A DNA stretch of 64,000 bases from Micromonospora sp. NBC_01740 (lineage in GTDB: Bacteria > Actinomycetota > Actinomycetes > Mycobacteriales > Micromonosporaceae), in assembly GCF_035920365.1 (NCBI RefSeq), contig NZ_CP109150.1:1860001-1924000 (forward strand). The letters run 5' to 3'. The notes under the pieces were generated by a model. It saw only the letters and a list, made by a program, of their open reading frames with translations, was not told the DNA's origin and made no database searches. Of the stretch, positions 1 through 64,000 are shown piece by piece. Position 1 is the stretch's first letter; every line of letters starts with the position of its first letter. The position numbers and the translations under genes are program-made.

Positions 1-206
1 TGGGCGCGGCCGTCGGGACGCTACCAGTGTGTGGCGAACGTCCCACCCTGTCTTACCGCACCCAGGCAACGATGTCGATGCGTCGGCAGGTAACAGGAGC
101 CTGAGAGTTCGGTGAACCGGCGCACGGGGGCCGACCATGCTGCGGCGGCGTCGGCGGGCCGACGTACGCTCGATTCCTACCGCAGGTGGAAGGGACGTGG
201 CTTTCG

Positions 207-1376
207 ATGGACGCCGGACTCAAGCGTGAGCTCGAAGCGAAGGTGTACGCCGGCGAGCGGCTGACCCGTGAGGACGGGATCGCCCTCTACGACAGCGACG
301 ACCTCGCGTGGCTCGGCCGGCTGGCGCACCACCGGCGCACCGAGCTCAACGGCGACCGGGTGATGTTCAACGTCAACCGGCACCTCAACCTGACCAACGT
401 CTGCTCCGCCTCGTGCGCGTACTGCTCGTTCCAGCGCAAGCCGGGCGAGAAGGACGCCTACACGATGCGCATCGACGAGGCGGTCCGCAAGGCCAAGGAG
501 ATGGAGGACGAGCAGCTCACCGAGCTGCACATCGTCAACGGCCTGCACCCGACCCTGCCCTGGCGCTACTACCCGAAGGTGCTGCGCGAGCTGAAGGCGG
601 CGCTGCCGAACGTGAAGCTCAAGTGCTTCACCGCGACCGAGGTGCAGTGGTTCGAGAAGATCAGCGGGCTGAGCGCCGACGAGATCCTCGACGAGCTGAT
701 GGACGCCGGCCTGGAGTCGCTGACCGGCGGCGGCGCGGAGATCTTCGACTGGGAGGTCCGCCAGCACATCGTCGACCACGCCTGTCACTGGGAGGACTGG
801 TCGCGGATCCACGCCCTGGCGCACAGCAAGGGCATGAAGACCCCGGCGACGATGCTCTACGGCCACATCGAGGAGCCCCGGCACCGGGTGGACCACGTGC
901 TGCGGCTGCGCGAGCTCCAGGACGAGACCGGCGGCTTCGCGGTCTTCATCCCGCTGCGCTACCAGCACGACTTCGTCGACTCGGCGGACGGCAAGATCCG
1001 TAACCGGATCCAGGCCCGGACGACGATGGCGTCGCCGGCCGAGTCGCTGAAGACCTTCGCGGTCTCCCGGCTGCTCTTCGACAACGTCCCGCACGTGAAG
1101 TGCTTCTGGGTCATGCACGGGCTGTCGGTGGCCCAGCTCTCGCTCAACTTCGGCGTCGACGACCTGGACGGCTCGGTCGTCGAATACAAGATCACCCACG
1201 ACGCCGACTCGTACGGCACCCCGAACACGATGCACCGGGACGACCTGCTGCACCTGATCTGGGACGCCGGCTTCCGTCCCGTCGAGCGGAACACCCGCTA
1301 CGAGGTGGTCCGCGAGTACGACGCCCCCGCGTCCCTGGCCGAGCGCCGCGCCGAGCCGCAGCAGGTCTGGGCCTGA
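207..1376 (+). CDS. mqnE: Aminofutalosine synthase MqnE (radical SAM)
   Basis: Radical SAM enzyme of the futalosine menaquinone pathway. In this family it joins the MqnA product to adenosine to give aminofutalosine. The cluster-binding CxxxCxxC motif is visible as C66, C70 and C73 (CSASCAYC), preceded by FNVNRHLNLTNV, which is typical of the MqnE/CofH/MqnC group. About 389 residues is normal for the family. A GTG at 186 is in frame, but the ATG at 207 gives the usual N-terminus (MDAGLKRELE) and has a purine-rich AAGGGA upstream. Two small membrane-protein genes follow on the same strand. mqnA and mqnC lie elsewhere in the window (18165 and 28245), so the pathway is not one operon here. MqnC and CofH are relatives, but the sequence fits MqnE better. 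Confidence 0.93.
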   Translation: MDAGLKRELEAKVYAGERLTREDGIALYDSDDLAWLGRLAHHRRTELNGDRVMFNVNRHLNLTNVCSASCAYCSFQRKPGEKDAYTMRIDEAVRKAKEMEDEQLTELHIVNGLHPTLPWRYYPKVLRELKAALPNVKLKCFTATEVQWFEKISGLSADEILDELMDAGLESLTGGGAEIFDWEVRQHIVDHACHWEDWSRIHALAHSKGMKTPATMLYGHIEEPRHRVDHVLRLRELQDETGGFAVFIPLRYQHDFVDSADGKIRNRIQARTTMASPAESLKTFAVSRLLFDNVPHVKCFWVMHGLSVAQLSLNFGVDDLDGSVVEYKITHDADSYGTPNTMHRDDLLHLIWDAGFRPVERNTRYEVVREYDAPASLAERRAEPQQVWA

Positions 1377-1399
1377 GTCGGCACGTACCCTTCCAGACC

Positions 1400-1822
1400 A
1401 TGACCGAGCAGCGGAGCGGATTCCCCCGGCGGGACGCCGAGGGGCGCATCCTCACCCTGGGCGACCTGCTCGGGGTGAGCCTGGCCGGCCTGGTCATCGG
1501 CGTGCTGGCGGTGGTGCTGTTCGACTGGGCGTTCGCGCTCATCGGCAGCGGCGAATTCGGGCGGTCGAGCGGCTGGCTGGCGATCATCCTGCCGGCCTGG
1601 CTGTTCTGGGACGACTTCCGCGCCTGGGAGTTCGGCGCGGCCCGGGTGGTGTCGGCGCTGGCGGCCGCCGCCGTGGGCGTGGTCGCCGGGCTGGTGGTGG
1701 CCGGCCTCGCCGCCGGTCTCCCGCCGCTGCTCTCCGGTGGGCTGGGGGCGGCGACCTTCACCCTCGGGTACGCGGTGGTCTGGTTCCACGGCGTCCACTG
1801 GCTGGCCCGCCGGACGGGCTGA
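1400..1822 (+). CDS. Small integral membrane protein, unknown function
   Basis: About 140 residues. The start is the ATG in GACCATGACC, 23 bases after the mqnE stop. I see about four hydrophobic segments: LGVSLAGLVIGVLAVVLF, a segment around WLAIILPAWLFW, an Ala/Val-rich stretch (VSALAAAAVGVVAGLVVAG) and a C-terminal one ending in HWLARR. No catalytic motif is visible and I do not recognise a named family. Close same-strand spacing suggests transcription with mqnE and the DUF4229-like gene that follows. A longer frame reading through from inside mqnE is not credible as a start. Confidence 0.75.
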   Translation: MTEQRSGFPRRDAEGRILTLGDLLGVSLAGLVIGVLAVVLFDWAFALIGSGEFGRSSGWLAIILPAWLFWDDFRAWEFGAARVVSALAAAAVGVVAGLVVAGLAAGLPPLLSGGLGAATFTLGYAVVWFHGVHWLARRTG

Positions 1823-1865
1823 ACCTGCCGCCGGAACCCCGGCGGCGGAGAACGGAGTGCGGAAC

Positions 1866-2141
1866 GTGAGCGCGGCGGTCAAGTACACGCTGGGCCGGCT
1901 CGGCCTGTTCGTCGCCGTGCTGGCGGCCCTCTGGCTGGTCGAGATGAACATCTTCATCAAGCTGATGGTGGCGCTGGCCTTCTCGGCCGCCCTGTCGTTC
2001 TTCCTGCTCAAGGGCTGGCGGGACGAGATGGCCGAGGAGATGGCCACCGCCGCCGAGCGTCGTCGCGCCGAGAAGGAGCGGCTCCGCTCCGCCCTCGCCG
2101 GCGAGGACCAGGACCGGGAGGCGCCGGGGCCCTCCAACTAG
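1866..2141 (+). CDS. DUF4229-like small membrane protein
   Basis: About 91 residues from a GTG at 1866. Two hydrophobic helices (LGRLGLFVAVLAALWLV and IKLMVALAFSAALSFFLL) are followed by a charged cytoplasmic tail rich in Glu/Arg (EEMATAAERRRAEKERLRSAL) that should form a helix or short coiled coil. This layout matches the actinobacterial DUF4229 family, often seen near menaquinone genes; the family call rests on memory of its pattern. The function is unknown. It lies 43 bases after the preceding membrane-protein gene on the same strand, probably in one transcription unit. Confidence 0.75.
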   Translation: MSAAVKYTLGRLGLFVAVLAALWLVEMNIFIKLMVALAFSAALSFFLLKGWRDEMAEEMATAAERRRAEKERLRSALAGEDQDREAPGPSN

Positions 2142-2240
2142 CGCCTCGGCGATGATCCCCGCCTGCTCCGGGCCGACGTCGGCGGGCGCATCACGGCCGC
2201 GCTGGCGGATCCTGGCCAGGGGCGGCCGGCGGCCGGACCG

Positions 2241-2495
2241 TCAGACTGTCAGGTGCCACATCAGCAGCACGCCGGGGATCAGCCCGGACAGCGACAGTGT
2301 GAGCACGGCGAGCACGAGGCAACCGGAACTCTTCGGGTGGTAGGTCTGCCCGGTGTTTATGTCGCGCCTCGAATCGGAGTTCGGAAGGCGCATGGTCTTC
2401 CCGGCGTTAATGTCGTCTCCCGCCTCCCGCCCCCAGCAGTACATGCATTCGCCCGCGTAGTTCTTTGATCGCCCGCACCTCGAGCAGTCCGCCAC
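2241..2495 (-). CDS. Small zinc-ribbon membrane protein, hypothetical
   Basis: An 84-residue frame. The N-terminus has two Cys pairs (CSRCG near residue 4 and CMYCWG near residue 17) spaced like a small zinc ribbon. A polar stretch follows, then one C-terminal hydrophobic helix (CLVLAVLTLSLSGLIPGVLLMW). The composition is visibly less GC-rich than its neighbours, which may indicate a recent arrival. No homologue is recognised. The Cys pairs plus a clean membrane helix make a chance frame less likely. It converges with the DUF4229-like gene. The 124 bases upstream of it hold nothing I can name. Confidence 0.5.
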   Translation of the reverse strand: MADCSRCGRSKNYAGECMYCWGREAGDDINAGKTMRLPNSDSRRDINTGQTYHPKSSGCLVLAVLTLSLSGLIPGVLLMWHLTV

Positions 2496-2619
2496 ATTCG
2501 CCTCCTTCGATGAGGCTGCAAATGTAGTCCACTGTTGCCATCGCTTCCGGCCTGATCTCCAATCGCACAGCCGCAGGACGAGCGACGGTGGAATCCGCCC
2601 TGTCGGCGCTGCGGTGGTG

Positions 2620-3654
2620 TCACCAGGTGTCGGGGTTGTCGAGGTCGCGGACCGGCTGGTACCCGCTAAGAATCGTCAGGCCTTCCGGCTCGGTGTAGCC
2701 GTTCCCCCAACCCTTGAGGAACGCCTCGACGACGCACGGCTCGACGAACATCTCCAGCACGTCGCTGCCCTGCCGGCGAGCCCGGTAGGGCCCTGCGACG
2801 AGGTCGGCTTCCCTGGCGTCGCGCCCCGGCACGGGTTGCGCCCGAACCGTCAGCCAGCGCCCGGAATCGTCCCCTACCGTCAGCGAGGCCTCATCGAAGG
2901 AGCCGTGCTCCGACCGGGAAAGCGTGACCGAGCATCCGAGCAGCCGCCCACCCGGCGGCAGTGACCGCAGGCGGAACGGCACCACGCAGCGGTGGGCGCC
3001 GTCGAACCGGACGCGACTCGCCGCGTCCGTCGCCTCGTCGCGGCCGGTCGCGTAGATGTCGAGCTGAGCCCAGAGCCCGTCAACGGGTTGCCAACGGACG
3101 AACCACAGCTTCGTATCGAGCCAAGCGACCCCCGGGCGGCCTCCGACTCGCACATCGGTCGGCGGCTGCGGTCGCCCCGCCGACGACAGCGTCTGCTGTA
3201 GCCCGTCGAGCGTCGCGACGCTGCGCGCCAACGCGAACCGGGCCTGCCCGGTCGGGCCCCGGAACTCGACGCTCTCGACCCCACGGCCGGCGCTCCAGGT
3301 CGCGGACGAGGCGCCGCTGACCAGGCTGTCGGTCGTGAAGTGCACCACGCCGGGATCGGCCCCCACGACCTCGGGCCGTGCGATGGCGCCGGGCTGGCCC
3401 GGTGCGTCCGGCAGCACGAGTGCCGTGGCCGACATGGTCCCGCCATCGGGTGCCCGACCGGACGGAATCACCATGACCGCCGCGGCCAGGACGACGCACG
3501 CCGCTGCCGTCCCCCCGGCGGTCAACCAGCGGCGGCGCAGTCGGAGGCGGTGGCCGCGACGCCGGGCGTGTTCCACGATCGGCGCGGGGTCGATGTCGCC
3601 GCCCGCGTGGTGCTTGAGCGTCGTGGCGAGCTGCTGATCGAGGTTGCTGGACAT
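2620..3654 (-). CDS. Membrane-anchored protein coupled to SigE-family sigma factor
   Basis: About 344 residues. The start is the ATG at 3654 (MSSNLDQQLATTLKHH), which shares one base with the sigma-factor stop (TGATG), so translation is coupled. A short N-terminal cytoplasmic part rich in His/Arg is followed by one transmembrane helix (GGTAAACVVLAAAVMVI, about residues 50-67) and a large extracytoplasmic domain. This is the layout of the putative anti-sigma or sensor partner that often follows SigE-family sigma factors in actinomycetes. No HC2 zinc finger is visible and I do not recognise the outer domain, so an anti-sigma role is inferred from context only. Confidence 0.7.
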   Translation of the reverse strand: MSSNLDQQLATTLKHHAGGDIDPAPIVEHARRRGHRLRLRRRWLTAGGTAAACVVLAAAVMVIPSGRAPDGGTMSATALVLPDAPGQPGAIARPEVVGADPGVVHFTTDSLVSGASSATWSAGRGVESVEFRGPTGQARFALARSVATLDGLQQTLSSAGRPQPPTDVRVGGRPGVAWLDTKLWFVRWQPVDGLWAQLDIYATGRDEATDAASRVRFDGAHRCVVPFRLRSLPPGGRLLGCSVTLSRSEHGSFDEASLTVGDDSGRWLTVRAQPVPGRDAREADLVAGPYRARRQGSDVLEMFVEPCVVEAFLKGWGNGYTEPEGLTILSGYQPVRDLDNPDTW

Positions 3655-4160
3655 CAGAACTCTCCTCCTGTCCGGGCGGAGGCGGATGCGGTTGCTTCCT
3701 GCCGCTCGCGGAGTGCCGTCAGGGCCCGCTTCGCGTGGGTACGGACTGTGCCGGTGGAGCAGTCCATGATCTCGGCGATCGACGCGTCGTCGAGATCCTC
3801 GTAGTAGCGCAGGACGATCACGGTGCGTTGACGCGCCGGCAGGGTGCGGACGAGCCGCCACAGAGCGTCGCGTTCGGCGACACCGGCGGCCTCGTCCGTG
3901 GCGCCCGGCCGATCGTGCACGTCGGCGACGGAGATCTCCTGGCTGCTGCGCCGGCGCCACCACGAGTGGTGGGCGTTGACGAGCATCCGTCGGACGTACG
4001 CATCGGGCCGATCCGTCCGGGAGATGCGCGCCCAGCGGGCGTACGCCCTGGCGAGGACATCCTGAACCAGGTCCTCGGCCCGATGCTCGTCACCGGTCAG
4101 CAACCGGGCGAGCCGCACCAGCGCCGAAGTGCGGGCGAACGCGTACTCCTCGAACGTCAC
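3654..4160 (-). CDS. SigE-family ECF RNA polymerase sigma factor
   Basis: 168 residues from a GTG at 4160. The opening TFEEYAFARTSALVRLARLLTGD is the hallmark of the actinobacterial SigE family of ECF sigma factors. Region 2 (EDLVQDVLARAYARW) contacts the -10 element and core polymerase. Region 4 (LPARQRTVIVLRYYEDLDDASIAEIMDCSTGTVRTHAKRAL) carries the -35-binding helix-turn-helix. The ribosome-binding site is weak. Its stop overlaps the start of a one-helix membrane protein, a probable regulator. I could not identify a target promoter in the window. Confidence 0.92.
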   Translation of the reverse strand: MTFEEYAFARTSALVRLARLLTGDEHRAEDLVQDVLARAYARWARISRTDRPDAYVRRMLVNAHHSWWRRRSSQEISVADVHDRPGATDEAAGVAERDALWRLVRTLPARQRTVIVLRYYEDLDDASIAEIMDCSTGTVRTHAKRALTALRERQEATASASARTGGEF

Positions 4161-4241
4161 GCCCTATCAACGTCGCAAGTCGGCCAACCCGTAGACATCC
4201 GGCCAGCATCTCTCGAAGGACGGGACTCGTCCGGAACGGCC

Positions 4242-4285
4242 GAGGGGCCCGGTCGCCGGCCTGAGCCGGGCGACGCGGACCCCTC
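4242..4285 (-). terminator. Terminator-like hairpin after the C39 peptidase gene
   Basis: An imperfect GC-rich inverted repeat begins GAGGGGCCCGG and ends CGGACCCCTC, with a loop around TGA. It lies just past the stop of the minus-strand peptidase gene and before the sigma-factor promoter region. There is no U-tract, as is common in high-GC actinomycetes. Confidence 0.5.
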
Positions 4286-4303
4286 GATCGGGTCGGTGTC
4301 AGG

Positions 4304-5662
4304 TCACCAGTTGGTGGAGCCGGCCACCTTCGGCCACGGCTTCGTCGTGGGCTTGATCAGGTAGACGACGCCGCCGGGGCCGCCGGACACCCCGCCGCTG
4401 GCGTTGATCCGCTTGGTCCGCAGCCAGATCTGCTCGAACTGCTCACGCTTGTAGACGTTGCGCACCACGTCGTTGCTCGACGAGGCCGGGTCGTTGACGA
4501 TCACGTCGCCCTCGGCGGTGAAGCCGACGATGACGAACAGGTGCCCGGAGGTGCCGTAGTTCGCCCCGTCCAGCTCGCTGGCGAGGAAGGACTGGCTGGT
4601 CACGACCGGGATCCCGGCGGCGATGAAGCGCTCCACCTCGTCCAGCGAGTGCAGCCGGGTGACCCGTCCCTCCAGGCCGGGGAAGCTGGCGGCGTACGCG
4701 GTGTTGAAGGGCCAGTTGCCCGCGCCGTCGTACTGGTAGTCGTAGACCATCCGGGCGGCGTGGTTGACCGTCGGGTCCGGGTAGGTCGGGTCGACCCAGG
4801 AGGTCTCCTCCTCGGACGCCTTGCGGCCCCAGTACTCGATCACCATCGTGGTGGACGTGGGGGAGCACCAGGCCTGGCCGCCGCCGTCGTACTCGGGGTA
4901 GTGGCCGGCGTGGACGTTCTGCGAGTAGCGGGGGACGCGGAGTTCCTTGCCCCAGGCGATGCCGCCCTTGCTCGGCTCGACGGTGAACCGGTCGGGGACG
5001 TTCGAGCTCATCGCCCCCAGGGTGTGGACCACCGGCGCGGCCTGCTGGCCCGGCGCCCGGTAGAGGGTCAGCCGCAGCTGGTACCCCCGCAGCAGCACCC
5101 CGACGGAGGCGTCGTCGATGCTGAAGGTGTCGGTCCAGATGGTCGACCAGGGGTCGCCCTGCCGGTTGACGCTGGTGCGCTTGATGTCGGCGTCACCGGA
5201 GGCCCACCGGCCCATCACGTACCACTTGGTCTGGACGCCGGTGTTGTACGTGCCCTGCATCTCCACCTGGATCCAGGTGCCGGCCGGGGTCTTCGCGTTC
5301 CACGAGGCGATCAGCTCGGTGGCGTCGAACCCGACCTGGGTGACCGGGGAGGTCCAGGTCGCGTACTCCCAGCTCTTGGTGACGCCGGTGTGCGGGTCGG
5401 TGTAGTCGGTGGTGCCGAGCGGCCGGGCCAGCGTCACGCCCGGCCGGAGGCCGGGGACGGCCTTGGTGCCGGCGTGGGTGCCGCGACGCCAGTCGGGGTA
5501 GCGGGACCAGTCCTGGAAGGTGATCTGTTCGTCGTGGACCACCGGTCGTTTGGTCGACGGGGCCGCGACGGGTGCGGCAGCGACGGCGGGTGCCGCGGTG
5601 CCGAGAAGGGAGAGTGCGGTGGCGGCCGCGAGGGCGGCCGTACGCAGGCGTGTTCTGGCCAT
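4304..5662 (-). CDS. Secreted C39-like cysteine peptidase
   Basis: 452 residues. An Arg-rich start and hydrophobic stretch (LRTAALAAATALSLLGTAAPAVAAAP) form a Sec-type signal peptide of about 30 residues. The middle (about 45-230) looks like a beta-rich domain of unknown role. The C-terminal half is a papain-like C39-family domain: C266 in AWCSPTS, H374 in GHLFVIVGF and D391 in VIVNDPA form the expected Cys-His-Asp set. Unlike bacteriocin-exporter C39 domains, it is secreted and has no ABC transporter attached. The substrate is unknown; cell-wall peptides or extracellular protein are possible. It diverges from the carboxypeptidase gene across a relatively AT-rich 212-base region that should hold both promoters. 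Confidence 0.85.
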   Translation of the reverse strand: MARTRLRTAALAAATALSLLGTAAPAVAAAPVAAPSTKRPVVHDEQITFQDWSRYPDWRRGTHAGTKAVPGLRPGVTLARPLGTTDYTDPHTGVTKSWEYATWTSPVTQVGFDATELIASWNAKTPAGTWIQVEMQGTYNTGVQTKWYVMGRWASGDADIKRTSVNRQGDPWSTIWTDTFSIDDASVGVLLRGYQLRLTLYRAPGQQAAPVVHTLGAMSSNVPDRFTVEPSKGGIAWGKELRVPRYSQNVHAGHYPEYDGGGQAWCSPTSTTMVIEYWGRKASEEETSWVDPTYPDPTVNHAARMVYDYQYDGAGNWPFNTAYAASFPGLEGRVTRLHSLDEVERFIAAGIPVVTSQSFLASELDGANYGTSGHLFVIVGFTAEGDVIVNDPASSSNDVVRNVYKREQFEQIWLRTKRINASGGVSGGPGGVVYLIKPTTKPWPKVAGSTNW

Positions 5663-5874
5663 GGGTCCTCCGCAGGGACGGACGATCGTTGCGGGTCAGT
5701 GTCCCGCTCGGAAGGAACTTTCGCCAGAGGTCGACAGTTGGAAAATCATTGCCGATGTGAGGATCAGGATGACATGCAAAGTGGGCAACGATGGATGTTG
5801 ATATGACCATGTGAGCGGTGGTGAAGTGTCCTCCACCGAGCGGGATCTCCTCCCGCCCCCCGAGGAGGTTGTCC

Positions 5875-7752
5875 ATGGCCTTCCGCAACACCACCCTCCG
5901 CCGTCGCCTGGCGGTCGCCGTAGCAGCCGGGTTCGCCCTGCTCACGGTCGCCGCCGCGCCGGCCACAGCCCGGCCGGCCCCGGACCGGGCCGACTCCGCG
6001 GCGGCGTCGTACCGGGTGCTCGGCCCGCGTACGGTCGACGACCGCACCGCCGTCGCCGGCACCGGCGCCGCCATCGACTTCGTCGAGCACGGCGTGCTGA
6101 ACGTCTCGGCCACGCCCGCCGAGGCGGCGGCCATCACCCGGCTCGGCTTCCGGCTGGAGGCGGTCCCCGCCCCGTCGGCCGACGGGCACGACCACGCCGA
6201 GGGGGACGTCGGCACGGCCGCCTTCCCGCCCGCCGACTCCAACTACCACGACTACGCCGAGCTGACCGCCCTGGTGAACAAGGTGGTCGCGGACCACCCC
6301 TCGATCGCCCGGAAGATCAGCATCGGCTCCTCGTACGAGGGCCGGGACCTGATGGCGGTGAAGATCTCCGACAACGTCGCCACCGACGAGAACGAGCCGG
6401 AGATCCTGTTCAACTCCCAGCAGCACGCCCGCGAGCACCTGACCGTCGAGATGGCGGTCTACCTGCTCAACCTCTTCACCGACAGCTACGGCAGCGACTC
6501 CCGGATCACCAGCATCGTGAACAGCCGGGAGATCTGGATCGTGCCGACGGTCAACCCGGACGGCAGCGAGTACGACATCGCCACCGGCTCCTACCGCTCC
6601 TGGCGCAAGAACCGGCAGCCGAACAGCGGCTCGACGGCCGTCGGCACCGACCTGAACCGGAACTGGTCCTACCAGTGGGGCTGCTGCGGCGGCTCGTCCG
6701 GTACGACCTCGTCGGACACCTACCGGGGCCCGTCGGCGTTCTCCGCGCCGGAGACGCAGGCGCTGCGGAACTTCGTGAACAGCCGGGTCGTCGGCGGCAC
6801 CCAGCAGATCAAGGCGAACATCGACTTCCACACGTACTCGGAGCTGGTGCTCTGGCCGTTCGGCTACACGTACAACAACACCGCTCCCGGGATGTCGACG
6901 GACCAGTACAACACCTTCGCCACGCTGGGCCAGCAGATGGCCAACACCAACGGTTACACCCCGCAGCAGTCCAGCGACCTCTACATCACCGACGGGGACA
7001 GCATCGACTGGATGTGGGGCCAGCACGGCATCTGGGCGTACACCTTCGAGATGTACCCCGGCTCGGCCGGCGGTGGCGGCTTCTACCCGCCCGACGAGGT
7101 GATCCCCGCCCAGACCTCGCGCAACCGGGAGGCGGTTCTCCTGATCAGCGAGTACGCCGACTGCCCGTACCGGGTCATCGGCAAGCAGGACCAGTACTGC
7201 GGCGGTGGTGGCGGCACCACGGTCTGGTCGGACACCTTCGAGACGGCCACCGGCTGGACCATCAACCCGAACGGCACCGACACCGCGACCGCCGGGGCGT
7301 TTGAGCGGGGCGCCGCCCAGGCGACCAACTCCAGCGGGGCGAAGCAGCTCGCCCCGTACGCCGGCGCCAACGACCTCGTCACCGGTCGGCTGGCCGGCAC
7401 GGCGGCCGGTGACTACGACCTCGACGGCGGCGTGACCAGCGCCCGGTCGCCGGCGGTGACCCTGCCGTCGAGCGGCACGCTGACGCTCTCCCTCGCCTGG
7501 TACCTGGCCCACGGCTCGAACGCCTCGTCGGCCGACTACCTCCGGGTGAGCGTGGTGCACAACGGCGGCACCACGGCCCTGTTCACCCAGTCCGGGGCGG
7601 CCACCAACCGCAACGGCGCCTGGGCGGTGGCCAACGCCAACCTCACCCCGTACGCCGGTCAGTCGGTGCGGATCCTCGTCGAGGCGGCGGACGCCTCGGG
7701 CGCGAGCCTGGTCGAGGCGGCTGTGGACAACGTCACCATCACCAGTTCCTGA
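5875..7752 (+). CDS. Secreted M14 zinc carboxypeptidase with C-terminal beta domain
   Basis: About 625 residues. The ATG at 5875 has a clear GAGGAGG six bases upstream and begins a signal peptide ([21 protein letters not shown]). An in-frame start at 5818 would put 19 extra residues before it and is less likely. The M14 domain has zinc ligands H184 and E187 (QQHAREH) and H319 (DFHTYSE), and catalytic E392 (TFEMYP). From about residue 445 a Gly linker leads to a C-terminal domain of about 175 residues ([19 protein letters not shown] onwards), probably a beta-sandwich for substrate or surface binding. The predicted role is removal of C-terminal residues from extracellular peptides. The gene is monocistronic, with a hairpin after the stop. 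Confidence 0.93.
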
Positions 7753-7809
7753 CCCGGCGGGGCCCCGTTCCGCCCCCGGCGGGGCCCCACCACCCCGTTC
7801 CGCAGACGT

Positions 7810-7867
7810 CGATCCAGGGCGTGTCGCCGCCGTTGGTGATCAACGAGCGCCGATGCGCCCTGGATCG
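7810..7867 (+). terminator. Nested hairpin after the carboxypeptidase gene
   Basis: A perfect 12-base inverted repeat, CGATCCAGGGCG at 7810-7821 and CGCCCTGGATCG at 7856-7867, encloses a second small stem (CGTTG/CAACG at 7831-7845). It lies between the carboxypeptidase stop and the cobalamin riboswitch, so it probably ends the upstream transcript. Confidence 0.5.
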
Positions 7868-7884
7868 TCGAGGCACGTCCGGGG

Positions 7885-8060
7885 CGTGCGCTACGGTTCT
7901 ACCGACCACGCGCAGCGAAGCCGGTGCGAAACCGGCGCTGTCCCGCAACTGTGATGACCCGCCACCGGCCGCACCCGGGCGTGGCGGGGACGAGCCAGGT
8001 CGCCTGCGTCCGTGGTCGCGACACGCGCTCTCGAGGAAGGGCGCCTCGCGGACGGGCGCC
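7885..8060 (+). promoter_or_regulatory. Cobalamin (B12) riboswitch
   Basis: The conserved core is easy to read: AAGCCGGTGCGAAACCGGC followed by GCTGTCCCGCAACTGTGA, then a B12 box at about 7992-8009 (GAGCCAGGTCGCCTGCGT). These are hallmarks of the adenosylcobalamin aptamer. It lies upstream of a substrate-binding protein, permease and ATPase of the BtuFCD type, so it should turn uptake off when cobalamin is plentiful. The outer boundaries are approximate. Together with the hairpin at 7810 and the leader hairpin at 8068 it accounts for the 358-base gap between coding regions. Confidence 0.93.
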
Positions 8061-8067
8061 ACCGCTC

Positions 8068-8106
8068 CCTGTCGGCGAAGCACCACGCTCCTCGACCGAC
8101 AGGAGG
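8068..8106 (+). promoter_or_regulatory. Shine-Dalgarno-sequestering hairpin, candidate riboswitch output
   Basis: CCTGTCGG at 8068-8075 is exactly complementary to CCGACAGG at 8096-8103, whose last three bases are the first half of the AGGAGG ribosome-binding site (8101-8106) of the substrate-binding protein gene. Closing this stem would hide the site. It follows directly after the B12 aptamer, so control is probably translational. The link to the aptamer is inference. Confidence 0.5.
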
Positions 8107-8110
8107 ACCC

Positions 8111-9049
8111 GTGCTCAGACGTACCCCCCGGCTCTTCGCCGCGACCCTCGCGGTGGCCGCGCTCGCCCTCGGCGCCTGCGCCGAGAAGAGCTCCGACGAC
8201 ACCCCCGCCGCCGGCGCCAGCTCGGCCGGCGCCGCCTTCCCCGTGACCGTGGGCACGGTGACGCTGGAGAAGCGGCCCGAGAAGATCGTCTCGCTCTCCC
8301 CGTCGGCCACCGAGATGCTCTTCGCCATCGGCGCCGGCAAGCAGGTCACCGCCGTCGACGACCAGTCGAACTTCCCGGCCGACGCGCCGAAGAGCGACCT
8401 CTCGGGCTTCACCCCGAACGCCGAGGCGATCGCCGGCAAGAGCCCCGACCTGGTGGTCCTCTCCGACGACCGCAACAAGATCGTCGATCAGCTCACCGCG
8501 CTGAAGATCCCGGTCTACCAGACCCCGGCCGCGACCACGCTCGACGACAGCTACCGGCAGATCACCGAGCTGGGCGCCCTCACCGGCCACGCGGACGAGG
8601 CCGCCGACGTGACGAAGCGGATGAAGGACGACATCACCAAGCTGGTCGCCGACCTGCCGAAGCGCGCCGAGAAGCTCACCTACTACCACGAGCTGGGCCC
8701 GGAGCTCTACACGGCCACCAGCAAGACCTTCATCGGCTCGCTCTACACCATGGTGGGCCTGGAGAACATCGCCGACGCGTCCGACGCCGACGGCAAGCAG
8801 GGCGGCTACCCGCAGCTCTCCCAGGAGGTCATCGTCAAGGCCGACCCGGACTTCGTCTTCCTCGCCGACACCAAGTGCTGCAAGCAGAGCGCGGAGACGG
8901 TCAAGGCGCGCGCCGGCTGGTCGGGCGTCACGGCGGTCAAGAACAACCAGGTCGTCGGCCTCGACGACGACGTCGCCTCCCGCTGGGGACCGCGCGTGGT
9001 GGACCTGCTCCGCGTGATCGTCGACGCCACCGCCAAGGTCCCCGCGTGA
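8111..9049 (+). CDS. btuF: Cobalamin ABC transporter substrate-binding lipoprotein (BtuF-like)
   Basis: About 312 residues from a GTG at 8111 with AGGAGG five bases upstream. The N-terminus is a lipoprotein signal (RLFAATLAVAALALGAC), with lipidation expected on the Cys of the lipobox LGAC. The rest is a periplasmic-binding fold of the TroA/BtuF type (PEKIVSLSPSATEMLFAIGAG; LVVLSDDRN). The family binds corrinoids, haem or siderophores. The B12 riboswitch directly upstream makes cobalamin the likely ligand. A permease gene begins 14 bases downstream and an ATPase gene follows. A Cys pair (KCCKQ) near residue 258 is a local peculiarity. Confidence 0.9.
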   Translation: MLRRTPRLFAATLAVAALALGACAEKSSDDTPAAGASSAGAAFPVTVGTVTLEKRPEKIVSLSPSATEMLFAIGAGKQVTAVDDQSNFPADAPKSDLSGFTPNAEAIAGKSPDLVVLSDDRNKIVDQLTALKIPVYQTPAATTLDDSYRQITELGALTGHADEAADVTKRMKDDITKLVADLPKRAEKLTYYHELGPELYTATSKTFIGSLYTMVGLENIADASDADGKQGGYPQLSQEVIVKADPDFVFLADTKCCKQSAETVKARAGWSGVTAVKNNQVVGLDDDVASRWGPRVVDLLRVIVDATAKVPA

Positions 9050-9062
9050 CCCGCACCCGTCG

Positions 9063-10166
9063 ATGACCGGTTCGCCCGCGCAGGCGCCGCCCGCCCGGCG
9101 GGCCGGGACGCTCCCCGCGTCCCGGCCCGCCGGGCTGCGGCCCCGCTGGCTCGCCGCCGGGGTCGCCGCGGTGCTCGTCGCCCTGGTCGCCGGTGTGTCC
9201 CTCGGCCCGGTCAGCCTGCCGCCGGGCAGCGTCGCGGCCGAGCTGCTGAACCTCATCCCGGGGGTACGCCTCGACAGCGGGCTCTCCGAGCGCGAGATCG
9301 CCATCGTCACCGAGCTGCGGCTGCCCCGGGTGGTGCTCGGGCTGCTGGTCGGCGGGCTGCTGGCCCTGGCCGGCGGCTGCTACCAGGGCGTGTTCCGCAA
9401 CCCGCTGGCCGACCCGTACCTGCTCGGGGTGGCGGCCGGGGCCGGGCTCGCGGTCACGGCGGTCATCACCCTCGGCGCCGGGGTGGGCGGCGCGCTGACC
9501 GGGCTGCCGCTCACCATCCCGCTGGCCGCGTTCGTCGGCTCAATCGGCGCGGTGGCGATGACCTACCTGCTGGGCGTCTCCGGCGGGCGCGGCCGCTCCA
9601 CCGCCACGCTGATCCTCGCTGGCGTGGCCGTCTCCGCGTTCCTCTCGGCCGGGCAGACCTACCTGCTGCAACGCAACTCCGACAGCATCCAGCAGGTCTA
9701 CTCCTGGCTGCTCGGGCGGCTCGCCACCGCCGGCTGGCACGACGTGCGGCTGGTGCTGCCGTACTTCCTGCTCACCGCGTTCGTGGTGCTGCTGCACCGG
9801 CGGGAGCTCGACGTGCTCTCCGTCGGCGACGACGAGGCCACGAGCCTCGGGCTGCACCCGCAGCGGTCCCGCTACCTGCTCATCGCCGCCGCCTCGCTCG
9901 GCACCGCCGCCGCCGTCTCCGCGTCCGGCCTGATCGGCTTCGTCGGGATCATCGTGCCGCACACCGTCCGGCTGCTCGCCGGGTCGAGCTACCGGGTGAT
10001 CCTGCCGCTCTCGCTGCTCTTCGGCGGGGCCTTCCTGGCCCTGACCGACGTGGTGGCCCGTACCGCCGCCGCCCCGTCGGAGATCCCGATCGGCGTGGTC
10101 ACCGCACTGCTCGGCGGCCCGTTCTTCGTGCTGGTGCTGCGTACCTCCCGCCGGATGCTCGGGTGA
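9063..10166 (+). CDS. btuC: FecCD-family ABC permease for cobalamin (BtuC-like)
   Basis: 367 residues. After a Pro/Arg-rich cytoplasmic start there are many hydrophobic helices, about ten as expected for BtuC/FecCD permeases. Typical family stretches are LRLPRVVLGLLVGGLLALAGGCYQGVFRNPLADPYLLG near the start and GLIGFVGIIVPHTVRLL near the end. It forms the membrane channel for the lipoprotein encoded upstream. Its stop overlaps the start of the ATPase gene (GTGA), so the two are translationally coupled. Siderophore permeases are close relatives; the B12 assignment relies on the riboswitch. Confidence 0.9.
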   Translation: MTGSPAQAPPARRAGTLPASRPAGLRPRWLAAGVAAVLVALVAGVSLGPVSLPPGSVAAELLNLIPGVRLDSGLSEREIAIVTELRLPRVVLGLLVGGLLALAGGCYQGVFRNPLADPYLLGVAAGAGLAVTAVITLGAGVGGALTGLPLTIPLAAFVGSIGAVAMTYLLGVSGGRGRSTATLILAGVAVSAFLSAGQTYLLQRNSDSIQQVYSWLLGRLATAGWHDVRLVLPYFLLTAFVVLLHRRELDVLSVGDDEATSLGLHPQRSRYLLIAAASLGTAAAVSASGLIGFVGIIVPHTVRLLAGSSYRVILPLSLLFGGAFLALTDVVARTAAAPSEIPIGVVTALLGGPFFVLVLRTSRRMLG

Positions 10167-11026
10167 GCGCGCGGCGGGGGCCGGCCGCGCGGCCGGCGGA
10201 CGATGGGGCCGTGGGGGCCGCCGACGTGGCCGACGTGCCCGCCGTCGAGGTGCGCGACCTGCACGTGCGCCTGGACGGCACGCCGATCCTGGCCGGCGTC
10301 GACCTGACCGTCGCCGCCGGCGAGTGGGTCACCGTGATCGGCCCGAACGGCGCCGGGAAGTCGACCCTGCTGCGCGCCGTCGGCGGCCTGCTGCCCGCGC
10401 CGGGCGCCGTCTCCCTCTTCGGTACGCCGAGCGAGGCGCTGCGCCGCCGCGACCGCGCCCGGGTGGTCGCCACGGTCGCCCAGTCCCCGGTCGTGCCGGC
10501 CGGCATGACGGTGCTCGACTACGTGCTGCTGGGCCGCACCCCCTACATCCCGACGCTGGGCCGGGAGTCGGCCGCCGACCTGGCCGCCGTCCACGAGGTG
10601 CTCGACGGGCTGGACCTGGCCGGGTTCCACGACCGGGAGCTGGCCACCCTCTCCGGCGGCGAGCGGCAGCGGGTCTTCCTGGCCCGGGCGCTGGCCCAGG
10701 GCGCGACCCTGCTGCTGCTGGACGAGCCGACCAGCGCCCTGGACATCGGCCACCAGCAGGAGGTGCTGGAGCTGGTCGACCGGCTGCGCCGCGAGCACGG
10801 CCTGACCGTGCTCGCCACCATGCACGACCTCTCCATCGCCGGCGAGTACGCCGACCGCATGGTGCTGCTGGCCGACGGCCGGGTGGTCGCCGCCGGCACC
10901 CCCCGCGAGGTGCTCACCGAGCAACTCCTCGCCACCTGGTACCGCGCCACGGTCCGCGTCATCCCCGGCGCCCAAGGCCCCCTGGTGGTCCCCATCCGCC
11001 CCCGCCCACCGAGCTCCTCCCGTTGA
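10163..11026 (+). CDS. btuD: ABC transporter ATPase for cobalamin (BtuD-like)
   Basis: 287 residues from the overlapping GTG. Walker A is GPNGAGKST at about residue 60, the signature is LSGGERQR at about 163, Walker B is LLLLDEPTS at about 183, and the H-loop His is in ATMHDLS. The spacing fits the FecE/BtuD family that powers FecCD permeases. The N-terminus carries about 20 extra residues (ARRGPAARPADDG) before the ATPase fold, so an internal GTG start is possible, although the GTGA overlap favours the chosen one. It is the last gene of the B12 operon; a strong hairpin overlaps its stop. Confidence 0.9.
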   Translation: MSARRGPAARPADDGAVGAADVADVPAVEVRDLHVRLDGTPILAGVDLTVAAGEWVTVIGPNGAGKSTLLRAVGGLLPAPGAVSLFGTPSEALRRRDRARVVATVAQSPVVPAGMTVLDYVLLGRTPYIPTLGRESAADLAAVHEVLDGLDLAGFHDRELATLSGGERQRVFLARALAQGATLLLLDEPTSALDIGHQQEVLELVDRLRREHGLTVLATMHDLSIAGEYADRMVLLADGRVVAAGTPREVLTEQLLATWYRATVRVIPGAQGPLVVPIRPRPPSSSR

Positions 11027-11083
11027 TCATGAAGTTGTTGCCGCTCCGTTCGGCGTGTCGCCGCAACAACTTCATGATCAACG
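11021..11083. terminator. Perfect 21-bp inverted repeat between convergent genes
   Basis: The arm at 11021-11041 contains TTGATCATGAAGTTGTTG and is perfectly repeated in inverted form at 11063-11083, around a 21-base loop. It overlaps the end of the ATPase gene and faces the convergent VOC gene, so it could end both transcripts. The arms are much less GC-rich than the region, which suggests a mobile or dispersed repeat rather than an ordinary terminator. Confidence 0.6.
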
Positions 11084-11110
11084 GGGTGTGGGGGTGGGTG
11101 GGGGCGGGGG

Positions 11111-11872
11111 TCAGGGGCGGGTGAGGATGTTGAAGAGGGCGCCGTGGGGGTCGCGGAGGGCGGCGTAGCGGCCCGCCGGGGTGGTCTGGGGCGGGACGAG
11201 GATGGTGCCGCCGAGTTCGGCGGCGCGGGCGGCGGCCGCGTCGGCGTCGGTCACGGCGAAGTACACCGACCAGTACGCGGGCGTGTCCGCGGGAAATCCG
11301 TCGCCGAGCGGTGGCACCATGCCGGCCACGATCCGGGTGCCGAGCCGCCAGCCGGTGTACGTGACCGGGCCCGCCTGCTGGTCGTCCGGTTGCCAGCCGA
11401 AGACCAGCTCGTAGAAGACCTTCGCGCCCTCCGGATCGGGGGTCACCAGTTCGGTCCAGGTCAGCGCCCCCGGGACGTCGAAGACCTCGGCCCCGGGCAT
11501 CGACATCGGCTGCCAGACGCTGAACGACGCCCCGGCGGGGTCGGCGAAGACCGCCATCCGTCCCTGGTCGAAGACCTCGAACGGGGGCACCACGACCTGC
11601 CCGCCGGCCCGCTCGACCCGGCCGGCCACCAGGTCCGCGTCGTCGGTCGCCAGGTACGTCGACCAGATCGGCACCTGGTCGGGGATGGCCGGCGGACCCG
11701 CGCCCGCCACCGCCCGCCCGCCGAGCAGGAAGACCGTGTAGCCGCCCGCCTCGGGCTCCGGGTCGATCCGGCCGGTCCAACCGAACAGCTCGGGGTAGAA
11801 CCGTCGCGCCTCGGCGAGGCCCGGGGTGGCGAGGTCGACCCAGCAGGGTGTGCCCGGCGGGACGATGCTCAC
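11111..11872 (-). CDS. VOC-family protein with two glyoxalase-like domains
   Basis: About 253 residues from a GTG at 11872 (VSIVPPGTPCWVDLATPG), which has a purine-rich GAGAGGGGGG upstream. An ATG at 11911 would add 13 residues. Two tandem vicinal-oxygen-chelate domains are visible, roughly residues 8-115 and 130-250. Each opens with a W-V/T-(D/E)-L strand (CWVDLATPG; TWTELVTPD) and ends with a DPAGA/DPHGA-type strand. Such proteins act in isomerisation, dioxygenation or antibiotic binding; nothing here fixes the substrate. The gene converges on the B12 operon and lies downstream of an ABC exporter on the same strand. Confidence 0.85.
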   Translation of the reverse strand: MSIVPPGTPCWVDLATPGLAEARRFYPELFGWTGRIDPEPEAGGYTVFLLGGRAVAGAGPPAIPDQVPIWSTYLATDDADLVAGRVERAGGQVVVPPFEVFDQGRMAVFADPAGASFSVWQPMSMPGAEVFDVPGALTWTELVTPDPEGAKVFYELVFGWQPDDQQAGPVTYTGWRLGTRIVAGMVPPLGDGFPADTPAYWSVYFAVTDADAAAARAAELGGTILVPPQTTPAGRYAALRDPHGALFNILTRP

Positions 11873-11969
11873 GTCGACCCCCCTCTCGGCGGGGGACGGC
11901 CACGCCGGCACGCCCCTGCCGGAATCGTGGCACCGACCCGCCGCGCCACGTGGCGGATCGGCCGAAACG

Positions 11970-12707
11970 TCAGCTGAACCGTCGACCCTCGTCGCGCCGG
12001 TACGCCCACCCGGCCAGCAGCGCCAGCAGCACCACCCAGACCCCGAGCATGACCATCGACAGCGGGTTGACCGGGTAGTCGCCGACCGCCGCCCACATCA
12101 GCTCCACCGCGCCGCGGGTCGGCAGGAACGGCGCGACGGCCTCGACGAAGCCGGGCGCCTGGTCCGGTGCGGAGAGCAGCCCGCCCCCGAAGGCGAGCGG
12201 GAAGAAGACGACCTGCGCCACCACGATCGCCGCCTTGCTGGGCATCGAGTAGCCGATGGCGAGACCCAGCAGCGTGAACGGCACCGAGATCACCGTGACG
12301 ATCGCCAGGGCCAGCAGGAACGCCGGTGCGCTGACCCGCGCCTCGGTGAGCGCCGCCCCGATCGCCACCACCGGCACCAGGGAGAGGTAGGTGAGTGCCA
12401 GCCCGGCCAGCACCCGCCCGGCGAAGCGGGGCGCCGGCCCGGCCGGCAGGGTCCGGGTGTACGGGTTCCAGGGCTGGTCGCGGTCCTCGGCGACCCCGAC
12501 GCCGTACTGGAAGATGTTCGCGCTCATCACCGAGAAGGTGACCATGGCGGCGGTGGCGTAGGTGGCGCCGACCGGGTCCTTCCCGGCGAACGGCACCACG
12601 AAGAAGAGCATCGCGACGGCCGGGAAGAAGGCGCTGCCGACGACGGCGACCGGGATGCGGACCGTCTCCAGGAGCTGGTAGCGGGCGTGGACCAGGGCGA
12701 GGCGCAT
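11970..12707 (-). CDS. ABC-2 type exporter permease
   Basis: 245 residues with about six hydrophobic helices (IPVAVVGSAFFPAVAMLFFVV; ALTYLSLVPVVAIGAAL; FLLALAIVTVISVPFTLLGLAIGY; VVLLALLAGWAY). The shape is that of the ABC-2 permeases used for drug, antibiotic or lipid export. Its gene starts 15 bases after the stop of the matching ATPase gene, so the two form one exporter. The substrate is unknown. Confidence 0.88.
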   Translation of the reverse strand: MRLALVHARYQLLETVRIPVAVVGSAFFPAVAMLFFVVPFAGKDPVGATYATAAMVTFSVMSANIFQYGVGVAEDRDQPWNPYTRTLPAGPAPRFAGRVLAGLALTYLSLVPVVAIGAALTEARVSAPAFLLALAIVTVISVPFTLLGLAIGYSMPSKAAIVVAQVVFFPLAFGGGLLSAPDQAPGFVEAVAPFLPTRGAVELMWAAVGDYPVNPLSMVMLGVWVVLLALLAGWAYRRDEGRRFS

Positions 12708-12722
12708 GGGAGATCCGTCCCC

Positions 12723-13640
12723 TCAGGCGGTGGCCGGCGGGCCGGCCACGGCGGTCGTCGGACGGTCGGCTCCGGAGCCGGGCGCGGTGATGGCGAGGAA
12801 CGCCTCCTCCAGCGAGGTGGGGCGGACCTCCAGGTCGGCGAACGCCACTCCGGCGGTGACCAGGGCCCGCACCAGCTCGTCGGCGTCGGTGGTGAGCAGG
12901 TGCGTGCGGCCGTCGATCCGCTCGGTGCGGACGACGTCGGGCAGCGCGGGCAGCGCGTCGGCGACCAGGCTGACCCGGCGTACGCCGACGATGCCCCGGA
13001 TCGCGTCGACCGTGTCGTCGGCCAGCACCCGGCCCTGCCCGATGACCACCACCCGCCGGGCCAGCGCCTCGACCTCCTCCAGGTAGTGGCTGCTCAGCAG
13101 CACGGTGCCGCCGTCGTCGTGGAACGCCCGGATCGCCTCCCACAGGGTGTGCCGCGCCGCGACGTCCAGGCCGGTGGTCGGCTCGTCGAGCAGCACCAGC
13201 CGGGGCCGGCCGACGAAGGCGAGCGCCACCGCGAGCCGGCGGCGCTGCCCGCCGGAGAGGCCCCCGGTCTGCCGCCGGGCCAGCTCGCCCAGGCCGAAGC
13301 GGTCGAGCAACTCGCCCCGGGGGACCGGGTCGGGGTGGTGGGCGGCGACGAAGTCCACCACCTCGCCGACCCGCAGCGTGCCGGGCAGGCCCGTCTCCTG
13401 CGGGGTGACCCCGATCTGCCGCCGGCTCGCCGGGTCGCGCGGGTCGCCGCCGAACAGCTCGACCCGGCCGGTGGTGGGCCGGCGCAGCCCGACGAGCAGG
13501 TTCAGCAAGGTGCTCTTGCCGGCCCCGTTCGGGCCGAGCAGGCCGACCAGCTCGCCGGCGGAGACCTCCAGGTCGACCCGGTCGAGGGCGAGCACGTCGC
13601 CGTAGCGGCGGCTGACCGCCTCGGCGCGGGCGAGGATCAC
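12723..13640 (-). CDS. ABC exporter ATPase (drug-exporter type)
   Basis: 305 residues. Walker A GPNGAGKST is near residue 36, the Q-loop is in GVTPQETG, the signature is LSGGQRRR and Walker B is LVLLDEPTTGLD. The C-terminal 80 residues after the ATPase fold (RRVSLVADALPALPDVVRTE onwards) are the small extra domain typical of CcmA/DrrA-like exporters. It is followed by its permease gene 15 bases downstream. The likely job is export of a hydrophobic compound. No regulator gene is attached. Confidence 0.9.
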   Translation of the reverse strand: MILARAEAVSRRYGDVLALDRVDLEVSAGELVGLLGPNGAGKSTLLNLLVGLRRPTTGRVELFGGDPRDPASRRQIGVTPQETGLPGTLRVGEVVDFVAAHHPDPVPRGELLDRFGLGELARRQTGGLSGGQRRRLAVALAFVGRPRLVLLDEPTTGLDVAARHTLWEAIRAFHDDGGTVLLSSHYLEEVEALARRVVVIGQGRVLADDTVDAIRGIVGVRRVSLVADALPALPDVVRTERIDGRTHLLTTDADELVRALVTAGVAFADLEVRPTSLEEAFLAITAPGSGADRPTTAVAGPPATA

Positions 13641-13697
13641 GGGAGACTCGTCGTGGGTGTCACGGACCCTGTCTACCTTCCCTGCGCAAGTGGCCGG

Positions 13698-15944
13698 TCA
13701 GCCCAGCGGCGCGGGCAGCGGGCGGGCGTGCAGCACGGCGAGTCGGGACACCGCCCGGGTGAGCACCACGTAGAGCCGGTGCAGGCCGCGCGGTTCGGCG
13801 GCCACGATCGCCGCCGGCTCGACGACGATGACGTGGTCGTACTCCAGGCCCTTGACCAGGGTCGCGGGCACCACCGTGACGCGCGCCGCGGCGGCCGGCT
13901 CGTCGACGGTCGCGGTGTCGACGCCGGCGGCCTCCAGGGCCGCCCGCAGCCCGCCGACCGCGTCGTCGGCGGCGATCACCGCCACCGAGCCGTCGAACGC
14001 CAGCGCCGCGCGCACCTCGGCCACCGTCGCGGCGACCAGGTCGTCGACGGTACGCACGTCGAGCGCGCCGTCGCGGCGCAGCGACTCGGCCGGGGGGACG
14101 TCGACGGCGAGCGCCGGCAGCAGCCGGTTGGCGAACGCCACCACGGCGGCGGGCACCCGGAAGCCGACCGTCAGCGGCACCACGACGGCGTCCGGCTTGC
14201 CGAGGTGTCGCAGGGACTCCCGCCAGTCGGCGGCGGCCCACGGGGCGGTGCCCTGGGCCAGGTCGCCGAGGAGGGTGATGGACCCGTGCTCGCTGCGCCG
14301 GGCGATCACCCGGCACTGCATCGGGGAGAGGTCCTGCGCCTCGTCGACGACGACGTGCCCGAAGCCGCCCGGCCGCTCGATCAGCCCGGCCGCCTCGTCG
14401 ATCAGCACGGCGTCGGCCGCCGTCCACTTCGTGGCCTTCGGCGTACGCCCGAGCTTCGTGCCGGCCGGGGCAGGACTCCGCGCCGGGGCCCGCGTGGTGC
14501 CGGCCGTCAGAGCCGGGGCCTCGGCTGCCGTGGTCGGGCCGGCCGCCGGGGCCGGGGTGCCGGCCGCCGCCGTCGGGTCGGCAGCGAGGGTCGGGGCGGC
14601 GAGCCCGCACAGCCGCGCCTGCTCCTCGGCGTCGAGCAGCCCGTCCGCCGCCGCGGCGAGCCGCTGCGGGTCGCCGAGCAGGGCGTGCACCAGCCCTTCC
14701 GGGGTGAGCGCCGGCCAGACCGCGTCGAGGAAGGCGGTGACCGGGGTGGCCTTGCCCATCCGGCGCAGCCAGGCGTCGCTCGGCGACTCGGCGCGCCGCG
14801 CCTCGGCCTGCCGTTGCAGCAGCGCCACCACCCGGGCCCGGACGCGCTCGCGCCCCGTGGCGTACGGCAGCCGCTCCCGGCGGGTCTCCTGGACCACCCG
14901 GTGCAGCGGGTCCAGACCGATCCGCCAGCGGAACGAGCCGTCCGAGACCATGATCGGCTCGATCGGCTCGCCGATGTGCGCGTCGACGGCCCGGCGCAGC
15001 ACCTCGGCCATCCGGGCGTCGTGCTTGACCGCGGCCACCGCCGGGTCCTCGACGGCCCGCACCGGCACCCGGGCGACCAGGTCCTCCACGGTGGCCTGCT
15101 CGACCTCGACCTCGCCGAGCGCCGGCAGCACCGCCGCGATGTACGACAGGAAGGCCCGGTTCGGCCCCACGATCAGCACGCCGGAGCGGCGCAGCCGTTC
15201 CCGGTGCAGGTAGAGCAGGTACGCGGCCCGGTGCAGGCCGACGGCCGTCTTGCCGGTGCCCGGGGCGCCCTGCACGCAGATCGAGTCGGCGAGGTCGGCC
15301 CGGACCAGTTCGTCCTGCTCGGGCTGGATGGTGGCGACGATGTCGCGCATCGGCCCGACGCGCGGCCGTTCGATCTCGGCGGTCAGGATCCGACTGGTCG
15401 TGCCCAGTTCCTCGCCCCGGTCGAGGCGCTCGTCCTCGAAGCTGGTCAGCGCCCCGTTGCTGAAGCCGAAGCGGCGCCGTACCGCCACGCCCTGCGGGTC
15501 GCGCGCGCTCGCCCGGTAGAACGACCGGGACACCGGGGCCCGCCAGTCCAGCACCAGCGGCTCGCCCCGGTCGTCGGTGACGTGCCGCCGGCCGACGTGG
15601 TAGCGCCGCCCGGCGTGGTCCGCGTGCCACCCGTCCGGCCCGTCGCCGGGGTCGCCGGGCGGGTCGGCGGCGGGCGGGGCCCCGGTCGCCGAACCGAAGT
15701 CGAGGCGCCCGAAGAAGAGCGGCGTGGTGGGGTCGTCGGCGAGTTCGGCGACCCGGCGGGCCAGGGTGCGCCCGAGGGTCTCGGCCGCGTACGCGTCGCC
15801 GGCCACCTGGTCGCCGGTGGAGAAGAGGGCCTGGGCGCGTTCCCGCATCTGGGTCAGGGCGGCCCGGGAGGTGGCGAGGTGCTCGCGTTCGGCGGTGAGG
15901 TCGGCGTCGAGGTCGGGGTCGATTGCGGTCACGGTGGATCCCAT
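13698..15944 (-). CDS. HelR/HelD-like RNA polymerase-associated ATPase
   Basis: 748 residues. It has an N-terminal coiled-coil arm (TAEREHLATSRAALTQMRERAQAL) and a UvrD-like superfamily 1 motor with Walker A GAPGTGKT (K232) and motif II VVVDEAQDLSPMQC, ending in the family motif RLYVVLTRAVSRL. Actinobacterial HelD proteins clear stalled RNA polymerase, and some (HelR) protect it from rifamycins. A long Ala/Pro/Thr-rich insert (about residues 455-510) separates two parts of the motor and looks like a flexible linker. The gene diverges from the regulator at 16177. No rifamycin-associated element was found upstream, so a resistance role is open. Confidence 0.88.
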   Translation of the reverse strand: MGSTVTAIDPDLDADLTAEREHLATSRAALTQMRERAQALFSTGDQVAGDAYAAETLGRTLARRVAELADDPTTPLFFGRLDFGSATGAPPAADPPGDPGDGPDGWHADHAGRRYHVGRRHVTDDRGEPLVLDWRAPVSRSFYRASARDPQGVAVRRRFGFSNGALTSFEDERLDRGEELGTTSRILTAEIERPRVGPMRDIVATIQPEQDELVRADLADSICVQGAPGTGKTAVGLHRAAYLLYLHRERLRRSGVLIVGPNRAFLSYIAAVLPALGEVEVEQATVEDLVARVPVRAVEDPAVAAVKHDARMAEVLRRAVDAHIGEPIEPIMVSDGSFRWRIGLDPLHRVVQETRRERLPYATGRERVRARVVALLQRQAEARRAESPSDAWLRRMGKATPVTAFLDAVWPALTPEGLVHALLGDPQRLAAAADGLLDAEEQARLCGLAAPTLAADPTAAAGTPAPAAGPTTAAEAPALTAGTTRAPARSPAPAGTKLGRTPKATKWTAADAVLIDEAAGLIERPGGFGHVVVDEAQDLSPMQCRVIARRSEHGSITLLGDLAQGTAPWAAADWRESLRHLGKPDAVVVPLTVGFRVPAAVVAFANRLLPALAVDVPPAESLRRDGALDVRTVDDLVAATVAEVRAALAFDGSVAVIAADDAVGGLRAALEAAGVDTATVDEPAAAARVTVVPATLVKGLEYDHVIVVEPAAIVAAEPRGLHRLYVVLTRAVSRLAVLHARPLPAPLG

Positions 15945-16176
15945 CGGGTCATCTGCCGGTCGCTCGCGTGTCCGGCGGGCGGATGGGCCGGCCCCCGGCG
16001 CGGGACGTCCGATGCGGTGGTCACCTCACCCTGGCCGTCAAGCGACCTGACAGCCTACGCGCCGGGCGCGTGACGCTCCACCGGATTTCGACCGTGGCGC
16101 CGCCGCCCGCCGCTGTACCTCCGGTGCCGGTCGACCGGCGACCCGCGGTGGGCGGGCGACCAGGAATCATGGACAC

Positions 16177-16761
16177 ATGACGGAGGCGCGTCCCGAACAG
16201 CGCCGGATCACGATCAGCGACCCGCAGGTGATGCGGGCGCTGGCCCATCCGGCCCGAATCGCGATCATGGAACACCTGGGCGTGGTGGAGGGCGGCGCGA
16301 CCGCCACGGAGTGTGCGGAGGTGGCCGGGCTGTCGCCGAGCGCGACCAGCTACCACCTCCGGGCGCTGGCGAAGTCGGGCCTGGTGGAGCAGGCGCCGAG
16401 CCGGGGGGACGCGCGCGAGCGGCTGTGGCGCACGGTCGGCCGGGGCCTGATGGTCGACGCGGGACAGTCCGCCGGCCCGGAGGCGCGCGCGGCCGAGGAG
16501 GCGCTGGTGGAGGCGCACGCGGCCCGGGACATGGAGCGGACCCGGGAATGGCTGCGCCGCGCCGGCGACGAGCCCGCCGAGTGGTACGACGTCGCGCTGT
16601 TCAGCGACACGCTGCTGCTGCTCACCGCCGACGAGCTGGCGGGGCTGAACGAGGCGGTGAGCGCGTTGTTCGAGCCGTACCGGCAACGGAACCGCCAGGC
16701 GGATCCGCCGGCCGGGGCGCGCACGGTGGCGGTGCAGTACCGGGCGGTGCCGCTGGTGTAA
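16177..16761 (+). CDS. ArsR-like winged-helix transcriptional regulator
   Basis: 194 residues. The N-terminal winged helix-turn-helix is clear: DPQVMRALAHPARIAIMEHL, then TATECAEVAGLSPSATSYHLRALAKSGLVE. The C-terminal half is mainly charged helices and an ending similar to other HTH_20/ArsR-like actinobacterial regulators. No metal-binding Cys cluster is present, so metal sensing is unlikely. An MFS exporter gene starts 41 bases downstream, and the gap contains a strong inverted repeat that it may bind. It probably controls that exporter in response to a small molecule. Confidence 0.88.
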   Translation: MTEARPEQRRITISDPQVMRALAHPARIAIMEHLGVVEGGATATECAEVAGLSPSATSYHLRALAKSGLVEQAPSRGDARERLWRTVGRGLMVDAGQSAGPEARAAEEALVEAHAARDMERTREWLRRAGDEPAEWYDVALFSDTLLLLTADELAGLNEAVSALFEPYRQRNRQADPPAGARTVAVQYRAVPLV

Positions 16762-16774
16762 GGGGGTTGCTTCG

Positions 16775-16820
16775 GTCAGTTGTGAAGGATTATTTTCGAA
16801 GTATGTCCTTCGCAACTGAC
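16775..16820 (+). promoter_or_regulatory. Inverted repeat over the MFS start, candidate operator or hairpin
   Basis: GTCAGTTGTGAAGGA at 16775-16789 and TCCTTCGCAACTGAC at 16806-16820 form a 15-base inverted repeat with one mismatch and a 16-base AT-rich spacer containing TTCGAA. The right arm lies inside the first codons of the MFS gene (ATG at 16803). It could be the operator of the preceding regulator, or an RNA hairpin that limits initiation. Confidence 0.55.
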
Positions 16821-18131
16821 GGGTCGCGCTGGTCCGACGTCTGGCTCGCCGCCACCGCGCGCGGCACCTCGATGTGCGGTGACTTCCTCGCCGCCACGGC
16901 CCTGGCGCTTGCCCTCCAGTCCGCCGGCGCCAGCGGCATCGCCGTGTCCGGACTGCTGTTGGCGGCCACCCTGCCGCTGGTGGTGCTCGCCCCGCTCACC
17001 GGGCGGCTCGCCGACCGGGTGGACAGCCGGAAGCTGCTGGTCGCCGCCGGCCTGGGGCAGGCCGCCGTCTGCGCCCTGCTCGCCTTCGCCACCCACCCGG
17101 CCTTGATCATCGGGCTCGTCGCGCTGCTCGCCTGCGGGCTGGCCGTGACCCACCCCTGCCTGGCGGCGCTGCTGCCGGCGATGGTGCGCCCCGCCGACCT
17201 GCCCCGGGCGAGCGCGATCAGCCAGACGGCCAGCAGCCTGGGCGCGCTCGGCGGCCCGGTACTCGCCGGGCTGCTGGTCGGGCAGTTCGGCGCGCGCGTA
17301 CCCCTGCTCATCGACGCCGGGAGCTACCTCGCCCTGGTGGCCGCGGGCCTGCTGCTGCGCACCCGCAGGGGCGGCCGGCGGACCACGGCCGCACCCGCGT
17401 CCGGGACGGAACGGACCCCGGCGTGGCGGCTGCGCGGCGACCCGCTGCTGCTGGCCGTCGTCGTCAGCACGGCTGCGGTCATCACCGCCGTCGGCGGCAT
17501 CAACGTGGTCGAGGTCTTCTTCATCCGCGAGACCCTCGACAGCTCGCCCACGGTGTACGGGCTGGTCGGTGCCGCCTGGATGGCGGGGATGCTGCCCGGC
17601 AGTTGGCTCTGCGCCCGGCTGGCCCACCGGCTCACCGACGACGGCGCCCTGGTGTACGGGGTGCTGGCGACGCTCGGCGGCATCTGCCTCATGGTGATGG
17701 TTGCCGCCGCCGTGCCCACGGCCGCGCTGCTGGTCCCGCTCTGGCTGGTCGCGGGCGCGGCGAACGGCGGGGAGAACGTCTTCGCCAACCTGCTCACCGC
17801 CCGGCGCGTGCCGGAGGCGTCGCGCGGCCGGGCGTACGCCCTCTACGGCGCGGCCGTGCAGGGCGGCTCGATGGGGGGCTACCTGATCGGGGGCGCCCTG
17901 CTGGCGCTGCTGTCGCCGCGACCCCTGATCGCGGCGGCCGGCGCGGTCGGCCTGCTGGTCGTGGTGGCGTTCGTGCCCGCCGTCGTCCGGTCCGTCCGAC
18001 GGGTCCGGGCGGCCGGCGCCGGGTCGACGGCGGCGACCCGGGCGGGCGGTACGGACGGCGTGCCGGGAGAGGCGAGGGACGGCGACCACCCGGCGGATGC
18101 GGGGTTGGCCACTCCCACCCCGGCCCACTGA
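16803..18131 (+). CDS. MFS exporter
   Basis: About 442 residues from the ATG at 16803 (MSFATDGSRWSDVWLAAT). Around twelve hydrophobic helices are visible, with the loop motif GRLADRVDSRKLL after helix 2, as in MFS drug exporters. The fold resembles enterobactin-exporter/macrolide-efflux MFS proteins (MFS_3). The C-terminal tail of about 45 residues is hydrophilic and Ala/Gly/Arg-rich. It is paired with the upstream winged-helix regulator, so regulated efflux is likely. The substrate is unknown. Confidence 0.88.
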   Translation: MSFATDGSRWSDVWLAATARGTSMCGDFLAATALALALQSAGASGIAVSGLLLAATLPLVVLAPLTGRLADRVDSRKLLVAAGLGQAAVCALLAFATHPALIIGLVALLACGLAVTHPCLAALLPAMVRPADLPRASAISQTASSLGALGGPVLAGLLVGQFGARVPLLIDAGSYLALVAAGLLLRTRRGGRRTTAAPASGTERTPAWRLRGDPLLLAVVVSTAAVITAVGGINVVEVFFIRETLDSSPTVYGLVGAAWMAGMLPGSWLCARLAHRLTDDGALVYGVLATLGGICLMVMVAAAVPTAALLVPLWLVAGAANGGENVFANLLTARRVPEASRGRAYALYGAAVQGGSMGGYLIGGALLALLSPRPLIAAAGAVGLLVVVAFVPAVVRSVRRVRAAGAGSTAATRAGGTDGVPGEARDGDHPADAGLATPTPAH

Positions 18132-19016
<885 letters not shown>

Positions 19017-19047
19017 ACCTCTGGCCGGCCCGGGGCGGTGGGCGGGG

Positions 19048-19995
19048 CTAGGTGGTGGGGCGGAGGAGGGCTTCGGTGATCTTCTGGCAGTTTTTCATGC
19101 CGTACTCGTAGCCCTTGCCGATCGGGTAGCGGACCATCACGCCCATCGTCCAGGTGTCGCCGATGGCCAGGCAGTTGATGTGCATCTCCTGCTCCTTGGT
19201 CCGGTCGATCCAGCCGTTCTTGATGGCGATGGTCTTGCGTTCGGCGGCCGGGAACGCCTTGCGGATGCCGAAGTCGCCGCCGCCCCTGACCAGACGCATC
19301 TCGTTGATCAGCCACTTGGTCCACTTCGGGCCCGCGGCGCGGCCGTCGGCGATGCAGGCGCCCATCCGGGCGGTGTCCCGGGGGGAGAGTTTCGTCCGGC
19401 TCCAGCCGCCGTCGCTGGCGACGCTGCTGTCGGTCAGCTCGCACTTGGAGAGCAGCCGCTTGATCGAGGCGGACCCGCCCAGCGCGTTGTAGAACTGCTG
19501 GGTCCGGGTGTTGTCGCTGTCCCGGATGATCTTCGTGGCGTCGGCCAGCTTGGCGGCGCTCGGGGTCTGGCCGTTCTCGTCGGCGCGGCGCAGGTGGTCG
19601 GCGACGATCCATGCCTTGATCAGCGACGCGGTGGTGCTGGTCTCGTCCATGTTGTCGGAGCCGATGATCTCCCCGGTGCGGCGGTCGAGGACGCTCCAGG
19701 AGTACCAGCCCTCGATGTCCAGGTCGAGTTCCTTGGCCTCGAACGGCAGCGGCTCCGGCTCCGGCGTCGGGCTCGGCGACGGCGAGGGTCGGGAGCTGCG
19801 GTCGCTGGGGGCGGTCGTGGCGCGGTCGGCCGGGCCGGCGGGGGTGCCCCACTCGGCGGCGGCGCGGGACTCGAACGGCGAGCCCGGCAGCAGCCGCAGC
19901 GAGACGAGCACCAGGCAGATGAGGACCACCGCGATGGCGATGAGCCTGCGGGGGGAGGCGTCGGCGGGCTCGTCGGCCCGACGCCGTCGCGTCAT
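19048..19995 (-). CDS. Beta-lactamase-fold serine hydrolase, second of a tandem pair
   Basis: About 315 residues from the ATG at 19995, which shares one base with the stop of the upstream paralogue (TGATG). One N-terminal membrane helix (RLIAIAVVLICLVLVSLRLL) is followed by a Ser/Pro/Thr-rich linker and the catalytic fold. Motifs of penicillin-binding/class A beta-lactamase type are SLIK (S124, K127), SDN (in RDSDNTRT) and KNG (in IAIKNGWID). The expected role is cell-wall D,D-peptidase or a related acyl-serine hydrolase at the outer membrane face. A true beta-lactamase is possible, but KNG replaces the usual KTG/KSG. Longer in-frame starts reading from the paralogue are not credible. Confidence 0.85.
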   Translation of the reverse strand: MTRRRRADEPADASPRRLIAIAVVLICLVLVSLRLLPGSPFESRAAAEWGTPAGPADRATTAPSDRSSRPSPSPSPTPEPEPLPFEAKELDLDIEGWYSWSVLDRRTGEIIGSDNMDETSTTASLIKAWIVADHLRRADENGQTPSAAKLADATKIIRDSDNTRTQQFYNALGGSASIKRLLSKCELTDSSVASDGGWSRTKLSPRDTARMGACIADGRAAGPKWTKWLINEMRLVRGGGDFGIRKAFPAAERKTIAIKNGWIDRTKEQEMHINCLAIGDTWTMGVMVRYPIGKGYEYGMKNCQKITEALLRPTT

Positions 19996-20951
19996 CAGAG
20001 CTTCCCGGCGGGCTGCTGAGGCACCTTGAGGGCGGCGCCCGGCTGCGGAGTCACGAGCTGGCTGGCGACCGAGGCGCAGACCTGCGCGCCGTAGTTCAGC
20101 CCGCTCTTCTGCGGGTAGCGGAGCATCACCGCGAGGCTCCACCTGTCGGTCACCGCGAGGCAGTTCACGTGCCAGTTGCCGTCGTAGTTGAGCGGGGTCC
20201 AGCCGTTCTTCATGCTGACCGGGCCCTGGCTGACGATCGACTGGGGGAGGCCGTCGATGATGCCCCAACGGCCGCCGCCGAAGCGGGGATTCTGGTCCTT
20301 GGCGGCCGTGCTGCCCCTGACCTTGCTCATCTCGTCCAGCAGGAGCTTCGTCCACTTGGGGCCGGCGGCCGTGCCGTCGGCGATGCAGTCGCCGAGCCGG
20401 ACGGCGTCACGCGGGGACATCCGCGTGAAGCTCCACCAGCCCACGTAACCGGGCACGTTGCCCGGCTTGGTGTCGGTGAGCTTGCAGGTGCTGACCATCC
20501 GCCTGATCGTGCCGGCCCGGCCCGCCGCGCTGTAGAGGGCGTTGGCGGCGTCGTCGTTGCTGTCCCGGATGGCGGTGGTGATCTGCTTCTTCCGCTCGGC
20601 CGGCAGCGGCTTGTCGCCGAGCTGGTTGAGGTAGTCCGCCGCGAACCAGGCCTTGATCATCGACTCGGTGGAGCTGGTCGAGGCCAGGTTCTTCGACCCG
20701 GAGATCTCGCCGGTCTCCCGGTCCATCAGCGCCCACGAGAAGAACTCGCCCTTGAAGTTCACCGTGACCGGGCCGGCGGCCAGGGTCGGCGGCGGGGGCG
20801 GGGTGGGCGCGGGGGCCGCGACGCTTCCGCCGCCGCTCCCGCCGCTCGCGGCGTCGTCGCCGGCGAGTCGGGCGTACGCGGCCGGAACGAGCAGGCCGCC
20901 ACCGAGGAGGACCGCCACGACGGCGAGCACCAGGGTCACGCGGGATCGCAT
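19995..20951 (-). CDS. Beta-lactamase-fold serine hydrolase, first of a tandem pair
   Basis: 318 residues. A signal or anchor helix (VTLVLAVVAVLLGGGLLVPAAYA) and a Gly/Pro-rich linker precede a domain clearly related to the downstream protein: shared blocks include RETGEI, SMIKAWFAADYL, MSPRDAVRLGDCIADG, AAGPKWTK and MKNGW. The nucleophile motif SMIK is S97/K100 and KNG is kept, but the SDN box reads SND (RDSNDDAA). The order of the Asn and Asp is swapped relative to its neighbour, which may alter acylation. It begins a two-gene operon with TGATG coupling. Its promoter must lie in the 360-base divergent gap before paaA. Confidence 0.83.
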   Translation of the reverse strand: MRSRVTLVLAVVAVLLGGGLLVPAAYARLAGDDAASGGSGGGSVAAPAPTPPPPPTLAAGPVTVNFKGEFFSWALMDRETGEISGSKNLASTSSTESMIKAWFAADYLNQLGDKPLPAERKKQITTAIRDSNDDAANALYSAAGRAGTIRRMVSTCKLTDTKPGNVPGYVGWWSFTRMSPRDAVRLGDCIADGTAAGPKWTKLLLDEMSKVRGSTAAKDQNPRFGGGRWGIIDGLPQSIVSQGPVSMKNGWTPLNYDGNWHVNCLAVTDRWSLAVMLRYPQKSGLNYGAQVCASVASQLVTPQPGAALKVPQQPAGKL

Positions 20952-21311
20952 GAGTGGGTGAGCTCCAGATGTCAGGCCGGGGGGACCGGCTGGTTGTCGG
21001 ACGGATCGGCGGCTGGCCGAGGGCCGGGGGGATCCGCCCTCCGTGTTTCTCGGGCGATCGTCGGCAGCCGATCGGTGTGACGGGGGAAGTCTACGTGCGG
21101 ATCGGCGGCGCGCCAGGACCCGACACCTGGCAACTTGCCATGTAGGCGGGATATCGAGCCGCTATGCGGCTGTTGAGAGGATTCACCTTCTCATCGTGAC
21201 CCAAGTCATAGTTTGCCCGGCTGCCGGAGTCCCCGCCCCGTGCCGAAACAGTCTCCGGAAACCTGTTACACCCTCTGGTGTCCCGAGAGGCGAGCTGTAA
21301 CACTTGACCTC
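20952..21311. other. Divergent intergenic region, serine hydrolases / paaA
   Basis: A 360-base gap without a convincing gene. It must hold the promoters of the minus-strand serine-hydrolase pair and of paaABCDE. The right part (about 21140-21300) is less GC-rich and contains a dyad just before paaA (listed separately). Short frames here lack ribosome-binding sites and coding character. I cannot assign -10/-35 boxes with confidence. Confidence 0.6.
21264..21302 (+). promoter_or_regulatory. Nested dyad before paaA, candidate operator
   Basis: TGTTACA at 21264-21270 and TGTAACA at 21296-21302 form an outer inverted repeat ending nine bases before the paaA ATG. Inside it sits ACACC-CTCT-GGTGT, and the left part (CCTCT) can also pair with AGAGG further in. 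The position suits a repressor of phenylacetate genes such as a PaaR-type protein; no such gene is adjacent. An RNA hairpin is the alternative. Confidence 0.45.
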
Positions 21312-22379
21312 ATGTATGGCAACGACTTCTCCGCCGAGGACGCACCCGGCGGTGGCCTGCTCGGCGAGGTCGAGGCGGCGGAGGCGGCCCTGCGGGAGGC
21401 CGCCGCACGTGGCCGCCGGGGCGGCGCCCCCGGCGCGGACGATGACCTCGAGGCGTACTTCGCCGAGGTCATCGACGCCGACCAGAAGATCGAGCCGCGC
21501 GACTGGATGCCCGAGGCGTACCGCAAGACGCTGATCCGGCAGATCGCGCAGCACGCGCACTCCGAGATCATCGGCATGCAGCCGGAGGGCAACTGGATCA
21601 GCCGCGCCCCCTCGCTCAAGCGCAAGGCGATCCTGCTGGCCAAGGTGCAGGACGAGGCCGGCCACGGCCTCTACCTCTACGCCGCCGCCGAGACCCTCGG
21701 GATCAGCCGGGACGAGCTGGTCGAGCTGCTGCTCAACGGCCGGCAGAAGTACAGCTCGATCTTCAACTACCCCACCCTGACCTGGGCCGACGTGGGCGCC
21801 ATCGGCTGGCTGGTGGACGGCGCCGCCATCGTCAACCAGGTCCCGCTCTGCCGCTGCTCCTACGGGCCGTACGCGCGGGCGATGATCCGGGTCTGCAAGG
21901 AGGAGTCGTTCCACCAGCGGCAGGGCTACGAGATCCTGCACACGCTCGCGCACGGCACGCCGGCGCAGAAGGCGATGGCGCAGGACGCCCTCGACCGCTG
22001 GTGGTACCCGTCGCTGGCGATGTTCGGCCCGCCGGACACCGACTCCACCCACTCGGCGCAGTCCATGGCCTGGAAGATCAAGCGCTTCTCCAACGACGAG
22101 CTGCGCCAGCGCTTCGTGGACATGTGCGTGCAGCAGGCGGAGATCCTCGGCCTGACGATCCCGGATCCCGACCTGCGCTGGAACGAGTCCCGGCAGTCGT
22201 ACGACTTCACCCAGCCCGACTACGACGAGCTGATGCGGGTGATCAAGGGCAACGGCCCGTGCAACCGGCAGCGGATGGAGCACCGGCGCCGCGCCCACGA
22301 CGACGGCGCGTGGGTGCGGGAGGCCGCCGCGGCGTACGCCGCCAAGCGGGTGGAGCAGAAGGAGAAGGTAGCGGCGTGA
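21312..22379 (+). CDS. paaA: Phenylacetyl-CoA epoxidase catalytic subunit PaaA
   Basis: About 355 residues from the ATG at 21312 ([10 protein letters not shown]). PaaA carries the di-iron centre that epoxidises phenylacetyl-CoA in aerobic phenylacetate breakdown. Typical blocks are present: [38 protein letters not shown] (a ligand Glu and His in DEAGH) and [14 protein letters not shown] (a second Glu/His pair). The N-terminus has about 30 extra Ala/Gly-rich residues before the fold, as in other actinobacteria. It leads the paaABCDE operon; its stop overlaps the paaB GTG. Confidence 0.95.
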
Positions 22380-22696
22380 GCGAGCGTAGCGAGCGGACGG
22401 ACCAGCGCGGCGTGAGCGGTCCTTCGCCCTTGTGGGAGGTCTTCGTGCGGGCGCGGCGCGGGTTGTCGCACACCCACGTCGGCAGCCTGCACGCCCCCGA
22501 CGCCGAGCTGGCCCTGCGCAACGCGCGGGACCTCTACACCCGCCGCCAGGAGGGCGTCTCCATCTGGGTGGTGCCGGCGGGCGCGATCACCGCGTCCAGC
22601 CCCGACGAGAAGGACGCCTTCTTCGACCCGGCGGCCGACAAGGTCTACCGGCATCCCACCTTCTACGACGTGCCGGACGGGGTGGCCCACCTGTGA
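22376..22696 (+). CDS. paaB: Phenylacetyl-CoA epoxidase subunit PaaB
   Basis: About 106 residues if begun at the GTG overlapping the paaA stop. A second in-frame GTG at 22412 gives [17 protein letters not shown], closer to ordinary PaaB N-termini. The intervening 12 codons ([12 protein letters not shown]) come from a repeat that resembles the other linkers in this operon, so the native start may be 22412. The core [26 protein letters not shown] and later [16 protein letters not shown] are diagnostic of PaaB, a small structural subunit of the epoxidase. Reading continues without a stop across the linker, unlike the other junctions. Confidence 0.92.
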
Positions 22697-22767
22697 GCGA
22701 GCGAACCGTTCGGCCCAGCACCGGGGCGCGTCGCGCCGCCGCCGAGCGGAGCGAGGTGGCGGCGTGA
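22693..22767 (+). repeat. Linker mini-ORF between paaB and paaC
   Basis: The 67-base gap is an open frame of 24 codons, starting at a GTG that overlaps the paaB stop and ending at a TGA that overlaps the paaC GTG. The peptide begins [11 protein letters not shown] and ends AAAERSEVAA. Parts such as GAGCGGAGCGAG recur in the nuoM-nuoN linker and resemble the paaA-paaB linker. It probably passes ribosomes from paaB to paaC; a function for the peptide is doubtful. Confidence 0.6.
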
Positions 22768-23489
22768 ACGGCCCCTTCGACTTCGCCCTCGCCCTCGGCG
22801 ACGACGCGCTCGTCGCGGCGCAGCGGCTGGCCGAGTGGACCACCCGCGCGCCGGAGATGGAGGAGGACATCGCGCTGGCCAACATCGCCCTCGACCAGCT
22901 CGGCGCGGCCCGGCTCCTGCTGTCGTACGCGGGCGAGGTGGAGAGCGCCGGCCGGGACGAGGACGCGCTGGCGTTCCTCCGCGACGACCGGGAGTTCCGC
23001 AACTGCCTGCTCGTGGAGCTGCCCAACGGCGACTTCGCGGTCACCATGGCGAAGCTGCTCTTCCTGGCGGCCTACCAGCTTCCGCTCTACACCGCGCTGG
23101 CCGGCTGCGCCGACGAGCGGCTGGCCGCGATCGGGGCCAAGGCCCGCAAGGAGTCGGCCTACCACCTCGACCACGCCTCGACGTGGGTGCGGCGGCTCGG
23201 CGACGGCACCGAGGAGTCGCACCGGCGCATGCAGGCGGCGGTCGACCAGGTCTGGCCGTACGTGCACGAGCTGTTCGCCCCCGACCCGGCGGCGCCGGTC
23301 GACCCGGCCACCCTGCGGGCCGACTTCGACGCCACCGTCGGCGCCGTGCTGGACGAGGCCACGCTGACCCGGCCGGAGTCCGGCTGGGCGCCGGGCGGCG
23401 GGCGGGACGGCGTGCACACCGAGCACCTGTCCTTCCTGCTCGCCGAGATGCAGGTGCTGCACCGCGCCCACCCCGGAGCGCACTGGTGA
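22764..23489 (+). CDS. paaC: Phenylacetyl-CoA epoxidase subunit PaaC
   Basis: 241 residues from the GTG at 22764. PaaC is the ferritin-like structural partner of PaaA. Family blocks include RLAEWTTRAPEMEEDIALANIALDQLGAARLLL, RDDREFRNCLLVELPNGDFA and KESAYHLDHASTWVRRLGDGTEESHRRMQ. Length is typical. It is joined to both neighbours by short repeat-derived open frames rather than by direct overlap, which is unusual for this operon type. Confidence 0.94.
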   Translation: MNGPFDFALALGDDALVAAQRLAEWTTRAPEMEEDIALANIALDQLGAARLLLSYAGEVESAGRDEDALAFLRDDREFRNCLLVELPNGDFAVTMAKLLFLAAYQLPLYTALAGCADERLAAIGAKARKESAYHLDHASTWVRRLGDGTEESHRRMQAAVDQVWPYVHELFAPDPAAPVDPATLRADFDATVGAVLDEATLTRPESGWAPGGGRDGVHTEHLSFLLAEMQVLHRAHPGAHW

Positions 23490-23548
23490 GCGTGAGGAGT
23501 GCAGCGCAGCGGAGCCCCGCAGTCGCGAACGGAAGGCGGCACTGGTGA
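23486..23548 (+). repeat. Linker mini-ORF between paaC and paaD (dispersed repeat)
   Basis: A 20-codon open frame starts on the paaC stop (GTGA) and stops on the paaD start (GTGA). It contains AGCCCCGCAGTCGCGAACG, the core also found in the nuoC-nuoD and nuoM-nuoN linkers (peptide core SPAVAN). The bases GCACTGGTGA occur at both ends, as if the target had been duplicated on insertion. Confidence 0.7.
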
Positions 23549-24018
23549 CTCCGCGGGAGGCTGTGGCGGCGGTGGTGGATCCGGAGATCCGGGTGGTCAC
23601 CATCGACGACCTCGGCATCCTGCGGGCGGTCGACGAGGACCCGGCGACCGGCCGGGTGGTCGTGACCATCACCCCCACCTACACCGGCTGCCCGGCGATG
23701 GACGTGATCCGCGCCGACATCCGGCGGGCGCTGGCCGCCGCCGGGCGTCCCGAGGCCGACGTGCGGACCGTCTACAGCCCGGCGTGGAGCACCGACTGGA
23801 TCTCCGACGCCGGCCGGGCCAAGCTCGCCGCCGCCGGCATCGCCCCGCCGTCGCCCGTACGCGCCGACAACGTGGTGCCGCTGACCCTCGCCGTCCGCTG
23901 CCCGCGCTGCGGCTCGCCCGAGACCGAGCAGGTCAGCCGCTTCGGCTCGACCGCGTGCAAGGCGCTCTGGCGCTGCCGTTCCTGCCGTGAACCCTTCGAC
24001 CACCTGAAGGCGCTGTGA
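23545..24018 (+). CDS. paaD: Phenylacetyl-CoA epoxidase accessory protein PaaD
   Basis: 157 residues from the GTG at 23545. The N-terminal MIP18/DUF59 domain (AAVVDPEIRVVTIDDLGILRAV; TPTYTGCPAMDVI) is followed by a C-terminal zinc ribbon with CPRCG and CRSC pairs. PaaD is thought to help assemble iron-sulfur or di-iron centres of the epoxidase. Its stop overlaps the paaE start (GTGA). Confidence 0.93.
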   Translation: MTPREAVAAVVDPEIRVVTIDDLGILRAVDEDPATGRVVVTITPTYTGCPAMDVIRADIRRALAAAGRPEADVRTVYSPAWSTDWISDAGRAKLAAAGIAPPSPVRADNVVPLTLAVRCPRCGSPETEQVSRFGSTACKALWRCRSCREPFDHLKAL

Positions 24019-25124
24019 CTGTCACCATCACCCGCCCGGTCCGTCGCCGGCCGGTCTTCCACCCGCTGTCCGTCGCCGCCGTCGACCGGCTCACCGACGA
24101 CGCCGTGGCGGTCACCTTCGCCGTGCCGGCGGAGCTGCGCGAGACGTTCGCGTTCTCCGCCGGCCAGCACCTCACCGTCCGCCGCCCCGGCGCCGCCGGT
24201 GAGGACGTGCGGCGGTCGTACTCCATCTGCTCCACGCCCGACGACCTGGCCCGGCACGGCCGGTTGCGGATCGGCGTGCGGGAGATTCCCGGCGGCGCGT
24301 TCTCCGCCTTCGCCTGCGGCGCGCTGCGCGGCGGCGACACGATCGAGGTGCTGCCGCCGCTCGGGCACTTCACCACGGCCCTCGCGCCGGACCGGGCCCG
24401 CCACTACGGCGCGGTGGTCGCCGGCTCGGGCATCACCCCGGTGCTCGCGCTGGTCGCGACGGCGCTCGCCGTCGAGCCGGCCAGCACGTTCACGCTGGTG
24501 TACGGCAACCGCACGGCGAACACGGTGATGTTCGCCGAGGAGTTGGCCGACCTGAAGGACCGGTGGCCCACCCGGCTGCACCTGGTGCACGTGCTCTCCC
24601 GGGAACAGGGCGAGTCGGCGCTGCTCTCCGGCCGGATCGACGCCGACCGGCTGGGCCGGCTGCTGGACACCGTCGTGCCCGGTGACACCGTCGACGAGTG
24701 GTTCCTCTGTGGCCCGTACGACATGGTGGTGGACGCCCGGGAGGTGCTCGCCGCGCGCGGCGTGCCGGAGTCGGCGGTGCACACGGAGCTGTTCCACGTC
24801 GCCGAGGCCCCGGCACCACCGCGACGCCCGGCCGACGAGCCGGGGGGCGGCGCCGAGGTGACCATCCTGCTCGACGGCCGGTCGTCGCGTTTCACGATGC
24901 GGCGCGACGAGCGGGTGCTGGACGCGGCGCTGAAGGTGCGCGGCGAGCTGCCCTACGCCTGCAAGGGCGGGGTCTGCTCCACCTGCAAGGCCAAGGTGGT
25001 CGACGGCGCGGTCACGATGGCCCGCAACTACGCGCTGGAGCCGGACGAGGTGGCCGCCGGCTACGTCCTCACCTGCCAGTCCAGCCCGACGACCGACCGG
25101 CTCACCGTCGACTACGACGCCTGA
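24015..25124 (+). CDS. paaE: Phenylacetyl-CoA epoxidase reductase PaaE
   Basis: 369 residues from an overlapping GTG. An FAD-binding domain (RRSYSICS flavin motif) is followed by an NAD(P)H-binding domain (VVAGSGITPVLALVATAL) and a C-terminal plant-type 2Fe-2S ferredoxin domain with Cys ligands in CKGGVCSTCK (about residues 316-324) and LTCQS. It passes electrons from NADPH to the PaaA di-iron site. It is the last gene of the operon, and a hairpin follows 6 bases after the stop. The ring-opening and beta-oxidation genes and paaK are not in this window. Confidence 0.94.
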   Translation: MTVTITRPVRRRPVFHPLSVAAVDRLTDDAVAVTFAVPAELRETFAFSAGQHLTVRRPGAAGEDVRRSYSICSTPDDLARHGRLRIGVREIPGGAFSAFACGALRGGDTIEVLPPLGHFTTALAPDRARHYGAVVAGSGITPVLALVATALAVEPASTFTLVYGNRTANTVMFAEELADLKDRWPTRLHLVHVLSREQGESALLSGRIDADRLGRLLDTVVPGDTVDEWFLCGPYDMVVDAREVLAARGVPESAVHTELFHVAEAPAPPRRPADEPGGGAEVTILLDGRSSRFTMRRDERVLDAALKVRGELPYACKGGVCSTCKAKVVDGAVTMARNYALEPDEVAAGYVLTCQSSPTTDRLTVDYDA

Positions 25125-25130
25125 CCGGTC

Positions 25131-25150
25131 CGCCCGCCGCTCGGCGGGCG
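25131..25150 (+). terminator. Hairpin after paaE
   Basis: CGCCCGCCG and CGGCGGGCG form a perfect nine-base stem around a two-base loop, right after the paaE stop and before the convergent amidase gene. It is a probable terminator without a U-tract. Confidence 0.5.
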
Positions 25151-25210
25151 CAGCCGGGTCGGCGGGTCGGCGCAGGCACCGCGTCGCACCCGCCGACCCC
25201 CTGCGTGCGG

Positions 25211-25975
25211 TCAGCTCGGGGCCTTGACCTGGCCGTCGTAGGCGATGCTGCGCCACAGGTCGAACTGGCGGTCGTTGCCGACCAGCGGGTTGCCGGCCAG
25301 CGCGACGGCGGCGTGCACCTCCTCGTCGTTGCGGAGCTGGCGGAAGTAGCCGGGTCCGACGAGGGCGATGCCGCGGCCGGGTGACTGGATGAGCTTCATG
25401 TCGTTCTCCGTGAGGTCGAGGGGTGGGTTGCCGGCGAGCTGGCGGGCCACGTCGGCGCGCATCGAGTCCAGGTCGATGAACGACGGGTCGATCTTGCCGC
25501 TGGTGCTGGTCTCCCGGTGGCCCCGGGCGTGGCTGGCGTCGCGGCCGAGCCGCCGCAGCACGGCGGCGGTGGCGAGCACCGAGGCGCTGTACTGGGCGCC
25601 GGTCATGGCCTGGTTGACCCCGTTGTAGTCGATCTCCCAGCCGACCATCAGGGTGTTGCCGTCGCCGGCCGGGATGGGGCCGCTGCCGCGGCTGACGCCG
25701 GCGTGGTTGGCCCGCCCGCCGGAGATGACGTGGAAGACGCCGTGGTGGTCGACCAGGGCCTGGCAGAGCGGGCCGGGCAGGTCGGAGCGGCCGTTGATGC
25801 AGATGTTCAGGGCGGGGTGCGGGTTGCCGGCGCTGGAGGTGGCGGCGGTGTGGTGCCAGAGCACGCCGATCGGATTGAACGAGCTGCCGGAGACCCGGCC
25901 GAGCCAGTTGCCGTGCTCCACCACCGTGACGCCGGCGGCGCGGAGCACGTCGGCGAGCCAGGGGATGGTCGCCAT
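25211..25975 (-). CDS. N-acetylmuramoyl-L-alanine amidase-type protein
   Basis: About 254 residues from the ATG at 25975 (MATIPWLADVLRAAG). Blocks such as GVLWHHTAATSS, LCQALVDHHGVFHVISGGRANHAG, TLMVGWEIDYNG and ARGHRETS match the amidase_2/PGRP zinc amidases; likely zinc ligands are the first His pair and the His in RGHRE. The C-terminal 60 residues (NDMKLIQSPGRGIALVGPGYFRQL) form a separate small domain. There is no signal peptide in this reading, so it could be phage-like or exported by another route. In-frame starts up to 26146 exist but add a low-complexity N-terminus. The start lies in an 11-base tandem repeat. Confidence 0.82.
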   Translation of the reverse strand: MATIPWLADVLRAAGVTVVEHGNWLGRVSGSSFNPIGVLWHHTAATSSAGNPHPALNICINGRSDLPGPLCQALVDHHGVFHVISGGRANHAGVSRGSGPIPAGDGNTLMVGWEIDYNGVNQAMTGAQYSASVLATAAVLRRLGRDASHARGHRETSTSGKIDPSFIDLDSMRADVARQLAGNPPLDLTENDMKLIQSPGRGIALVGPGYFRQLRNDEEVHAAVALAGNPLVGNDRQFDLWRSIAYDGQVKAPS

Positions 25976-26140
25976 CAGGTTGCCATCAGGTCGGCGAGGC
26001 GACGTAGGGGAGGACGGGTGGGGGAAGACGTCTTCACGATCATTCACGAATGTTAATGGTTCGATGGGTGCGTCGGGAGGGACTGATCGCGGCGGTCGAG
26101 CGGGGCGGTGCGGCGACCGCCCAACATCTATATTCCAGTC

Positions 26141-26158
26141 CGTCACCGACAGGTGACG
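26141..26158. promoter_or_regulatory. Small dyad in the amidase / trypsin-like intergenic region
   Basis: CGTCACC and GGTGACG form a perfect 7-base inverted repeat with a 4-base spacer, about 95 bases before the trypsin-like gene. An AT-rich CATCTATATTCC, which could serve as a -10 element, lies about 10 bases to its left. It may be an operator in the divergent 277-base gap; the binding protein is unknown. Confidence 0.35.
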
Positions 26159-26252
26159 CGGCCGACCGTGCGCCCCGGGCAGACCGGCGGGTCGAGCCGG
26201 CCGGTGCCGGAGCGCGGGTGGCCGGCCGCCGTGCCCGAGGAACGGAGAGTCG

Positions 26253-28100
26253 ATGGATCAGCAGGTACGACGACGGCGAAGAGCCCTCGTCATCGGTGTC
26301 GCCGCCGCGTTGACGGCAGGGGCCGTCGCAGGTGCGCCGGCCCGGGCGGTAAGCGGGGGCAGCCCGGTCACGGACAGCGCGTACGCCTTCGCGGCGAAGG
26401 TCACCTTCGGTGAGGTGGGCGCCTGCTCCGGGGCGCTGGTCGCGCCCCAGTGGGTGTTGACGGCCCATTCATGCCTTCCCCCCACCCCGGGCCCGCGCTC
26501 GACTGCGAGCGCGCCCGCGTGGCCCACCACGGTCACCGTGGGCCGGCTGGATCTGACCACGAACGACGGCCGGGTGCAGCGTGCCAATCTCGTGGTGTCG
26601 CACCCGGATCGGAACCTCGCGCTGCTCCGGCTCACGCTGCCGGTGGTCGGCGTCACCCCGGTCGCGCTCGCCACCGGGGCACCCGTGCCGGGCGAGACGT
26701 TGCAGGCGCTCGGCTTCGGTCGTACCGCCACCGAGTGGGTGCCCGACAAGCTGCACGGTGCGCCGGTCACGGTCGGCGCCGTCTCGGCCACCTCGGTCGC
26801 GATCAGCAACGGGCAGGGTGGGCCGACCACCTGCAAGGGCGACGCCGGAGGGCCGGCGGTGCGGGTGGTGGACGGGCGTCCCGAACTGGTTGCCGTGCAT
26901 GCCACCTCCTGGCAGGGCGGCTGTCTCGCCGAGACGGAGACCCGGCGGGACGCCATCGAGACCCGCACGGACGACCTGGCCGGCTGGATCCGCCAGAACA
27001 CGCCCAACAACTGCAGTGCCGGTGGCGCGAGTCACGGCCCGGCCGACCAGGCGGGTGTGGTGATCCTGGGCGACTGGACCGGCGACTGCCGCACCGACGC
27101 GCTTGTCCAGCTCGCCGACGGCAGGCTGCGGGCGTACCCGTCGAGCGGCGACCTCTCGGGCACCGCCCCGCTCTTCCCGTCGCCCTACCGCTACGTGGGG
27201 ACGAACTGGGGCGGGGCGAACCGGCCGCGGGCGCTCACCGGGGACTTCACCGGGGACGGCCGGACGGACATCATCGCGCAGAGCGGCGACGGCACCCTGA
27301 CCGCCTGGGAGTCGACCGGCGACCTCTCCGCCGACTACCGGCTCTTCGCCGGGGCGTCCGCGATCGTCGGCACCGCCTTCACCAGCGGCTCGATCCCCCG
27401 CCTGATCCCGGGCGACTTCAACGGCGACGGCCGCACCGACCTCCTCGGCCAGCTGCTCAACGGCACGCTACGGGTCTGGACGTCCACGGGCGACCTGTCG
27501 GCCGACGCCCAGCTGTTCGCCGGGACGACGAGGGACGTCGGCACGGGTTTCACCACCACGGAGGTGCCGCGCATCCTGACCGGCGACTTCAACGGCGACG
27601 GGCGGACCGATCTGATCGCCCAGCACGCCGACGGCACCATGAAGGGCTACCCGTCCAGCGGGAATCTTTCCATGGACATGAGGCTCTTCCCGACGACTCT
27701 CGTGGCGAAGGTGGTCGGCACCGGTTGGCGGAGTTCCTCGATTCCTCGGATCCTGCCGGCCGACTTCGACGGTGACGGCACCACCGACCTGGTCGCCCAG
27801 CTCGCGGACGGACGGCTGCGGGCGTACCGGTCGTCGGGGGCGATGACCGGCGAGGGGCTGCTGTTCTCCGGGCCCTACCCGTACGTGGGCACGAACTGGG
27901 GCACGACGAACCGGCCCCGCATCCTGGTGGGGGACCTCACCGGCGACGGACGCACCGACCTGATCGGCCAGGACTCCGCCGGCGTCATGCTCGGCTTCCA
28001 GTCGACCGGAGACCTGAGCGCCGACTTCAAGCTCTACGCCACCAGCACCAGTGCCGTGGGCAGCGGCTGGACGCCCAGCAGCATCCCGCGCGTCTTCTGA
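26253..28100 (+). CDS. Secreted trypsin-like pseudoprotease with FG-GAP repeats
   Basis: 615 residues. The ATG at 26253 follows GGAACGGAGAG. A signal peptide (RALVIGVAAALTAGAVAGAPARA) leads into a chymotrypsin-fold domain (about 33-255). H72 is present in LTAHSC. The usual Asp position reads Asn (N121 in DRNLALLRL) and the nucleophile motif GDSGGP reads GDAGGP (A198), so proteolysis is not expected. Residues 270-615 hold about seven FG-GAP/VCBS-type repeats with calcium-loop sequences such as GDFNGDGRTDLL and ADFDGDGTTDLV, probably a beta-propeller. A binding or scaffolding role outside the cell is most likely. The next gene is mqnC, after a hairpin. Confidence 0.87.
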   Translation: MDQQVRRRRRALVIGVAAALTAGAVAGAPARAVSGGSPVTDSAYAFAAKVTFGEVGACSGALVAPQWVLTAHSCLPPTPGPRSTASAPAWPTTVTVGRLDLTTNDGRVQRANLVVSHPDRNLALLRLTLPVVGVTPVALATGAPVPGETLQALGFGRTATEWVPDKLHGAPVTVGAVSATSVAISNGQGGPTTCKGDAGGPAVRVVDGRPELVAVHATSWQGGCLAETETRRDAIETRTDDLAGWIRQNTPNNCSAGGASHGPADQAGVVILGDWTGDCRTDALVQLADGRLRAYPSSGDLSGTAPLFPSPYRYVGTNWGGANRPRALTGDFTGDGRTDIIAQSGDGTLTAWESTGDLSADYRLFAGASAIVGTAFTSGSIPRLIPGDFNGDGRTDLLGQLLNGTLRVWTSTGDLSADAQLFAGTTRDVGTGFTTTEVPRILTGDFNGDGRTDLIAQHADGTMKGYPSSGNLSMDMRLFPTTLVAKVVGTGWRSSSIPRILPADFDGDGTTDLVAQLADGRLRAYRSSGAMTGEGLLFSGPYPYVGTNWGTTNRPRILVGDLTGDGRTDLIGQDSAGVMLGFQSTGDLSADFKLYATSTSAVGSGWTPSSIPRVF

Positions 28101-28106
28101 CCGGAG

Positions 28107-28146
28107 GGTGCGGCGTCGTCCGTCGTCGGACGGGCGGCGCCGCACC
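28107..28146 (+). terminator. Strong hairpin after the trypsin-like gene
   Basis: An 18-base stem (left arm beginning GGTGCGGCG, right arm ending CGCCGCACC) contains two G-U pairs and a four-base loop. It starts six bases after the stop and precedes mqnC. Confidence 0.65.
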
Positions 28147-28244
28147 ACCGGCGAGGGTGAACACCGTCACACCCGACGCGCCGCCGGGCGGGCTGTTCGG
28201 CGGCCATCGACCGGTCCCCTGAGCGGGCGACGTAGGCTCGGGGG

Positions 28245-29435
28245 GTGAGTGTGAGCCGGGAGATCGACGACATCCTGCAGCGTGGCGCGGACAGCGGGCG
28301 GATCACGCCCGAGGAGGCCCTGCTGCTCTACACCGAGGCGCCGTTGCACGCCCTGGGCGAGGCCGCCGACGCGGTGCGCCGACGCCGCTACCCGGACAAC
28401 GTCGTCACGTACCTGATCGACCGCAACATCAACTACACGAACGTCTGCGTGACGGCGTGCAAGTTCTGCGCGTTCTACCGGGCCCCCAAGCACAAGGAGG
28501 GCTGGACCCACCCGACCGAGGAGATCCTGCGCCGCTGCGGCGAGGCGGTCGAGCTGGGCGCCACCCAGGTCATGCTCCAGGGCGGGCACCACCCGGACTA
28601 CGGCGTGGAGTACTACGAGGAGCTGTTCTCCTCGGTCAAGAAGGCGTACCCGCAGCTGGCGATCCACTCGATCGGCCCCAGCGAGATCCTGCACATGGCC
28701 AAGGTCTCCGGCGTCAGCCTCGACGAGGCCATCGCCCGGATCAAGGCGGCCGGGCTGGACTCGATCGCCGGCGCCGGCGCGGAGATGCTGCCCGCCCGCC
28801 CGCGCAAGGCCATCGCGCCGCTGAAGGAGTCGGGCGAGCGCTGGCTGGAGGTCATGGAGCTGGCGCACCGGCAGGGCGTCGAGTCGACCGCCACCATGAT
28901 GATGGGCACCGGCGAGACCGCCGCCGAGCGGATCGAGCACCTGCGGATGATCCGCGACGTGCAGGACCGCACGAAGGGCTTCCGGGCGTTCATCCCCTGG
29001 ACGTACCAGCCGGAGAACAACCACCTCAAGGGCCGGACCCAGGCCACCACCCTGGAGTACCTGCGGCTGGTCGCGGTGGCCCGGCTCTTCTTCGAGACGG
29101 TGCCGCACCTCCAGGCGTCCTGGCTGACCACCGGCAAGGACGTCGGGCAGCTCGCCCTGCACATGGGCGTGGACGACCTCGGCTCGATCATGCTGGAGGA
29201 GAACGTCATCTCCTCGGCCGGCGCGCGGCACCGCTCCAACCTGCACGAGCTGATCGGCATGATCCGCTCGGCGGACCGGATCCCCGCCCAGCGCGACACC
29301 CTCTACAACCGGCTGGCCGTGCACCGCACCCCGGCCGACGACCCGACCGACGAGCGGGTCGTCTCGCACTTCTCCTCGATCGCCATGCCGGGCGGTGGCG
29401 CCGGGAAGTCCCTGCCGCTGGTCGACGCCCGCTGA
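28245..29435 (+). CDS. mqnC: Cyclic dehypoxanthinyl futalosine synthase MqnC (radical SAM)
   Basis: 396 residues from the GTG at 28245; a second GTG two codons later is also possible. MqnC cyclises dehypoxanthine futalosine in the futalosine menaquinone route. The radical SAM motif CVTACKFC gives C68, C72 and C75, following IDRNINYTNV. Downstream blocks QGGHHPDYGVEYYEELF and AGAEMLPARPRKAI are diagnostic. It stands alone between two hairpins, so it has its own promoter. With mqnE and mqnA it shows that this organism uses the futalosine rather than the classical Men pathway; mqnB and mqnD are not in the window. Confidence 0.95.
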   Translation: MSVSREIDDILQRGADSGRITPEEALLLYTEAPLHALGEAADAVRRRRYPDNVVTYLIDRNINYTNVCVTACKFCAFYRAPKHKEGWTHPTEEILRRCGEAVELGATQVMLQGGHHPDYGVEYYEELFSSVKKAYPQLAIHSIGPSEILHMAKVSGVSLDEAIARIKAAGLDSIAGAGAEMLPARPRKAIAPLKESGERWLEVMELAHRQGVESTATMMMGTGETAAERIEHLRMIRDVQDRTKGFRAFIPWTYQPENNHLKGRTQATTLEYLRLVAVARLFFETVPHLQASWLTTGKDVGQLALHMGVDDLGSIMLEENVISSAGARHRSNLHELIGMIRSADRIPAQRDTLYNRLAVHRTPADDPTDERVVSHFSSIAMPGGGAGKSLPLVDAR

Positions 29436-29463
29436 GCGGGGCGTCCGCAGGCACCCGCACCAC

Positions 29464-29497
29464 CGACACCCCACCGCCGTCCGGCGGTGGGGTGTCG
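29464..29497 (+). terminator. Terminator after mqnC
   Basis: A perfect 16-base stem with a two-base gap: CGACACCCCACCGCCG at 29464-29479 and its complement at 29482-29497. It is 28 bases after the mqnC stop. Confidence 0.75.
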
Positions 29498-29786
29498 TCG
29501 TACGTGGACCACTGCGTGGATCATGGGAATACGGAAAGTGACGGTAAATGAGTCGCTCGGCTGTCCGATCGGGTGAATTCCCGTCGGCCGTTGATCTCAA
29601 TTAGATTGCCGTTCGGAGTCGGTGTCGGGGTGGCCGGGGCAGCAAGACATATCAATCCGGGCATTCCTTAAGTGATTCTTAGCCAGGCTGTTCAACGCGC
29701 CCGTCCTGCGGGGTGGCGGGCGTGATCGCTTACCGCTAACGTCCCCGGCCGTACCTTTCCTTCACCCCAACGGGGGGAACTCTTCC
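29498..29786 (+). other. Leader and promoter region of the first LPXTG gene
   Basis: With the terminator this makes up a 351-base gap. The stretch is clearly less GC-rich than the coding DNA (for example TTGATCTCAATTAGATTGCC and CATTCCTTAAGTGATTC), as expected for a promoter and leader of a strongly expressed surface protein. No open frame or RNA is recognisable, and the -10 and -35 boxes cannot be fixed by eye. Confidence 0.5.
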
Positions 29787-30992
29787 ATGATCTTCCGTAA
29801 CCGTTCGCTGGCGCGTATCGGCGCCGGCGCGCTGCTCGCCTCCGGCGCGTTGACCGTCCTCGGTAGCCCGGCTCACGCCTCGGGCACGGAGACGGACCTC
29901 GCGATCGAGGTGGCCGGCACGCGGGTCGCCGCCAACGCGCAGGGCAAGTTCGCCTACGCCAAGGTGACCAACACCGGCAAGAACACCCCGAGCGAACTGT
30001 CGGTGCGGGTGGACGTGTCCAAGGTCGACTTCGACAAGGTCGCCGCCGTGCCGGCCGTCGAGGACGGCTGCGACATCGAGCTCGTCGGGGAGAAGCCGAC
30101 CGCGTTCATCTGCCACGCGACGGAGAAGGGCCTGCCGGGCCCGGGTGAGACCACCGACCTGCCGATCGTCCTGTTCAAGTTCGAGGCCGAGGGCACCTAC
30201 AAGGCCCCGCTCTCCTTCAAGCTCATCTCGAAGGACGACACCAACGCGGCGAACAACACCAAGACCGCCACGTTGGACTTCTCCGACGCCAGCGGGCCGG
30301 ACCTCTCGGTCGTCGCCGAGGACGTCAAGCAGGCCGTGAAGATCGTCGACGGCAACCCGGTCTACTCCGGCGACCTGCACGCGGGCGGCCGCTCGGCGCT
30401 GACGTACTTCATCACCAACCAGGGTGACAAGGCCGCCGCCGGTCTGAAGATCAGCGTCAAGCTGCCCAAGGGCGTCACCCCGACCGAGGTGGAGCCGGGC
30501 TGCGAGTACGCGGCCGACAAGTCCACCTTCACCTGCACCTACGCCAACTTCGGCCTGATCCCGCAGGACGAGGACACCAACCCCGAGGACAAGCTCTACT
30601 CGGCCTACGGCTTCTACCACGTGTTCGACGTGGCGACGGACGTGAAGCCGGGTGCCCTCAAGGGTGGTCTGGTCAGCGTCGAGCCGGTCGGGTCCGCGCC
30701 CAGCCGGATGCGGGCGGCTGCGGTCACCCTGCCGGAGAACGTCACCGGCCTGCGGGCGACCGACGTGGACGCCACCGACAACTCCGACGCGTACGCCGTG
30801 ATCGTCGCGGCCAAGGGCGGCGCGGGCGGCGGCGGTGACGACGACGGCGGCCTGCCGGTCACCGGCGCGCAGACCACGCTGATCGGCGGCATCGGCGGCG
30901 CGGTGCTGATCGCGGGCGCGGCCATGTTCATGGTGGCGCGGCGGCGCCGGGTCGTCCTGGTGACCCCGGGCGACGAGAAGCCGACGGCCTGA
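29787..30992 (+). CDS. LPXTG-anchored surface protein, first of a tandem pair
   Basis: 401 residues. A signal peptide (SLARIGAGALLASGALTVLGSPAHA) is followed by two or more beta-sandwich domains resembling CARDB/DUF11-type modules (about 35-170 and 175-340), a Gly/Asp linker, LPVTG at 356-360, a hydrophobic helix and an Arg-rich tail (ARRRRVV). A class E/C-type sortase should link it to the cell wall; no sortase gene is in the window. Paired Cys residues in each module may form disulfides. The next gene is a diverged copy. The ligand or function is unknown. Confidence 0.87.
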   Translation: MIFRNRSLARIGAGALLASGALTVLGSPAHASGTETDLAIEVAGTRVAANAQGKFAYAKVTNTGKNTPSELSVRVDVSKVDFDKVAAVPAVEDGCDIELVGEKPTAFICHATEKGLPGPGETTDLPIVLFKFEAEGTYKAPLSFKLISKDDTNAANNTKTATLDFSDASGPDLSVVAEDVKQAVKIVDGNPVYSGDLHAGGRSALTYFITNQGDKAAAGLKISVKLPKGVTPTEVEPGCEYAADKSTFTCTYANFGLIPQDEDTNPEDKLYSAYGFYHVFDVATDVKPGALKGGLVSVEPVGSAPSRMRAAAVTLPENVTGLRATDVDATDNSDAYAVIVAAKGGAGGGGDDDGGLPVTGAQTTLIGGIGGAVLIAGAAMFMVARRRRVVLVTPGDEKPTA

Positions 30993-31038
30993 CGGTCGTC
31001 CTCCATCGACCCGCGAGGGTCGTTCACATAACGCACGG

Positions 31039-31076
31039 CAGCGGGGGCGGGATGGGTGACCATCCCGCCCCCGCTG
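31039..31076 (+). terminator. Terminator after the first LPXTG gene
   Basis: A perfect 17-base stem (left arm CAGCGGGGGCGGGATGG) with loop GTGA. The same stem design and nearly the same bases recur after the second LPXTG gene. Confidence 0.75.
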
Positions 31077-31215
31077 TGCGTCGGGCCGTCCCGTCCGACC
31101 GGATCGGCCGGACGGATGAAACACGATCTCCCTGCTGGCGTGCCGCTTCGACCTTCGATAGCGTCCGCCCGGGTTCCGCAACCATCCGTTTCTTCCCTAA
31201 CCCCCCGGGGGACCG

Positions 31216-32457
31216 ATGACCCTGTTCCATCGCTCGGCCCTGGCCCGCGCCGGTGCCGTGGCACTCCTCGCGGCGGGTGGCCTGACCACCGTCGCCGTTC
31301 CCGCCCAGGCCGCCGACGGGCCGGACCTCGCCCTGATCCCGATCAGCACTCAGCTCGCGAAGGGTGTCGACGCGGCCCGGAGCAAGCCGTTCAAGTTCAC
31401 CGTCACCAACGCCGGCACGGCCACGGCGGAGGACGTCTCGTTGCGGGTCAACACCCAGCAGCTCAAGGAGAAGCGCGTCGGCTTCCTGGTGCCCGAGGGT
31501 TGCCGCGCCATCGAGAGCCACCTCTACCAGTGCTCCCTCGGCGACCTGCCCGCCGGCACCAGCAAGGACTTCGGCGTCCCGCTGTTCAGCACGGGCGGCC
31601 GGGGCGACGGCGGCAAGTTGGTCGTCCACGTCGTCACCGCGACGCCCGGGGGCAAGGTTCGCGACAAGGTCGTCGTGCCGGTGACCGTGACGAAGCCCGG
31701 CTACGACCTCACCGCCTGGGCGCAGGACGTCCAGGCAGGCGTCGTGGTCAACGGCGCGGTGGCCGACGAGCCGGACCTCAGGCCGGTGCGCCGGGGCGAG
31801 ACCGTCCCGCTGGACTGGGCGGTCTACAACGACGGCAGCCGGCCCGCGACCGGCGTCTTCTACGGCATCACCCTCCCGGCGGGTGTGAGCTTCGTGACGG
31901 TGCCGCAGGGCTGCGTCACGCAGGTGTACCTCGGCAAGGAGCAGGCGTTCTGCGAGGACGCCGGCGCGACCATCCGCCGGGGGCAGTACTACACCGCCGA
32001 CGTGACGGTGAAGGTCGGCGACGACGTGACCGAGCCGGTGCTGCGGGAGGGCGACCTCTTCGCGTACGGGCTGGACGTCGCCGAGGGCGAGCCGGAGGAG
32101 GAGCCGCGGATCGCCGGCCAGGCGCAGCGGAAGGCCTTCTCCGAGGCCGACATGGGGGACAACCACACGTTCTTCGAGGCCTTCGTCGACCTGTCGGCGC
32201 AGCCGACCCCGACCCCGACCGGTGAGCCGACGCCGACCCCGACGGCGACCCCGACCGGCGTACCCACGGCGGCCCCGACCACCACCCCCGGTGGCGGTGG
32301 CGGCGGCGACGGCGGGCTGCCGGTGACCGGCGTGCAGGCCGGGCTGATCGGAGGCATCGGCGCGGCCGTGCTGCTGGCCGGCGGCGCGCTGCTGCTGCTC
32401 TCCCGGCGGCGCAGGGTCGTCCTGGTGGCGCCCGGCGACGAGAAGTCGACCGACTGA
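31216..32457 (+). CDS. LPXTG-anchored surface protein, second of a tandem pair
   Basis: 413 residues. The layout matches the preceding protein: signal peptide ([25 protein letters not shown]), two Cys-containing beta domains, then a Pro/Thr-rich wall-spanning linker ([19 protein letters not shown]), LPVTG at 368-372, a membrane helix and [17 protein letters not shown]. The last 45 residues are almost the same as in the neighbour, while the outer domains have diverged strongly. Its own upstream gap and terminator indicate separate transcription. The function is unknown; adhesion or envelope structure is plausible. Confidence 0.87.
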
Positions 32458-32467
32458 CGTACGACGA

Positions 32468-32503
32468 CGCGGGGGCGGGGTGGGCGACCATCCCGCCCCC
32501 GCG
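32468..32503 (+). terminator. Terminator after the second LPXTG gene
   Basis: A 16-base stem (CGCGGGGGCGGGGTGG against CCATCCCGCCCCCGCG, one G-U pair) with loop GCGA, starting 11 bases past the stop. It is near-identical to the one at 31039. Confidence 0.75.
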
Positions 32504-32572
32504 GCGTGTCCGGGGTGGTGGGGCGGCCGACCCACCGGCCGCCCGCGTGGGCCGGACTGGCAGAGTGGAGGG

Positions 32573-33283
32573 GTGAGCCGTACCCCGCAGGGCCAGCGCG
32601 CCAACCTGGACAAGCAGCCGCACGAGGTCGCCGCGATGTTCGACGGCGTGGCGGCTCGCTACGACCTGACCAACACCGTCCTCTCCTTCGGGCAGGACCG
32701 GTTCTGGCGCCGGGCCACCCGGGCCGCGCTCGACCTGCGGCCTGGTGAGCGGGTGCTCGACGTGGGCGCCGGCACCGGCGTGTCCACCGAGGAACTGGCC
32801 CAGTCGGGCGCGTACGCGGTGGGCGCCGACCTGTCCCTCGGCATGCTGCGCGTCGGCAAGCGCACCCGTCCCCAGGTGCCGCTGCTGGCCGGGGACGCGT
32901 TGAAGCTGCCCTTCGCCGACGCCAGCTTCGACGCGGTGACCATCTCGTTCGCGCTGCGCAACGTGAACGACACCGACGCCGCCCTGCGGGAGTTGGCCCG
33001 GGTCACCAGGCCGGGCGGCCGGCTGGTGGTGTGCGAGTTCAGCACCCCGGTGAACCCGGCGTTCCGCACGGTCTACCTGTCGTACCTGATGCGTTCGCTG
33101 CCGAGCGTGGCCCGCACCGTCTCCAGCAACCCCGACGCGTACGTCTACCTGGCGGAGTCGATCCGGGCGTGGCCCGACCAGCCGGCCCTGGCCGCGCGGA
33201 TCGGCGCGGCGGGCTGGGGCAGGGTGGCCTGGCGCAACCTGACCGGCGGGATCGCGGCGTTGCACCGCGCGGTGCGCGTCTAG
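32573..33283 (+). CDS. menG: Demethylmenaquinone methyltransferase MenG (UbiE type)
   Basis: About 236 residues from the GTG at 32573, immediately after GGAGGG. The class I methyltransferase has an SAM-binding motif [15 protein letters not shown]. UbiE family blocks are [26 protein letters not shown] near the start and [38 protein letters not shown] in the middle. It adds the final ring methyl group to make menaquinone. menJ and complex I genes follow on the same strand, linking quinone finishing with its main user. Confidence 0.93.
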
Positions 33284-33348
33284 ACCTGTTCGGCGCCCTT
33301 TCCCTGAATATCCGTTTTTGCTCCACTTTGTTCCGTAAGCTCGCCCCC

Positions 33349-33579
33349 ATGACGGGACGACACCAGGCGGTCGGCGCGGAGGCCACCGACGACGACGCGA
33401 CCGAGCTCATCGCCCAGCTCAAGGAGCTGGCCGGCGCGGATCCCGCCGACGTCCGTCAGGTCGTGGCCGAGGTGCTGGCCGCCCTGGACCGCGCCGCCGG
33501 CGGCGCGCTGCGCGAGCACCTGCCGGAGACGATCCGGCACGACGCCGGCCTGGATCCGGCCGCCTCCGCCCGGCACTGA
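33349..33579 (+). CDS. Small acidic conserved-looking protein, unknown function
   Basis: About 76 residues from the ATG at 33349 (MTGRHQAVGAEATDDDATEL). It is mainly helical and acidic (TELIAQLKELAGADPADVRQVVAEVLAALDRA), with no membrane helix or Cys. The upstream 65 bases are relatively AT-rich (CCGTTTTTGCTCCACTTTG) and could carry a promoter. It lies between menG and menJ. No family is recognised; the codon bias of a real gene and its fixed position make it believable. Confidence 0.6.
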   Translation: MTGRHQAVGAEATDDDATELIAQLKELAGADPADVRQVVAEVLAALDRAAGGALREHLPETIRHDAGLDPAASARH

Positions 33580-33688
33580 GGCCCGCCCCGGCGCCCCGCC
33601 TCCGACCTCGGCCGACGTGTCTCCGGCAAGTTAGGTACCCCTGGTCCGGCGTGGTCATGACGTCGGTCATAGACTCCCACCGTCTGGC

Positions 33689-33706
33689 TTGTGAAGCATT
33701 TCACGA
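33689..33706 (+). promoter_or_regulatory. Rex-type operator upstream of menJ
   Basis: TTGTGAAGCATTTCACGA at 33689-33706 matches the Rex operator TTGTGAA-N4-TTCACAA at every defined position but one. In Streptomyces, Rex senses NADH/NAD+ and controls respiratory genes, including nuo. The site is 21 bases before menJ and heads the menJ-nuoA-N region, so high NAD+ would be expected to repress it. Confidence 0.75.
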
Positions 33707-33727
33707 GCATGCGGGAGGAGGCGCGGG

Positions 33728-35005
33728 ATGGCCGCGGTGGAGCATGACGCCGACGTGATCGTCGTGGGCGCCGGTCCCGGTGGGTCGGCTACCGCATACC
33801 ACCTGGCTCGGCACGGCGTACGGGTGCTGCTGCTGGAGAAGACCGAGTTCCCCCGGGAGAAGGTCTGCGGCGACGGGCTGACCCCGCGCGCGGTGCGGCA
33901 GCTCATCCGGATGGGCGTGGACACCTCGCCCGAGGCGGGCTGGCTGCACAACCGGGGCCTGCGGGTCATCGGCGGCGGCGTCCGGCTGGAGCTGGACTGG
34001 CCCGACCTGGCGAGCTTCCCCAACTACGGCCTGGTGCGCACCCGGCTCGACTTCGACGACCTGCTCGCCCGGCGCGCCGTCGAGGCCGGCGCCGAGCTGC
34101 GTACCGGCGTGAACGTCACCGGCCCGGTGCTGGGCCCGGACGGCCGGGTCACCGGCGTCGAGGCGGAGGTCGGCCCGGGCAAGGAGCCCGCCACCTTCCA
34201 CGCGCCGCTGGTCGTCGCGGCCGACGGGGTCTCCGGCCGCTTCCCGCTCGCCCTCGGGCTGGCCAAGCGCGAGGACCGGCCGATCGGCGTCGCCGTCCGG
34301 CGCTACTACCGCTCGCCCGCCAAGCACGACGACAACTACCTGGAGTCCTGGCTCGAGCTGCGCAGCAAGGACAGCGGCGACAACCTGCTGCCCGGGTACG
34401 GCTGGATCTTCGGGCTAGGCGACGGCCGGGTCAACGTCGGCCTCGGGGTGCTCAACTCCTCGTCCGCGTTCGGCAAGACCAACTACCGCCGGCTGCTCAC
34501 CGACTGGCTGGCCAACACGCCCGCCGACTGGGGCATGACCGACGAGGCGAACGCGGAGGGGCCGATCCTCGGCGCCGCGCTCCCCATGGGCTTCAACCGG
34601 GTGCCGCACTACACCCGGGGCGTGATGCTGGTCGGCGACTCCGGCGGCATGGTCAACCCGTTCAACGGCGAGGGCATCGCGTACGCGATGGAGTCCGGCG
34701 AGCTGGCCGCGGAGGTCGCCGTGCAGGCGCTCGCGCGCCCGGCCGGCGCGGACCGGGAGCGTGCGCTGACGGCGTACTCGACGGAGCTGAAGCTCCGCTT
34801 CGGCGGCTACTACCGGCTCGGCGGCATCTTCGTGAAGCTCATCGGCCGCCCCGAGATCATGCGGATGGCCACGAAGCACGGGATGCCGCACCCGATGCTG
34901 ATGCGCTTCGTGCTCAAGCTGCTGGCCAACCTGACCGACCCCCGCGACGGGGACGCGATGGACCGCGTCATCAACACGATGACGAGAGTGGCGCCCGCCG
35001 TGTAG
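33728..35005 (+). CDS. menJ: Menaquinone reductase MenJ / geranylgeranyl reductase family
   Basis: 425 residues. The FAD-binding GxGxxG motif is at the N-terminus (VIVVGAGPGGSATAYHLARHG), and EFPREKVCGDGLTPRAV is the family signature. Later blocks are GVMLVGDSGGMVNPFNGEGIAYAMESG and a C-terminal membrane-associated region. In mycobacteria, MenJ saturates one isoprene unit of menaquinone. Its place between menG and nuoA fits that role better than chlorophyll or archaeal-lipid geranylgeranyl reduction. The start has GGGAGGAGGC just upstream. It may be transcribed with nuo from the Rex-controlled promoter, although a 192-base gap follows. Confidence 0.88.
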   Translation: MAAVEHDADVIVVGAGPGGSATAYHLARHGVRVLLLEKTEFPREKVCGDGLTPRAVRQLIRMGVDTSPEAGWLHNRGLRVIGGGVRLELDWPDLASFPNYGLVRTRLDFDDLLARRAVEAGAELRTGVNVTGPVLGPDGRVTGVEAEVGPGKEPATFHAPLVVAADGVSGRFPLALGLAKREDRPIGVAVRRYYRSPAKHDDNYLESWLELRSKDSGDNLLPGYGWIFGLGDGRVNVGLGVLNSSSAFGKTNYRRLLTDWLANTPADWGMTDEANAEGPILGAALPMGFNRVPHYTRGVMLVGDSGGMVNPFNGEGIAYAMESGELAAEVAVQALARPAGADRERALTAYSTELKLRFGGYYRLGGIFVKLIGRPEIMRMATKHGMPHPMLMRFVLKLLANLTDPRDGDAMDRVINTMTRVAPAV

Positions 35006-35060
35006 CCCGAGGAACGAGCCTGCGAGCGCCCGCGGTCGCGACGAAGGCAGCCCCGTGTGA
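35006..35060 (+). repeat. Diverged copy of the operon linker repeat after menJ
   Basis: GAGGAACGAGCCTGCGAGC followed by CCCGCGGTCGCGACGAAGG closely follows the nuoM-nuoN linker (GAGGAGCGAGCTTGCGAGC, then CCCGCAGTCGCGAACGAAAGG). Here it follows a TAG stop, does not begin GTGA and does not reach the nuoA start, so it has no coupling role. Confidence 0.55.
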
Positions 35061-35197
35061 CGGCCCCGTCCACGGTCTGCGATGACCGCAGGTGCGGACA
35101 GGGGAGATCGACCCCCGCCGACGACCGTCGCGAGGGACGTGAATAGTGTGATTTTTGACAAGGACCAGGGGCAGGGAAGGACGAGCAGGAGAAAACG

Positions 35198-35563
35198 ATG
35201 TCGCTCTCGCCTTATGCACCGATCATCGGGCTGTTCGCCCTCGCCGCGGGGTTCGCGCTGTTCTCCGTGGCCGCTGCCCGCTTCGCCGGTCCCCGGCGCT
35301 ACAACAAGGCCAAGCTCGAGGCGTACGAGTGCGGCATCGAGCCCAGCCCGCAGCCGGTCGGCGGCGGCCGGTTCCCGATCAAGTTCTACCTGACGGCGAT
35401 GCTCTTCATCGTCTTCGACATCGAGATCATCTTCCTCTACCCCTGGGCGGTCTCGTTCGACGCCCTGCCGATCTTCGGCTTCGTGGAGATGGTCCTGTTC
35501 ATCGTCGCTGTCTTCGTCGCCTACGCCTACGTCTGGCGGCGTGGCGGCCTGGACTGGGACTGA
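35198..35563 (+). CDS. nuoA: NADH-quinone oxidoreductase subunit A
   Basis: 121 residues, ATG with GGAG in CAGGAGAAAACG upstream. It has three transmembrane helices ([60 protein letters not shown]). [15 protein letters not shown] is the conserved NuoA loop with its Cys. It is a membrane-arm subunit near the quinone site of complex I and the first gene of a complete nuoA-N operon. The 137 bases between the repeat copy and this gene are AT-richer near 35140 and could hold an extra promoter. Confidence 0.96.
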
Positions 35564-35577
35564 GGGAGGAACCTCAG

Positions 35578-36255
35578 ATGGGTATCGAGGAGAAGCTTCC
35601 CGCCGGTGTCCTGCTCACCTCGGTGGAGAAGCTGGTCAACTGGTCGCGGAAGACGTCGGTCTGGGGGGCCACCTTCGGTCTGGCCTGCTGCGCGATCGAG
35701 ATGATGGCCGCCGGTGGTCCGCACTACGACATGGGCCGCTGGGGCATGGAGGTCTTCCGGGCCTCGCCCCGGCAGGCCGACCTGATGATCGTGGCCGGCC
35801 GGGTGAGCCAGAAGATGGCCCCCGTGCTGCGCCAGATCTACGACCAGATGGCGGAGCCCCGCTGGGTCATCTCGATGGGCGTCTGCGCCAGCAGCGGCGG
35901 CATGTTCAACAACTACGCCATCGTGCAGGGCGTCGACCACATCGTCCCGGTCGACATGTACCTGCCCGGTTGCCCGCCCCGGCCCGAGATGCTCATCGAC
36001 GCGGTCCTCAAGCTGCGCGAGAAGATCGGGCACGAGCCGCTCGGCCCGAACGGCCGCAAGATGCTCGAGGCGCGCAAGGCCCGCGGCGACGTCCCGGTCG
36101 TCCCCTACGGCTCGATGCCGTCGTCGTACCGCAGCGACAAGGCCCGGCGGGCCGAGTGGACCAAGGCGGTCCGTGAGGGTCGCGAGGAGCAGCTGCGGAT
36201 CGAGAACTGGATGAAGGCCCAGAACCACCTGCAGCACGGGGGTGTCCAGAAGTGA
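35578..36255 (+). CDS. nuoB: NADH-quinone oxidoreductase subunit B
   Basis: 225 residues from the ATG at 35578, after GGGAGGAACC. It binds the terminal 4Fe-4S cluster N2: ligands are the tandem Cys in ACCAIEMM, the Cys in GVCASSGG and the Cys in LPGCPPRPE. It hands electrons to menaquinone at the interface with NuoD. The C-terminus has about 50 extra residues compared with E. coli-type NuoB ([21 protein letters not shown] onwards), usual in actinobacteria. Its stop overlaps the nuoC GTG. Confidence 0.96.
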
Positions 36256-36989
36256 CCGCGCCTCAGGACAGGCAAGACGACGGCGGCGTGCCGGTGCCGG
36301 TCACGCCGGCCGGTGCCAGCAGCACCGCACCCGCCGAGTACCCCCCGGCCAGCCCGGCCGGCCGGGGCATGTTCGGCAACCAGGGCTCCGGCGACGTGTC
36401 CGGCTTCGGCGGCCTCGTCCGCCAGCGCCGGACCATCGAGGATGCGCCCCGGCCGTACGGGGGCTACTTCGACGAGGTCCGCGACGCGCTGGAGGAGGCG
36501 TACCCGGACTTCGCCGACGCCGTCGAGAAGGTCGTGGTCGACCGGGGCGAGCTGACCCTGCACATCCGCCCCGAGCGGATCGCCGAGGTCTGCCAGGTGA
36601 TGCGCGACGACATGGCGCTCCGCTTCGAGCTCTGCTCCTCGGTCTCCGGGGTCGACTACCTCGGCGCCGACGCCCGCCGCCTGCACGTCGTCTACCAGCT
36701 CACCTCGATGACCTACCGCCGCACGGTGCGGCTGGAGGCCGCGGTCTCCGCCGAGGACCCGCACCTGCCGAGCGTCACGTCGATCTACCCGACGGCGGAC
36801 TGGCAGGAGCGCGAGGCGTACGACATGTTCGGCATCGTCTTCGACGGTCACCCCAACCTGACCCGGATCCTCATGCCGGACGACTGGGAGGGGCACCCGC
36901 AGCGCAAGGACTACCCGCTCGGCGGCGTACCCGTCGAGTACAAGGGCGCTGAGATCCCGCCGCCGGACCGGAGGAGGTCCTACCAGTGA
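36252..36989 (+). CDS. nuoC: NADH-quinone oxidoreductase subunit C
   Basis: 245 residues from the overlapping GTG. The first 70 residues are a Pro/Ala/Gly-rich extension. The 30-kDa subunit fold follows ([22 protein letters not shown]), with the family signature in the C-terminal half ([47 protein letters not shown]). It is a peripheral-arm subunit without cofactor. NuoC and NuoD are separate proteins here, not fused. A 19-codon linker frame separates it from nuoD. Confidence 0.95.
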
Positions 36990-37045
36990 GCGCGAGGAGT
37001 GAGCTTGCGAGCCCCGCAGTCGTGAACGGAGGGCCGGCACTGTGA
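36986..37045 (+). repeat. Linker mini-ORF between nuoC and nuoD (dispersed repeat)
   Basis: A 19-codon frame ([15 protein letters not shown]...) begins at the GTG overlapping the nuoC stop and ends at the TGA overlapping the nuoD GTG. Its core AGCCCCGCAGTCGTGAACG differs by one base from the cores in the paaC-paaD and nuoM-nuoN linkers. Its GGAGGG at about 37028 may serve as the nuoD ribosome-binding site. Confidence 0.7.
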
Positions 37046-38367
37046 CCACGTCGAACTACGCCACCGAGCGCGACACCACCGAGGGGAAGGTCTTCACCGT
37101 CACCGGTGGGGACTGGGACAGCGTCGTCTCGGGGACCGACCCGATCAACGACGAGCGGATCGTCGTCAACATGGGTCCGCAGCACCCGTCGACGCACGGC
37201 GTGCTCCGGCTGGTCCTGGAGCTGGAGGGCGAGACGGTCCGCGAGGCCCGCTCGGTCGTCGGCTACCTGCACACCGGCATCGAGAAGAACCTCGAATACC
37301 GCAACTGGGTCCAGGGCAGCACCTTCGTGACCCGGATGGACTACCTCGCCCCGATCTTCAACGAGACGGGGTACGCGCTGGCGGTGGAGAAGCTGCTCGG
37401 GATCTCCGACCAGATCACCGAGCGGGCGAACACCATCCGGGTCCTGATGATGGAGCTGAACCGGATCTCCTCGCACCTGGTCTGGGTGGCCACCACCGCC
37501 ATGGAGCTGGGCGCGATCAACATGATGCTCTACGGCTTCCGCGAGCGTGAGTACATCCTGGAGATCTTCGAGATCATCACCGGCCTGCGGATGAACCACG
37601 CGTACGTCCGGCCGGGCGGTGTGGCCCAGGACGTGCCGGACGAGGCGATCGTCAAGATCCGCGAGTTCCTGAAGCTGCTGCCGAAGCGGCTCAAGGAGTA
37701 CGAGAACCTCCTCTCCGGGCAGCCCATCTGGCTCGAGCGGACGAAGAACGTCGCGGTGCTCGACGTGACGGGCTGCCTCGCGCTCGGCGTGACCGGTCCG
37801 GTGCTGCGTTCGGCCGGCCTCGCCTGGGACCTGCGCAAGACCATGCCGTACTGCGGCTACGAGACGTACGAGTTCGACGTGCCGACGCACACCGACGGCG
37901 ACGTGTGGGGCCGCTACCTGGTCCGGCTCGCCGAGATCCGGGAGTCGCTCAAGCTCGTCGAGCAGGCGTTGGACCGGCTCAAGCCGGGCCCGGTGATGGT
38001 GGCCGACAAGAAGATCGCCTGGCCGGCGCAGCTCGCCATCGGCGTCGACGGCATGGGCAACTCGCTGGAGCACGTCGCGAAGATCATGGGTCAGTCGATG
38101 GAGTCGCTGATCCACCACTTCAAGCTCGTCACCGAGGGCTTCCGGGTGCCGCCGGGCCAGGTCTACGTCGGCATCGAGTCGCCCCGCGGCGAGCTGGGCG
38201 TGCACGCCGTCTCCGACGGTGGCACCCGGCCCTACCGGGTGCACTACCGGGAGCCGAGCTTCGTCAACCTCCAGGCGCTCCCGGCGATGGCCGAGGGCGG
38301 CCTGATCGCCGACGTGATCGCCGGTGGGGCATCGCTGGACCCCGTGATGGGTGGTTGTGACCGATGA
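37042..38367 (+). CDS. nuoD: NADH-quinone oxidoreductase subunit D
   Basis: 441 residues from the GTG at 37042. This 49-kDa subunit forms the quinone-binding chamber with NuoB. Conserved blocks are [39 protein letters not shown] and, near the end, [28 protein letters not shown]. Length is normal. It is reached by ribosomes through the linker frame from nuoC, and its stop overlaps nuoE (ATGA). Confidence 0.96.
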
Positions 38368-39517
38368 GTGTGTTCACTGACGAGACCCGCGAACGGGCGC
38401 GGGAGATCATCGCCCGCTATCCGGCCGATCGGTCCCGGTCGGCGCTGCTGCCGCTGCTGCACCTGGTGCAGTCCGAGGAGGGCTACGTCTCCCCGGCCGG
38501 CGTGGCGTTCTGCGCCGAGGTGCTGGGCCTGAACAAGGCCCAGGTCGGGGCGGTCGCCACCTTCTACACCATGTACAAGCGCCGGCCGACCGGCGACTAC
38601 CTGGTGAGCGTCTGCACCAACACGATGTGCAACGTGCTCGGCGGCCAGGAGGTCTACGACACCCTCGCCGAGCATCTCGGCGTGGGGCACGACGAGACCA
38701 CCGCCGACGGCAAGATCACCCTGGAGCACGCCGAGTGCCTGGCGGCGTGCGACTACGGCCCGGTGATGACCGTCAACTACGACTTCTTCGACGGGGTGGA
38801 CCCGCAGACCGCACGCGGCGTCGTCGACGAGCTGCGCGCCGGTGGCCGGCCGATGCCGACCCGGGGCGCCCGGCTCTGCACCCTCAAGGAGATGGCGGTG
38901 CAGCTCGCCGGCTTCGCCGACGAGCGGGAGGGCGCGGTCGCCGACGGCGGGCCGGGAGAGCCCACCCTGCGGGGGCTGCGGCTGGCGCAGGAGCACGGCA
39001 TCTCGGTGCCGGGCTTCGACCCGAACACCCCGATCCGCAGCAAGGCCGAGGCCGACAAGGCCGCCGCCGAGGCGAAGGCCCGGAGCGAGGCCGCGAAGCC
39101 GGCGCCGGAGCCGGCCAAGGCCGCGCCGGCCCCGAGCGGCAACGGCACCCGGCCCGCCAAGGGCAACGCGGGCACCGGCGAGCCCGCACCCGCCGCCGAG
39201 GCGGCCGGCAGCACCACCCGTGACGTCAAGGCGCCGGACGCCAAGTCGCCCGAGGTGCGTACCGCCGAGACCCGCCAGCCCGACGCGGCGACCGCCGTGC
39301 CGGACGCCCCGGGCACCAAGGTTCCGGTGGACGGCGCCCCGCCGGCTCCCCGCGACGCGCAGGAGGCGGAGGCCGCCGGGGCGGCGGCCAACGCGCCGGC
39401 CGGCGACGGCAAGCCCGCCGGCGACGCGGCCGGTGCGCAGCAGCGCAACCTCAAGGAAGCCGAGGCGGGCGCCGGTGGCGCGGGCTCCGCCGTCGCGAGC
39501 GAGACGGGGGTCCAGAA

Positions 39518-39521
<4 letters not shown>
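38364..39521 (+). CDS. nuoE: NADH-quinone oxidoreductase subunit E with long C-terminal tail
   Basis: 385 residues. The first 205 or so are the thioredoxin-like 24-kDa subunit with a 2Fe-2S cluster; ligand Cys are in [12 protein letters not shown] and [11 protein letters not shown]. It works in the NADH-oxidising tip with NuoF. The rest (about 210-385) is an Ala/Pro/Lys/Gly-rich, low-complexity tail with no hydrophobic core. It makes the protein more than double the core length and is probably disordered. It overlaps nuoD and nuoF at both ends. Confidence 0.95.
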
Positions 39522-40833
<1,312 letters not shown>

Positions 40834-40834
<1 letters not shown>

Positions 40835-43350
40835 TGACCGACGTAGCGAAGCAGACCGAGACCGTCACGCTCACCATCGACGGCGTCGAGGTCACCGCCC
40901 CGAAGGGGGCGCTGCTGATCCGGGTCGCCGAGCAGTTGGGCACCGAGATCCCCCGGTTCTGCGACCACCCGCTGCTGGCCCCGGCCGGCGCGTGCCGGCA
41001 GTGCCTGGTCGAGGTGGAGGGGCAGCGCAAGCCCGTCGCCTCCTGCACCCAGACCGTCGCCGACGGCATGGTGGTACGCACCCAGCTCACCTCTCCGGTC
41101 GCCAAGAAGGCGCAGGAGGGGGTCATGGAGCTGCTGCTGCTGAACCACCCGCTCGACTGCCCGATGTGCGACAAGGGCGGCGAGTGCCCGCTGCAGAACC
41201 AGGCGATGTCCACCGGACGCTCCGACTCGCGGTTCCACGAGCACAAGCGGGAGTACCCGAAGCCGCTGCCGATCAGCACGCAGGTGCTGCTCGACCGCGA
41301 GCGCTGCGTGCTCTGCCAGCGCTGCACCCGGTTCTCCGAGGAGATCGCCGGCGACAAGTTCATCGACCTGATGGGCCGGTCGTCCGCCGAAGAGATCAAC
41401 ATCTACCGGGACGAGGACTACGGCGTGGAGACGGGCGCGGGCTGCCCCGGCGCCGACGCCGGGGCCGACTCCGGCGACGTTCCCTTCAACTCGTACTTCT
41501 CCGGGAACACGGTGCAGATCTGCCCGGTCGGCGCGCTGACCGGCACCCAGTACCGGTTCCGGGCCCGGCCGTTCGACCTGGTCTCCTCCCCGAGCGTCTG
41601 CGAGCACTGCTCGGCCGGGTGCGCCCAGCGCACCGACTGGCGGCGGGGCAAGGTGCTGCGCCGGCTGGCCGGCGACGACCCGGCGGTGAACGAGGAGTGG
41701 AACTGCGACAAGGGGCGGTGGGGCTTCCAGTACACCCGTGCCTTCGACCGGCTCACCACCCCGCTGGTCCGCGACCCGCAGACCGGCGAGCTGCGTGAGG
41801 CGGCGTGGAGCGAGGCGCTGGCCGTCGCCGCCGAGGGGCTGCGCGCGGCGCGGGACGGCGGACGGGGCACGGCGGTGCTCACCGGCGGTCGGCTGACCGT
41901 CGAGGACGCCTACGCGTACGCGAAGTTCGCCCGGGTCGCGCTGAACACCAACGACGTCGACTTCCGGGCCCGGCCGGTCTCCCGCGAGGAGACGGACTTC
42001 CTGGCCAGCTCGGTCGCCGGGGTCACCGACGTCACGTACGCCGACGTCGAGAAGGCGCCGGCCGTGGTGCTGGTCGGGCTGGAGCCGGAGGAGGAGTGCC
42101 CGATCCTCTTCCTGCGGCTGCGCAAGGCGTACCTGAAGAAGAAGCTGACGGTCTACGCGATCGCGCCGTTCGCCACCCGCGGCCTGGAGAAGCTCGGGGC
42201 CAAGCTGGCCCGGGTGGTGCCAGGCGAGGAGGCGACCGTGCTCGCCGAGCACGCGACGGTCGCCGAGGCGCTCAGCGCCGAGGGCGCGATCCTGATCGTC
42301 GGCGAGCGGCTGGCCAGCGTGCCGGGCGGCCTCTCCGCGGCGGCCGACGTGGCCCGGCGTACCGGCGCGAAGCTGGCCTGGGTGCCGCGGCGCGCGGGTG
42401 ACCGCGGCGCGGTCGACGCGGGCTGCCTGCCCAACCTGCTTCCCGGCGGCCGCCTGGTCAACGAGCCGGCCGCCCGGGCCGAGCTGGGTGAGGCGTGGGA
42501 CATCCCCGCCGGGGTGATCCCGAGCCAGGCCGGCCGGGACACCGACGCGATCCTCGCCGCCGCCGCCGGCGGTCAGCTCGGCGCGCTGGTGGTGGCCGGG
42601 GTCGACCCGGCCGACCTGGCCGACCCGCGGCTGGCCGAGAAGGCCCTGGACGAGGTGCCGTTCCTGGTCAGCCTGGAGCTACGGATGAGCGCGGTGGCCC
42701 GGCGGGCCGACGTGGTCTTCCCCGTCGCCCCGGTGGTCGAGAAGGCCGGCAGCTTCCTGGACTGGGAGGGCCGGCTGCGCACCTTCGAGGCGGTTCTGCG
42801 CACCGCCGCGATGACCGACGGCCGCGTGCTGGACGCGCTCGCCGCGCAGCTCGACGTGCAGCTCGGCACCGGTGACGTGCTCAGCGTCCGCCGCGAGCTG
42901 GGCGCGCTGCCGCGGACCCGGACCGACCGTCCCGCCACCCCGTCGGTGGAGCCGGCCGCGGTGCGGGAGCCGGGCGCCGGTGAGGCGGTGCTCGCCACCT
43001 GGCACCAGCTGATCGACCTGGGCAGCCTCACCGACGGCGACGAGCACCTCGCCGGCACCGCCCGCCCGCCGGTGGTCCGGCTGGGCAAGGGCACCGCGGA
43101 GGCGCTCGGCGTCGCCGACGGCGACCCGGTGACGGTGGGCACCGACCGGGGGGCGCTGACCCTGCCGGCGGCGATCACCGAGATGCCGGACGGCGTCGTC
43201 TGGCTGCCGACCAACTCGCCCGGCTCGACCGTGCGACGCAGCCTCGGCGCGACGTCCGGAGCGCTCGTGCGGATCTCCGCCGCCGCGGTCGCCGCCGACG
43301 CGGCGGACCGCCCGGGCCCGCTCCTCAACGCAGGAGGTGTACAGCAGTGA
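40834..43350 (+). CDS. nuoG: NADH-quinone oxidoreductase subunit G
   Basis: 838 residues. The N-terminus has a ferredoxin-like 2Fe-2S domain ([20 protein letters not shown]), then Cys/His sites of further 4Fe-4S clusters ([39 protein letters not shown]). The rest is a molybdopterin-oxidoreductase-like domain without an active molybdenum centre, as in the NuoG family, opening with [23 protein letters not shown]. It wires electrons from NuoF/NuoE to NuoI/NuoB. It overlaps nuoH by GTGA. Confidence 0.96.
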
Positions 43351-44702
43351 ACGCGGTCTACCTGGCCCAGGATCCGACGCTGGCCGACTTCGGCCGGGAT
43401 CCCTGGTGGCTGGTCCTCGGCAAGATCGTCTTCGCGTTCGTCGTCGCCGTGCTGGCCACGCTGCTCGGCGTCTGGTTCGAGCGCCGGGTCGTGGGCCGCA
43501 TGGCCGTGCGACCCGGCCCCAACCAGGCCGGCCCGTTCGGTCTGCTGCAGACCCTCGCCGACGGCCTGAAGCTCGCCTTCAAGGAGGACCTCCTCCCGCG
43601 GACCGCCGACAAGGTCGTCTTCTTCTTCGCCCCGGTGATCTCGGTGGTCTGCGCGATCACCGCGCTGTCGGTGATCCCGTTCGGGCCGATGGTCAGCATC
43701 TTCGGGCACCGGACGCCGCTACAGGTCACCGACGTGCCGGTGGCGGTGCTGGTGGTGCTGGCACTCTCCTCGCTGGCCGTCTACGGCATCGTGCTCGGCG
43801 GCTGGGCCAGCGGCTCCACGTACCCGCTGCTCGGCGGCCTGCGCTCCGCCGCCCAGCTGGTCTCGTACGAGGTCACGATGGGCCTGAGCGTCGTCGCGGT
43901 CTTCATGACCGCCGGCACCATGTCGACCAGCGGGATCGTCGCCGCCCAGGGCGACGGCACCCGGCTGAGCATCGGGGGCTTCGAGATCCCGGCCCCCGGC
44001 TGGTACGCGCTCCTGCTGCTCCCCAGCTTCATCATGTTCTTCATCGCCATCGTCGGTGAGACGAACCGGGCGCCGTTCGACCTGCCCGAGGCGGAGTCGG
44101 AGCTGGTGGCGGGCTTCCAGACGGAGTACAGCTCCCTGAAGTTCGCGCTCTTCATGCTCAGCGAGTACGTCGCGATGGTGACCATGTCGGCCTTCACCGT
44201 GACGCTCTTCCTCGGCGGCTGGCACGCGCCGTGGCCGATCACCAGCATCTGGGCGGGCGCCAACTCCGGCTGGTGGCCGATGCTGTGGTTCTTCGGCAAG
44301 GTCGTCATGCTGGTGTTCGTCTTCGTCTGGCTGCGGGGCACCCTGCCCCGGCTGCGCTACGACCAGTTCATGCGCTTCGGCTGGAAGGTCCTGCTCCCGA
44401 TCAACCTGGTCTGGATCCTGGTCCTGGCCGGCCTGCGCTCGATCGAGGACTGGGACTCGCGCAGCAAGCTGATCGCCGTCGGCATCCCCGCCGGCATCCT
44501 GCTGCTCGCCACGCTGCTCTGGCCGAGCCGGAAGCAGCAGCCGAAGCCGACGGTCCAGGAGCAGGTCAACGACCGGCCGCACGGCAGCTTCCCGCTGCCC
44601 CCGATGGACCTGCAGGTACCACCGAGCCCGCGCACGAGGCGCGTGGTCGCCGAGCGGGAACCGGCCAACATCGCCGCCGGCCCGGACTCCAGGGAGGTGT
44701 GA
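43347..44702 (+). CDS. nuoH: NADH-quinone oxidoreductase subunit H
   Basis: 451 residues with about eight to nine transmembrane helices. Conserved blocks are [32 protein letters not shown] near the start and [27 protein letters not shown] in the middle, which forms part of the quinone entry and the first proton path. The soluble C-terminal tail of about 65 residues ([20 protein letters not shown] onwards) is longer than in E. coli. The nuoI GTG follows one base after the stop. Confidence 0.96.
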
Positions 44703-44703
44703 C

Positions 44704-45345
44704 GTGGGCGCGATCACCGGAACGTTCAAGGGATTCGGTGTCACCTTCTCGCACATGTTCAAGAAGGTCATCACCACCGACTACCCGTTCAAGCCGCCGG
44801 TGTCGGCGCCGCGCTACCACGGGCGGCACATCCTCAACCGGCACCCGGACGGGCTGGAGAAGTGCATCGGCTGCGAGCTGTGCGCCTGGGCCTGCCCGGC
44901 GGACGCGATCTACGTCGAGGGCGGCGACAACACCGACGAGCAGCGCTTCTCGCCGGGTGAGCGGTACGCCAGCATCTACCAGATCAACTACGCCCGCTGC
45001 ATCTTCTGCGGGCTCTGCATCGAGGCCTGCCCGACCCGCTCGCTCACCATGAGCAACGAGTACGAGCTGGCCCGGGACAACCGGCAGGATCTGATCTTCA
45101 CGAAGGAGCAGCTGCTCGCGCCGCTGCTGCCGGGCATGGAGCAGCCGCCGCACCCGATGCGACTCGGCGACAGCGAGAAGGACTACTACGTCGGCGCGCT
45201 GACCAACCCGGGCACCTCGGCCGGCGCGGAGCACTCGGCCAACAACCCGGGCCGGTACCAGGTGGAGGAGCACCCCGGTGTGACCTTCCCGGGCGCCGAG
45301 CAGCACGCCCAGCGGGCGGCAGCCGCCAAGGGAGACGGAGCATGA
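44704..45345 (+). CDS. nuoI: NADH-quinone oxidoreductase subunit I
   Basis: 213 residues from the GTG at 44704, preceded by GGGAGGTGTGAC. Two 4Fe-4S motifs, [12 protein letters not shown] and [12 protein letters not shown], bind clusters N6a and N6b that link NuoG to NuoB. The C-terminal 70 residues are hydrophilic ([20 protein letters not shown] onwards), as in actinobacterial homologues. The stop overlaps nuoJ (ATGA). Confidence 0.96.
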
Positions 45346-46112
45346 CCACGCAGACGGTGCTCGCCGCGGCGGGCGAGGTCTCCAGCGGGGAGCAGGTGAC
45401 CTTCTACATCCTGGCTCCGCTGGCGCTGATCGGCGCGATCGGTATGGTCGCGGCGCGCAACGCCGTGCACTCGGCCCTCTGGCTGGTGCTGACGATGCTC
45501 TGCCTGGGCGTCTTCTACGTCCTGCAGGCCGGGCCGTTCATCGGCATGGTGCAGATCATCGTCTACACCGGCGCGATCATGATGCTCTTCCTGTTCGTGC
45601 TGATGCTGGTGGGTCGCGACGCCTCGGACTCGTTGATCGAGACGCTGCGCGGCCAACGGGTCGCGGCGGTGGTGCTCGGGCTCGGCTTCGCCGGCCTGGC
45701 CGGCGGCGGGCTGTGGCGCGCGCTGGAGGGCACCACGGCGGTCGGCCTGGAGCAGGCCAACGCCGAGGGCAACGTGCAGGGCATCGCCCGGCTGCTCTTC
45801 ACCAAGTACGTCTTCGCGTTCGAGCTCACCTCGGCGCTGCTCATCACGGCCGCCATCGGCGCGATGGTCCTGGCCCACATCGAGCGGCGCAAGGAGGACA
45901 GGCTGGACCAGCCGAAGACGATGCGGGCGCGCTTCGCCCCGGGCAACTACCCGGGCCCGAAGCCCGGCCCGGGCGTCTACGCGACCTCCTCCTCCGTGGC
46001 CACCCCGGCCCGTCTGCCGGACGGCCGGCTGACCGAGCGGAGCACCCCGGAGATCCTGCCGGTGCGCGAGCTGGACGCCCGGGAGACGACCCTGAAGGGG
46101 ACGGAAAAGTGA
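45342..46112 (+). CDS. nuoJ: NADH-quinone oxidoreductase subunit J
   Basis: 256 residues with five hydrophobic helices in the first 180 ([54 protein letters not shown], containing the conserved YTGAIMVL-like pi-bulge helix). A polar tail follows ([17 protein letters not shown] onwards). It is an antiporter-linked membrane-arm subunit. GTGA overlap with nuoK. Confidence 0.95.
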
Positions 46113-46408
46113 CGCCGGACTACTACCTGGTGCTGGCCGCGGTGCTCTTCACCATCGGCGCGGTCGGTGTGCTCATCCGGCGCAACGCGATCGTGCTCTT
46201 CATGTGCATCGAGCTGATGCTCAACGCGGCCAACCTGACGCTGGTCACCTTCAGCCGGATCAACGGTGACCTCAACGGCCAGATCATGGCGTTCTTCGTG
46301 ATGGTGGTGGCGGCGGCCGAGGTCGTGGTCGGGCTCGCGATCATCATGGCGATCTTCCGGACCCGACGCTCCGCGAGTGTCGACGACGCCAACCTGCTGA
46401 AGTACTGA
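46109..46408 (+). CDS. nuoK: NADH-quinone oxidoreductase subunit K
   Basis: 99 residues from the overlapping GTG. There are three transmembrane helices with the conserved Glu residues in [11 protein letters not shown] and [12 protein letters not shown], which belong to the proton path. The length is exactly typical. nuoL begins 11 bases after the stop. Confidence 0.95.
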
Positions 46409-46419
46409 GGGGTCCTGCG

Positions 46420-48378
46420 GTGGGAACGATTCTGACGAACGCCCCGGCTGAGCCGGTGGGCACCGTCGCCTACGCGACGGCGGACGGGCTGCTGGGCAGC
46501 GTCTGGCTGCTGGTGGCGATTCCGCTGCTCAGCGCGGCGGTCCTGCTGCTGCTCGGCCGGCGGGCGGACCGCTGGGGGCACTGGCTCGGGGTGGCCGCCA
46601 TCGGCGCCGCGTTCGTGCTGGGCCTGACCTACTTCCTCCAGTTGCGTGGCCTGGAGAACAAGTCGGTCGAGCTGAGCCTGTGGGACTTCATCACGGTCGG
46701 CGACCTGCGGGTGGACTTCGGTCTGCTCTTCGACCCGCTGGCCGCCGTCTTCGTGCTGCTGATCACCGGGGTGGGCTTCCTGATCCACCTCTACGCGGTC
46801 GAGTACATGTCGCACGACGCGGGGCGTAGGCGGTTCTTCGCCTACTTCAACCTGTTCGTCGCCGCCATGCTGCTGCTGGTGCTCGGCAACAACTACGTGA
46901 TGCTCTACTTCGGCTGGGAGGGCGTCGGTCTGGCGTCGTACCTGCTGATCTCCTTCTGGTACGAGCGGCCCAGCGCCGCCACCGCCGGCAAGAAGGCGTT
47001 CCTGATGAACCGGGTCGGCGACGCCGGCCTGGCGATCGGCATCTTCATCATGTTCGCCAGCCTCGGCACCACCCAGTACGACGAGGTCTTCAACGGGGTC
47101 GGCTCGCTGACCGCGACCACGGTGCTGGTGCTCGGCCTGCTGCTGCTGCTCGGCGCGACCGGCAAGTCCGGCCAGTTCCCGCTCCAGGCGTGGCTGCCGG
47201 ACGCGATGGAGGGCCCGACCCCCGTGTCGGCGCTCATCCACGCCGCGACCATGGTCACCGCCGGCGTCTACCTGATCGCCCGGTCCAACCCGATCTTCTC
47301 GGCCAACTCCACCCTCCAGCTGGTGGTGGTGAGCGTCGGCGCACTGACGCTGCTGATCGGCTGCATCATCGGCGCGGCCAAGGACGACATCAAGCGCGTG
47401 CTGGCCTGGTCGACCGTGAGCCAGATCGGCTACATGTTCCTCGGCGTCGGCCTCGGCGGTGGCGCCTACGCGCTGGCGATCGTGCACCTGCTGGCGCACG
47501 GCTTCTTCAAGGCCAACATGTTCCTCGGCGCCGGCTCGGTCATGCACGGTATGAACGACCAGGTCGACATCCGCCGGTTCGGTGGGCTGTCGAAGTACAT
47601 GAAGGTCACCTGGATCACCTTCATGACGGGCTGGCTCGCGATCATCGGCATCCCGCCGCTGTCCGGCTTCTTCTCCAAGGAGCCGATCATCGTGGCGGCG
47701 TTCGAGCGGGAGGACTGGACCGCCTGGCTCTTCGGTGGCGCGGCCCTGCTCGGTGCCGGGCTCACCGCGTTCTACATGACCCGGCTCTTCGTGCTCACCT
47801 TCCACGGGCCGAAGCGCTGGACCGAGGACATCGGGCAGCCGCACGAGTCGCCGAAGCTGATGACCATCCCGCTGATCCTGCTGGCGGTCGGCTCGGTGGG
47901 GGCGGGCTGGCTGCTCTCCACCTCGGTGCCGGACTGGCTCACCGCCACGGCCGGACTCGGTGCGGCAGAGGGGGAGCACCACCCGGTGCTCTCGCACACC
48001 GTGATCACGATCCTGTCGATCCTGGTCACCGTGCTCGGTGCCGGGCTGGCCTGGTTCCTGTTCCGGAGCGGCACGGCCACCGCGCCGCAGCCGGCCGGGG
48101 TGCTGGTCACCGCCGCCCGCCGCAACCTCTACACGGACGCGGTCAACGAGGCGATCTTCGAGAAGCCGGGCATCTTCCTCACCCGGGCACTGGTCTACCT
48201 CGACAACCGGGGCGTCGACGGGCTGGTCAACGGCCTCGCGGCGGGGATCGGTGGCGGCTCGGGTCGACTCCGGCGGCTCCAGACGGGCTTCGTCCGGTCG
48301 TACGCCACCTCGATCCTGACCGGCGCGCTGCTGGTCCTGGCGGCGTTCCTGGCCGTCGAGGCGGGGTGGCTGGCGTGA
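46420..48378 (+). CDS. nuoL: NADH-quinone oxidoreductase subunit L
   Basis: 652 residues from the GTG at 46420. It is the distal antiporter-like proton pump with about sixteen helices, including LLFDPLAAVFVLLITGVGFLIHLYAVEYM, the conserved GWEGVGLASYLLI and GATGKSGQFPLQAWLPDAMEGPTPVSALIHAATMV. The C-terminus carries the long lateral helix region and a last anchor (YATSILTGALLVLAAFLAV). It is followed by a 22-codon linker frame to nuoM. Confidence 0.96.
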   Translation: MGTILTNAPAEPVGTVAYATADGLLGSVWLLVAIPLLSAAVLLLLGRRADRWGHWLGVAAIGAAFVLGLTYFLQLRGLENKSVELSLWDFITVGDLRVDFGLLFDPLAAVFVLLITGVGFLIHLYAVEYMSHDAGRRRFFAYFNLFVAAMLLLVLGNNYVMLYFGWEGVGLASYLLISFWYERPSAATAGKKAFLMNRVGDAGLAIGIFIMFASLGTTQYDEVFNGVGSLTATTVLVLGLLLLLGATGKSGQFPLQAWLPDAMEGPTPVSALIHAATMVTAGVYLIARSNPIFSANSTLQLVVVSVGALTLLIGCIIGAAKDDIKRVLAWSTVSQIGYMFLGVGLGGGAYALAIVHLLAHGFFKANMFLGAGSVMHGMNDQVDIRRFGGLSKYMKVTWITFMTGWLAIIGIPPLSGFFSKEPIIVAAFEREDWTAWLFGGAALLGAGLTAFYMTRLFVLTFHGPKRWTEDIGQPHESPKLMTIPLILLAVGSVGAGWLLSTSVPDWLTATAGLGAAEGEHHPVLSHTVITILSILVTVLGAGLAWFLFRSGTATAPQPAGVLVTAARRNLYTDAVNEAIFEKPGIFLTRALVYLDNRGVDGLVNGLAAGIGGGSGRLRRLQTGFVRSYATSILTGALLVLAAFLAVEAGWLA

Positions 48379-48443
48379 TCGACCTCTTCCAGGCGGCCGT
48401 CTCCGGCGGACCGCGCAGTGACGACGGAGGTAAGGCCGCATAA
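48375..48443 (+). CDS. 22-codon linker frame between nuoL and nuoM
   Basis: The frame begins at the GTG overlapping the nuoL stop (GTGA) and ends at a TAA sharing its last base with the nuoM ATG (TAATG). The peptide starts VIDLFQAAVSGG and ends GGKAA. It contains GGAGGT about ten bases before the nuoM ATG. It is not a copy of the dispersed repeat, but it gives the same coupling geometry. It may act only by handing ribosomes on. Confidence 0.45.
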   Translation: MIDLFQAAVSGGPRSDDGGKAA

Positions 48444-49978
48444 TGTCCGACTTCCCGTTCCTCTCGGTGCTCACCGTGGCACCGCTGGTCGGCGCCCTGG
48501 TGGTGGCCTTCCTGCCGCGCAGCCGGCCGGAGTTGGCCAAGCAGGTGGCGCTCGGCTGGTCGCTGCTGGTGCTGGTGCTGTCGGTGGTCATGTGGGTGAC
48601 CTTCGAGGTTGGTGGCGACCGCTTCCAGTTCCGTGAGTCCTACACCTGGATTCCGAACTGGGGCGTCAGCTTCACCTTCGCCGCCGACGGCATCGCGCTG
48701 GTGATGCTGATGCTGATCGCGGTGCTCGTACCGCTGGTGATCCTGGCGTCCTGGCACGACGCCGAGTCGTCCAAGCGGTCGGTGCCGGTCTACTTCGCCC
48801 TGCTGCTCGTCCTCGAGTGCACGATGATCGGCGTCTTCGCCGCCGCCGACGTGTTCCTGTTCTACGTGTTCTTCGAGGTCATGCTGGTGCCGATGTACTT
48901 CCTCATCGGCAGCTACGGCGGCCACCAGCGGCAGTACGCGGCCGTTAAGTTCTTCCTCTACTCGCTGGTCGGCGGTCTGTTCATGCTCGCCGCGGTGATC
49001 GGCCTCTGGGTCGTCGGCGGGAAGACCTTCGACTGGCAGGCGCTGTCCCAGGTGGACATCTCCACCGGCACGGAGCGTTGGCTGTTCCTCGGTTTCTTCC
49101 TGGCGTTCGCGATCAAGGCGCCGTTCTTCCCGTTCCACACCTGGCTGCCGGACGCCGGTGGCGCGGCCCCGGCGGGTGCGGCGGCGCTGCTCGTCGGCGT
49201 GCTCGACAAGGTCGGCACGTTCGGCATCCTGCGCTACTGCCTGCCGCTGTTCCCGGACGCGGCCAAGTGGTTCGCCCCGTGGGCGCTGGCGCTGGGCGTG
49301 ATCGGCATCATCTACGCCGCGCTGCTGGCGGTCGGCCAGAACGACCTGAAGCGGCTGGTGTCGTACACCTCGATCGCGCACTTCGGCTTCATCGGGGTGG
49401 GCATCTTCGCCTTCACCACGCAGGCCGGCACCGGCGCGGTGCTCTACATGGTCAACCACGGGCTCGCCACCGGCCTGCTCTTCCTGGTGGTGGGCATGCT
49501 CATCGCCCGGCGGGGCTCGGCGCTGATCAGCGACTTCGGCGGCGCAGGCAAGCTGGTGCCGATCCTGGCCGGAGTGCTCTTCTTCGCCGGTCTGGCCTCG
49601 CTCGCGCTGCCCGGCACCGCGCCGTTCGTCTCCGAGTTCCTGGTGCTGATCGGCACGTTCACGGTGAACAAGCCGGTCGCGGTGATCGCGACGCTCGGCA
49701 TCATCCTGGCCGCCGCGTACGTGCTGTGGATGGTGCAGCGCACCACCCAGGGCACGCTCAACCCGGCGCTCACCCAGATCGACGGCATGAAGCGTGACCT
49801 GAACCTGCGCGAGAAGTTCGTGGTCGCGCCGCTGATCGCGCTGATCGTGCTGCTCGGCTTCTACCCGAAGCCGGTCACCGATGTGATCAACCCGGCCGTG
49901 CAGGCGACCATGCAGGACGTCGGCCGGACCGACCCCGCCCCGACGTCGGGCGGAACCGTCCAGGAGGCGGCAAAGTGA
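48443..49978 (+). CDS. nuoM: NADH-quinone oxidoreductase subunit M
   Basis: 511 residues. It is the second antiporter-like proton pump, with about fourteen helices. Signature stretches are YVFFEVMLVPMYFLIGSYGG, AIKAPFFPFHTWLPDAGGAAPAGAAALLVGVLDKVGTFG (conserved Lys and His of the proton channel) and NDLKRLVSYTSIAHFGFIGVGIF. The ATG shares a base with the linker-frame stop. A double repeat linker separates it from nuoN. Confidence 0.96.
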   Translation: MSDFPFLSVLTVAPLVGALVVAFLPRSRPELAKQVALGWSLLVLVLSVVMWVTFEVGGDRFQFRESYTWIPNWGVSFTFAADGIALVMLMLIAVLVPLVILASWHDAESSKRSVPVYFALLLVLECTMIGVFAAADVFLFYVFFEVMLVPMYFLIGSYGGHQRQYAAVKFFLYSLVGGLFMLAAVIGLWVVGGKTFDWQALSQVDISTGTERWLFLGFFLAFAIKAPFFPFHTWLPDAGGAAPAGAAALLVGVLDKVGTFGILRYCLPLFPDAAKWFAPWALALGVIGIIYAALLAVGQNDLKRLVSYTSIAHFGFIGVGIFAFTTQAGTGAVLYMVNHGLATGLLFLVVGMLIARRGSALISDFGGAGKLVPILAGVLFFAGLASLALPGTAPFVSEFLVLIGTFTVNKPVAVIATLGIILAAAYVLWMVQRTTQGTLNPALTQIDGMKRDLNLREKFVVAPLIALIVLLGFYPKPVTDVINPAVQATMQDVGRTDPAPTSGGTVQEAAK

Positions 49979-50100
49979 GCGCGAGGAGCGAGCTTGCGAG
50001 CCCCGCAGTCGCGAACGAAAGGTTTGCAGCGGTGAGCGCGAGGAGTGAACGAGCGGAGCGAGTGAGCCCCGCAGTCGCGAACGAAAGGTTTGCGCAGTGA
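49975..50100 (+). repeat. Double linker repeat / 41-codon frame between nuoM and nuoN
   Basis: Two tandem copies of the linker repeat fill the gap. Both carry the core AGCCCCGCAGTCGCGAACG followed by AAAGGTTTGC. They form one uninterrupted 41-codon frame, from the GTG on the nuoM stop to the TGA on the nuoN GTG. The peptide has two SPAVANERFA units, and a GTGA also marks the internal boundary. AAAGG lies shortly before nuoN and could serve as its ribosome-binding site. Confidence 0.75.
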
Positions 50101-51650
50101 CCGAGCTCAAGTTGCCGTCGATCGACTACGCGGCGCTCGCTCCGACCCTGATCATGCTGGGCGCCGCTCTGCTGGGCGTGCTGGTCGAGGCGTTCGTGCC
50201 CCGCCGGCTCCGGCACGTGGTCCAGCTGTCGATGGCCCTGCTGGCGGTGCTCGCCGCGCTGACCATGGTGGTGCTGGCGGCCGACGAGCGGAAGATCACG
50301 ATCGGCGGGGCGATCGCGGTAGACGGGCCGACGCTCTTCCTCCAGGGCGCGATCCTGGTCCTCGCCGCGATGGCGCTGCTGCTCATCGGCGAGCGTTCGG
50401 TGGAGCGGGGCGGGGCGTTCGTCGCCCAGGCCGCCGTCACCGCCGAGTCGGCCGACGACCGGCGGCAGGCCGAGGGCAAGAACGGCCTCACCGAGGTCTA
50501 CCCGCTGACGACGTTCGCGATCGGCGGCATGCTGATCTTCGTGGCGGCGAACGACCTGCTGACCATGTTCATCGCGCTCGAGGTCTTCTCGCTGCCGCTC
50601 TACCTGCTCTGCGCGCTGGCCCGCCGCCGGCGGCTGCTGAGCCAGGAGGCCGCGCTGAAGTACTTCATGCTCGGCGCGTACGCCTCGGCCTTCTTCCTGT
50701 TCGGCGTGGCCCTGATCTACGGCTTCACGGCGGGCATCCCGGGTCGGCAGGCGGGTGTCGACTTCGCCACCATCGACGCCGCGGTCGAGAACTCCCCGGC
50801 CAGCCCGGTGCTGCTCTTCGCCGGCATGGCGCTGCTCGCCATCGGGCTGCTCTTCAAGGCGGCGGCGGCCCCCTTCCACGTCTGGACCCCGGACGTCTAC
50901 CAGGGCGCGCCGACCCCGGTCACCGGTCTCATGGCCGCCTGCACGAAGGTCGCCGCGTTCGGCGCCCTGCTGCGGGTGTTCCACGTCGCGTTCGACGGGG
51001 CCCGGTGGGACTTCACCCCGGTCCTCGGCGTCGTGGCGGTGCTGACCATGCTGGTCGGCGCGGTGCTGGCTGTCACGCAGACCGACATCAAGCGGCTGCT
51101 GGCGTACTCCTCCATCGCCAACGCCGGTTACCTGCTGGTCGGCGTGCTGGCGCCGGGCGCCGACGGGATCTCCGGGACGATGTTCTACCTGGTCGCGTAC
51201 GGCTTCTCGGTGCTCGCCGCGTTCGCCGTGGTGACCCTGGTGCGCGACGCCGACGGGGAGGCCACCCACCTGTCCCGCTGGGCCGGGCTGGGACGGCGTT
51301 CGCCGTTCTACGCGGGGATCTTCACCTTCATCCTGCTGGCCTTCGCCGGAATCCCGCTGACCAGCGGCTTCACGAGCAAGTTCGCGGTCTTCGGCCCGGC
51401 GCTCGAGGGCGGGCAGGCGTGGCTGGTGATCGCCGGCGTGCTGACCAGCATGGTGCTGGCCTTCCCGTACCTGCGGGTCGTGGTGATGATGTGGCTCTCC
51501 GAGCCCGGCGAGTCGACGCCGACCGTCGCCGTGCCCGGCGGGCTGACCTCGGCCGCGCTGATGATCGGCGTGCTCGCCACGCTGGTGCTCGGTGTGGCGC
51601 CCGCGCCGCTGCTCGACCTGGCAACCGGCGCCGCCGAATTTGTCAGATGA
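50097..51650 (+). CDS. nuoN: NADH-quinone oxidoreductase subunit N
   Basis: 517 residues from the GTG at 50097. It is the third antiporter-like proton pump. Conserved parts are MFIALEVFSLPLYLLCALARR, FKAAAAPFHVWTPDVYQGAPTPVTGLMAACTKVAAFGALLRV and TDIKRLLAYSSIANAGYLLVG. A loop near residue 120 (ESADDRRQAEGKNGLTEVYPL) is typical of actinobacterial NuoN. It is the last gene of the operon and is followed by a strong hairpin. Confidence 0.96.
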   Translation: MTELKLPSIDYAALAPTLIMLGAALLGVLVEAFVPRRLRHVVQLSMALLAVLAALTMVVLAADERKITIGGAIAVDGPTLFLQGAILVLAAMALLLIGERSVERGGAFVAQAAVTAESADDRRQAEGKNGLTEVYPLTTFAIGGMLIFVAANDLLTMFIALEVFSLPLYLLCALARRRRLLSQEAALKYFMLGAYASAFFLFGVALIYGFTAGIPGRQAGVDFATIDAAVENSPASPVLLFAGMALLAIGLLFKAAAAPFHVWTPDVYQGAPTPVTGLMAACTKVAAFGALLRVFHVAFDGARWDFTPVLGVVAVLTMLVGAVLAVTQTDIKRLLAYSSIANAGYLLVGVLAPGADGISGTMFYLVAYGFSVLAAFAVVTLVRDADGEATHLSRWAGLGRRSPFYAGIFTFILLAFAGIPLTSGFTSKFAVFGPALEGGQAWLVIAGVLTSMVLAFPYLRVVVMMWLSEPGESTPTVAVPGGLTSAALMIGVLATLVLGVAPAPLLDLATGAAEFVR

Positions 51651-51665
51651 CCGACGCTCACGCCC

Positions 51666-51701
51666 GCGGGGGCCGGTACGCCACGGCGTGCCGGCCCCCG
51701 C
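51666..51701 (+). terminator. Terminator of the nuo operon
   Basis: A 16-base stem, GCGGGGGCCGGTACGC at 51666-51681 against GCGTGCCGGCCCCCGC at 51686-51701 (one G-U pair), with a four-base loop, 15 bases after the nuoN stop. Confidence 0.75.
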
Positions 51702-51740
51702 GCCGTATCCCCCGTCCCTGGCAGGTCGGAGGGGTGTGGC

Positions 51741-52826
51741 ATGGTTGATGGCGTGGTGAATCCGGCTGGCGAGCGTTCAGGTGCCTCCGGGTCCGGCGGC
51801 CGTCGGACCAGGGTGAGCACGAGTCAGTTCGGCGCGCTCGGCCTCTATCTCGCCGATCCCCGCGTCGAGGCGTCCGTGCTGGGCCTGTTGGAGGGCGTCG
51901 AGTCCGAGCTGCGGGCGAGCGTGGCCAGCGCCGACCCGTTCGTGACGGAGGCCGCCCGGCACCTCGTGGAGGCCGGCGGCAAGCGGTTCCGCCCGCTGCT
52001 GGTGGCGCTGGGCGCCCAGTTCGGCGATCCCACAGGGCCACAGGTCGTGCCGGCCGCCGTGGTGATGGAGCTCACCCACCTGGCGACGCTCTACCACGAC
52101 GACGTGATGGACGAGGCCGCCGTGCGCCGGGGCGCGCCGAGCGCCAACTCCCGGTGGACCAACTCGGTCGCCATCCTCGTCGGCGACTACCTCTTCGCTC
52201 GCGCCGCCGACATCGCCGCCGACCTGGGCATCGAGGCCGTACGCCTCCAGGCGCGCACCTTCGCGCGGCTGGTGCACGGTCAGATCGCCGAGACCGTCGG
52301 TCCCCGCCCCGGCGACGACCCGGTGGCCCACTACCTCGACGTGATCGCGGGCAAGACCGGTTCGCTGATCGCCACGTCGGCCCGCTTCGGCGGCATGTTC
52401 GGCGGTGCCGCCCCGGAGCACACCGAGGCGCTGGCCGGCTACGGCGAGACCATCGGCGTGGCCTTCCAGCTCTCCGACGACCTGCTCGACATCGCCTCGG
52501 AGTCGGTGGAGTCGGGCAAGACGCCCGGCACCGACCTGCGCGAGGGCGTGCCGACCCTGCCGGTGCTCTACGCGCTCGGCTCGGACGACGCCGACGCCGC
52601 CTCGGTGCGGCTGCGGGAGATCCTGGCCACCGGGCCGCTGACCGACGACGACCTGCACGCCGAGGCGCTCGGTCTGCTGCGCGAGAGCCCGGCGCTCAAG
52701 CGGGCCCGGGAGACGGTCCGCAGCTACGCCGAGGACGCCCGGGAGCAGCTCTCGCCGCTCCCGCAGGGCCCGGCCCGCCGCGCCCTCGAATCCCTCTGCG
52801 ACTACATCGCCGACCGCACCAGCTGA
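51741..52826 (+). CDS. Long-chain polyprenyl diphosphate synthase
   Basis: 361 residues. The ATG at 51741 has GGAGGGG six bases upstream. The first aspartate-rich motif is DDVMD (in LYHDDVMDEAAVRRG) and the second is DDLLD (in QLSDDLLDIASE). GGKRFRPLLVAL and GKTGSLIATSARFGG are also family blocks. Small residues before the first motif fit a long-chain (hepta- to nonaprenyl) product, probably the menaquinone side chain, which agrees with the nuo and men neighbours. Chain length cannot be read with certainty. It is separated from nuoN by the terminator and so has its own promoter. Confidence 0.9.
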   Translation: MVDGVVNPAGERSGASGSGGRRTRVSTSQFGALGLYLADPRVEASVLGLLEGVESELRASVASADPFVTEAARHLVEAGGKRFRPLLVALGAQFGDPTGPQVVPAAVVMELTHLATLYHDDVMDEAAVRRGAPSANSRWTNSVAILVGDYLFARAADIAADLGIEAVRLQARTFARLVHGQIAETVGPRPGDDPVAHYLDVIAGKTGSLIATSARFGGMFGGAAPEHTEALAGYGETIGVAFQLSDDLLDIASESVESGKTPGTDLREGVPTLPVLYALGSDDADAASVRLREILATGPLTDDDLHAEALGLLRESPALKRARETVRSYAEDAREQLSPLPQGPARRALESLCDYIADRTS

Positions 52827-52837
52827 CGCCCGGTCCG

Positions 52838-54019
52838 CTAGTGGCGGGCGAGCAGGCGACTGCCGGCGAGCATCAGGGCGGCGGCCAGCAGCATCGACCC
52901 GGCGGCCACGAGCCACATCACCGGGTAGCCGGCGTGCGCGGCCACGGCACCGAGGCCGAGTGGGCCGAGACAGCCGCCCGCGTACACCCCGGTCTGGGTG
53001 ACCGAGGTGGCGGCGGCCGGGGCCTGCGGGTGCAGCCGGACCACCGCGAAGGTCATCAGGCCCGGCCACGCCCAGCCCAGGCCGAAGCCGAGCAGCACGC
53101 CGGCCACCAGCGGCACCGGCCCGGCCGTCGCGAGCAGGCCGAGCCCGGCCGCGCCGACCACGAGCATGCCGGCGATGAGGGCGACGTGCCCGGTGGCGCG
53201 GCGGTCCGCGAGCCAGCCGACGACGACCCGGGCCGCCACGCAGACCGCGCTGCCCAGCGTCAGGGTCAGCCCGGCCAGCCCGGGTGACAGCCCCCGGTCG
53301 GCGGAGGAGTCGACGACGAAGGTGCCGAGCGCGTTCGCGGCGGCCGCGGCGAAGGTTCCGGCGGCCCCGACCACCACCAGGGCAGCGGTGGCGCGGCCGC
53401 CGCGGGTCGGGGTGGCCGTCCGGGCGGGGCGCGGCTCCCGCGCGGGTACGGCCGGCAGCGCCGCCAGGGCCGCCACGGCGGCCGCGACGAACGCCCAGCG
53501 CCAGCCGGCCGTCAGCGCCACGGTCGGCACCGCCGCCCCGGCCAGCAGGGTGGCGACGGGGATGGCGGCCTGCTTCACCCCGAACGACAACCCCTGCCTG
53601 CGGGTCGGCACGTGCCGGGCGAGCGTGGCGTTGCTGGCGAGCTGACCGAGGGCGTTGGCGGTGCCGGCGAGCGCGAGCAGCCCGAGCAGGACCGGGTACG
53701 ACCGGGCCAGCCCCGCCACGGCCAGCAGGCAGGCGGCGGAGAGCAGGATGCCGGCACGGGCCACCACGGTCGGCCCGTGCCGCTCGGCGAGGACGCCGGA
53801 GGGCACCGAGGCCAGCGCCCCCACGCCGAAGTAGACCGACACGGCCAGGCCCAGCCCGGCCGGCGAGAAGCCGAGGTCCTCGCCCATCTGCACGGCGAGA
53901 CCGCCGAGCAGGAAGACCGGCAGGACGCAGGCGATGGTGACGGCGACGGCCCCGGTCACGGCCCGCGCGGGCCGGGGCGGGGTGATGCCCGGGGCGGGCT
54001 GGAGCGCGGTGTCGGTCAT
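52838..54019 (-). CDS. MFS transporter
   Basis: 393 residues with about twelve hydrophobic helices. The N-terminal half has SVPSGVLAERHGPTVVARAG, the usual MFS loop after helix 2, and GTANALGQLASNATLARHVPTRRQGLSFGVKQAAIPVATLLAGA resembles cyanate/nitrate-type and sugar-exporter MFS proteins. The substrate is unknown. It converges with the prenyl synthase gene (11-base gap) and is divergent from the IclR regulator, which may control it. Confidence 0.87.
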   Translation of the reverse strand: MTDTALQPAPGITPPRPARAVTGAVAVTIACVLPVFLLGGLAVQMGEDLGFSPAGLGLAVSVYFGVGALASVPSGVLAERHGPTVVARAGILLSAACLLAVAGLARSYPVLLGLLALAGTANALGQLASNATLARHVPTRRQGLSFGVKQAAIPVATLLAGAAVPTVALTAGWRWAFVAAAVAALAALPAVPAREPRPARTATPTRGGRATAALVVVGAAGTFAAAAANALGTFVVDSSADRGLSPGLAGLTLTLGSAVCVAARVVVGWLADRRATGHVALIAGMLVVGAAGLGLLATAGPVPLVAGVLLGFGLGWAWPGLMTFAVVRLHPQAPAAATSVTQTGVYAGGCLGPLGLGAVAAHAGYPVMWLVAAGSMLLAAALMLAGSRLLARH

Positions 54020-54173
54020 GGTCCGGCAAACCTACGCGAGCGGGGTTTTCGTCACGGAACGTGCCTGTCGAGCAACGCGACGTTCATGACGATCTGGCAT
54101 CCTCCACCCGAACGGGCATTTCGATCCGGGCCTGTTTTTCATATGGTGTAAGTCCCCGGCGGCGGAGGTGGTT

Positions 54174-54956
54174 GTGCGCGACCCCTTGGCGGAACCTTCG
54201 GATCTCATCCGGAGCGTGTCCCGCGCGCTACGAGTGCTCGAGTCGGTCGGTCGCGCCCCGAAGGGGCTCACCGTCAAACAGATCGCCCGGCGCTGCGAGC
54301 TGACCGTGGCGACGACCTACCACCTGGTCCGCACCCTGGCCTACGAGGGCTACGTGATCCGTCGCGAGGACGGCACGTACATCGTGGGCCTGGAGGTGGC
54401 CGACCGCTACCGCGAGCTGGTGACGGCGTTCCGGGGGCCGCCCGCGGTCGGGGAGAGCCTGCGCCGGGCCGCCATGGACACCGGCTACAGCCACTACCTC
54501 GGCCGGTTCGTGGGCGGCCAGGTGGCGGTCACGGCCGTGGCCGAGGGCCCGCGCTCGCCGTACCTGGAGGACCTGGTGCCCGGGTTCGACGAGGGAGCGC
54601 ACGCGACCGCCCTCGGCAAGGCGCTGCTCGCCACGATGACCGCCGAGCAGCGCTTCCGCTACCTGCGCGACTACGGCATGCGTCCCTTCACCACCGCCAC
54701 CCTGACCACCTCCGAGGCGTTCGAGGTCGACCTGGCCGCCGGGGACCGGCGGGGCATGCAACTGGAGCTGGGGCAGTTCCGGCAGGGCGTGGCCTGCGCC
54801 GCGGTGCTGGTCAGCCCCGACAAGGACATGGAGCGCCGGGTCGTGCTGGCCTGCGCGCTGCCGGCCGGCGAGATGATGACCTCCGCCCGCGTGGTCCGGG
54901 CGAAGCTGCTCACCGTCGCCCGGACGATCGCCGACGGCCTGGCCGCCGACAGCTGA
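54174..54956 (+). CDS. IclR-family transcriptional regulator
   Basis: About 260 residues. The GTG at 54174 is chosen because GGAGG ends five bases upstream; a GTG at 54168 overlaps that site. The N-terminal winged helix (SVSRALRVLESVGRAPKGLTVKQIARRCELTVATTYHLVRTLAYEGYV) is followed by the IclR effector domain (DTGYSHYLGRFVGGQVAVTAVAEG; EGAHATALGKALLATM). The ligand is unknown. It is divergent from the MFS gene across about 154 bases, so control of that transporter is the simplest guess; aromatic catabolism is another common role. Confidence 0.9.
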   Translation: MRDPLAEPSDLIRSVSRALRVLESVGRAPKGLTVKQIARRCELTVATTYHLVRTLAYEGYVIRREDGTYIVGLEVADRYRELVTAFRGPPAVGESLRRAAMDTGYSHYLGRFVGGQVAVTAVAEGPRSPYLEDLVPGFDEGAHATALGKALLATMTAEQRFRYLRDYGMRPFTTATLTTSEAFEVDLAAGDRRGMQLELGQFRQGVACAAVLVSPDKDMERRVVLACALPAGEMMTSARVVRAKLLTVARTIADGLAADS

Positions 54957-55015
54957 CCCGGCCGTCCGGGGCACGCTTGCGTGTCCCGCCTGCCGCCCGG
55001 GCGCGGGCCGCGACG

Positions 55016-55052
55016 ACCGTGGCCCTCTCCCCGGCTGGGAGAGGGCCACGGT
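55016..55052. terminator. Bidirectional terminator between iclR-type and phoX genes
   Basis: A perfect 16-base stem (arms 55016-55031 and 55037-55052; core GTGGCCCTCTCCC/GGGAGAGGGCCAC) with loop CGGCT between two convergent genes. Confidence 0.8.
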
Positions 55053-55084
55053 GGCGGTCCGGCGGCGGACCGCCCGAAGGGTGG

Positions 55085-57196
55085 TCAGCTGCCGATCGGC
55101 CCGCCGTCCAGGCGCCAGGCGACCACCACGCCCGGCTTGGCGTAGTCGCCGTCCGGCCAGTTCGAGGCCGGCTTCTCGACCGAGGCGCCGCTGAGCTCGC
55201 CCGGGTGCTGCACCGCCACGAAGACCGAGCGGTTGTCCCCGGTGATGAACGGGCCGCAGGCCTCCGCGCCCACCGGCACGGTGAGGAACTGCTTCAGGTG
55301 GCCCCGCTCCGGCCCCTCGACGGCCGTGGCGAAGAGGCCGTCGTTGCTGCCCAGCGCGTTGCCGTCCGTGGAGATCCAGAGGTTCCCGGTGGCGTCGAAC
55401 GCCACGTTGTCCGGGCAGGAGATCGGGGAGACCTTCGTCCTGTCGTACCCGGCGAAGAAGGTCGACGGGTCCGCCGGGTCACCGGCGACGATCGGCAGCG
55501 ACCAGGCGAAGGTCTCGCCCGCGTTGTCGCCACGGTCCTCGACCAGCTCCAGCACCTGGCCGTGCTTGTTGAGGTTGCGCGGGTTCGCCTCGTCGGCGGC
55601 CGGCTTGCCGGCCCTGCCCCGGTCGGTGTTGTTGGTCAGCGCCACGTACACCTTGCCGGTGAGCAGGCTCGGCTCGACGTCCTCCGGGCGGTCCATCTTG
55701 GTCGCGCCGACCTTGTCGCCGGCCAGCCGGGTGAAGGTGAGCACGTCGGCGGCCGTCATCCCGTCGACGTACGAGCGGTTGCCGCTGACCAGCTTGATCC
55801 ACCGGCCCCGGCCGTCGAACGCCCCGTCGGAGGGGAGCTTGCCGGAACCGTCGATCTCGCCGGCGCTGCTCTGCTTCAGCTCGGCGACGTAGAGGGTGCC
55901 CGACTCCAGCAGGGTCAGGTTGTGCCGGCGGGCCACCCAGGAGTTGCCCTTCATGAACTTCTTGTCGGAGACGAACTTGTACAGGTAGTCGAACCGTTCG
56001 TCGTCGCCCATGTACGCGACCACGTGCCCGCTCCTGGCGACGATGACGTTCGCGCCCTCGTGCTTGAACCGGCCCAGCGCGGTGTGCTTGCGTGGGCGGC
56101 TCTCCGGGTCGTACGGGTCGATCTCGACGATCCAGCCGTGCCGGTTTGCCTCGTTCGGGTGCTTCGCCAGGTCGAACCGCTCGTCGGCGCGCTCCCACTT
56201 GCGGCTGCCGCTCGGGTAGCGGGTCGTGGTGGTGATGCCGTACCGGGCCAGCTTCGGCTTGGCCTCCTCGGCCACCGCGTCGCCGCCGACGAAGTACTGG
56301 TTGAAGTTCTCCTCGCCGGAGAGCACCGTGCCCCACGGGGTCACCCCGCCGGCGCAGTTGTTCAGCGTGCCGACGACCGTACGGCCCTTCGGGTCGGCGG
56401 CCGTCCGCAGGTGGACCGAGCCGGCGGCCGGCCCGGTCAGCTCGAACTTCGTGGCCAGCGCCGTGACCCGCCGGTTGTACGGCCGCCGGCCCTTGGTGAC
56501 CGGCCGCCACTGCCCGGTGCCGTCGACCCGCTCCAGCTCCACCACCGACATGCCGTGCGCCGCCATCGCGATCCGCAGCTGCTCGACGCTCAGCGCGTCC
56601 TGGCTGGTGAAGCCGGGGAACATCAGGTCTTCGTTTGTGTACTCGTGGTTGACCACGAGCAGCGCGCGGCGGCGCCCGTCCAGCGGCAGCACCCCGACGA
56701 AGTCGTTGTTGTAGCCGAACTGCCGGGCCTGGGCGGCGGCGCTCTGGGCGCGCACGTCGAACTCGGGGGCGCCCGGCACCACCGGGTCGCCCCAGCGCAG
56801 GACGACCGCGTGGTCGTACCCGTTCGGCACGACGAGGCTGTCGAGGGTGTTCGGCGGGACGGGCTTGAAGGTCAGCGCGCCGCTGCCGACGCCGCCGGCG
56901 GGGCGGTCGAAGCCGGCGGCACCGGGGACCACGGGGGTGGCGGGGGCCGCCGCGGCGGGGGCGGCGCCGGCCACCGCGCCGCCGAAGCCCAGGACCAGCG
57001 CGCCGACCGCGCCGGCCCGGACCACGCCGCGCCGGGACACCTCCGCGTTCACCACGTCCCCGAAGTACGCGTTGTCGGACGTGTTGGGCACCGGGTGGTC
57101 GCACGCGTTGCCGCACCGGTAGAGACAGGTCATGGCGTCGCGGCTGCCGTGGCGGGTGGCGCCCAGCAACGGGAGCAGCCGGGGACGGTCGCTCAT
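55085..57196 (-). CDS. phoX: PhoX-family alkaline phosphatase
   Basis: 703 residues. The ATG at 57196 has AGGAGG upstream; longer frames have no such site. The DUF839/PhoX family comprises Tat-exported calcium/iron-dependent phosphatases. A twin-arginine signal sits unusually deep, at about residue 54 (SRRGVVRAGAVGALVLGFGGAVAGAAP), after a conserved cytoplasmic leader with CLYRCGNACDHPVPN. Family blocks include PNGYDHAVVLRWGDPV, GVLPLDGRRRALLVVNHEYTNEDLMFPG and LNNCAGGVTPWGTVLSGEENFNQYF, and FDATGNLWISTDGN near the end. A two-unit PHO box lies about 100 bases upstream, so induction by phosphate starvation through PhoP is expected. Confidence 0.9.
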   Translation of the reverse strand: MSDRPRLLPLLGATRHGSRDAMTCLYRCGNACDHPVPNTSDNAYFGDVVNAEVSRRGVVRAGAVGALVLGFGGAVAGAAPAAAAPATPVVPGAAGFDRPAGGVGSGALTFKPVPPNTLDSLVVPNGYDHAVVLRWGDPVVPGAPEFDVRAQSAAAQARQFGYNNDFVGVLPLDGRRRALLVVNHEYTNEDLMFPGFTSQDALSVEQLRIAMAAHGMSVVELERVDGTGQWRPVTKGRRPYNRRVTALATKFELTGPAAGSVHLRTAADPKGRTVVGTLNNCAGGVTPWGTVLSGEENFNQYFVGGDAVAEEAKPKLARYGITTTTRYPSGSRKWERADERFDLAKHPNEANRHGWIVEIDPYDPESRPRKHTALGRFKHEGANVIVARSGHVVAYMGDDERFDYLYKFVSDKKFMKGNSWVARRHNLTLLESGTLYVAELKQSSAGEIDGSGKLPSDGAFDGRGRWIKLVSGNRSYVDGMTAADVLTFTRLAGDKVGATKMDRPEDVEPSLLTGKVYVALTNNTDRGRAGKPAADEANPRNLNKHGQVLELVEDRGDNAGETFAWSLPIVAGDPADPSTFFAGYDRTKVSPISCPDNVAFDATGNLWISTDGNALGSNDGLFATAVEGPERGHLKQFLTVPVGAEACGPFITGDNRSVFVAVQHPGELSGASVEKPASNWPDGDYAKPGVVVAWRLDGGPIGS

Positions 57197-57293
57197 GGAA
57201 GGAGCCTCCTGATGGGGGTCGGTGCACGCCGGACCAGCCGCTGGCGTGCGTACCCGCCGGACGCTAGGAGGGCGCGGTGAGCGACCGTCGGCG

Positions 57294-57315
57294 GCGGCAT
57301 GAACCGGGCGTGAAC
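57294..57315 (-). promoter_or_regulatory. PHO box (PhoP-binding direct repeats) upstream of phoX
   Basis: Read on the minus strand, two adjoining 11-base units occur: GTTCACGCCCG then GTTCATGCCGC. Streptomyces PHO boxes are 11-base direct repeats starting GTTCA(C/T). Both the spacing and the conserved GTTCA fit. The units are about 100 bases before the phoX start. Confidence 0.75.
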
Positions 57316-57425
57316 ACCTCGGCCGGGGGTGCCACGGTGACCTGCGGCTGAACCGTTCGGGGCGGCGGCACGTATTCCCGTGCGAACGCCACCGCCGGAC
57401 TCGCGCCGACAGCGAGGAGACCGCC

Positions 57426-57941
57426 ATCAGCGACCACGACGCCCAACTGCTCCGCGCGCTGCACGACGAGCACGCGGAGGCGCTGTACGCGCACGCCCTG
57501 CGGCTGGTCAACGGCGACCGGCAGCGGGCCGAGGACCTGGTGCAGGAGACGCTGCTGCGGGCCTGGCGGCACCCGGAGGCGCTCGACCCGACGCGCGGCT
57601 CGATCCGTTCCTGGCTCTTCACCACCGCCCGCAACCTGGCCATCGACGCCTGGCGGCGCCGCTCCGCCCGGGTCGGCGAGGTCTACACCGACGAGCTGCC
57701 CGAGCCTCCCGAGGCCGTGGACGAGGCGGAACGCGCGGTGGAGGCGTGGACCGTCGCCGAGGCGCTGAACCGGCTCAGCCCCACCCACCGGGAGGTGCTG
57801 GTCGAGTGCTTCTACCAGGGGCGGTCGGTGGCGGAGGCGGCCTCCCGGCTGGGCGTGCCGCCCGGCACGGTCAAGTCCCGGACCCACTACGCCCTGCGCT
57901 CACTACGGTTGGTCCTGGCCGAGATGGGGGTGACGGAATGA
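57426..57941 (+). CDS. ECF-type RNA polymerase sigma factor, probable ATC start
   Basis: About 171 residues if begun at the ATC at 57426. Coding homology clearly extends upstream of the first in-frame GTG (57540): SDHDAQLLRALHDEHAEALYAHALRLVNGDRQRAEDLVQET is a full region 2. No in-frame ATG, GTG or TTG precedes it, yet GAGGAG lies six bases before the ATC in ISDHDAQ. Region 4 is SPTHREVLVECFYQGRSVAEAASRLGVPPGTVKSRTHYAL. Its stop overlaps the anti-sigma gene (ATGA). Starting at 57540 would remove most of region 2, so the rare start, or a sequence error at this base, is preferred. Confidence 0.85.
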   Translation: MSDHDAQLLRALHDEHAEALYAHALRLVNGDRQRAEDLVQETLLRAWRHPEALDPTRGSIRSWLFTTARNLAIDAWRRRSARVGEVYTDELPEPPEAVDEAERAVEAWTVAEALNRLSPTHREVLVECFYQGRSVAEAASRLGVPPGTVKSRTHYALRSLRLVLAEMGVTE

Positions 57942-58630
57942 CCCGGTGCGAGTTCGCGCACGACGACGGCGCGTACGTGCTGGGTGCGCTGGCTCCCGCC
58001 GACCGGGTGGCCTACGAGCGGCACCTCGCCGGCTGCGCCGCCTGCCGGGAGGCGGTCGCCGAGATCGCCGTCCTGCCCGGGCTGCTCGGCCGGCTCGACC
58101 CGGCCGGGCTGGAACAGTTCCTGCCGCCACCGGAGAACCCCCGGGTGCCCGAACTGCTCGCCGCCGCGCGGGAGCGCCGCCGCCGCGATCGGTCGGCCAC
58201 CCGCCGCCGGTACGCCCTCACCACGCTCGCGGCCGCCGTGGCGGCCCTGGTCGTCGGCGTCGGCACCGCCGCCCTGCTGCCCCGGGAGGCGGTCGGCCCA
58301 ACGCCGGTCGAGGTGCGGATGGTCGCCATGCAGCCGGTCGCCGGCGCGGTGCCGGTGCACGCCGAGATCGCCCTCAACGGCACCGACTGGGGCACCGAGG
58401 TGCGGATGCGCTGCGGGTACGACGCGAAGGCCGGCTACGCCAAGGCGTACACCTTCCGGCTGGTGGCGCACGGCCCGGACGGCGCGACGGAGCAGATCGG
58501 TTCCTGGCTCGCCGCTCCCGGCGACGACCTGCGGATCACCGGCGCGACCCGGTTCACCGACGCGGAGCTGGTCCGGCTGGAGCTGCTGCGCGCCGACGGC
58601 ACCCCCGTCCTCGTCTACGACGTCCGCTGA
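57938..58630 (+). CDS. Zinc-finger anti-sigma factor
   Basis: 230 residues from the overlapping ATG. The N-terminal HC2 zinc-binding motif is HLAGCAAC (His-x3-Cys-x2-Cys), as in RsrA/RskA-type anti-sigma factors. One transmembrane helix follows (RRYALTTLAAAVAALVVGVGTAALL, about residues 90-112), then an extracytoplasmic beta-rich domain (AEIALNGTDWGTEVRMRCGYD). It should hold the preceding sigma factor at the membrane until an outside signal arrives. The single outer Cys in RCGYD has no obvious partner. Confidence 0.9.
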   Translation: MTRCEFAHDDGAYVLGALAPADRVAYERHLAGCAACREAVAEIAVLPGLLGRLDPAGLEQFLPPPENPRVPELLAAARERRRRDRSATRRRYALTTLAAAVAALVVGVGTAALLPREAVGPTPVEVRMVAMQPVAGAVPVHAEIALNGTDWGTEVRMRCGYDAKAGYAKAYTFRLVAHGPDGATEQIGSWLAAPGDDLRITGATRFTDAELVRLELLRADGTPVLVYDVR

Positions 58631-58640
58631 CCCGCGCCGG

Positions 58641-59570
58641 TCAGTGGGGCGCGGCGACGGCCTCGGCCCGGCGGGCGGCGAGGGTGGCGGCGCGGGTACG
58701 GCGGGAGTTGCGGACGGCGTCGACGGTGAAGACGATCAGCGCGGCCCAGACCAGGGCGAAGCCGGCGATCCGGGCCGGCGGCATCGGCTCGTGGAAGATC
58801 AGCACCCCGCAGCCGAGCTGGAGGATCGGGGCGAGGTACTGGATCATGCCGAGACCGGTCAGCGGCAGCCGGTTCGCCGCCCCGGCGAAGAGCAGCAGCG
58901 GGATCGCGGTCGCCGCCCCCGCCGACACCAGCAGCAGGGTGTGCCCGACCGACACCTCCCCGAAGGTGCCCTCGCCGCGGGCGGCGAGCCAACCCACGTA
59001 CCCCAGCGCGGGCAGCGCCAGCACCGCCGACTCGACGAAGAGCCCCTCGGCGGCGGGCAGCCCGAGCTGCTTCTTGGCCAGGCCGTATCCGGCGAAGCTG
59101 AACGCCAGCACCAGCGCCAGGTACGGCAGCCGGCCGTAGTCGACGGTCAGCACGGCCACGGCCAGCCCGCCGATGCCGAGCGCCACCCACTGCGTGGGCC
59201 GCATCCGCTCGCGCAGCACGGTGACGCCCAGCAGCACCACCACCAGCGGGTTGATGAAGTAGCCGAGGGCGGTCTCCACCACCCGCTCGGAGGTCACGCC
59301 GTAGATGTACGTGCCCCAGTTCACCGCGATCAGCGCGGCGGCGACGCCGATGCCGGCCAGTGCCCGGGGCCGGCGCAGCAGTGCCCGCAGGAAACCGACG
59401 TTGCGCATCGCCGCCAGCAGCAGGGCGACGAACACCACCGACCAGACGATGCGGTGGGCCAGGATCTCCAGTGGCCCCGCCGGGCGCATCAGCCGCAGGT
59501 AGAGCGGGAAGAACCCCCAGAGCAGGTACGCGACGAAGCCGTAGAGGTAGCCGAGGCGGAGTGGCGTCAC
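58641..59570 (-). CDS. rarD: EamA-family transporter RarD
   Basis: 309 residues from a GTG that overlaps the stop of the upstream acetyltransferase (GTGA). Ten hydrophobic helices are arranged as two EamA repeats. The N-terminus (GYLYGFVAYLLWGFFPLYLRLM) and EILAHRIVWSVVF are typical of the RarD subgroup. RarD proteins are putative metabolite exporters; the substrate is not known. The gene converges with the anti-sigma gene with a 10-base gap. Confidence 0.9.
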   Translation of the reverse strand: MTPLRLGYLYGFVAYLLWGFFPLYLRLMRPAGPLEILAHRIVWSVVFVALLLAAMRNVGFLRALLRRPRALAGIGVAAALIAVNWGTYIYGVTSERVVETALGYFINPLVVVLLGVTVLRERMRPTQWVALGIGGLAVAVLTVDYGRLPYLALVLAFSFAGYGLAKKQLGLPAAEGLFVESAVLALPALGYVGWLAARGEGTFGEVSVGHTLLLVSAGAATAIPLLLFAGAANRLPLTGLGMIQYLAPILQLGCGVLIFHEPMPPARIAGFALVWAALIVFTVDAVRNSRRTRAATLAARRAEAVAAPH

Positions 59571-60067
59571 GTCTCCACCGTAAGGGCCGGGAGGTCGCCC
59601 GGTTCCTTTCCGGTGACCGGACTCACCGGCTGGTTCCGCTGGTCGAGCTGCATCCAGCGGTGCGGATCGGTCATCGGGGCGAACCCGACCTTGGCGTACA
59701 CCGCGTGGGCGTCGGCGGTGGCCAGCAGGATCCGGCGTACGCCCAACTCGGCGAGGTGGTCGCGGATCGCCCCGGCCAGCCAGGTGCCCAGTCCCCGGCC
59801 GCGCTCGCCGGGGTCGACGTAGACGTCGCAGAGCCAGGCGAAGGTGGTGTGGTCGGTGACCACCCGGGCGACCGCGACCTGGCGGCCGTCACCCGGGCGG
59901 TAGACGCCGAACGGCACCGACCCGGCGAACGCCCGCGCCACCGTCTCCCGGTCCCGCCCGAGCGCCCAATAGGCGTCGGTGCAGAGCCAGTGGTGCACCA
60001 GGCCCAGGTCGATCCGGGCCGGGTCGGTGCTGAGCAGGTAGCCGTCGTCGCGCGTCAGGGTGAACAT
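59567..60067 (-). CDS. GNAT-family N-acetyltransferase
   Basis: 166 residues. The acetyl-CoA binding motif is in DPGERGRGLGTWLAGAIRDHL (R-G-x-G-L/A). LLSTDPARIDLGLVHHWLCTDAYWALGRDRETVARAF at the N-terminus and YAKVGFAP near the C-terminus fit small GNAT enzymes of unknown substrate. Its stop overlaps the rarD start, so it is the first gene of a two-gene unit. Confidence 0.88.
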   Translation of the reverse strand: MFTLTRDDGYLLSTDPARIDLGLVHHWLCTDAYWALGRDRETVARAFAGSVPFGVYRPGDGRQVAVARVVTDHTTFAWLCDVYVDPGERGRGLGTWLAGAIRDHLAELGVRRILLATADAHAVYAKVGFAPMTDPHRWMQLDQRNQPVSPVTGKEPGDLPALTVET

Positions 60068-60134
60068 GCCCGCGACGCTAACCCGGCCACCCGGCCCGAT
60101 CAGCGGCCAATTCCCGCCCTCTGGTCGAGGCGGG

Positions 60135-60521
60135 TCAGTCCCGGTCCAGGACGGCCCCGAGGATCCACGTGACGATGCCGACGAAGAGCGCGCCGAGCAC
60201 CGCCTCCGGCCAGAAGCCGTCGACGTGGAAGGGCAGCCCGGCCTGGTCGGCGATCCAGCTCGTGAGCAGGAACAGCAGCCCGTTGACCACCAGCGCGATC
60301 AACCCGAGGGTCAGCAGGTAGAAGCCGCAGCCGACGGTCTTGATGATCGGCTGGAGCACCGCGTTGACCACGCCGAAGATCACCGCGACGAGGACCAGCG
60401 TGACGACCGTCTCGCCGGCGGACGCCGACTCCAGCGTGATGCCCGGGATGAGCAGCGTGGCCAGCCAGAAGGCGAGCGCCGTGCTGCCCAGCCGGATCAG
60501 CAGCCCTTTGAGGAAACCCAT
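60135..60521 (-). CDS. Phage-holin-4_2-family membrane protein
   Basis: 128 residues with four hydrophobic helices (LLIRLGSTALAFWLATLLIPGI; VVTLVLVAVIFGVVNAVLQPIIKTV; YLLTLGLIALVVNGLLFLLTSWI; AVLGALFVGIVTWILGAVL). The NAVLQPIIKTVG stretch is a signature of this family, which is widespread in chromosomes and usually not a phage lysis protein. The function is unknown. It is monocistronic as far as I can see. Confidence 0.85.
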   Translation of the reverse strand: MGFLKGLLIRLGSTALAFWLATLLIPGITLESASAGETVVTLVLVAVIFGVVNAVLQPIIKTVGCGFYLLTLGLIALVVNGLLFLLTSWIADQAGLPFHVDGFWPEAVLGALFVGIVTWILGAVLDRD

Positions 60522-60575
60522 GGCCGGATCGTGCCACGGACGGACAAGCTGCGGAAGCCGCGACCGTCGTCCCGC

Positions 60576-62522
60576 TCAGCGGCGGGACGGGCGGCCGATC
60601 AGCTGCGACTCGATCGGGGTGGGGGAGAGCAGCGCCCAGCGCAGCGCCCGCCGGTTGACCACCGCGACCATGTCGTCCCGGATCCGGGTCAGCCACTCCG
60701 CCGACCCGCCGAGGCCCAGCGCGGCGCCCGCCACGGCGGCCTCGGCCGGGTCGAGCGGTTGCAGCACGGCCAGGTCGGCGCGGCCCAACGCGTCGGCGTC
60801 GGCGGGGGTCAACTCGTCGCGCACCAGCAGCGTGGTCCGCCACGGGGACCCCTGCTCCGGCTCGGCGGGCGTGGGACCGGCGTCCACCACCACCAGCAGC
60901 GGGCACAGCGGCGACCCCGGCTCGCCCACCGGACGGCCCGGCGGCACCACCGGGATCATTGCGCCGGGGGTGCCGACGCCCCGGACGAACGGCTCCCACC
61001 CGCGCGGGCGGGCGGTCTGCACCACCACCCGGGCCCCGAGCGCCATGGCCCGCACCGCCACCAGCTGCGCCGCGCGTATCCCGCCGACCAGCATCACCCG
61101 GGTGCTCTCCGGCCGGAACAGCCGGACGGTCACCGCGCCGCCGTGCCGGTTCGTGCCGACCATCAGCCCCGCCTCGCCGAGGGTCAGCTCCAAACCGTCG
61201 GGCGCCGGACCCGGACCCGCCGCGCCCGCCGCCGCGAGCGGCAGCGTGCCGGCCAACCCGGCGAGCTGCGCGCCGTCGAGCCGGTGCACCTCGCCGCCCA
61301 CCTCGGCCACCAGCCGGCGCAGCGCCTGCGCCGCGATCGAGAGCTCCGCCGGGGTGGCGGCAGCCAGCCGTACGGCCAGCTCGGTCGGCGCCGACGCGGG
61401 ATCGGTGCCGGCCCACGGCCCGACGCCGAGCGAGACGGTGGTCGCCGTCGCGGGCAGCGCGAGCAGCCGGGTCACCAGCCGCCTGCCGGCGTCGGTACGC
61501 GGGTCGGGCCAGCGGCGCAGCCGGAACGTGGTCTGGAGCAGGTCGCCCGCCCGGACCGCCTGCCAGGACTCCTGCGCGGGACGGTCGTCGTGGTGGGCCA
61601 GCTCCGCCAGCACCCGCAGCGTCGCGTGCTCGCCCAGCGGGCGGGCGGTGACGGGCCCGACCCGGCGTGCGATGCGGCGCACCGTTCCGGCGAGCGCCCG
61701 CCGCAGCTCCTCTGCCGTCCAGCCCTCGGCACGCAGCACCCGCACGGCGAGCACGGCCCGTTCCCGGCCGGCGAGCCGCCCGTCGGTGAGCTGCCGGTAC
61801 GAGGTGGCGACGGCACCGCCACCCGCGCCGACGGTCGGCGCCGGAGAGCCCGTCAGCAGGAGCTGGAGCCGCACCGGGGGGCCGTCCGGCGCGGCTGCCG
61901 GCAGCAGGGACGCCGGGACGGGCAGCGCGCGGGGAGCGTCGCCGAGCAGGTCGGCCGGATCGCCGACCTCCAGCACGGCCACCATCCCGGCGGCGTCGTC
62001 CAGCACGGCGGCCGGCGTGCCGGCCAGCTCGGCGGGACGCACGACCGCGCCGGGGTCGACGAGGTCCAGCAGGGCCGCCGGGCCGGCGGCCGGAGGCAGG
62101 GCGCGGCGGCGGATGGCGTAGCCCAGGCCCGTGGCCAGCCACTCGAAGAGCCACCGCCCCCGCAGCCGCACCCAGGCCAGGGGCAGCAGCAGCGCGGCCA
62201 CCCCCACGGCGGCCAACGTCACCAGCACGCCCCGGCCGGCGGCCGCGACCACGGCGGCCACCGCCACCTGCGTGGCGACGACCTGACCGGCCCGGACACC
62301 GGCGCCCCTCCGCCGGCCGGCCGGCTTCCGCGACGGCGGCAGGGCGGCCGGCGGTGCCGGCGCGCCGGCCACGGTGCCGGACGGGCCAGGCGAGCCGATC
62401 GGGCCAGCCAGGCCGGACAGACCGGCCGACCCGGGCGGTGCCGGCACGAGCGGCGCGGCGGTCGGGGCGGGATCGTGGCCCGGGGCCGGCCGGTGCGGGC
62501 CCGGGCCGGTGGTCACCGTCAC
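60576..62522 (-). CDS. eccE: Type VII secretion protein EccE
   Basis: About 648 residues from the GTG at 62522, four bases after GAGGAGG; a GTG at 62516 is the other option, and an ATG at 62555 lies before the ribosome-binding site. A Pro/Ala/Gly-rich cytoplasmic start of about 80 residues is followed by two helices (VVATQVAVAAVVAAAGRGVLVTLAAVGVAALLLPLAWVRL) and an outer domain typical of actinomycete EccE (RERAVLAVRVLRAEGWTAEELRRALAGTVRRIARR). It is a structural part of the ESX/T7SS membrane complex. Two WXG100 genes diverge from it, supporting the call. Confidence 0.82.
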   Translation of the reverse strand: MTVTTGPGPHRPAPGHDPAPTAAPLVPAPPGSAGLSGLAGPIGSPGPSGTVAGAPAPPAALPPSRKPAGRRRGAGVRAGQVVATQVAVAAVVAAAGRGVLVTLAAVGVAALLLPLAWVRLRGRWLFEWLATGLGYAIRRRALPPAAGPAALLDLVDPGAVVRPAELAGTPAAVLDDAAGMVAVLEVGDPADLLGDAPRALPVPASLLPAAAPDGPPVRLQLLLTGSPAPTVGAGGGAVATSYRQLTDGRLAGRERAVLAVRVLRAEGWTAEELRRALAGTVRRIARRVGPVTARPLGEHATLRVLAELAHHDDRPAQESWQAVRAGDLLQTTFRLRRWPDPRTDAGRRLVTRLLALPATATTVSLGVGPWAGTDPASAPTELAVRLAAATPAELSIAAQALRRLVAEVGGEVHRLDGAQLAGLAGTLPLAAAGAAGPGPAPDGLELTLGEAGLMVGTNRHGGAVTVRLFRPESTRVMLVGGIRAAQLVAVRAMALGARVVVQTARPRGWEPFVRGVGTPGAMIPVVPPGRPVGEPGSPLCPLLVVVDAGPTPAEPEQGSPWRTTLLVRDELTPADADALGRADLAVLQPLDPAEAAVAGAALGLGGSAEWLTRIRDDMVAVVNRRALRWALLSPTPIESQLIGRPSRR

Positions 62523-62768
62523 CGTGCCTCCTCGACCGGTCACTCGCCGCGACATCGACGCCGCCCATCGTAAGGGGAGCGTCCGGCGGGATGGGGGCCG
62601 CAGTCGTCCACAGGGGATGGCCACGGGGTAGCAGAACCGCGACGGTACCGCTACCGTCAGCGACGAGTTTCGCTGACCCCGCGCCCGCCACGCTCGATGT
62701 CCGGGCGGCGCGAGCGGCGCGCCCGGTGGGCGGGTGCGCTCACGGCCAGCCACGACCGAGGAGACGAG

Positions 62769-63101
62769 GTGACGTCCCGGGTGTCCCAGACCCAGGCAGA
62801 AGCAGCGGTGATGCAGCAGACCGCCGCGAAGTTCGAGCAGGTCGACCAGTCCCTGCAGTCCATGCTGAGCAGCCTGATGGCCGAGTTGGAGGTGTTGCAG
62901 CAGGCCTGGCGGGGTGCCGGCGGGCGCTCGTTCGAGCAGGTCAAGCAGCAGTGGGCACAGGACCAGGCGGCGCTTCAGCGGGCGCTGCGGGAGACCGCCG
63001 GCGCCGTCCGCACGGCCGGCCGGCACTACGACGTCTCGGACGCCGAGGCCGCCAGCCGGGTGTCCACCACCAACCGCGGCGGCATCCAGCTGCCGCTCTG
63101 A
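62769..63101 (+). CDS. WXG100-family ESX secretion protein (first)
   Basis: About 110 residues. The GTG at 62769 follows GAGGAGACGAG; an upstream ATG at 62697 would add 24 Arg-rich residues and is less likely. There are two long helices with the W-x-G turn in QQAWRGAGGRSFEQV near the middle, as in EsxA/EsxB-type substrates. The C-terminus (YDVSDAEAASR) contains a YxxxD-like secretion signal. It probably pairs with the next protein as a heterodimer exported by the type VII system. Confidence 0.9.
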   Translation: MTSRVSQTQAEAAVMQQTAAKFEQVDQSLQSMLSSLMAELEVLQQAWRGAGGRSFEQVKQQWAQDQAALQRALRETAGAVRTAGRHYDVSDAEAASRVSTTNRGGIQLPL

Positions 63102-63127
63102 CCCGGTCCCGGGGGAGGAGACATCCG

Positions 63128-63418
63128 ATGGACGGTGTACTGGTCGTCAACTTCGCCGCCCTGCAACAGGCGAGCGCGGACATCCAGAAGGCGCTGAACG
63201 CGCTCGACTCGCAGCTCGGGCAGCTCGAACGGGACGCCGCCCCGCTCGTGGCGAGCTGGTCCGGCGAGGCCCTCCAGGCCTACGAGCAGCGGCAGCGCCG
63301 CTGGCGGTCGGCCTCGCAGGACCTCCAGGTCATGCTGCGCGACATCAAGCTCGCGGTGGACGACTCCGCCGCCGACTACCTCGACACGGAGAAGAAGAAC
63401 GTCGGCCTGTTCCAGTAG
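63128..63418 (+). CDS. WXG100-family ESX secretion protein (second)
   Basis: 96 residues from the ATG at 63128, preceded by [19 protein letters not shown] occurs in LVASWSGEALQAYEQRQRRW between two helices, and the C-terminus ends YLDTEKKNVGLFQ, with a possible YxxxE signal. It lies 26 bases after the first WXG100 gene in one operon; the two should fold together and leave through the type VII channel. A hairpin follows the stop. Confidence 0.9.
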   Translation: MDGVLVVNFAALQQASADIQKALNALDSQLGQLERDAAPLVASWSGEALQAYEQRQRRWRSASQDLQVMLRDIKLAVDDSAADYLDTEKKNVGLFQ

Positions 63419-63429
63419 GCCCCGCCCGG

Positions 63430-63464
63430 TGGTGGCGTCGATCGTGAGCCGGTCGACGCCACCA
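63430..63464. terminator. Hairpin between the WXG100 operon and mycosin gene
   Basis: GGTGGCGTCGA at 63431-63441 and TCGACGCCACC at 63453-63463 form an 11-base perfect stem (12 with the flanking T-A pair) between convergent genes. Confidence 0.6.
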
Positions 63465-63508
63465 TCGGCCGTTCCGGGCGACCGCCGACGGTGGACGACC
63501 CCGGACGC

Positions 63509-63578
63509 GACGGCCGTAGACCGCAGGCCGGGTCAGGCGGGGCGACGGCCGTAGGCCGCCGGCCGGGTCAGGCGGGGT
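63509..63578. repeat. 35-bp tandem duplication across the mycosin stop
   Basis: Two adjacent 35-base units (63509-63543 and 63544-63578) are the same except at a few positions; both contain GACGGCCGTAG and CCGGGTCAGGCGGGG. The second unit includes the mycosin stop codon and last codons, so the end of the gene has been duplicated downstream. Confidence 0.75.
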
Positions 63579-64000
63579 CGGCCGGCCGCCAGCGGCGGCG
63601 GGTCCCGCGCGGCACGACGAGCGCCAGCAGTGCCGCCAGTGCCACCACCGCCCCGCTGGCCCCCGCCACCAGCAGCGCCCGGTCCCGGGCCGCCGCCCGG
63701 CGGGCCCGCTGCGCCAGCACCGCCGGTTCGGCCCGGTCGTCCGCGAGCGCGCTGACCTGGCGCGTCAGCTCCGACGTGCCCCCGGTCTCGGTGACCGCCC
63801 GGTACGGGTTCAGCACCCCCGCGCCGTACCCGCCGCCCCGACCGTCGCCCGGGGCAGGATCGGCGGTCGCCACGATCCGCTGCGCCACCTGCGCCGCGGT
63901 CAGCTCCGGCCGGTACTGGCGCAGCAGCGCGGCGGTGGCCGCCACGAAGGGCGCCGCATAGCTGGTGCCCTCGGCCCGGTGGTGGCCCTCGCCGGGGGCG
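63568..64000 (-). CDS. mycP: Type VII secretion-associated serine protease mycosin (partial)
   Basis: Only the C-terminal part is present; the 5' end lies beyond base 64000. The subtilisin-type catalytic serine motif is visible as EGTSYAAPFVAATAALLRQY, followed by LTAAQVAQRIVATADPAPGDGRGGGYGAGVLNPYRAV, the end of the S8 domain. A linker leads to one transmembrane helix (ALLVAGASGAVVALAALLALVV) and a short Arg-rich cytoplasmic tail. This anchored layout is that of MycP, the protease of ESX systems. The neighbouring EccE and WXG100 genes support it. The start ATG seen inside the window (63945) is internal. Confidence 0.88.
   Translation of the reverse strand, partial: APGEGHHRAEGTSYAAPFVAATAALLRQYRPELTAAQVAQRIVATADPAPGDGRGGGYGAGVLNPYRAVTETGGTSELTRQVSALADDRAEPAVLAQRARRAAARDRALLVAGASGAVVALAALLALVVPRGTRRRWRPADPA

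Follow-up and report, generated by a model that had tools for sequence, protein, structure and literature searches.

Linkers between genes of the paa and nuo operons

The analysed window, a 64,000-nucleotide stretch of Micromonospora sp. NBC_01740, carries genes of the paa and nuo operons, whose products were identified by Pfam as PaaA_PaaC, PaaB, PaaA_PaaC, PaaD zinc ribbon, Complex1_30kDa, Complex1_49kDa and Proton_antipo_M (twice). The first-pass annotation described the gaps at four junctions (paaB-paaC, paaC-paaD, nuoC-nuoD and nuoM-nuoN) as single open frames, with the GTG on the upstream stop codon and the TGA on the downstream GTG, and direct reading of the sequence confirmed this in each case. 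The GTG-to-GTG distances are likewise as it gave them (71, 59, 56 and 122, respectively), and all four leave remainder 2 on division by 3. The repeat said to be common to three of the junctions was found at paaC-paaD, nuoC-nuoD and nuoM-nuoN, its core matching exactly or, at 37010, with one mismatch. The features are as follows:

22376..22411, plus strand: paaA-paaB insert, similar to the left-hand portion of the second element; in-frame fusion to the PaaB N-terminus
22693..22767, plus strand: paaB-paaC mini-ORF of 24 residues; second element with a GC-rich hairpin and no core
23486..23548, plus strand: paaC-paaD mini-ORF, one core-element unit, VSVRSAAQRSPAVANGRRHW*; GTG on the paaC stop, TGA on the paaD GTG at 23545
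23513..23531, plus strand: exact 19-base core (paaC-paaD), by pattern search
23531..23536, plus strand: Shine-Dalgarno-like GGAAGG ahead of the paaD start, read directly; a family-wide test was run
36986..37045, plus strand: nuoC-nuoD mini-ORF, one core-element unit of 19 residues; empty sites in relatives
37010..37028, plus strand: 19-base core with one change (nuoC-nuoD), by pattern search
37028..37033, plus strand: Shine-Dalgarno-like GGAGGG ahead of the nuoD start, read directly
49975..50031, plus strand: nuoM-nuoN core unit 1, joined in frame to unit 2 with a spacing of 57
50032..50100, plus strand: nuoM-nuoN core unit 2, a longer middle variant; TGA on the nuoN GTG at 50097 (whole mini-ORF 49975-50100)
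50083..50088, plus strand: Shine-Dalgarno-like GAAAGG ahead of the nuoN start, read directly

The core starts lie at 23513, 37010 (one mismatch), 49999 and 50065. With up to three mismatches allowed, the window contains four core matches, compared with 0.13 expected, and none of 100 shuffles reached four. Three features had been missed earlier. The nuoM-nuoN linker consists of two core units joined in frame (122 = 57 + 65), the paaB-paaC gap is devoid of the core and belongs to another, hairpin-bearing element, and a further insert at paaA-paaB (22376) extends the PaaB N-terminus in frame. One single element had been assumed; two were found, a core family and a hairpin family.

Distribution, empty sites and ends of the elements

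The host genome harbors 33 exact copies of the 19-mer and 81 matches with up to three mismatches, compared with 0 and 9, respectively, for the reversed pattern. A total of 58 core units in 33 arrays were recognized there, and 27 of the 33 arrays, as counted from the listing, lie where an open upstream frame ends. The core is present in 60 of 61 Micromonospora genomes and in 25 of 81 genomes of the family Micromonosporaceae, with 0 to 43 exact cores per genome, and the exact 19-mer was found in none of 394 genomes of other families. Core units are mostly 56–66 bases long and usually occur one to four in tandem (maximum seen, six), with a spacing that is nearly constant within a subtype: 56–57 in the 27-offset type and 59–60 in most of the 30- and 32-offset types. 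The shuffles, reversed patterns and genome surveys rule out chance or a GC-rich artefact as the origin of the core matches.

Orthologous sites were found both filled and empty. The paaC-paaD site is empty in M. phytophila, the nearest paa relative, and in others; the nuoC-nuoD site is empty in eight of ten other same-genus loci examined at that junction, including relatives with 95% identical NuoD; and empty paaB-paaC sites also occur in relatives. At empty sites the two genes overlap directly in an NTGA. Gaps without the repeat, which the earlier reading had named as evidence against itself, were looked for in relatives, where mostly no gap was found and a few other in-frame linkers were. On a tree of 78 loci, the occupancy of the paaC-paaD site requires at least 13 changes by parsimony, in which gain and loss are indistinguishable.

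The left base of the array is G in 126 of 128 arrays, including all 32 with A as the right base, which suggests that the left GTGA of the core family is part of the element and not a copied target. This left GTGA is partly there by construction because the recognition rule demands a [GA]TGAGCGYGAGGA-like 5' end (two mismatches allowed; relics without that end are uncounted), whereas the rule does not impose agreement with the upstream frame. The base counts argue against a literal duplication of GTGA in the core family, with the caveat that start codons mutate too. The claim that the element duplicates the GTGA is therefore not upheld for this family, in which the left GTGA looks element-borne, though the bases just upstream agree above chance: left/right agreement at -1, -2 and -4 relative to the start gave z values of 6.2, 2.9 and 3.5 (67 junctions), hinting that a few bases ahead of the start may be duplicated. 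In the hairpin family the sequences fit a literal duplication of NTGA, the first base being identical left and right at eight of nine junctions, a small, selected sample.

A match of at least four bases to the Shine-Dalgarno sequence was detected ahead of the downstream start at 91% of 80 sites, compared with 17% of random 13-mers; shuffled right-end windows are still 52% Shine-Dalgarno-like because they are purine-rich. Such matches were found at 60% of the left GTG codons. The tail bears on the possibility that the element is adaptive, acting as a portable ribosome-binding linker that tunes the ratio of two operon proteins. The repeated occupation of the same junctions is consistent with this, as is a link between MIRU-VNTR length and neighbouring-gene expression in M. 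tuberculosis that is reported in PMC2734929. However, occupancy is very patchy among close relatives, as the changes at paaC-paaD illustrate, and decay and fusion are tolerated; we consider an adaptive role rather unlikely.

Insertion sites and reading frame

For the census, 165 arrays were collapsed to 89 distinct junctions, with one random pick per junction. At 75 of these junctions the array begins exactly at the stop codon of the upstream gene, and the remainder of the distance to the downstream frame is 2 at 74, 0 (in-frame fusion) at eight, 1 at one and unclear at six. Uniform remainders were rejected (p about 3e-26; 83 clear junctions). A second random pick gave 73 junctions at the upstream stop and remainders 2/0/1/unclear of 74/9/1/5. 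In nine other Micromonospora genomes, 94 of 110 arrays begin at the upstream stop (remainders 2/0/1, 92/15/3), and the same holds for all 24 arrays in 80 named paa loci (two junctions shown), 11 of which are in-frame fusions and not stop/start overlaps. Outside the genus, 21 of 29 arrays lie at the upstream stop and remainder 2 was found in 19 of 20 clear cases, while 4 of 20 spacings within tandem arrays leave remainder 1. Of the 3619 NTGA in 311 kb taken as background, 35 were unoccupied stop/start overlaps and 615 were non-coding.

The remaining 14 of the 89 junctions have no start at the upstream in-frame stop, some of them starting a few bases past a TAG, TAA or TGA. At one site (L067, L311) the start is ATGG and the remainder 1, and a few core copies are intergenic.

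The genome-wide core search proposed by the first-pass annotation returned copies that favour stop/start junctions and have non-random remainders; neither a lack of GTGA preference nor random remainders, either of which it had held to count against its model, was found. A small repeat at GTGA stop/start overlaps with a strong frame constraint is what remains of that model, several details of which (duplication, a single element, the remainder rule) were not upheld as worded. It had also supposed that insertions are kept only when the new frame stays open with remainder 2; in-frame fusions with remainder 0 are retained too, and the rare class is remainder 1.

Remainder 2 could alternatively be a by-product of the precise insertion of fixed-length elements, the frame itself not being selected, and unit length is indeed nearly constant within a subtype. 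This is decidedly unlikely: the length ahead of the core differs by 2, 3 or 5 bases among subtypes with the same final remainder, remainder 0 occurs while remainder 1 hardly does, and hairpin-type paaB-paaC linkers of nine lengths (35, 41, 47, 59, 68, 71, 80, 128 and 161) all leave remainder 2. Of 25 element-bearing paaB-paaC loci, 20 have one mini-ORF whose end coincides exactly with the PaaC start. The hairpin itself has a z value of -1.9, with 7 of 200 shuffles as good, and in genome G505 the full geometry of the hairpin element, by our own rule, was found in only three of eight regions.

Known repeats and the proposed mechanism

The term MIRU, mycobacterial interspersed repetitive units, reportedly goes back to Supply et al. 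1997, and the insertion sites of these units are worded as DTGA start codons. The first-pass annotation knew of no named element with the behaviour seen here; MIRUs of mycobacteria are a named precedent, being described in excerpts of PMC12548453 as apparently mobile, inserting at start codons and containing an internal ORF coupled at -4 nt. Excerpted descriptions further portray them as short (40–100 bp), interspersed, often tandem repeats (PMC12548453, PMC2734929, PMC4213456), name M. leprae and the M. tuberculosis complex as hosts (PMC4213456), and confine the concept to mycobacteria (PMC12548453, PMC2734929, PMC4213456). The core element is alike in being a single or tandem interspersed repeat of this size, in having an internal ORF that overlaps the flanking stop and start (75 of 89 upstream, remainder 2 at 74 of 89) and in inserting at start codons, as the empty orthologous sites with an NTGA overlap indicate. 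Unlike MIRUs, it does not occur in Mycobacterium but in Micromonosporaceae, another actinomycete family; owing to these hosts and the absence of the exact 19-mer from the 394 genomes of other families, it was filed as MIRU-like and not as MIRU. Its seemingly element-borne left GTGA, two reading frames, common in-frame fusions and Shine-Dalgarno-like tail would be further differences from MIRUs, which may however share these traits. A search of open-licence papers found no literature on such repeats in Streptomyces, Micromonospora or Actinobacteria, which is no proof of absence. In our reading, a MIRU-like class exists outside mycobacteria and comprises at least two families, likened to MIRU by design and not by sequence.

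These elements are very probably short interspersed repeats of Micromonosporaceae with a MIRU-like design, combining insertion at junctions, an own GTGA, an open mini-ORF, a Shine-Dalgarno-like tail and the handing on of ribosomes. The sequences show the element just ahead of an NTGA start codon, mostly one overlapping the stop of the previous gene, and its 5' end, a GTGA that seems to be its own, both closes the upstream gene and opens the mini-ORF. The body is conserved as nucleic acid, and the 3' end provides a Shine-Dalgarno-like [GA]RAGG, usually 7–10 bases ahead of the downstream start, with the mini-ORF either stopping on that start (remainder 2) or continuing into the downstream gene (remainder 0). 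Given this geometry, we propose that ribosomes finishing the upstream gene could initiate again, first on the mini-ORF and then on the gene that follows, or else continue without a break. The mini-ORFs would be translated, coupling would be what selection acts on, and the element is presumably mobile and mostly selfish. It is conceivable, though we lean against it, that stop/start overlaps are the true target and not just the survivors of selection, with at least two unlike Micromonosporaceae families, besides mycobacterial MIRU, steered to coupled junctions by a mover that recognises start-codon context.

REP/RAYT repeats and MITEs are non-autonomous short repeats with many copies, and the core element is likewise short and present in many copies. 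Members of the Y1/RAYT family typically insert beside a fixed tetranucleotide and carry a similar one at the opposite end. The core element likewise adjoins a fixed tetranucleotide and has a similar one at its other end, as expected if it were REP-like and mobilised by a Y1 (RAYT/IS200) transposase; this origin is nevertheless very unlikely, since Y1_Tnp was found in 18 of 61 Micromonospora genomes with no link to core copy number (medians 19 and 19 with and without it, p 0.78), and five representative core-type units show no stable fold (z -1.1 to 0.7). The core element does not show the REP/RAYT pairing of a palindromic unit and a genome-encoded Y1 transposase. A structured RNA was rejected for the core element on the folds of these five units and on Rfam, which at gathering score gave no matches in positions 22300-50200. 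No autonomous copy, with the 5' end and core far apart and a gene between them, was seen by eye in two host-genome match lists. MITEs are also described as non-autonomous short repeats with many copies in PMC10969869; by inspection, the core element has direct ends (GTGA...GTGA), with no inverted repeats noticed. The same paper describes Rickettsia palindromic elements as in-frame open short repeats inside genes, with a conserved peptide and able to fuse to host proteins (PMC10969869). The core element shares the open frame and the ability to fuse with these elements as so described, but differs in lying between genes and in showing no stable fold (five units) and no peptide constraint.

It is hardly credible that selection acts on small functional peptides (SPAVANE or AERSEV types) encoded by the mini-ORFs, with the DNA repeat being no more than their gene: the frames are open, peptides are similar within one subtype and hairpin-type peptides (SERSERT...AERSEV) are alike across linker lengths, but two reading frames are used across the core (128 units vs 113), which give unrelated peptides and both leave remainder 2 (40 and 37 site-and-frame cases), and substitutions in the core element show no third-position excess (6, 7, 3 and 6, 8, 11 at paaC-paaD; genome-wide body flat). 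The two frames and flat codon positions rule out a functional peptide of the core element, whose core is, judging by these comparisons, conserved as DNA and not as peptide.

The MIRU-like reading would add another bacterial family with this design, with copies enough to test it through empty sites, remainders, in-frame length changes and the two core frames, and would raise the question of how a 56-base element comes to lie at start codons. If stop/start overlaps were the true target, short mobile DNA would in general find a safe harbour at coupling sites. Close relatives with and without a linker at the same junctions offer a natural experiment on translational coupling, and the reading would account for otherwise odd short ORFs and for N-terminal extensions like the one on PaaB here and those on PaaD in some relatives.

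Bridged junctions in the window and their orthologs

The paaB–paaC, paaC–paaD, nuoC–nuoD and nuoM–nuoN junctions are each bridged by a short open frame (mini-ORF), as claimed in the first-pass annotation, and the GTG-to-GTG distances (71, 59, 56 and 122 bases, respectively) leave remainder 2 on division by three in all four cases, the value with which a mini-ORF ends on the downstream start. The 19-base core described there as common to three junctions with at most one change was found in exact form at window positions 23513, 49999 and 50065, and with one change at 37010; these four matches compare with 0.13 expected, and none of 100 shuffles reached four. The remaining junction is devoid of the core and carries a second, GC-rich hairpin element:

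paaB–paaC junction, PaaB end at 22696 and PaaC start at 22764, read from the sequence

The start coordinate previously assigned to the bridged region, 22376, is that of the paaA–paaB junction, which holds another insert, joined in frame to PaaB. The start of PaaB (22376–22411) appears to be an in-frame fusion resembling the left part of the hairpin element and, judging from this fusion, the N-terminus of PaaB is probably repeat-derived.

At paaC–paaD, the genes overlap directly in many Micromonospora, and the element lies between them in others; in a tree of 78 loci, the site is occupied in 18, with a minimum of 13 changes. By the same scoring rules, 8 paaB–paaC loci bear the core element, with no fewer than 7 changes, and 13 bear the hairpin element, with no fewer than 9; these parsimony counts do not separate gain from loss. 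Both junctions are empty in M. phytophila, the nearest row to the window (91% identity). Of the 10 other loci of the genus with the nuoC–nuoD junction printed, 8 are empty, two of these in relatives with 95% identical NuoD, and 2 are filled.

Anatomy and geometry of the core element

Each repeat unit consists of GTGAGCGCGAGGA, a middle of variable length, CCCGCAGTCGCGAACG, [GA]RAGG, and a variable tail reaching to NTGA. Recognition of a unit required a 5′ end resembling [GA]TGAGCGYGAGGA, no more than two mismatches being allowed; the left GTGA is therefore partly built in, whereas the rule does not impose its match to the upstream frame. In the genome of the window (a single contig of 7.32 Mb, on which the window spans 1860001–1924000), 58 units form 33 arrays, of which 27, as counted from the listing, start where an open upstream frame ends. 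In nine other Micromonospora genomes, used as a held-out set, 94 of 110 arrays start exactly at the stop of the upstream coding frame; counted to the downstream coding frame, the distance leaves remainder 2 in 92, 0 (in-frame fusion) in 15 and 1 in 3 (89, 14 and 1 among the 104 arrays with a clear downstream frame); spacings within these arrays leave remainders 2, 0 and 1 in 29, 13 and 3 cases.

A PaaC scan of named genomes, from which 80 of 566 loci were kept, returned mostly Micromonospora species with identities of up to 90%. All 24 arrays found in the 80 loci, at two junctions, start where the upstream gene stops; of these, 12 finish on the downstream start, 11 are in-frame fusions and one is of another kind. 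When 165 arrays were clustered by flanking proteins into 89 distinct junctions and the first array of each was scored, 75 began at the upstream stop, with remainder 2 at 74, 0 at 8, 1 at one and unclear at 6; a random array per junction gave 73, and 74, 9, 1 and 5, respectively. Uniform remainders were rejected over the 83 clear junctions (p about 3 × 10−26). Among the 29 arrays examined from other genera, 21 start at the upstream stop, the remainder is 2 in 19 of 20 clear cases, and tandem spacings leave remainder 1 in 4 of 20.

The GTG-to-core distance in 241 units is 27 (52 units), 30 (70), 32 (113), 36 (5) or 21 (1) bases, so the core falls in one reading frame in 128 units and in a second in 113. 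Both frames retain remainder 2 (40 and 37 site-and-frame cases), the exceptions being remainder 0 in 7 and 1 cases and remainder 1 in one. Substitutions in two paaC–paaD groups (6, 7, 3 and 6, 8, 11 by codon position) show no third-position concentration, and those in the unit body are flat across codon positions genome-wide. The core is thus conserved as nucleic acid rather than as a peptide. No stable RNA fold was found in five representative core units. A locus at 2559117–2559245 of the same genome (L091) has three tandem core copies with an altered 5′ end (CTCGTGCGAGGAG), missed by the recognition rule, and may represent an intergenic offshoot of the family.

A match of at least four bases to AAGGAGGT lies 4–16 bases before the downstream start in 91% of 80 junctions, compared with 60% at the left GTG, 52% in shuffled right-end windows and 17% in random 13-mers; in 108 of 144 arrays, 7–10 bases separate the purine motif from the start. 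Judging from this geometry, the core element most likely works by stop-restart or read-through. The upstream ribosome would terminate at the element's own GTGA and reinitiate on the mini-ORF, and would then either end on the downstream NTGA and restart, aided by the Shine–Dalgarno-like tail, or continue in frame into the downstream gene. An insert would cost little, since either the −4 overlap or frame openness is retained at the junction.

Duplication, possible target choice and distribution

It had been suggested that the inserting element duplicates the GTGA. In the core family, the first base of the left NTGA is G in 126 of 128 arrays, including all 32 in which the right base is A, although ATGA makes up 46% (16/35) of unoccupied overlaps; the left GTGA is thus most likely borne by the element. 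Left flank and right tail agree above shuffled pairs at −1, −2 and −4 from NTGA (z of 6.2, 2.9 and 3.5; 67 junctions), which suggests a short duplication directly before the start. For the hairpin family, a literal NTGA copy fits: the left and right first bases, A as well as G, are alike in 8 of 9 junctions (six in the window's genome, of which five show full geometry and the sixth is weaker, and three in G505, a genome of another genus).

The proposed preference for GTGA-type stop/start junctions held against the NTGA background. In 311 kb of the same genome (the window and fetched stretches, not a random sample), 3619 NTGA lie outside arrays on both strands, of which 35 are unoccupied overlaps (16 ATGA, 19 GTGA); a second, rougher count gave 615 NTGA in non-coding DNA. 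With both counts combined, and even with all coding sites taken as barred, overlaps make up about 5% of the supply (35/650) vs 84% of junctions. More than survival seems to be at work: either the mover prefers such sites, or intergenic copies are lost for an unseen reason. Y1 transposases, present in 18 of 61 Micromonospora genomes, are unlikely as the mover, as core copy number does not track their presence. Inspection by eye of the match lists of the window's genome showed no autonomous copy.

One junction holds the element in five genomes (loci L290, L310, L339, L374 and L066), before a gene whose start resembles that of a biotin carboxylase. In four of the five, the stop of the upstream frame (TAG, TAA or TGA) precedes the GTGA by a few bases, a spacing that favors the start codon over the stop as the target. 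Loci L062 and L076 (64050 and 4866195 in the window's genome) show the same junction and element twice with near-identical printed flanks, and may be parts of a larger duplicated segment.

The first-pass annotation knew of no named element with this behavior, but its insertion model has a precedent in the mycobacterial interspersed repetitive units (MIRUs), which, according to a review, appear mobile, insert at start codons and carry an internal ORF coupled at −4 nt, an idea dating from 1997 (PMC12548453). MIRUs are described as 40–100 bp long, with 41 sites in M. tuberculosis H37Rv (PMC2734929), and the MIRUs lying between senX3 and regX3 are reported as restricted to M. leprae and the M. tuberculosis complex (PMC4213456). 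The core element is accordingly filed as MIRU-like, not as a MIRU, by likeness of description rather than by sequence comparison. A search of open-licence papers for such repeats in Streptomyces, Micromonospora and Actinobacteria found nothing on the subject.

An exact 16-mer of the core is present in 60 of 61 Micromonospora genomes (0 to 43 copies, median 19), where the reversed control pattern gave one match in all. It also occurs in 25 of 81 genomes drawn from the family (4 of the 25 being Micromonospora), representing 15 of 44 genera. In a draw of 396 genomes from the phylum, the exact 19-mer was found in two, that of the window and one of the same genus, and was absent from all 394 of other families.

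The hairpin element and other linkers

The hairpin element reads approximately GTGAGCGAGCGNAGCGAGCGAACC ... GCCGAGCGNAGCGAGGTGGCGGC(A/G)TGA. Its pattern matched 15 sites in the genome of the window vs 6 for the reversed control: five full-geometry junctions, one ending on ATGA with a weak downstream call, the PaaB fusion, and eight without such a junction. Among eight fetched regions of G505, three had full geometry by the scoring rule used, no upstream stop was found in two, and three left remainders 1, 0 and 1, the downstream call being weak for two of these three.

When the window is taken together with the named paa loci, 25 paaB–paaC linkers bear an element. In 20 of them, the end of a single mini-ORF coincides with the PaaC start (16 hairpin-type or shortened relics, and 4 core-type or relic); the other five comprise two in-frame fusions and three multi-step linkers, one followed part-way. 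The 16 hairpin-type linkers are 35, 41, 47, 59, 68, 71, 80, 128 or 161 bases long, all with remainder 2, so their length changes in threes.

A few other paaB–paaC loci have in-frame linkers without an element. In Salinispora (L177, L187, L196), PaaC has an in-frame N-terminal extension of 78–99 bases, counted from the paaB stop, that is devoid of the core. At the same junction, Dactylosporangium sucinum (L208), which belongs to another genus, has an in-frame insert of 75 bases with GGAGCGAAGCGGAGGGGCC that may be a third type of element. In a Micromonosporaceae MAG (L205), short tandem repeats (GCCCACGCCAAGCCG) are found at the N-terminus of PaaD, directly past the junction.
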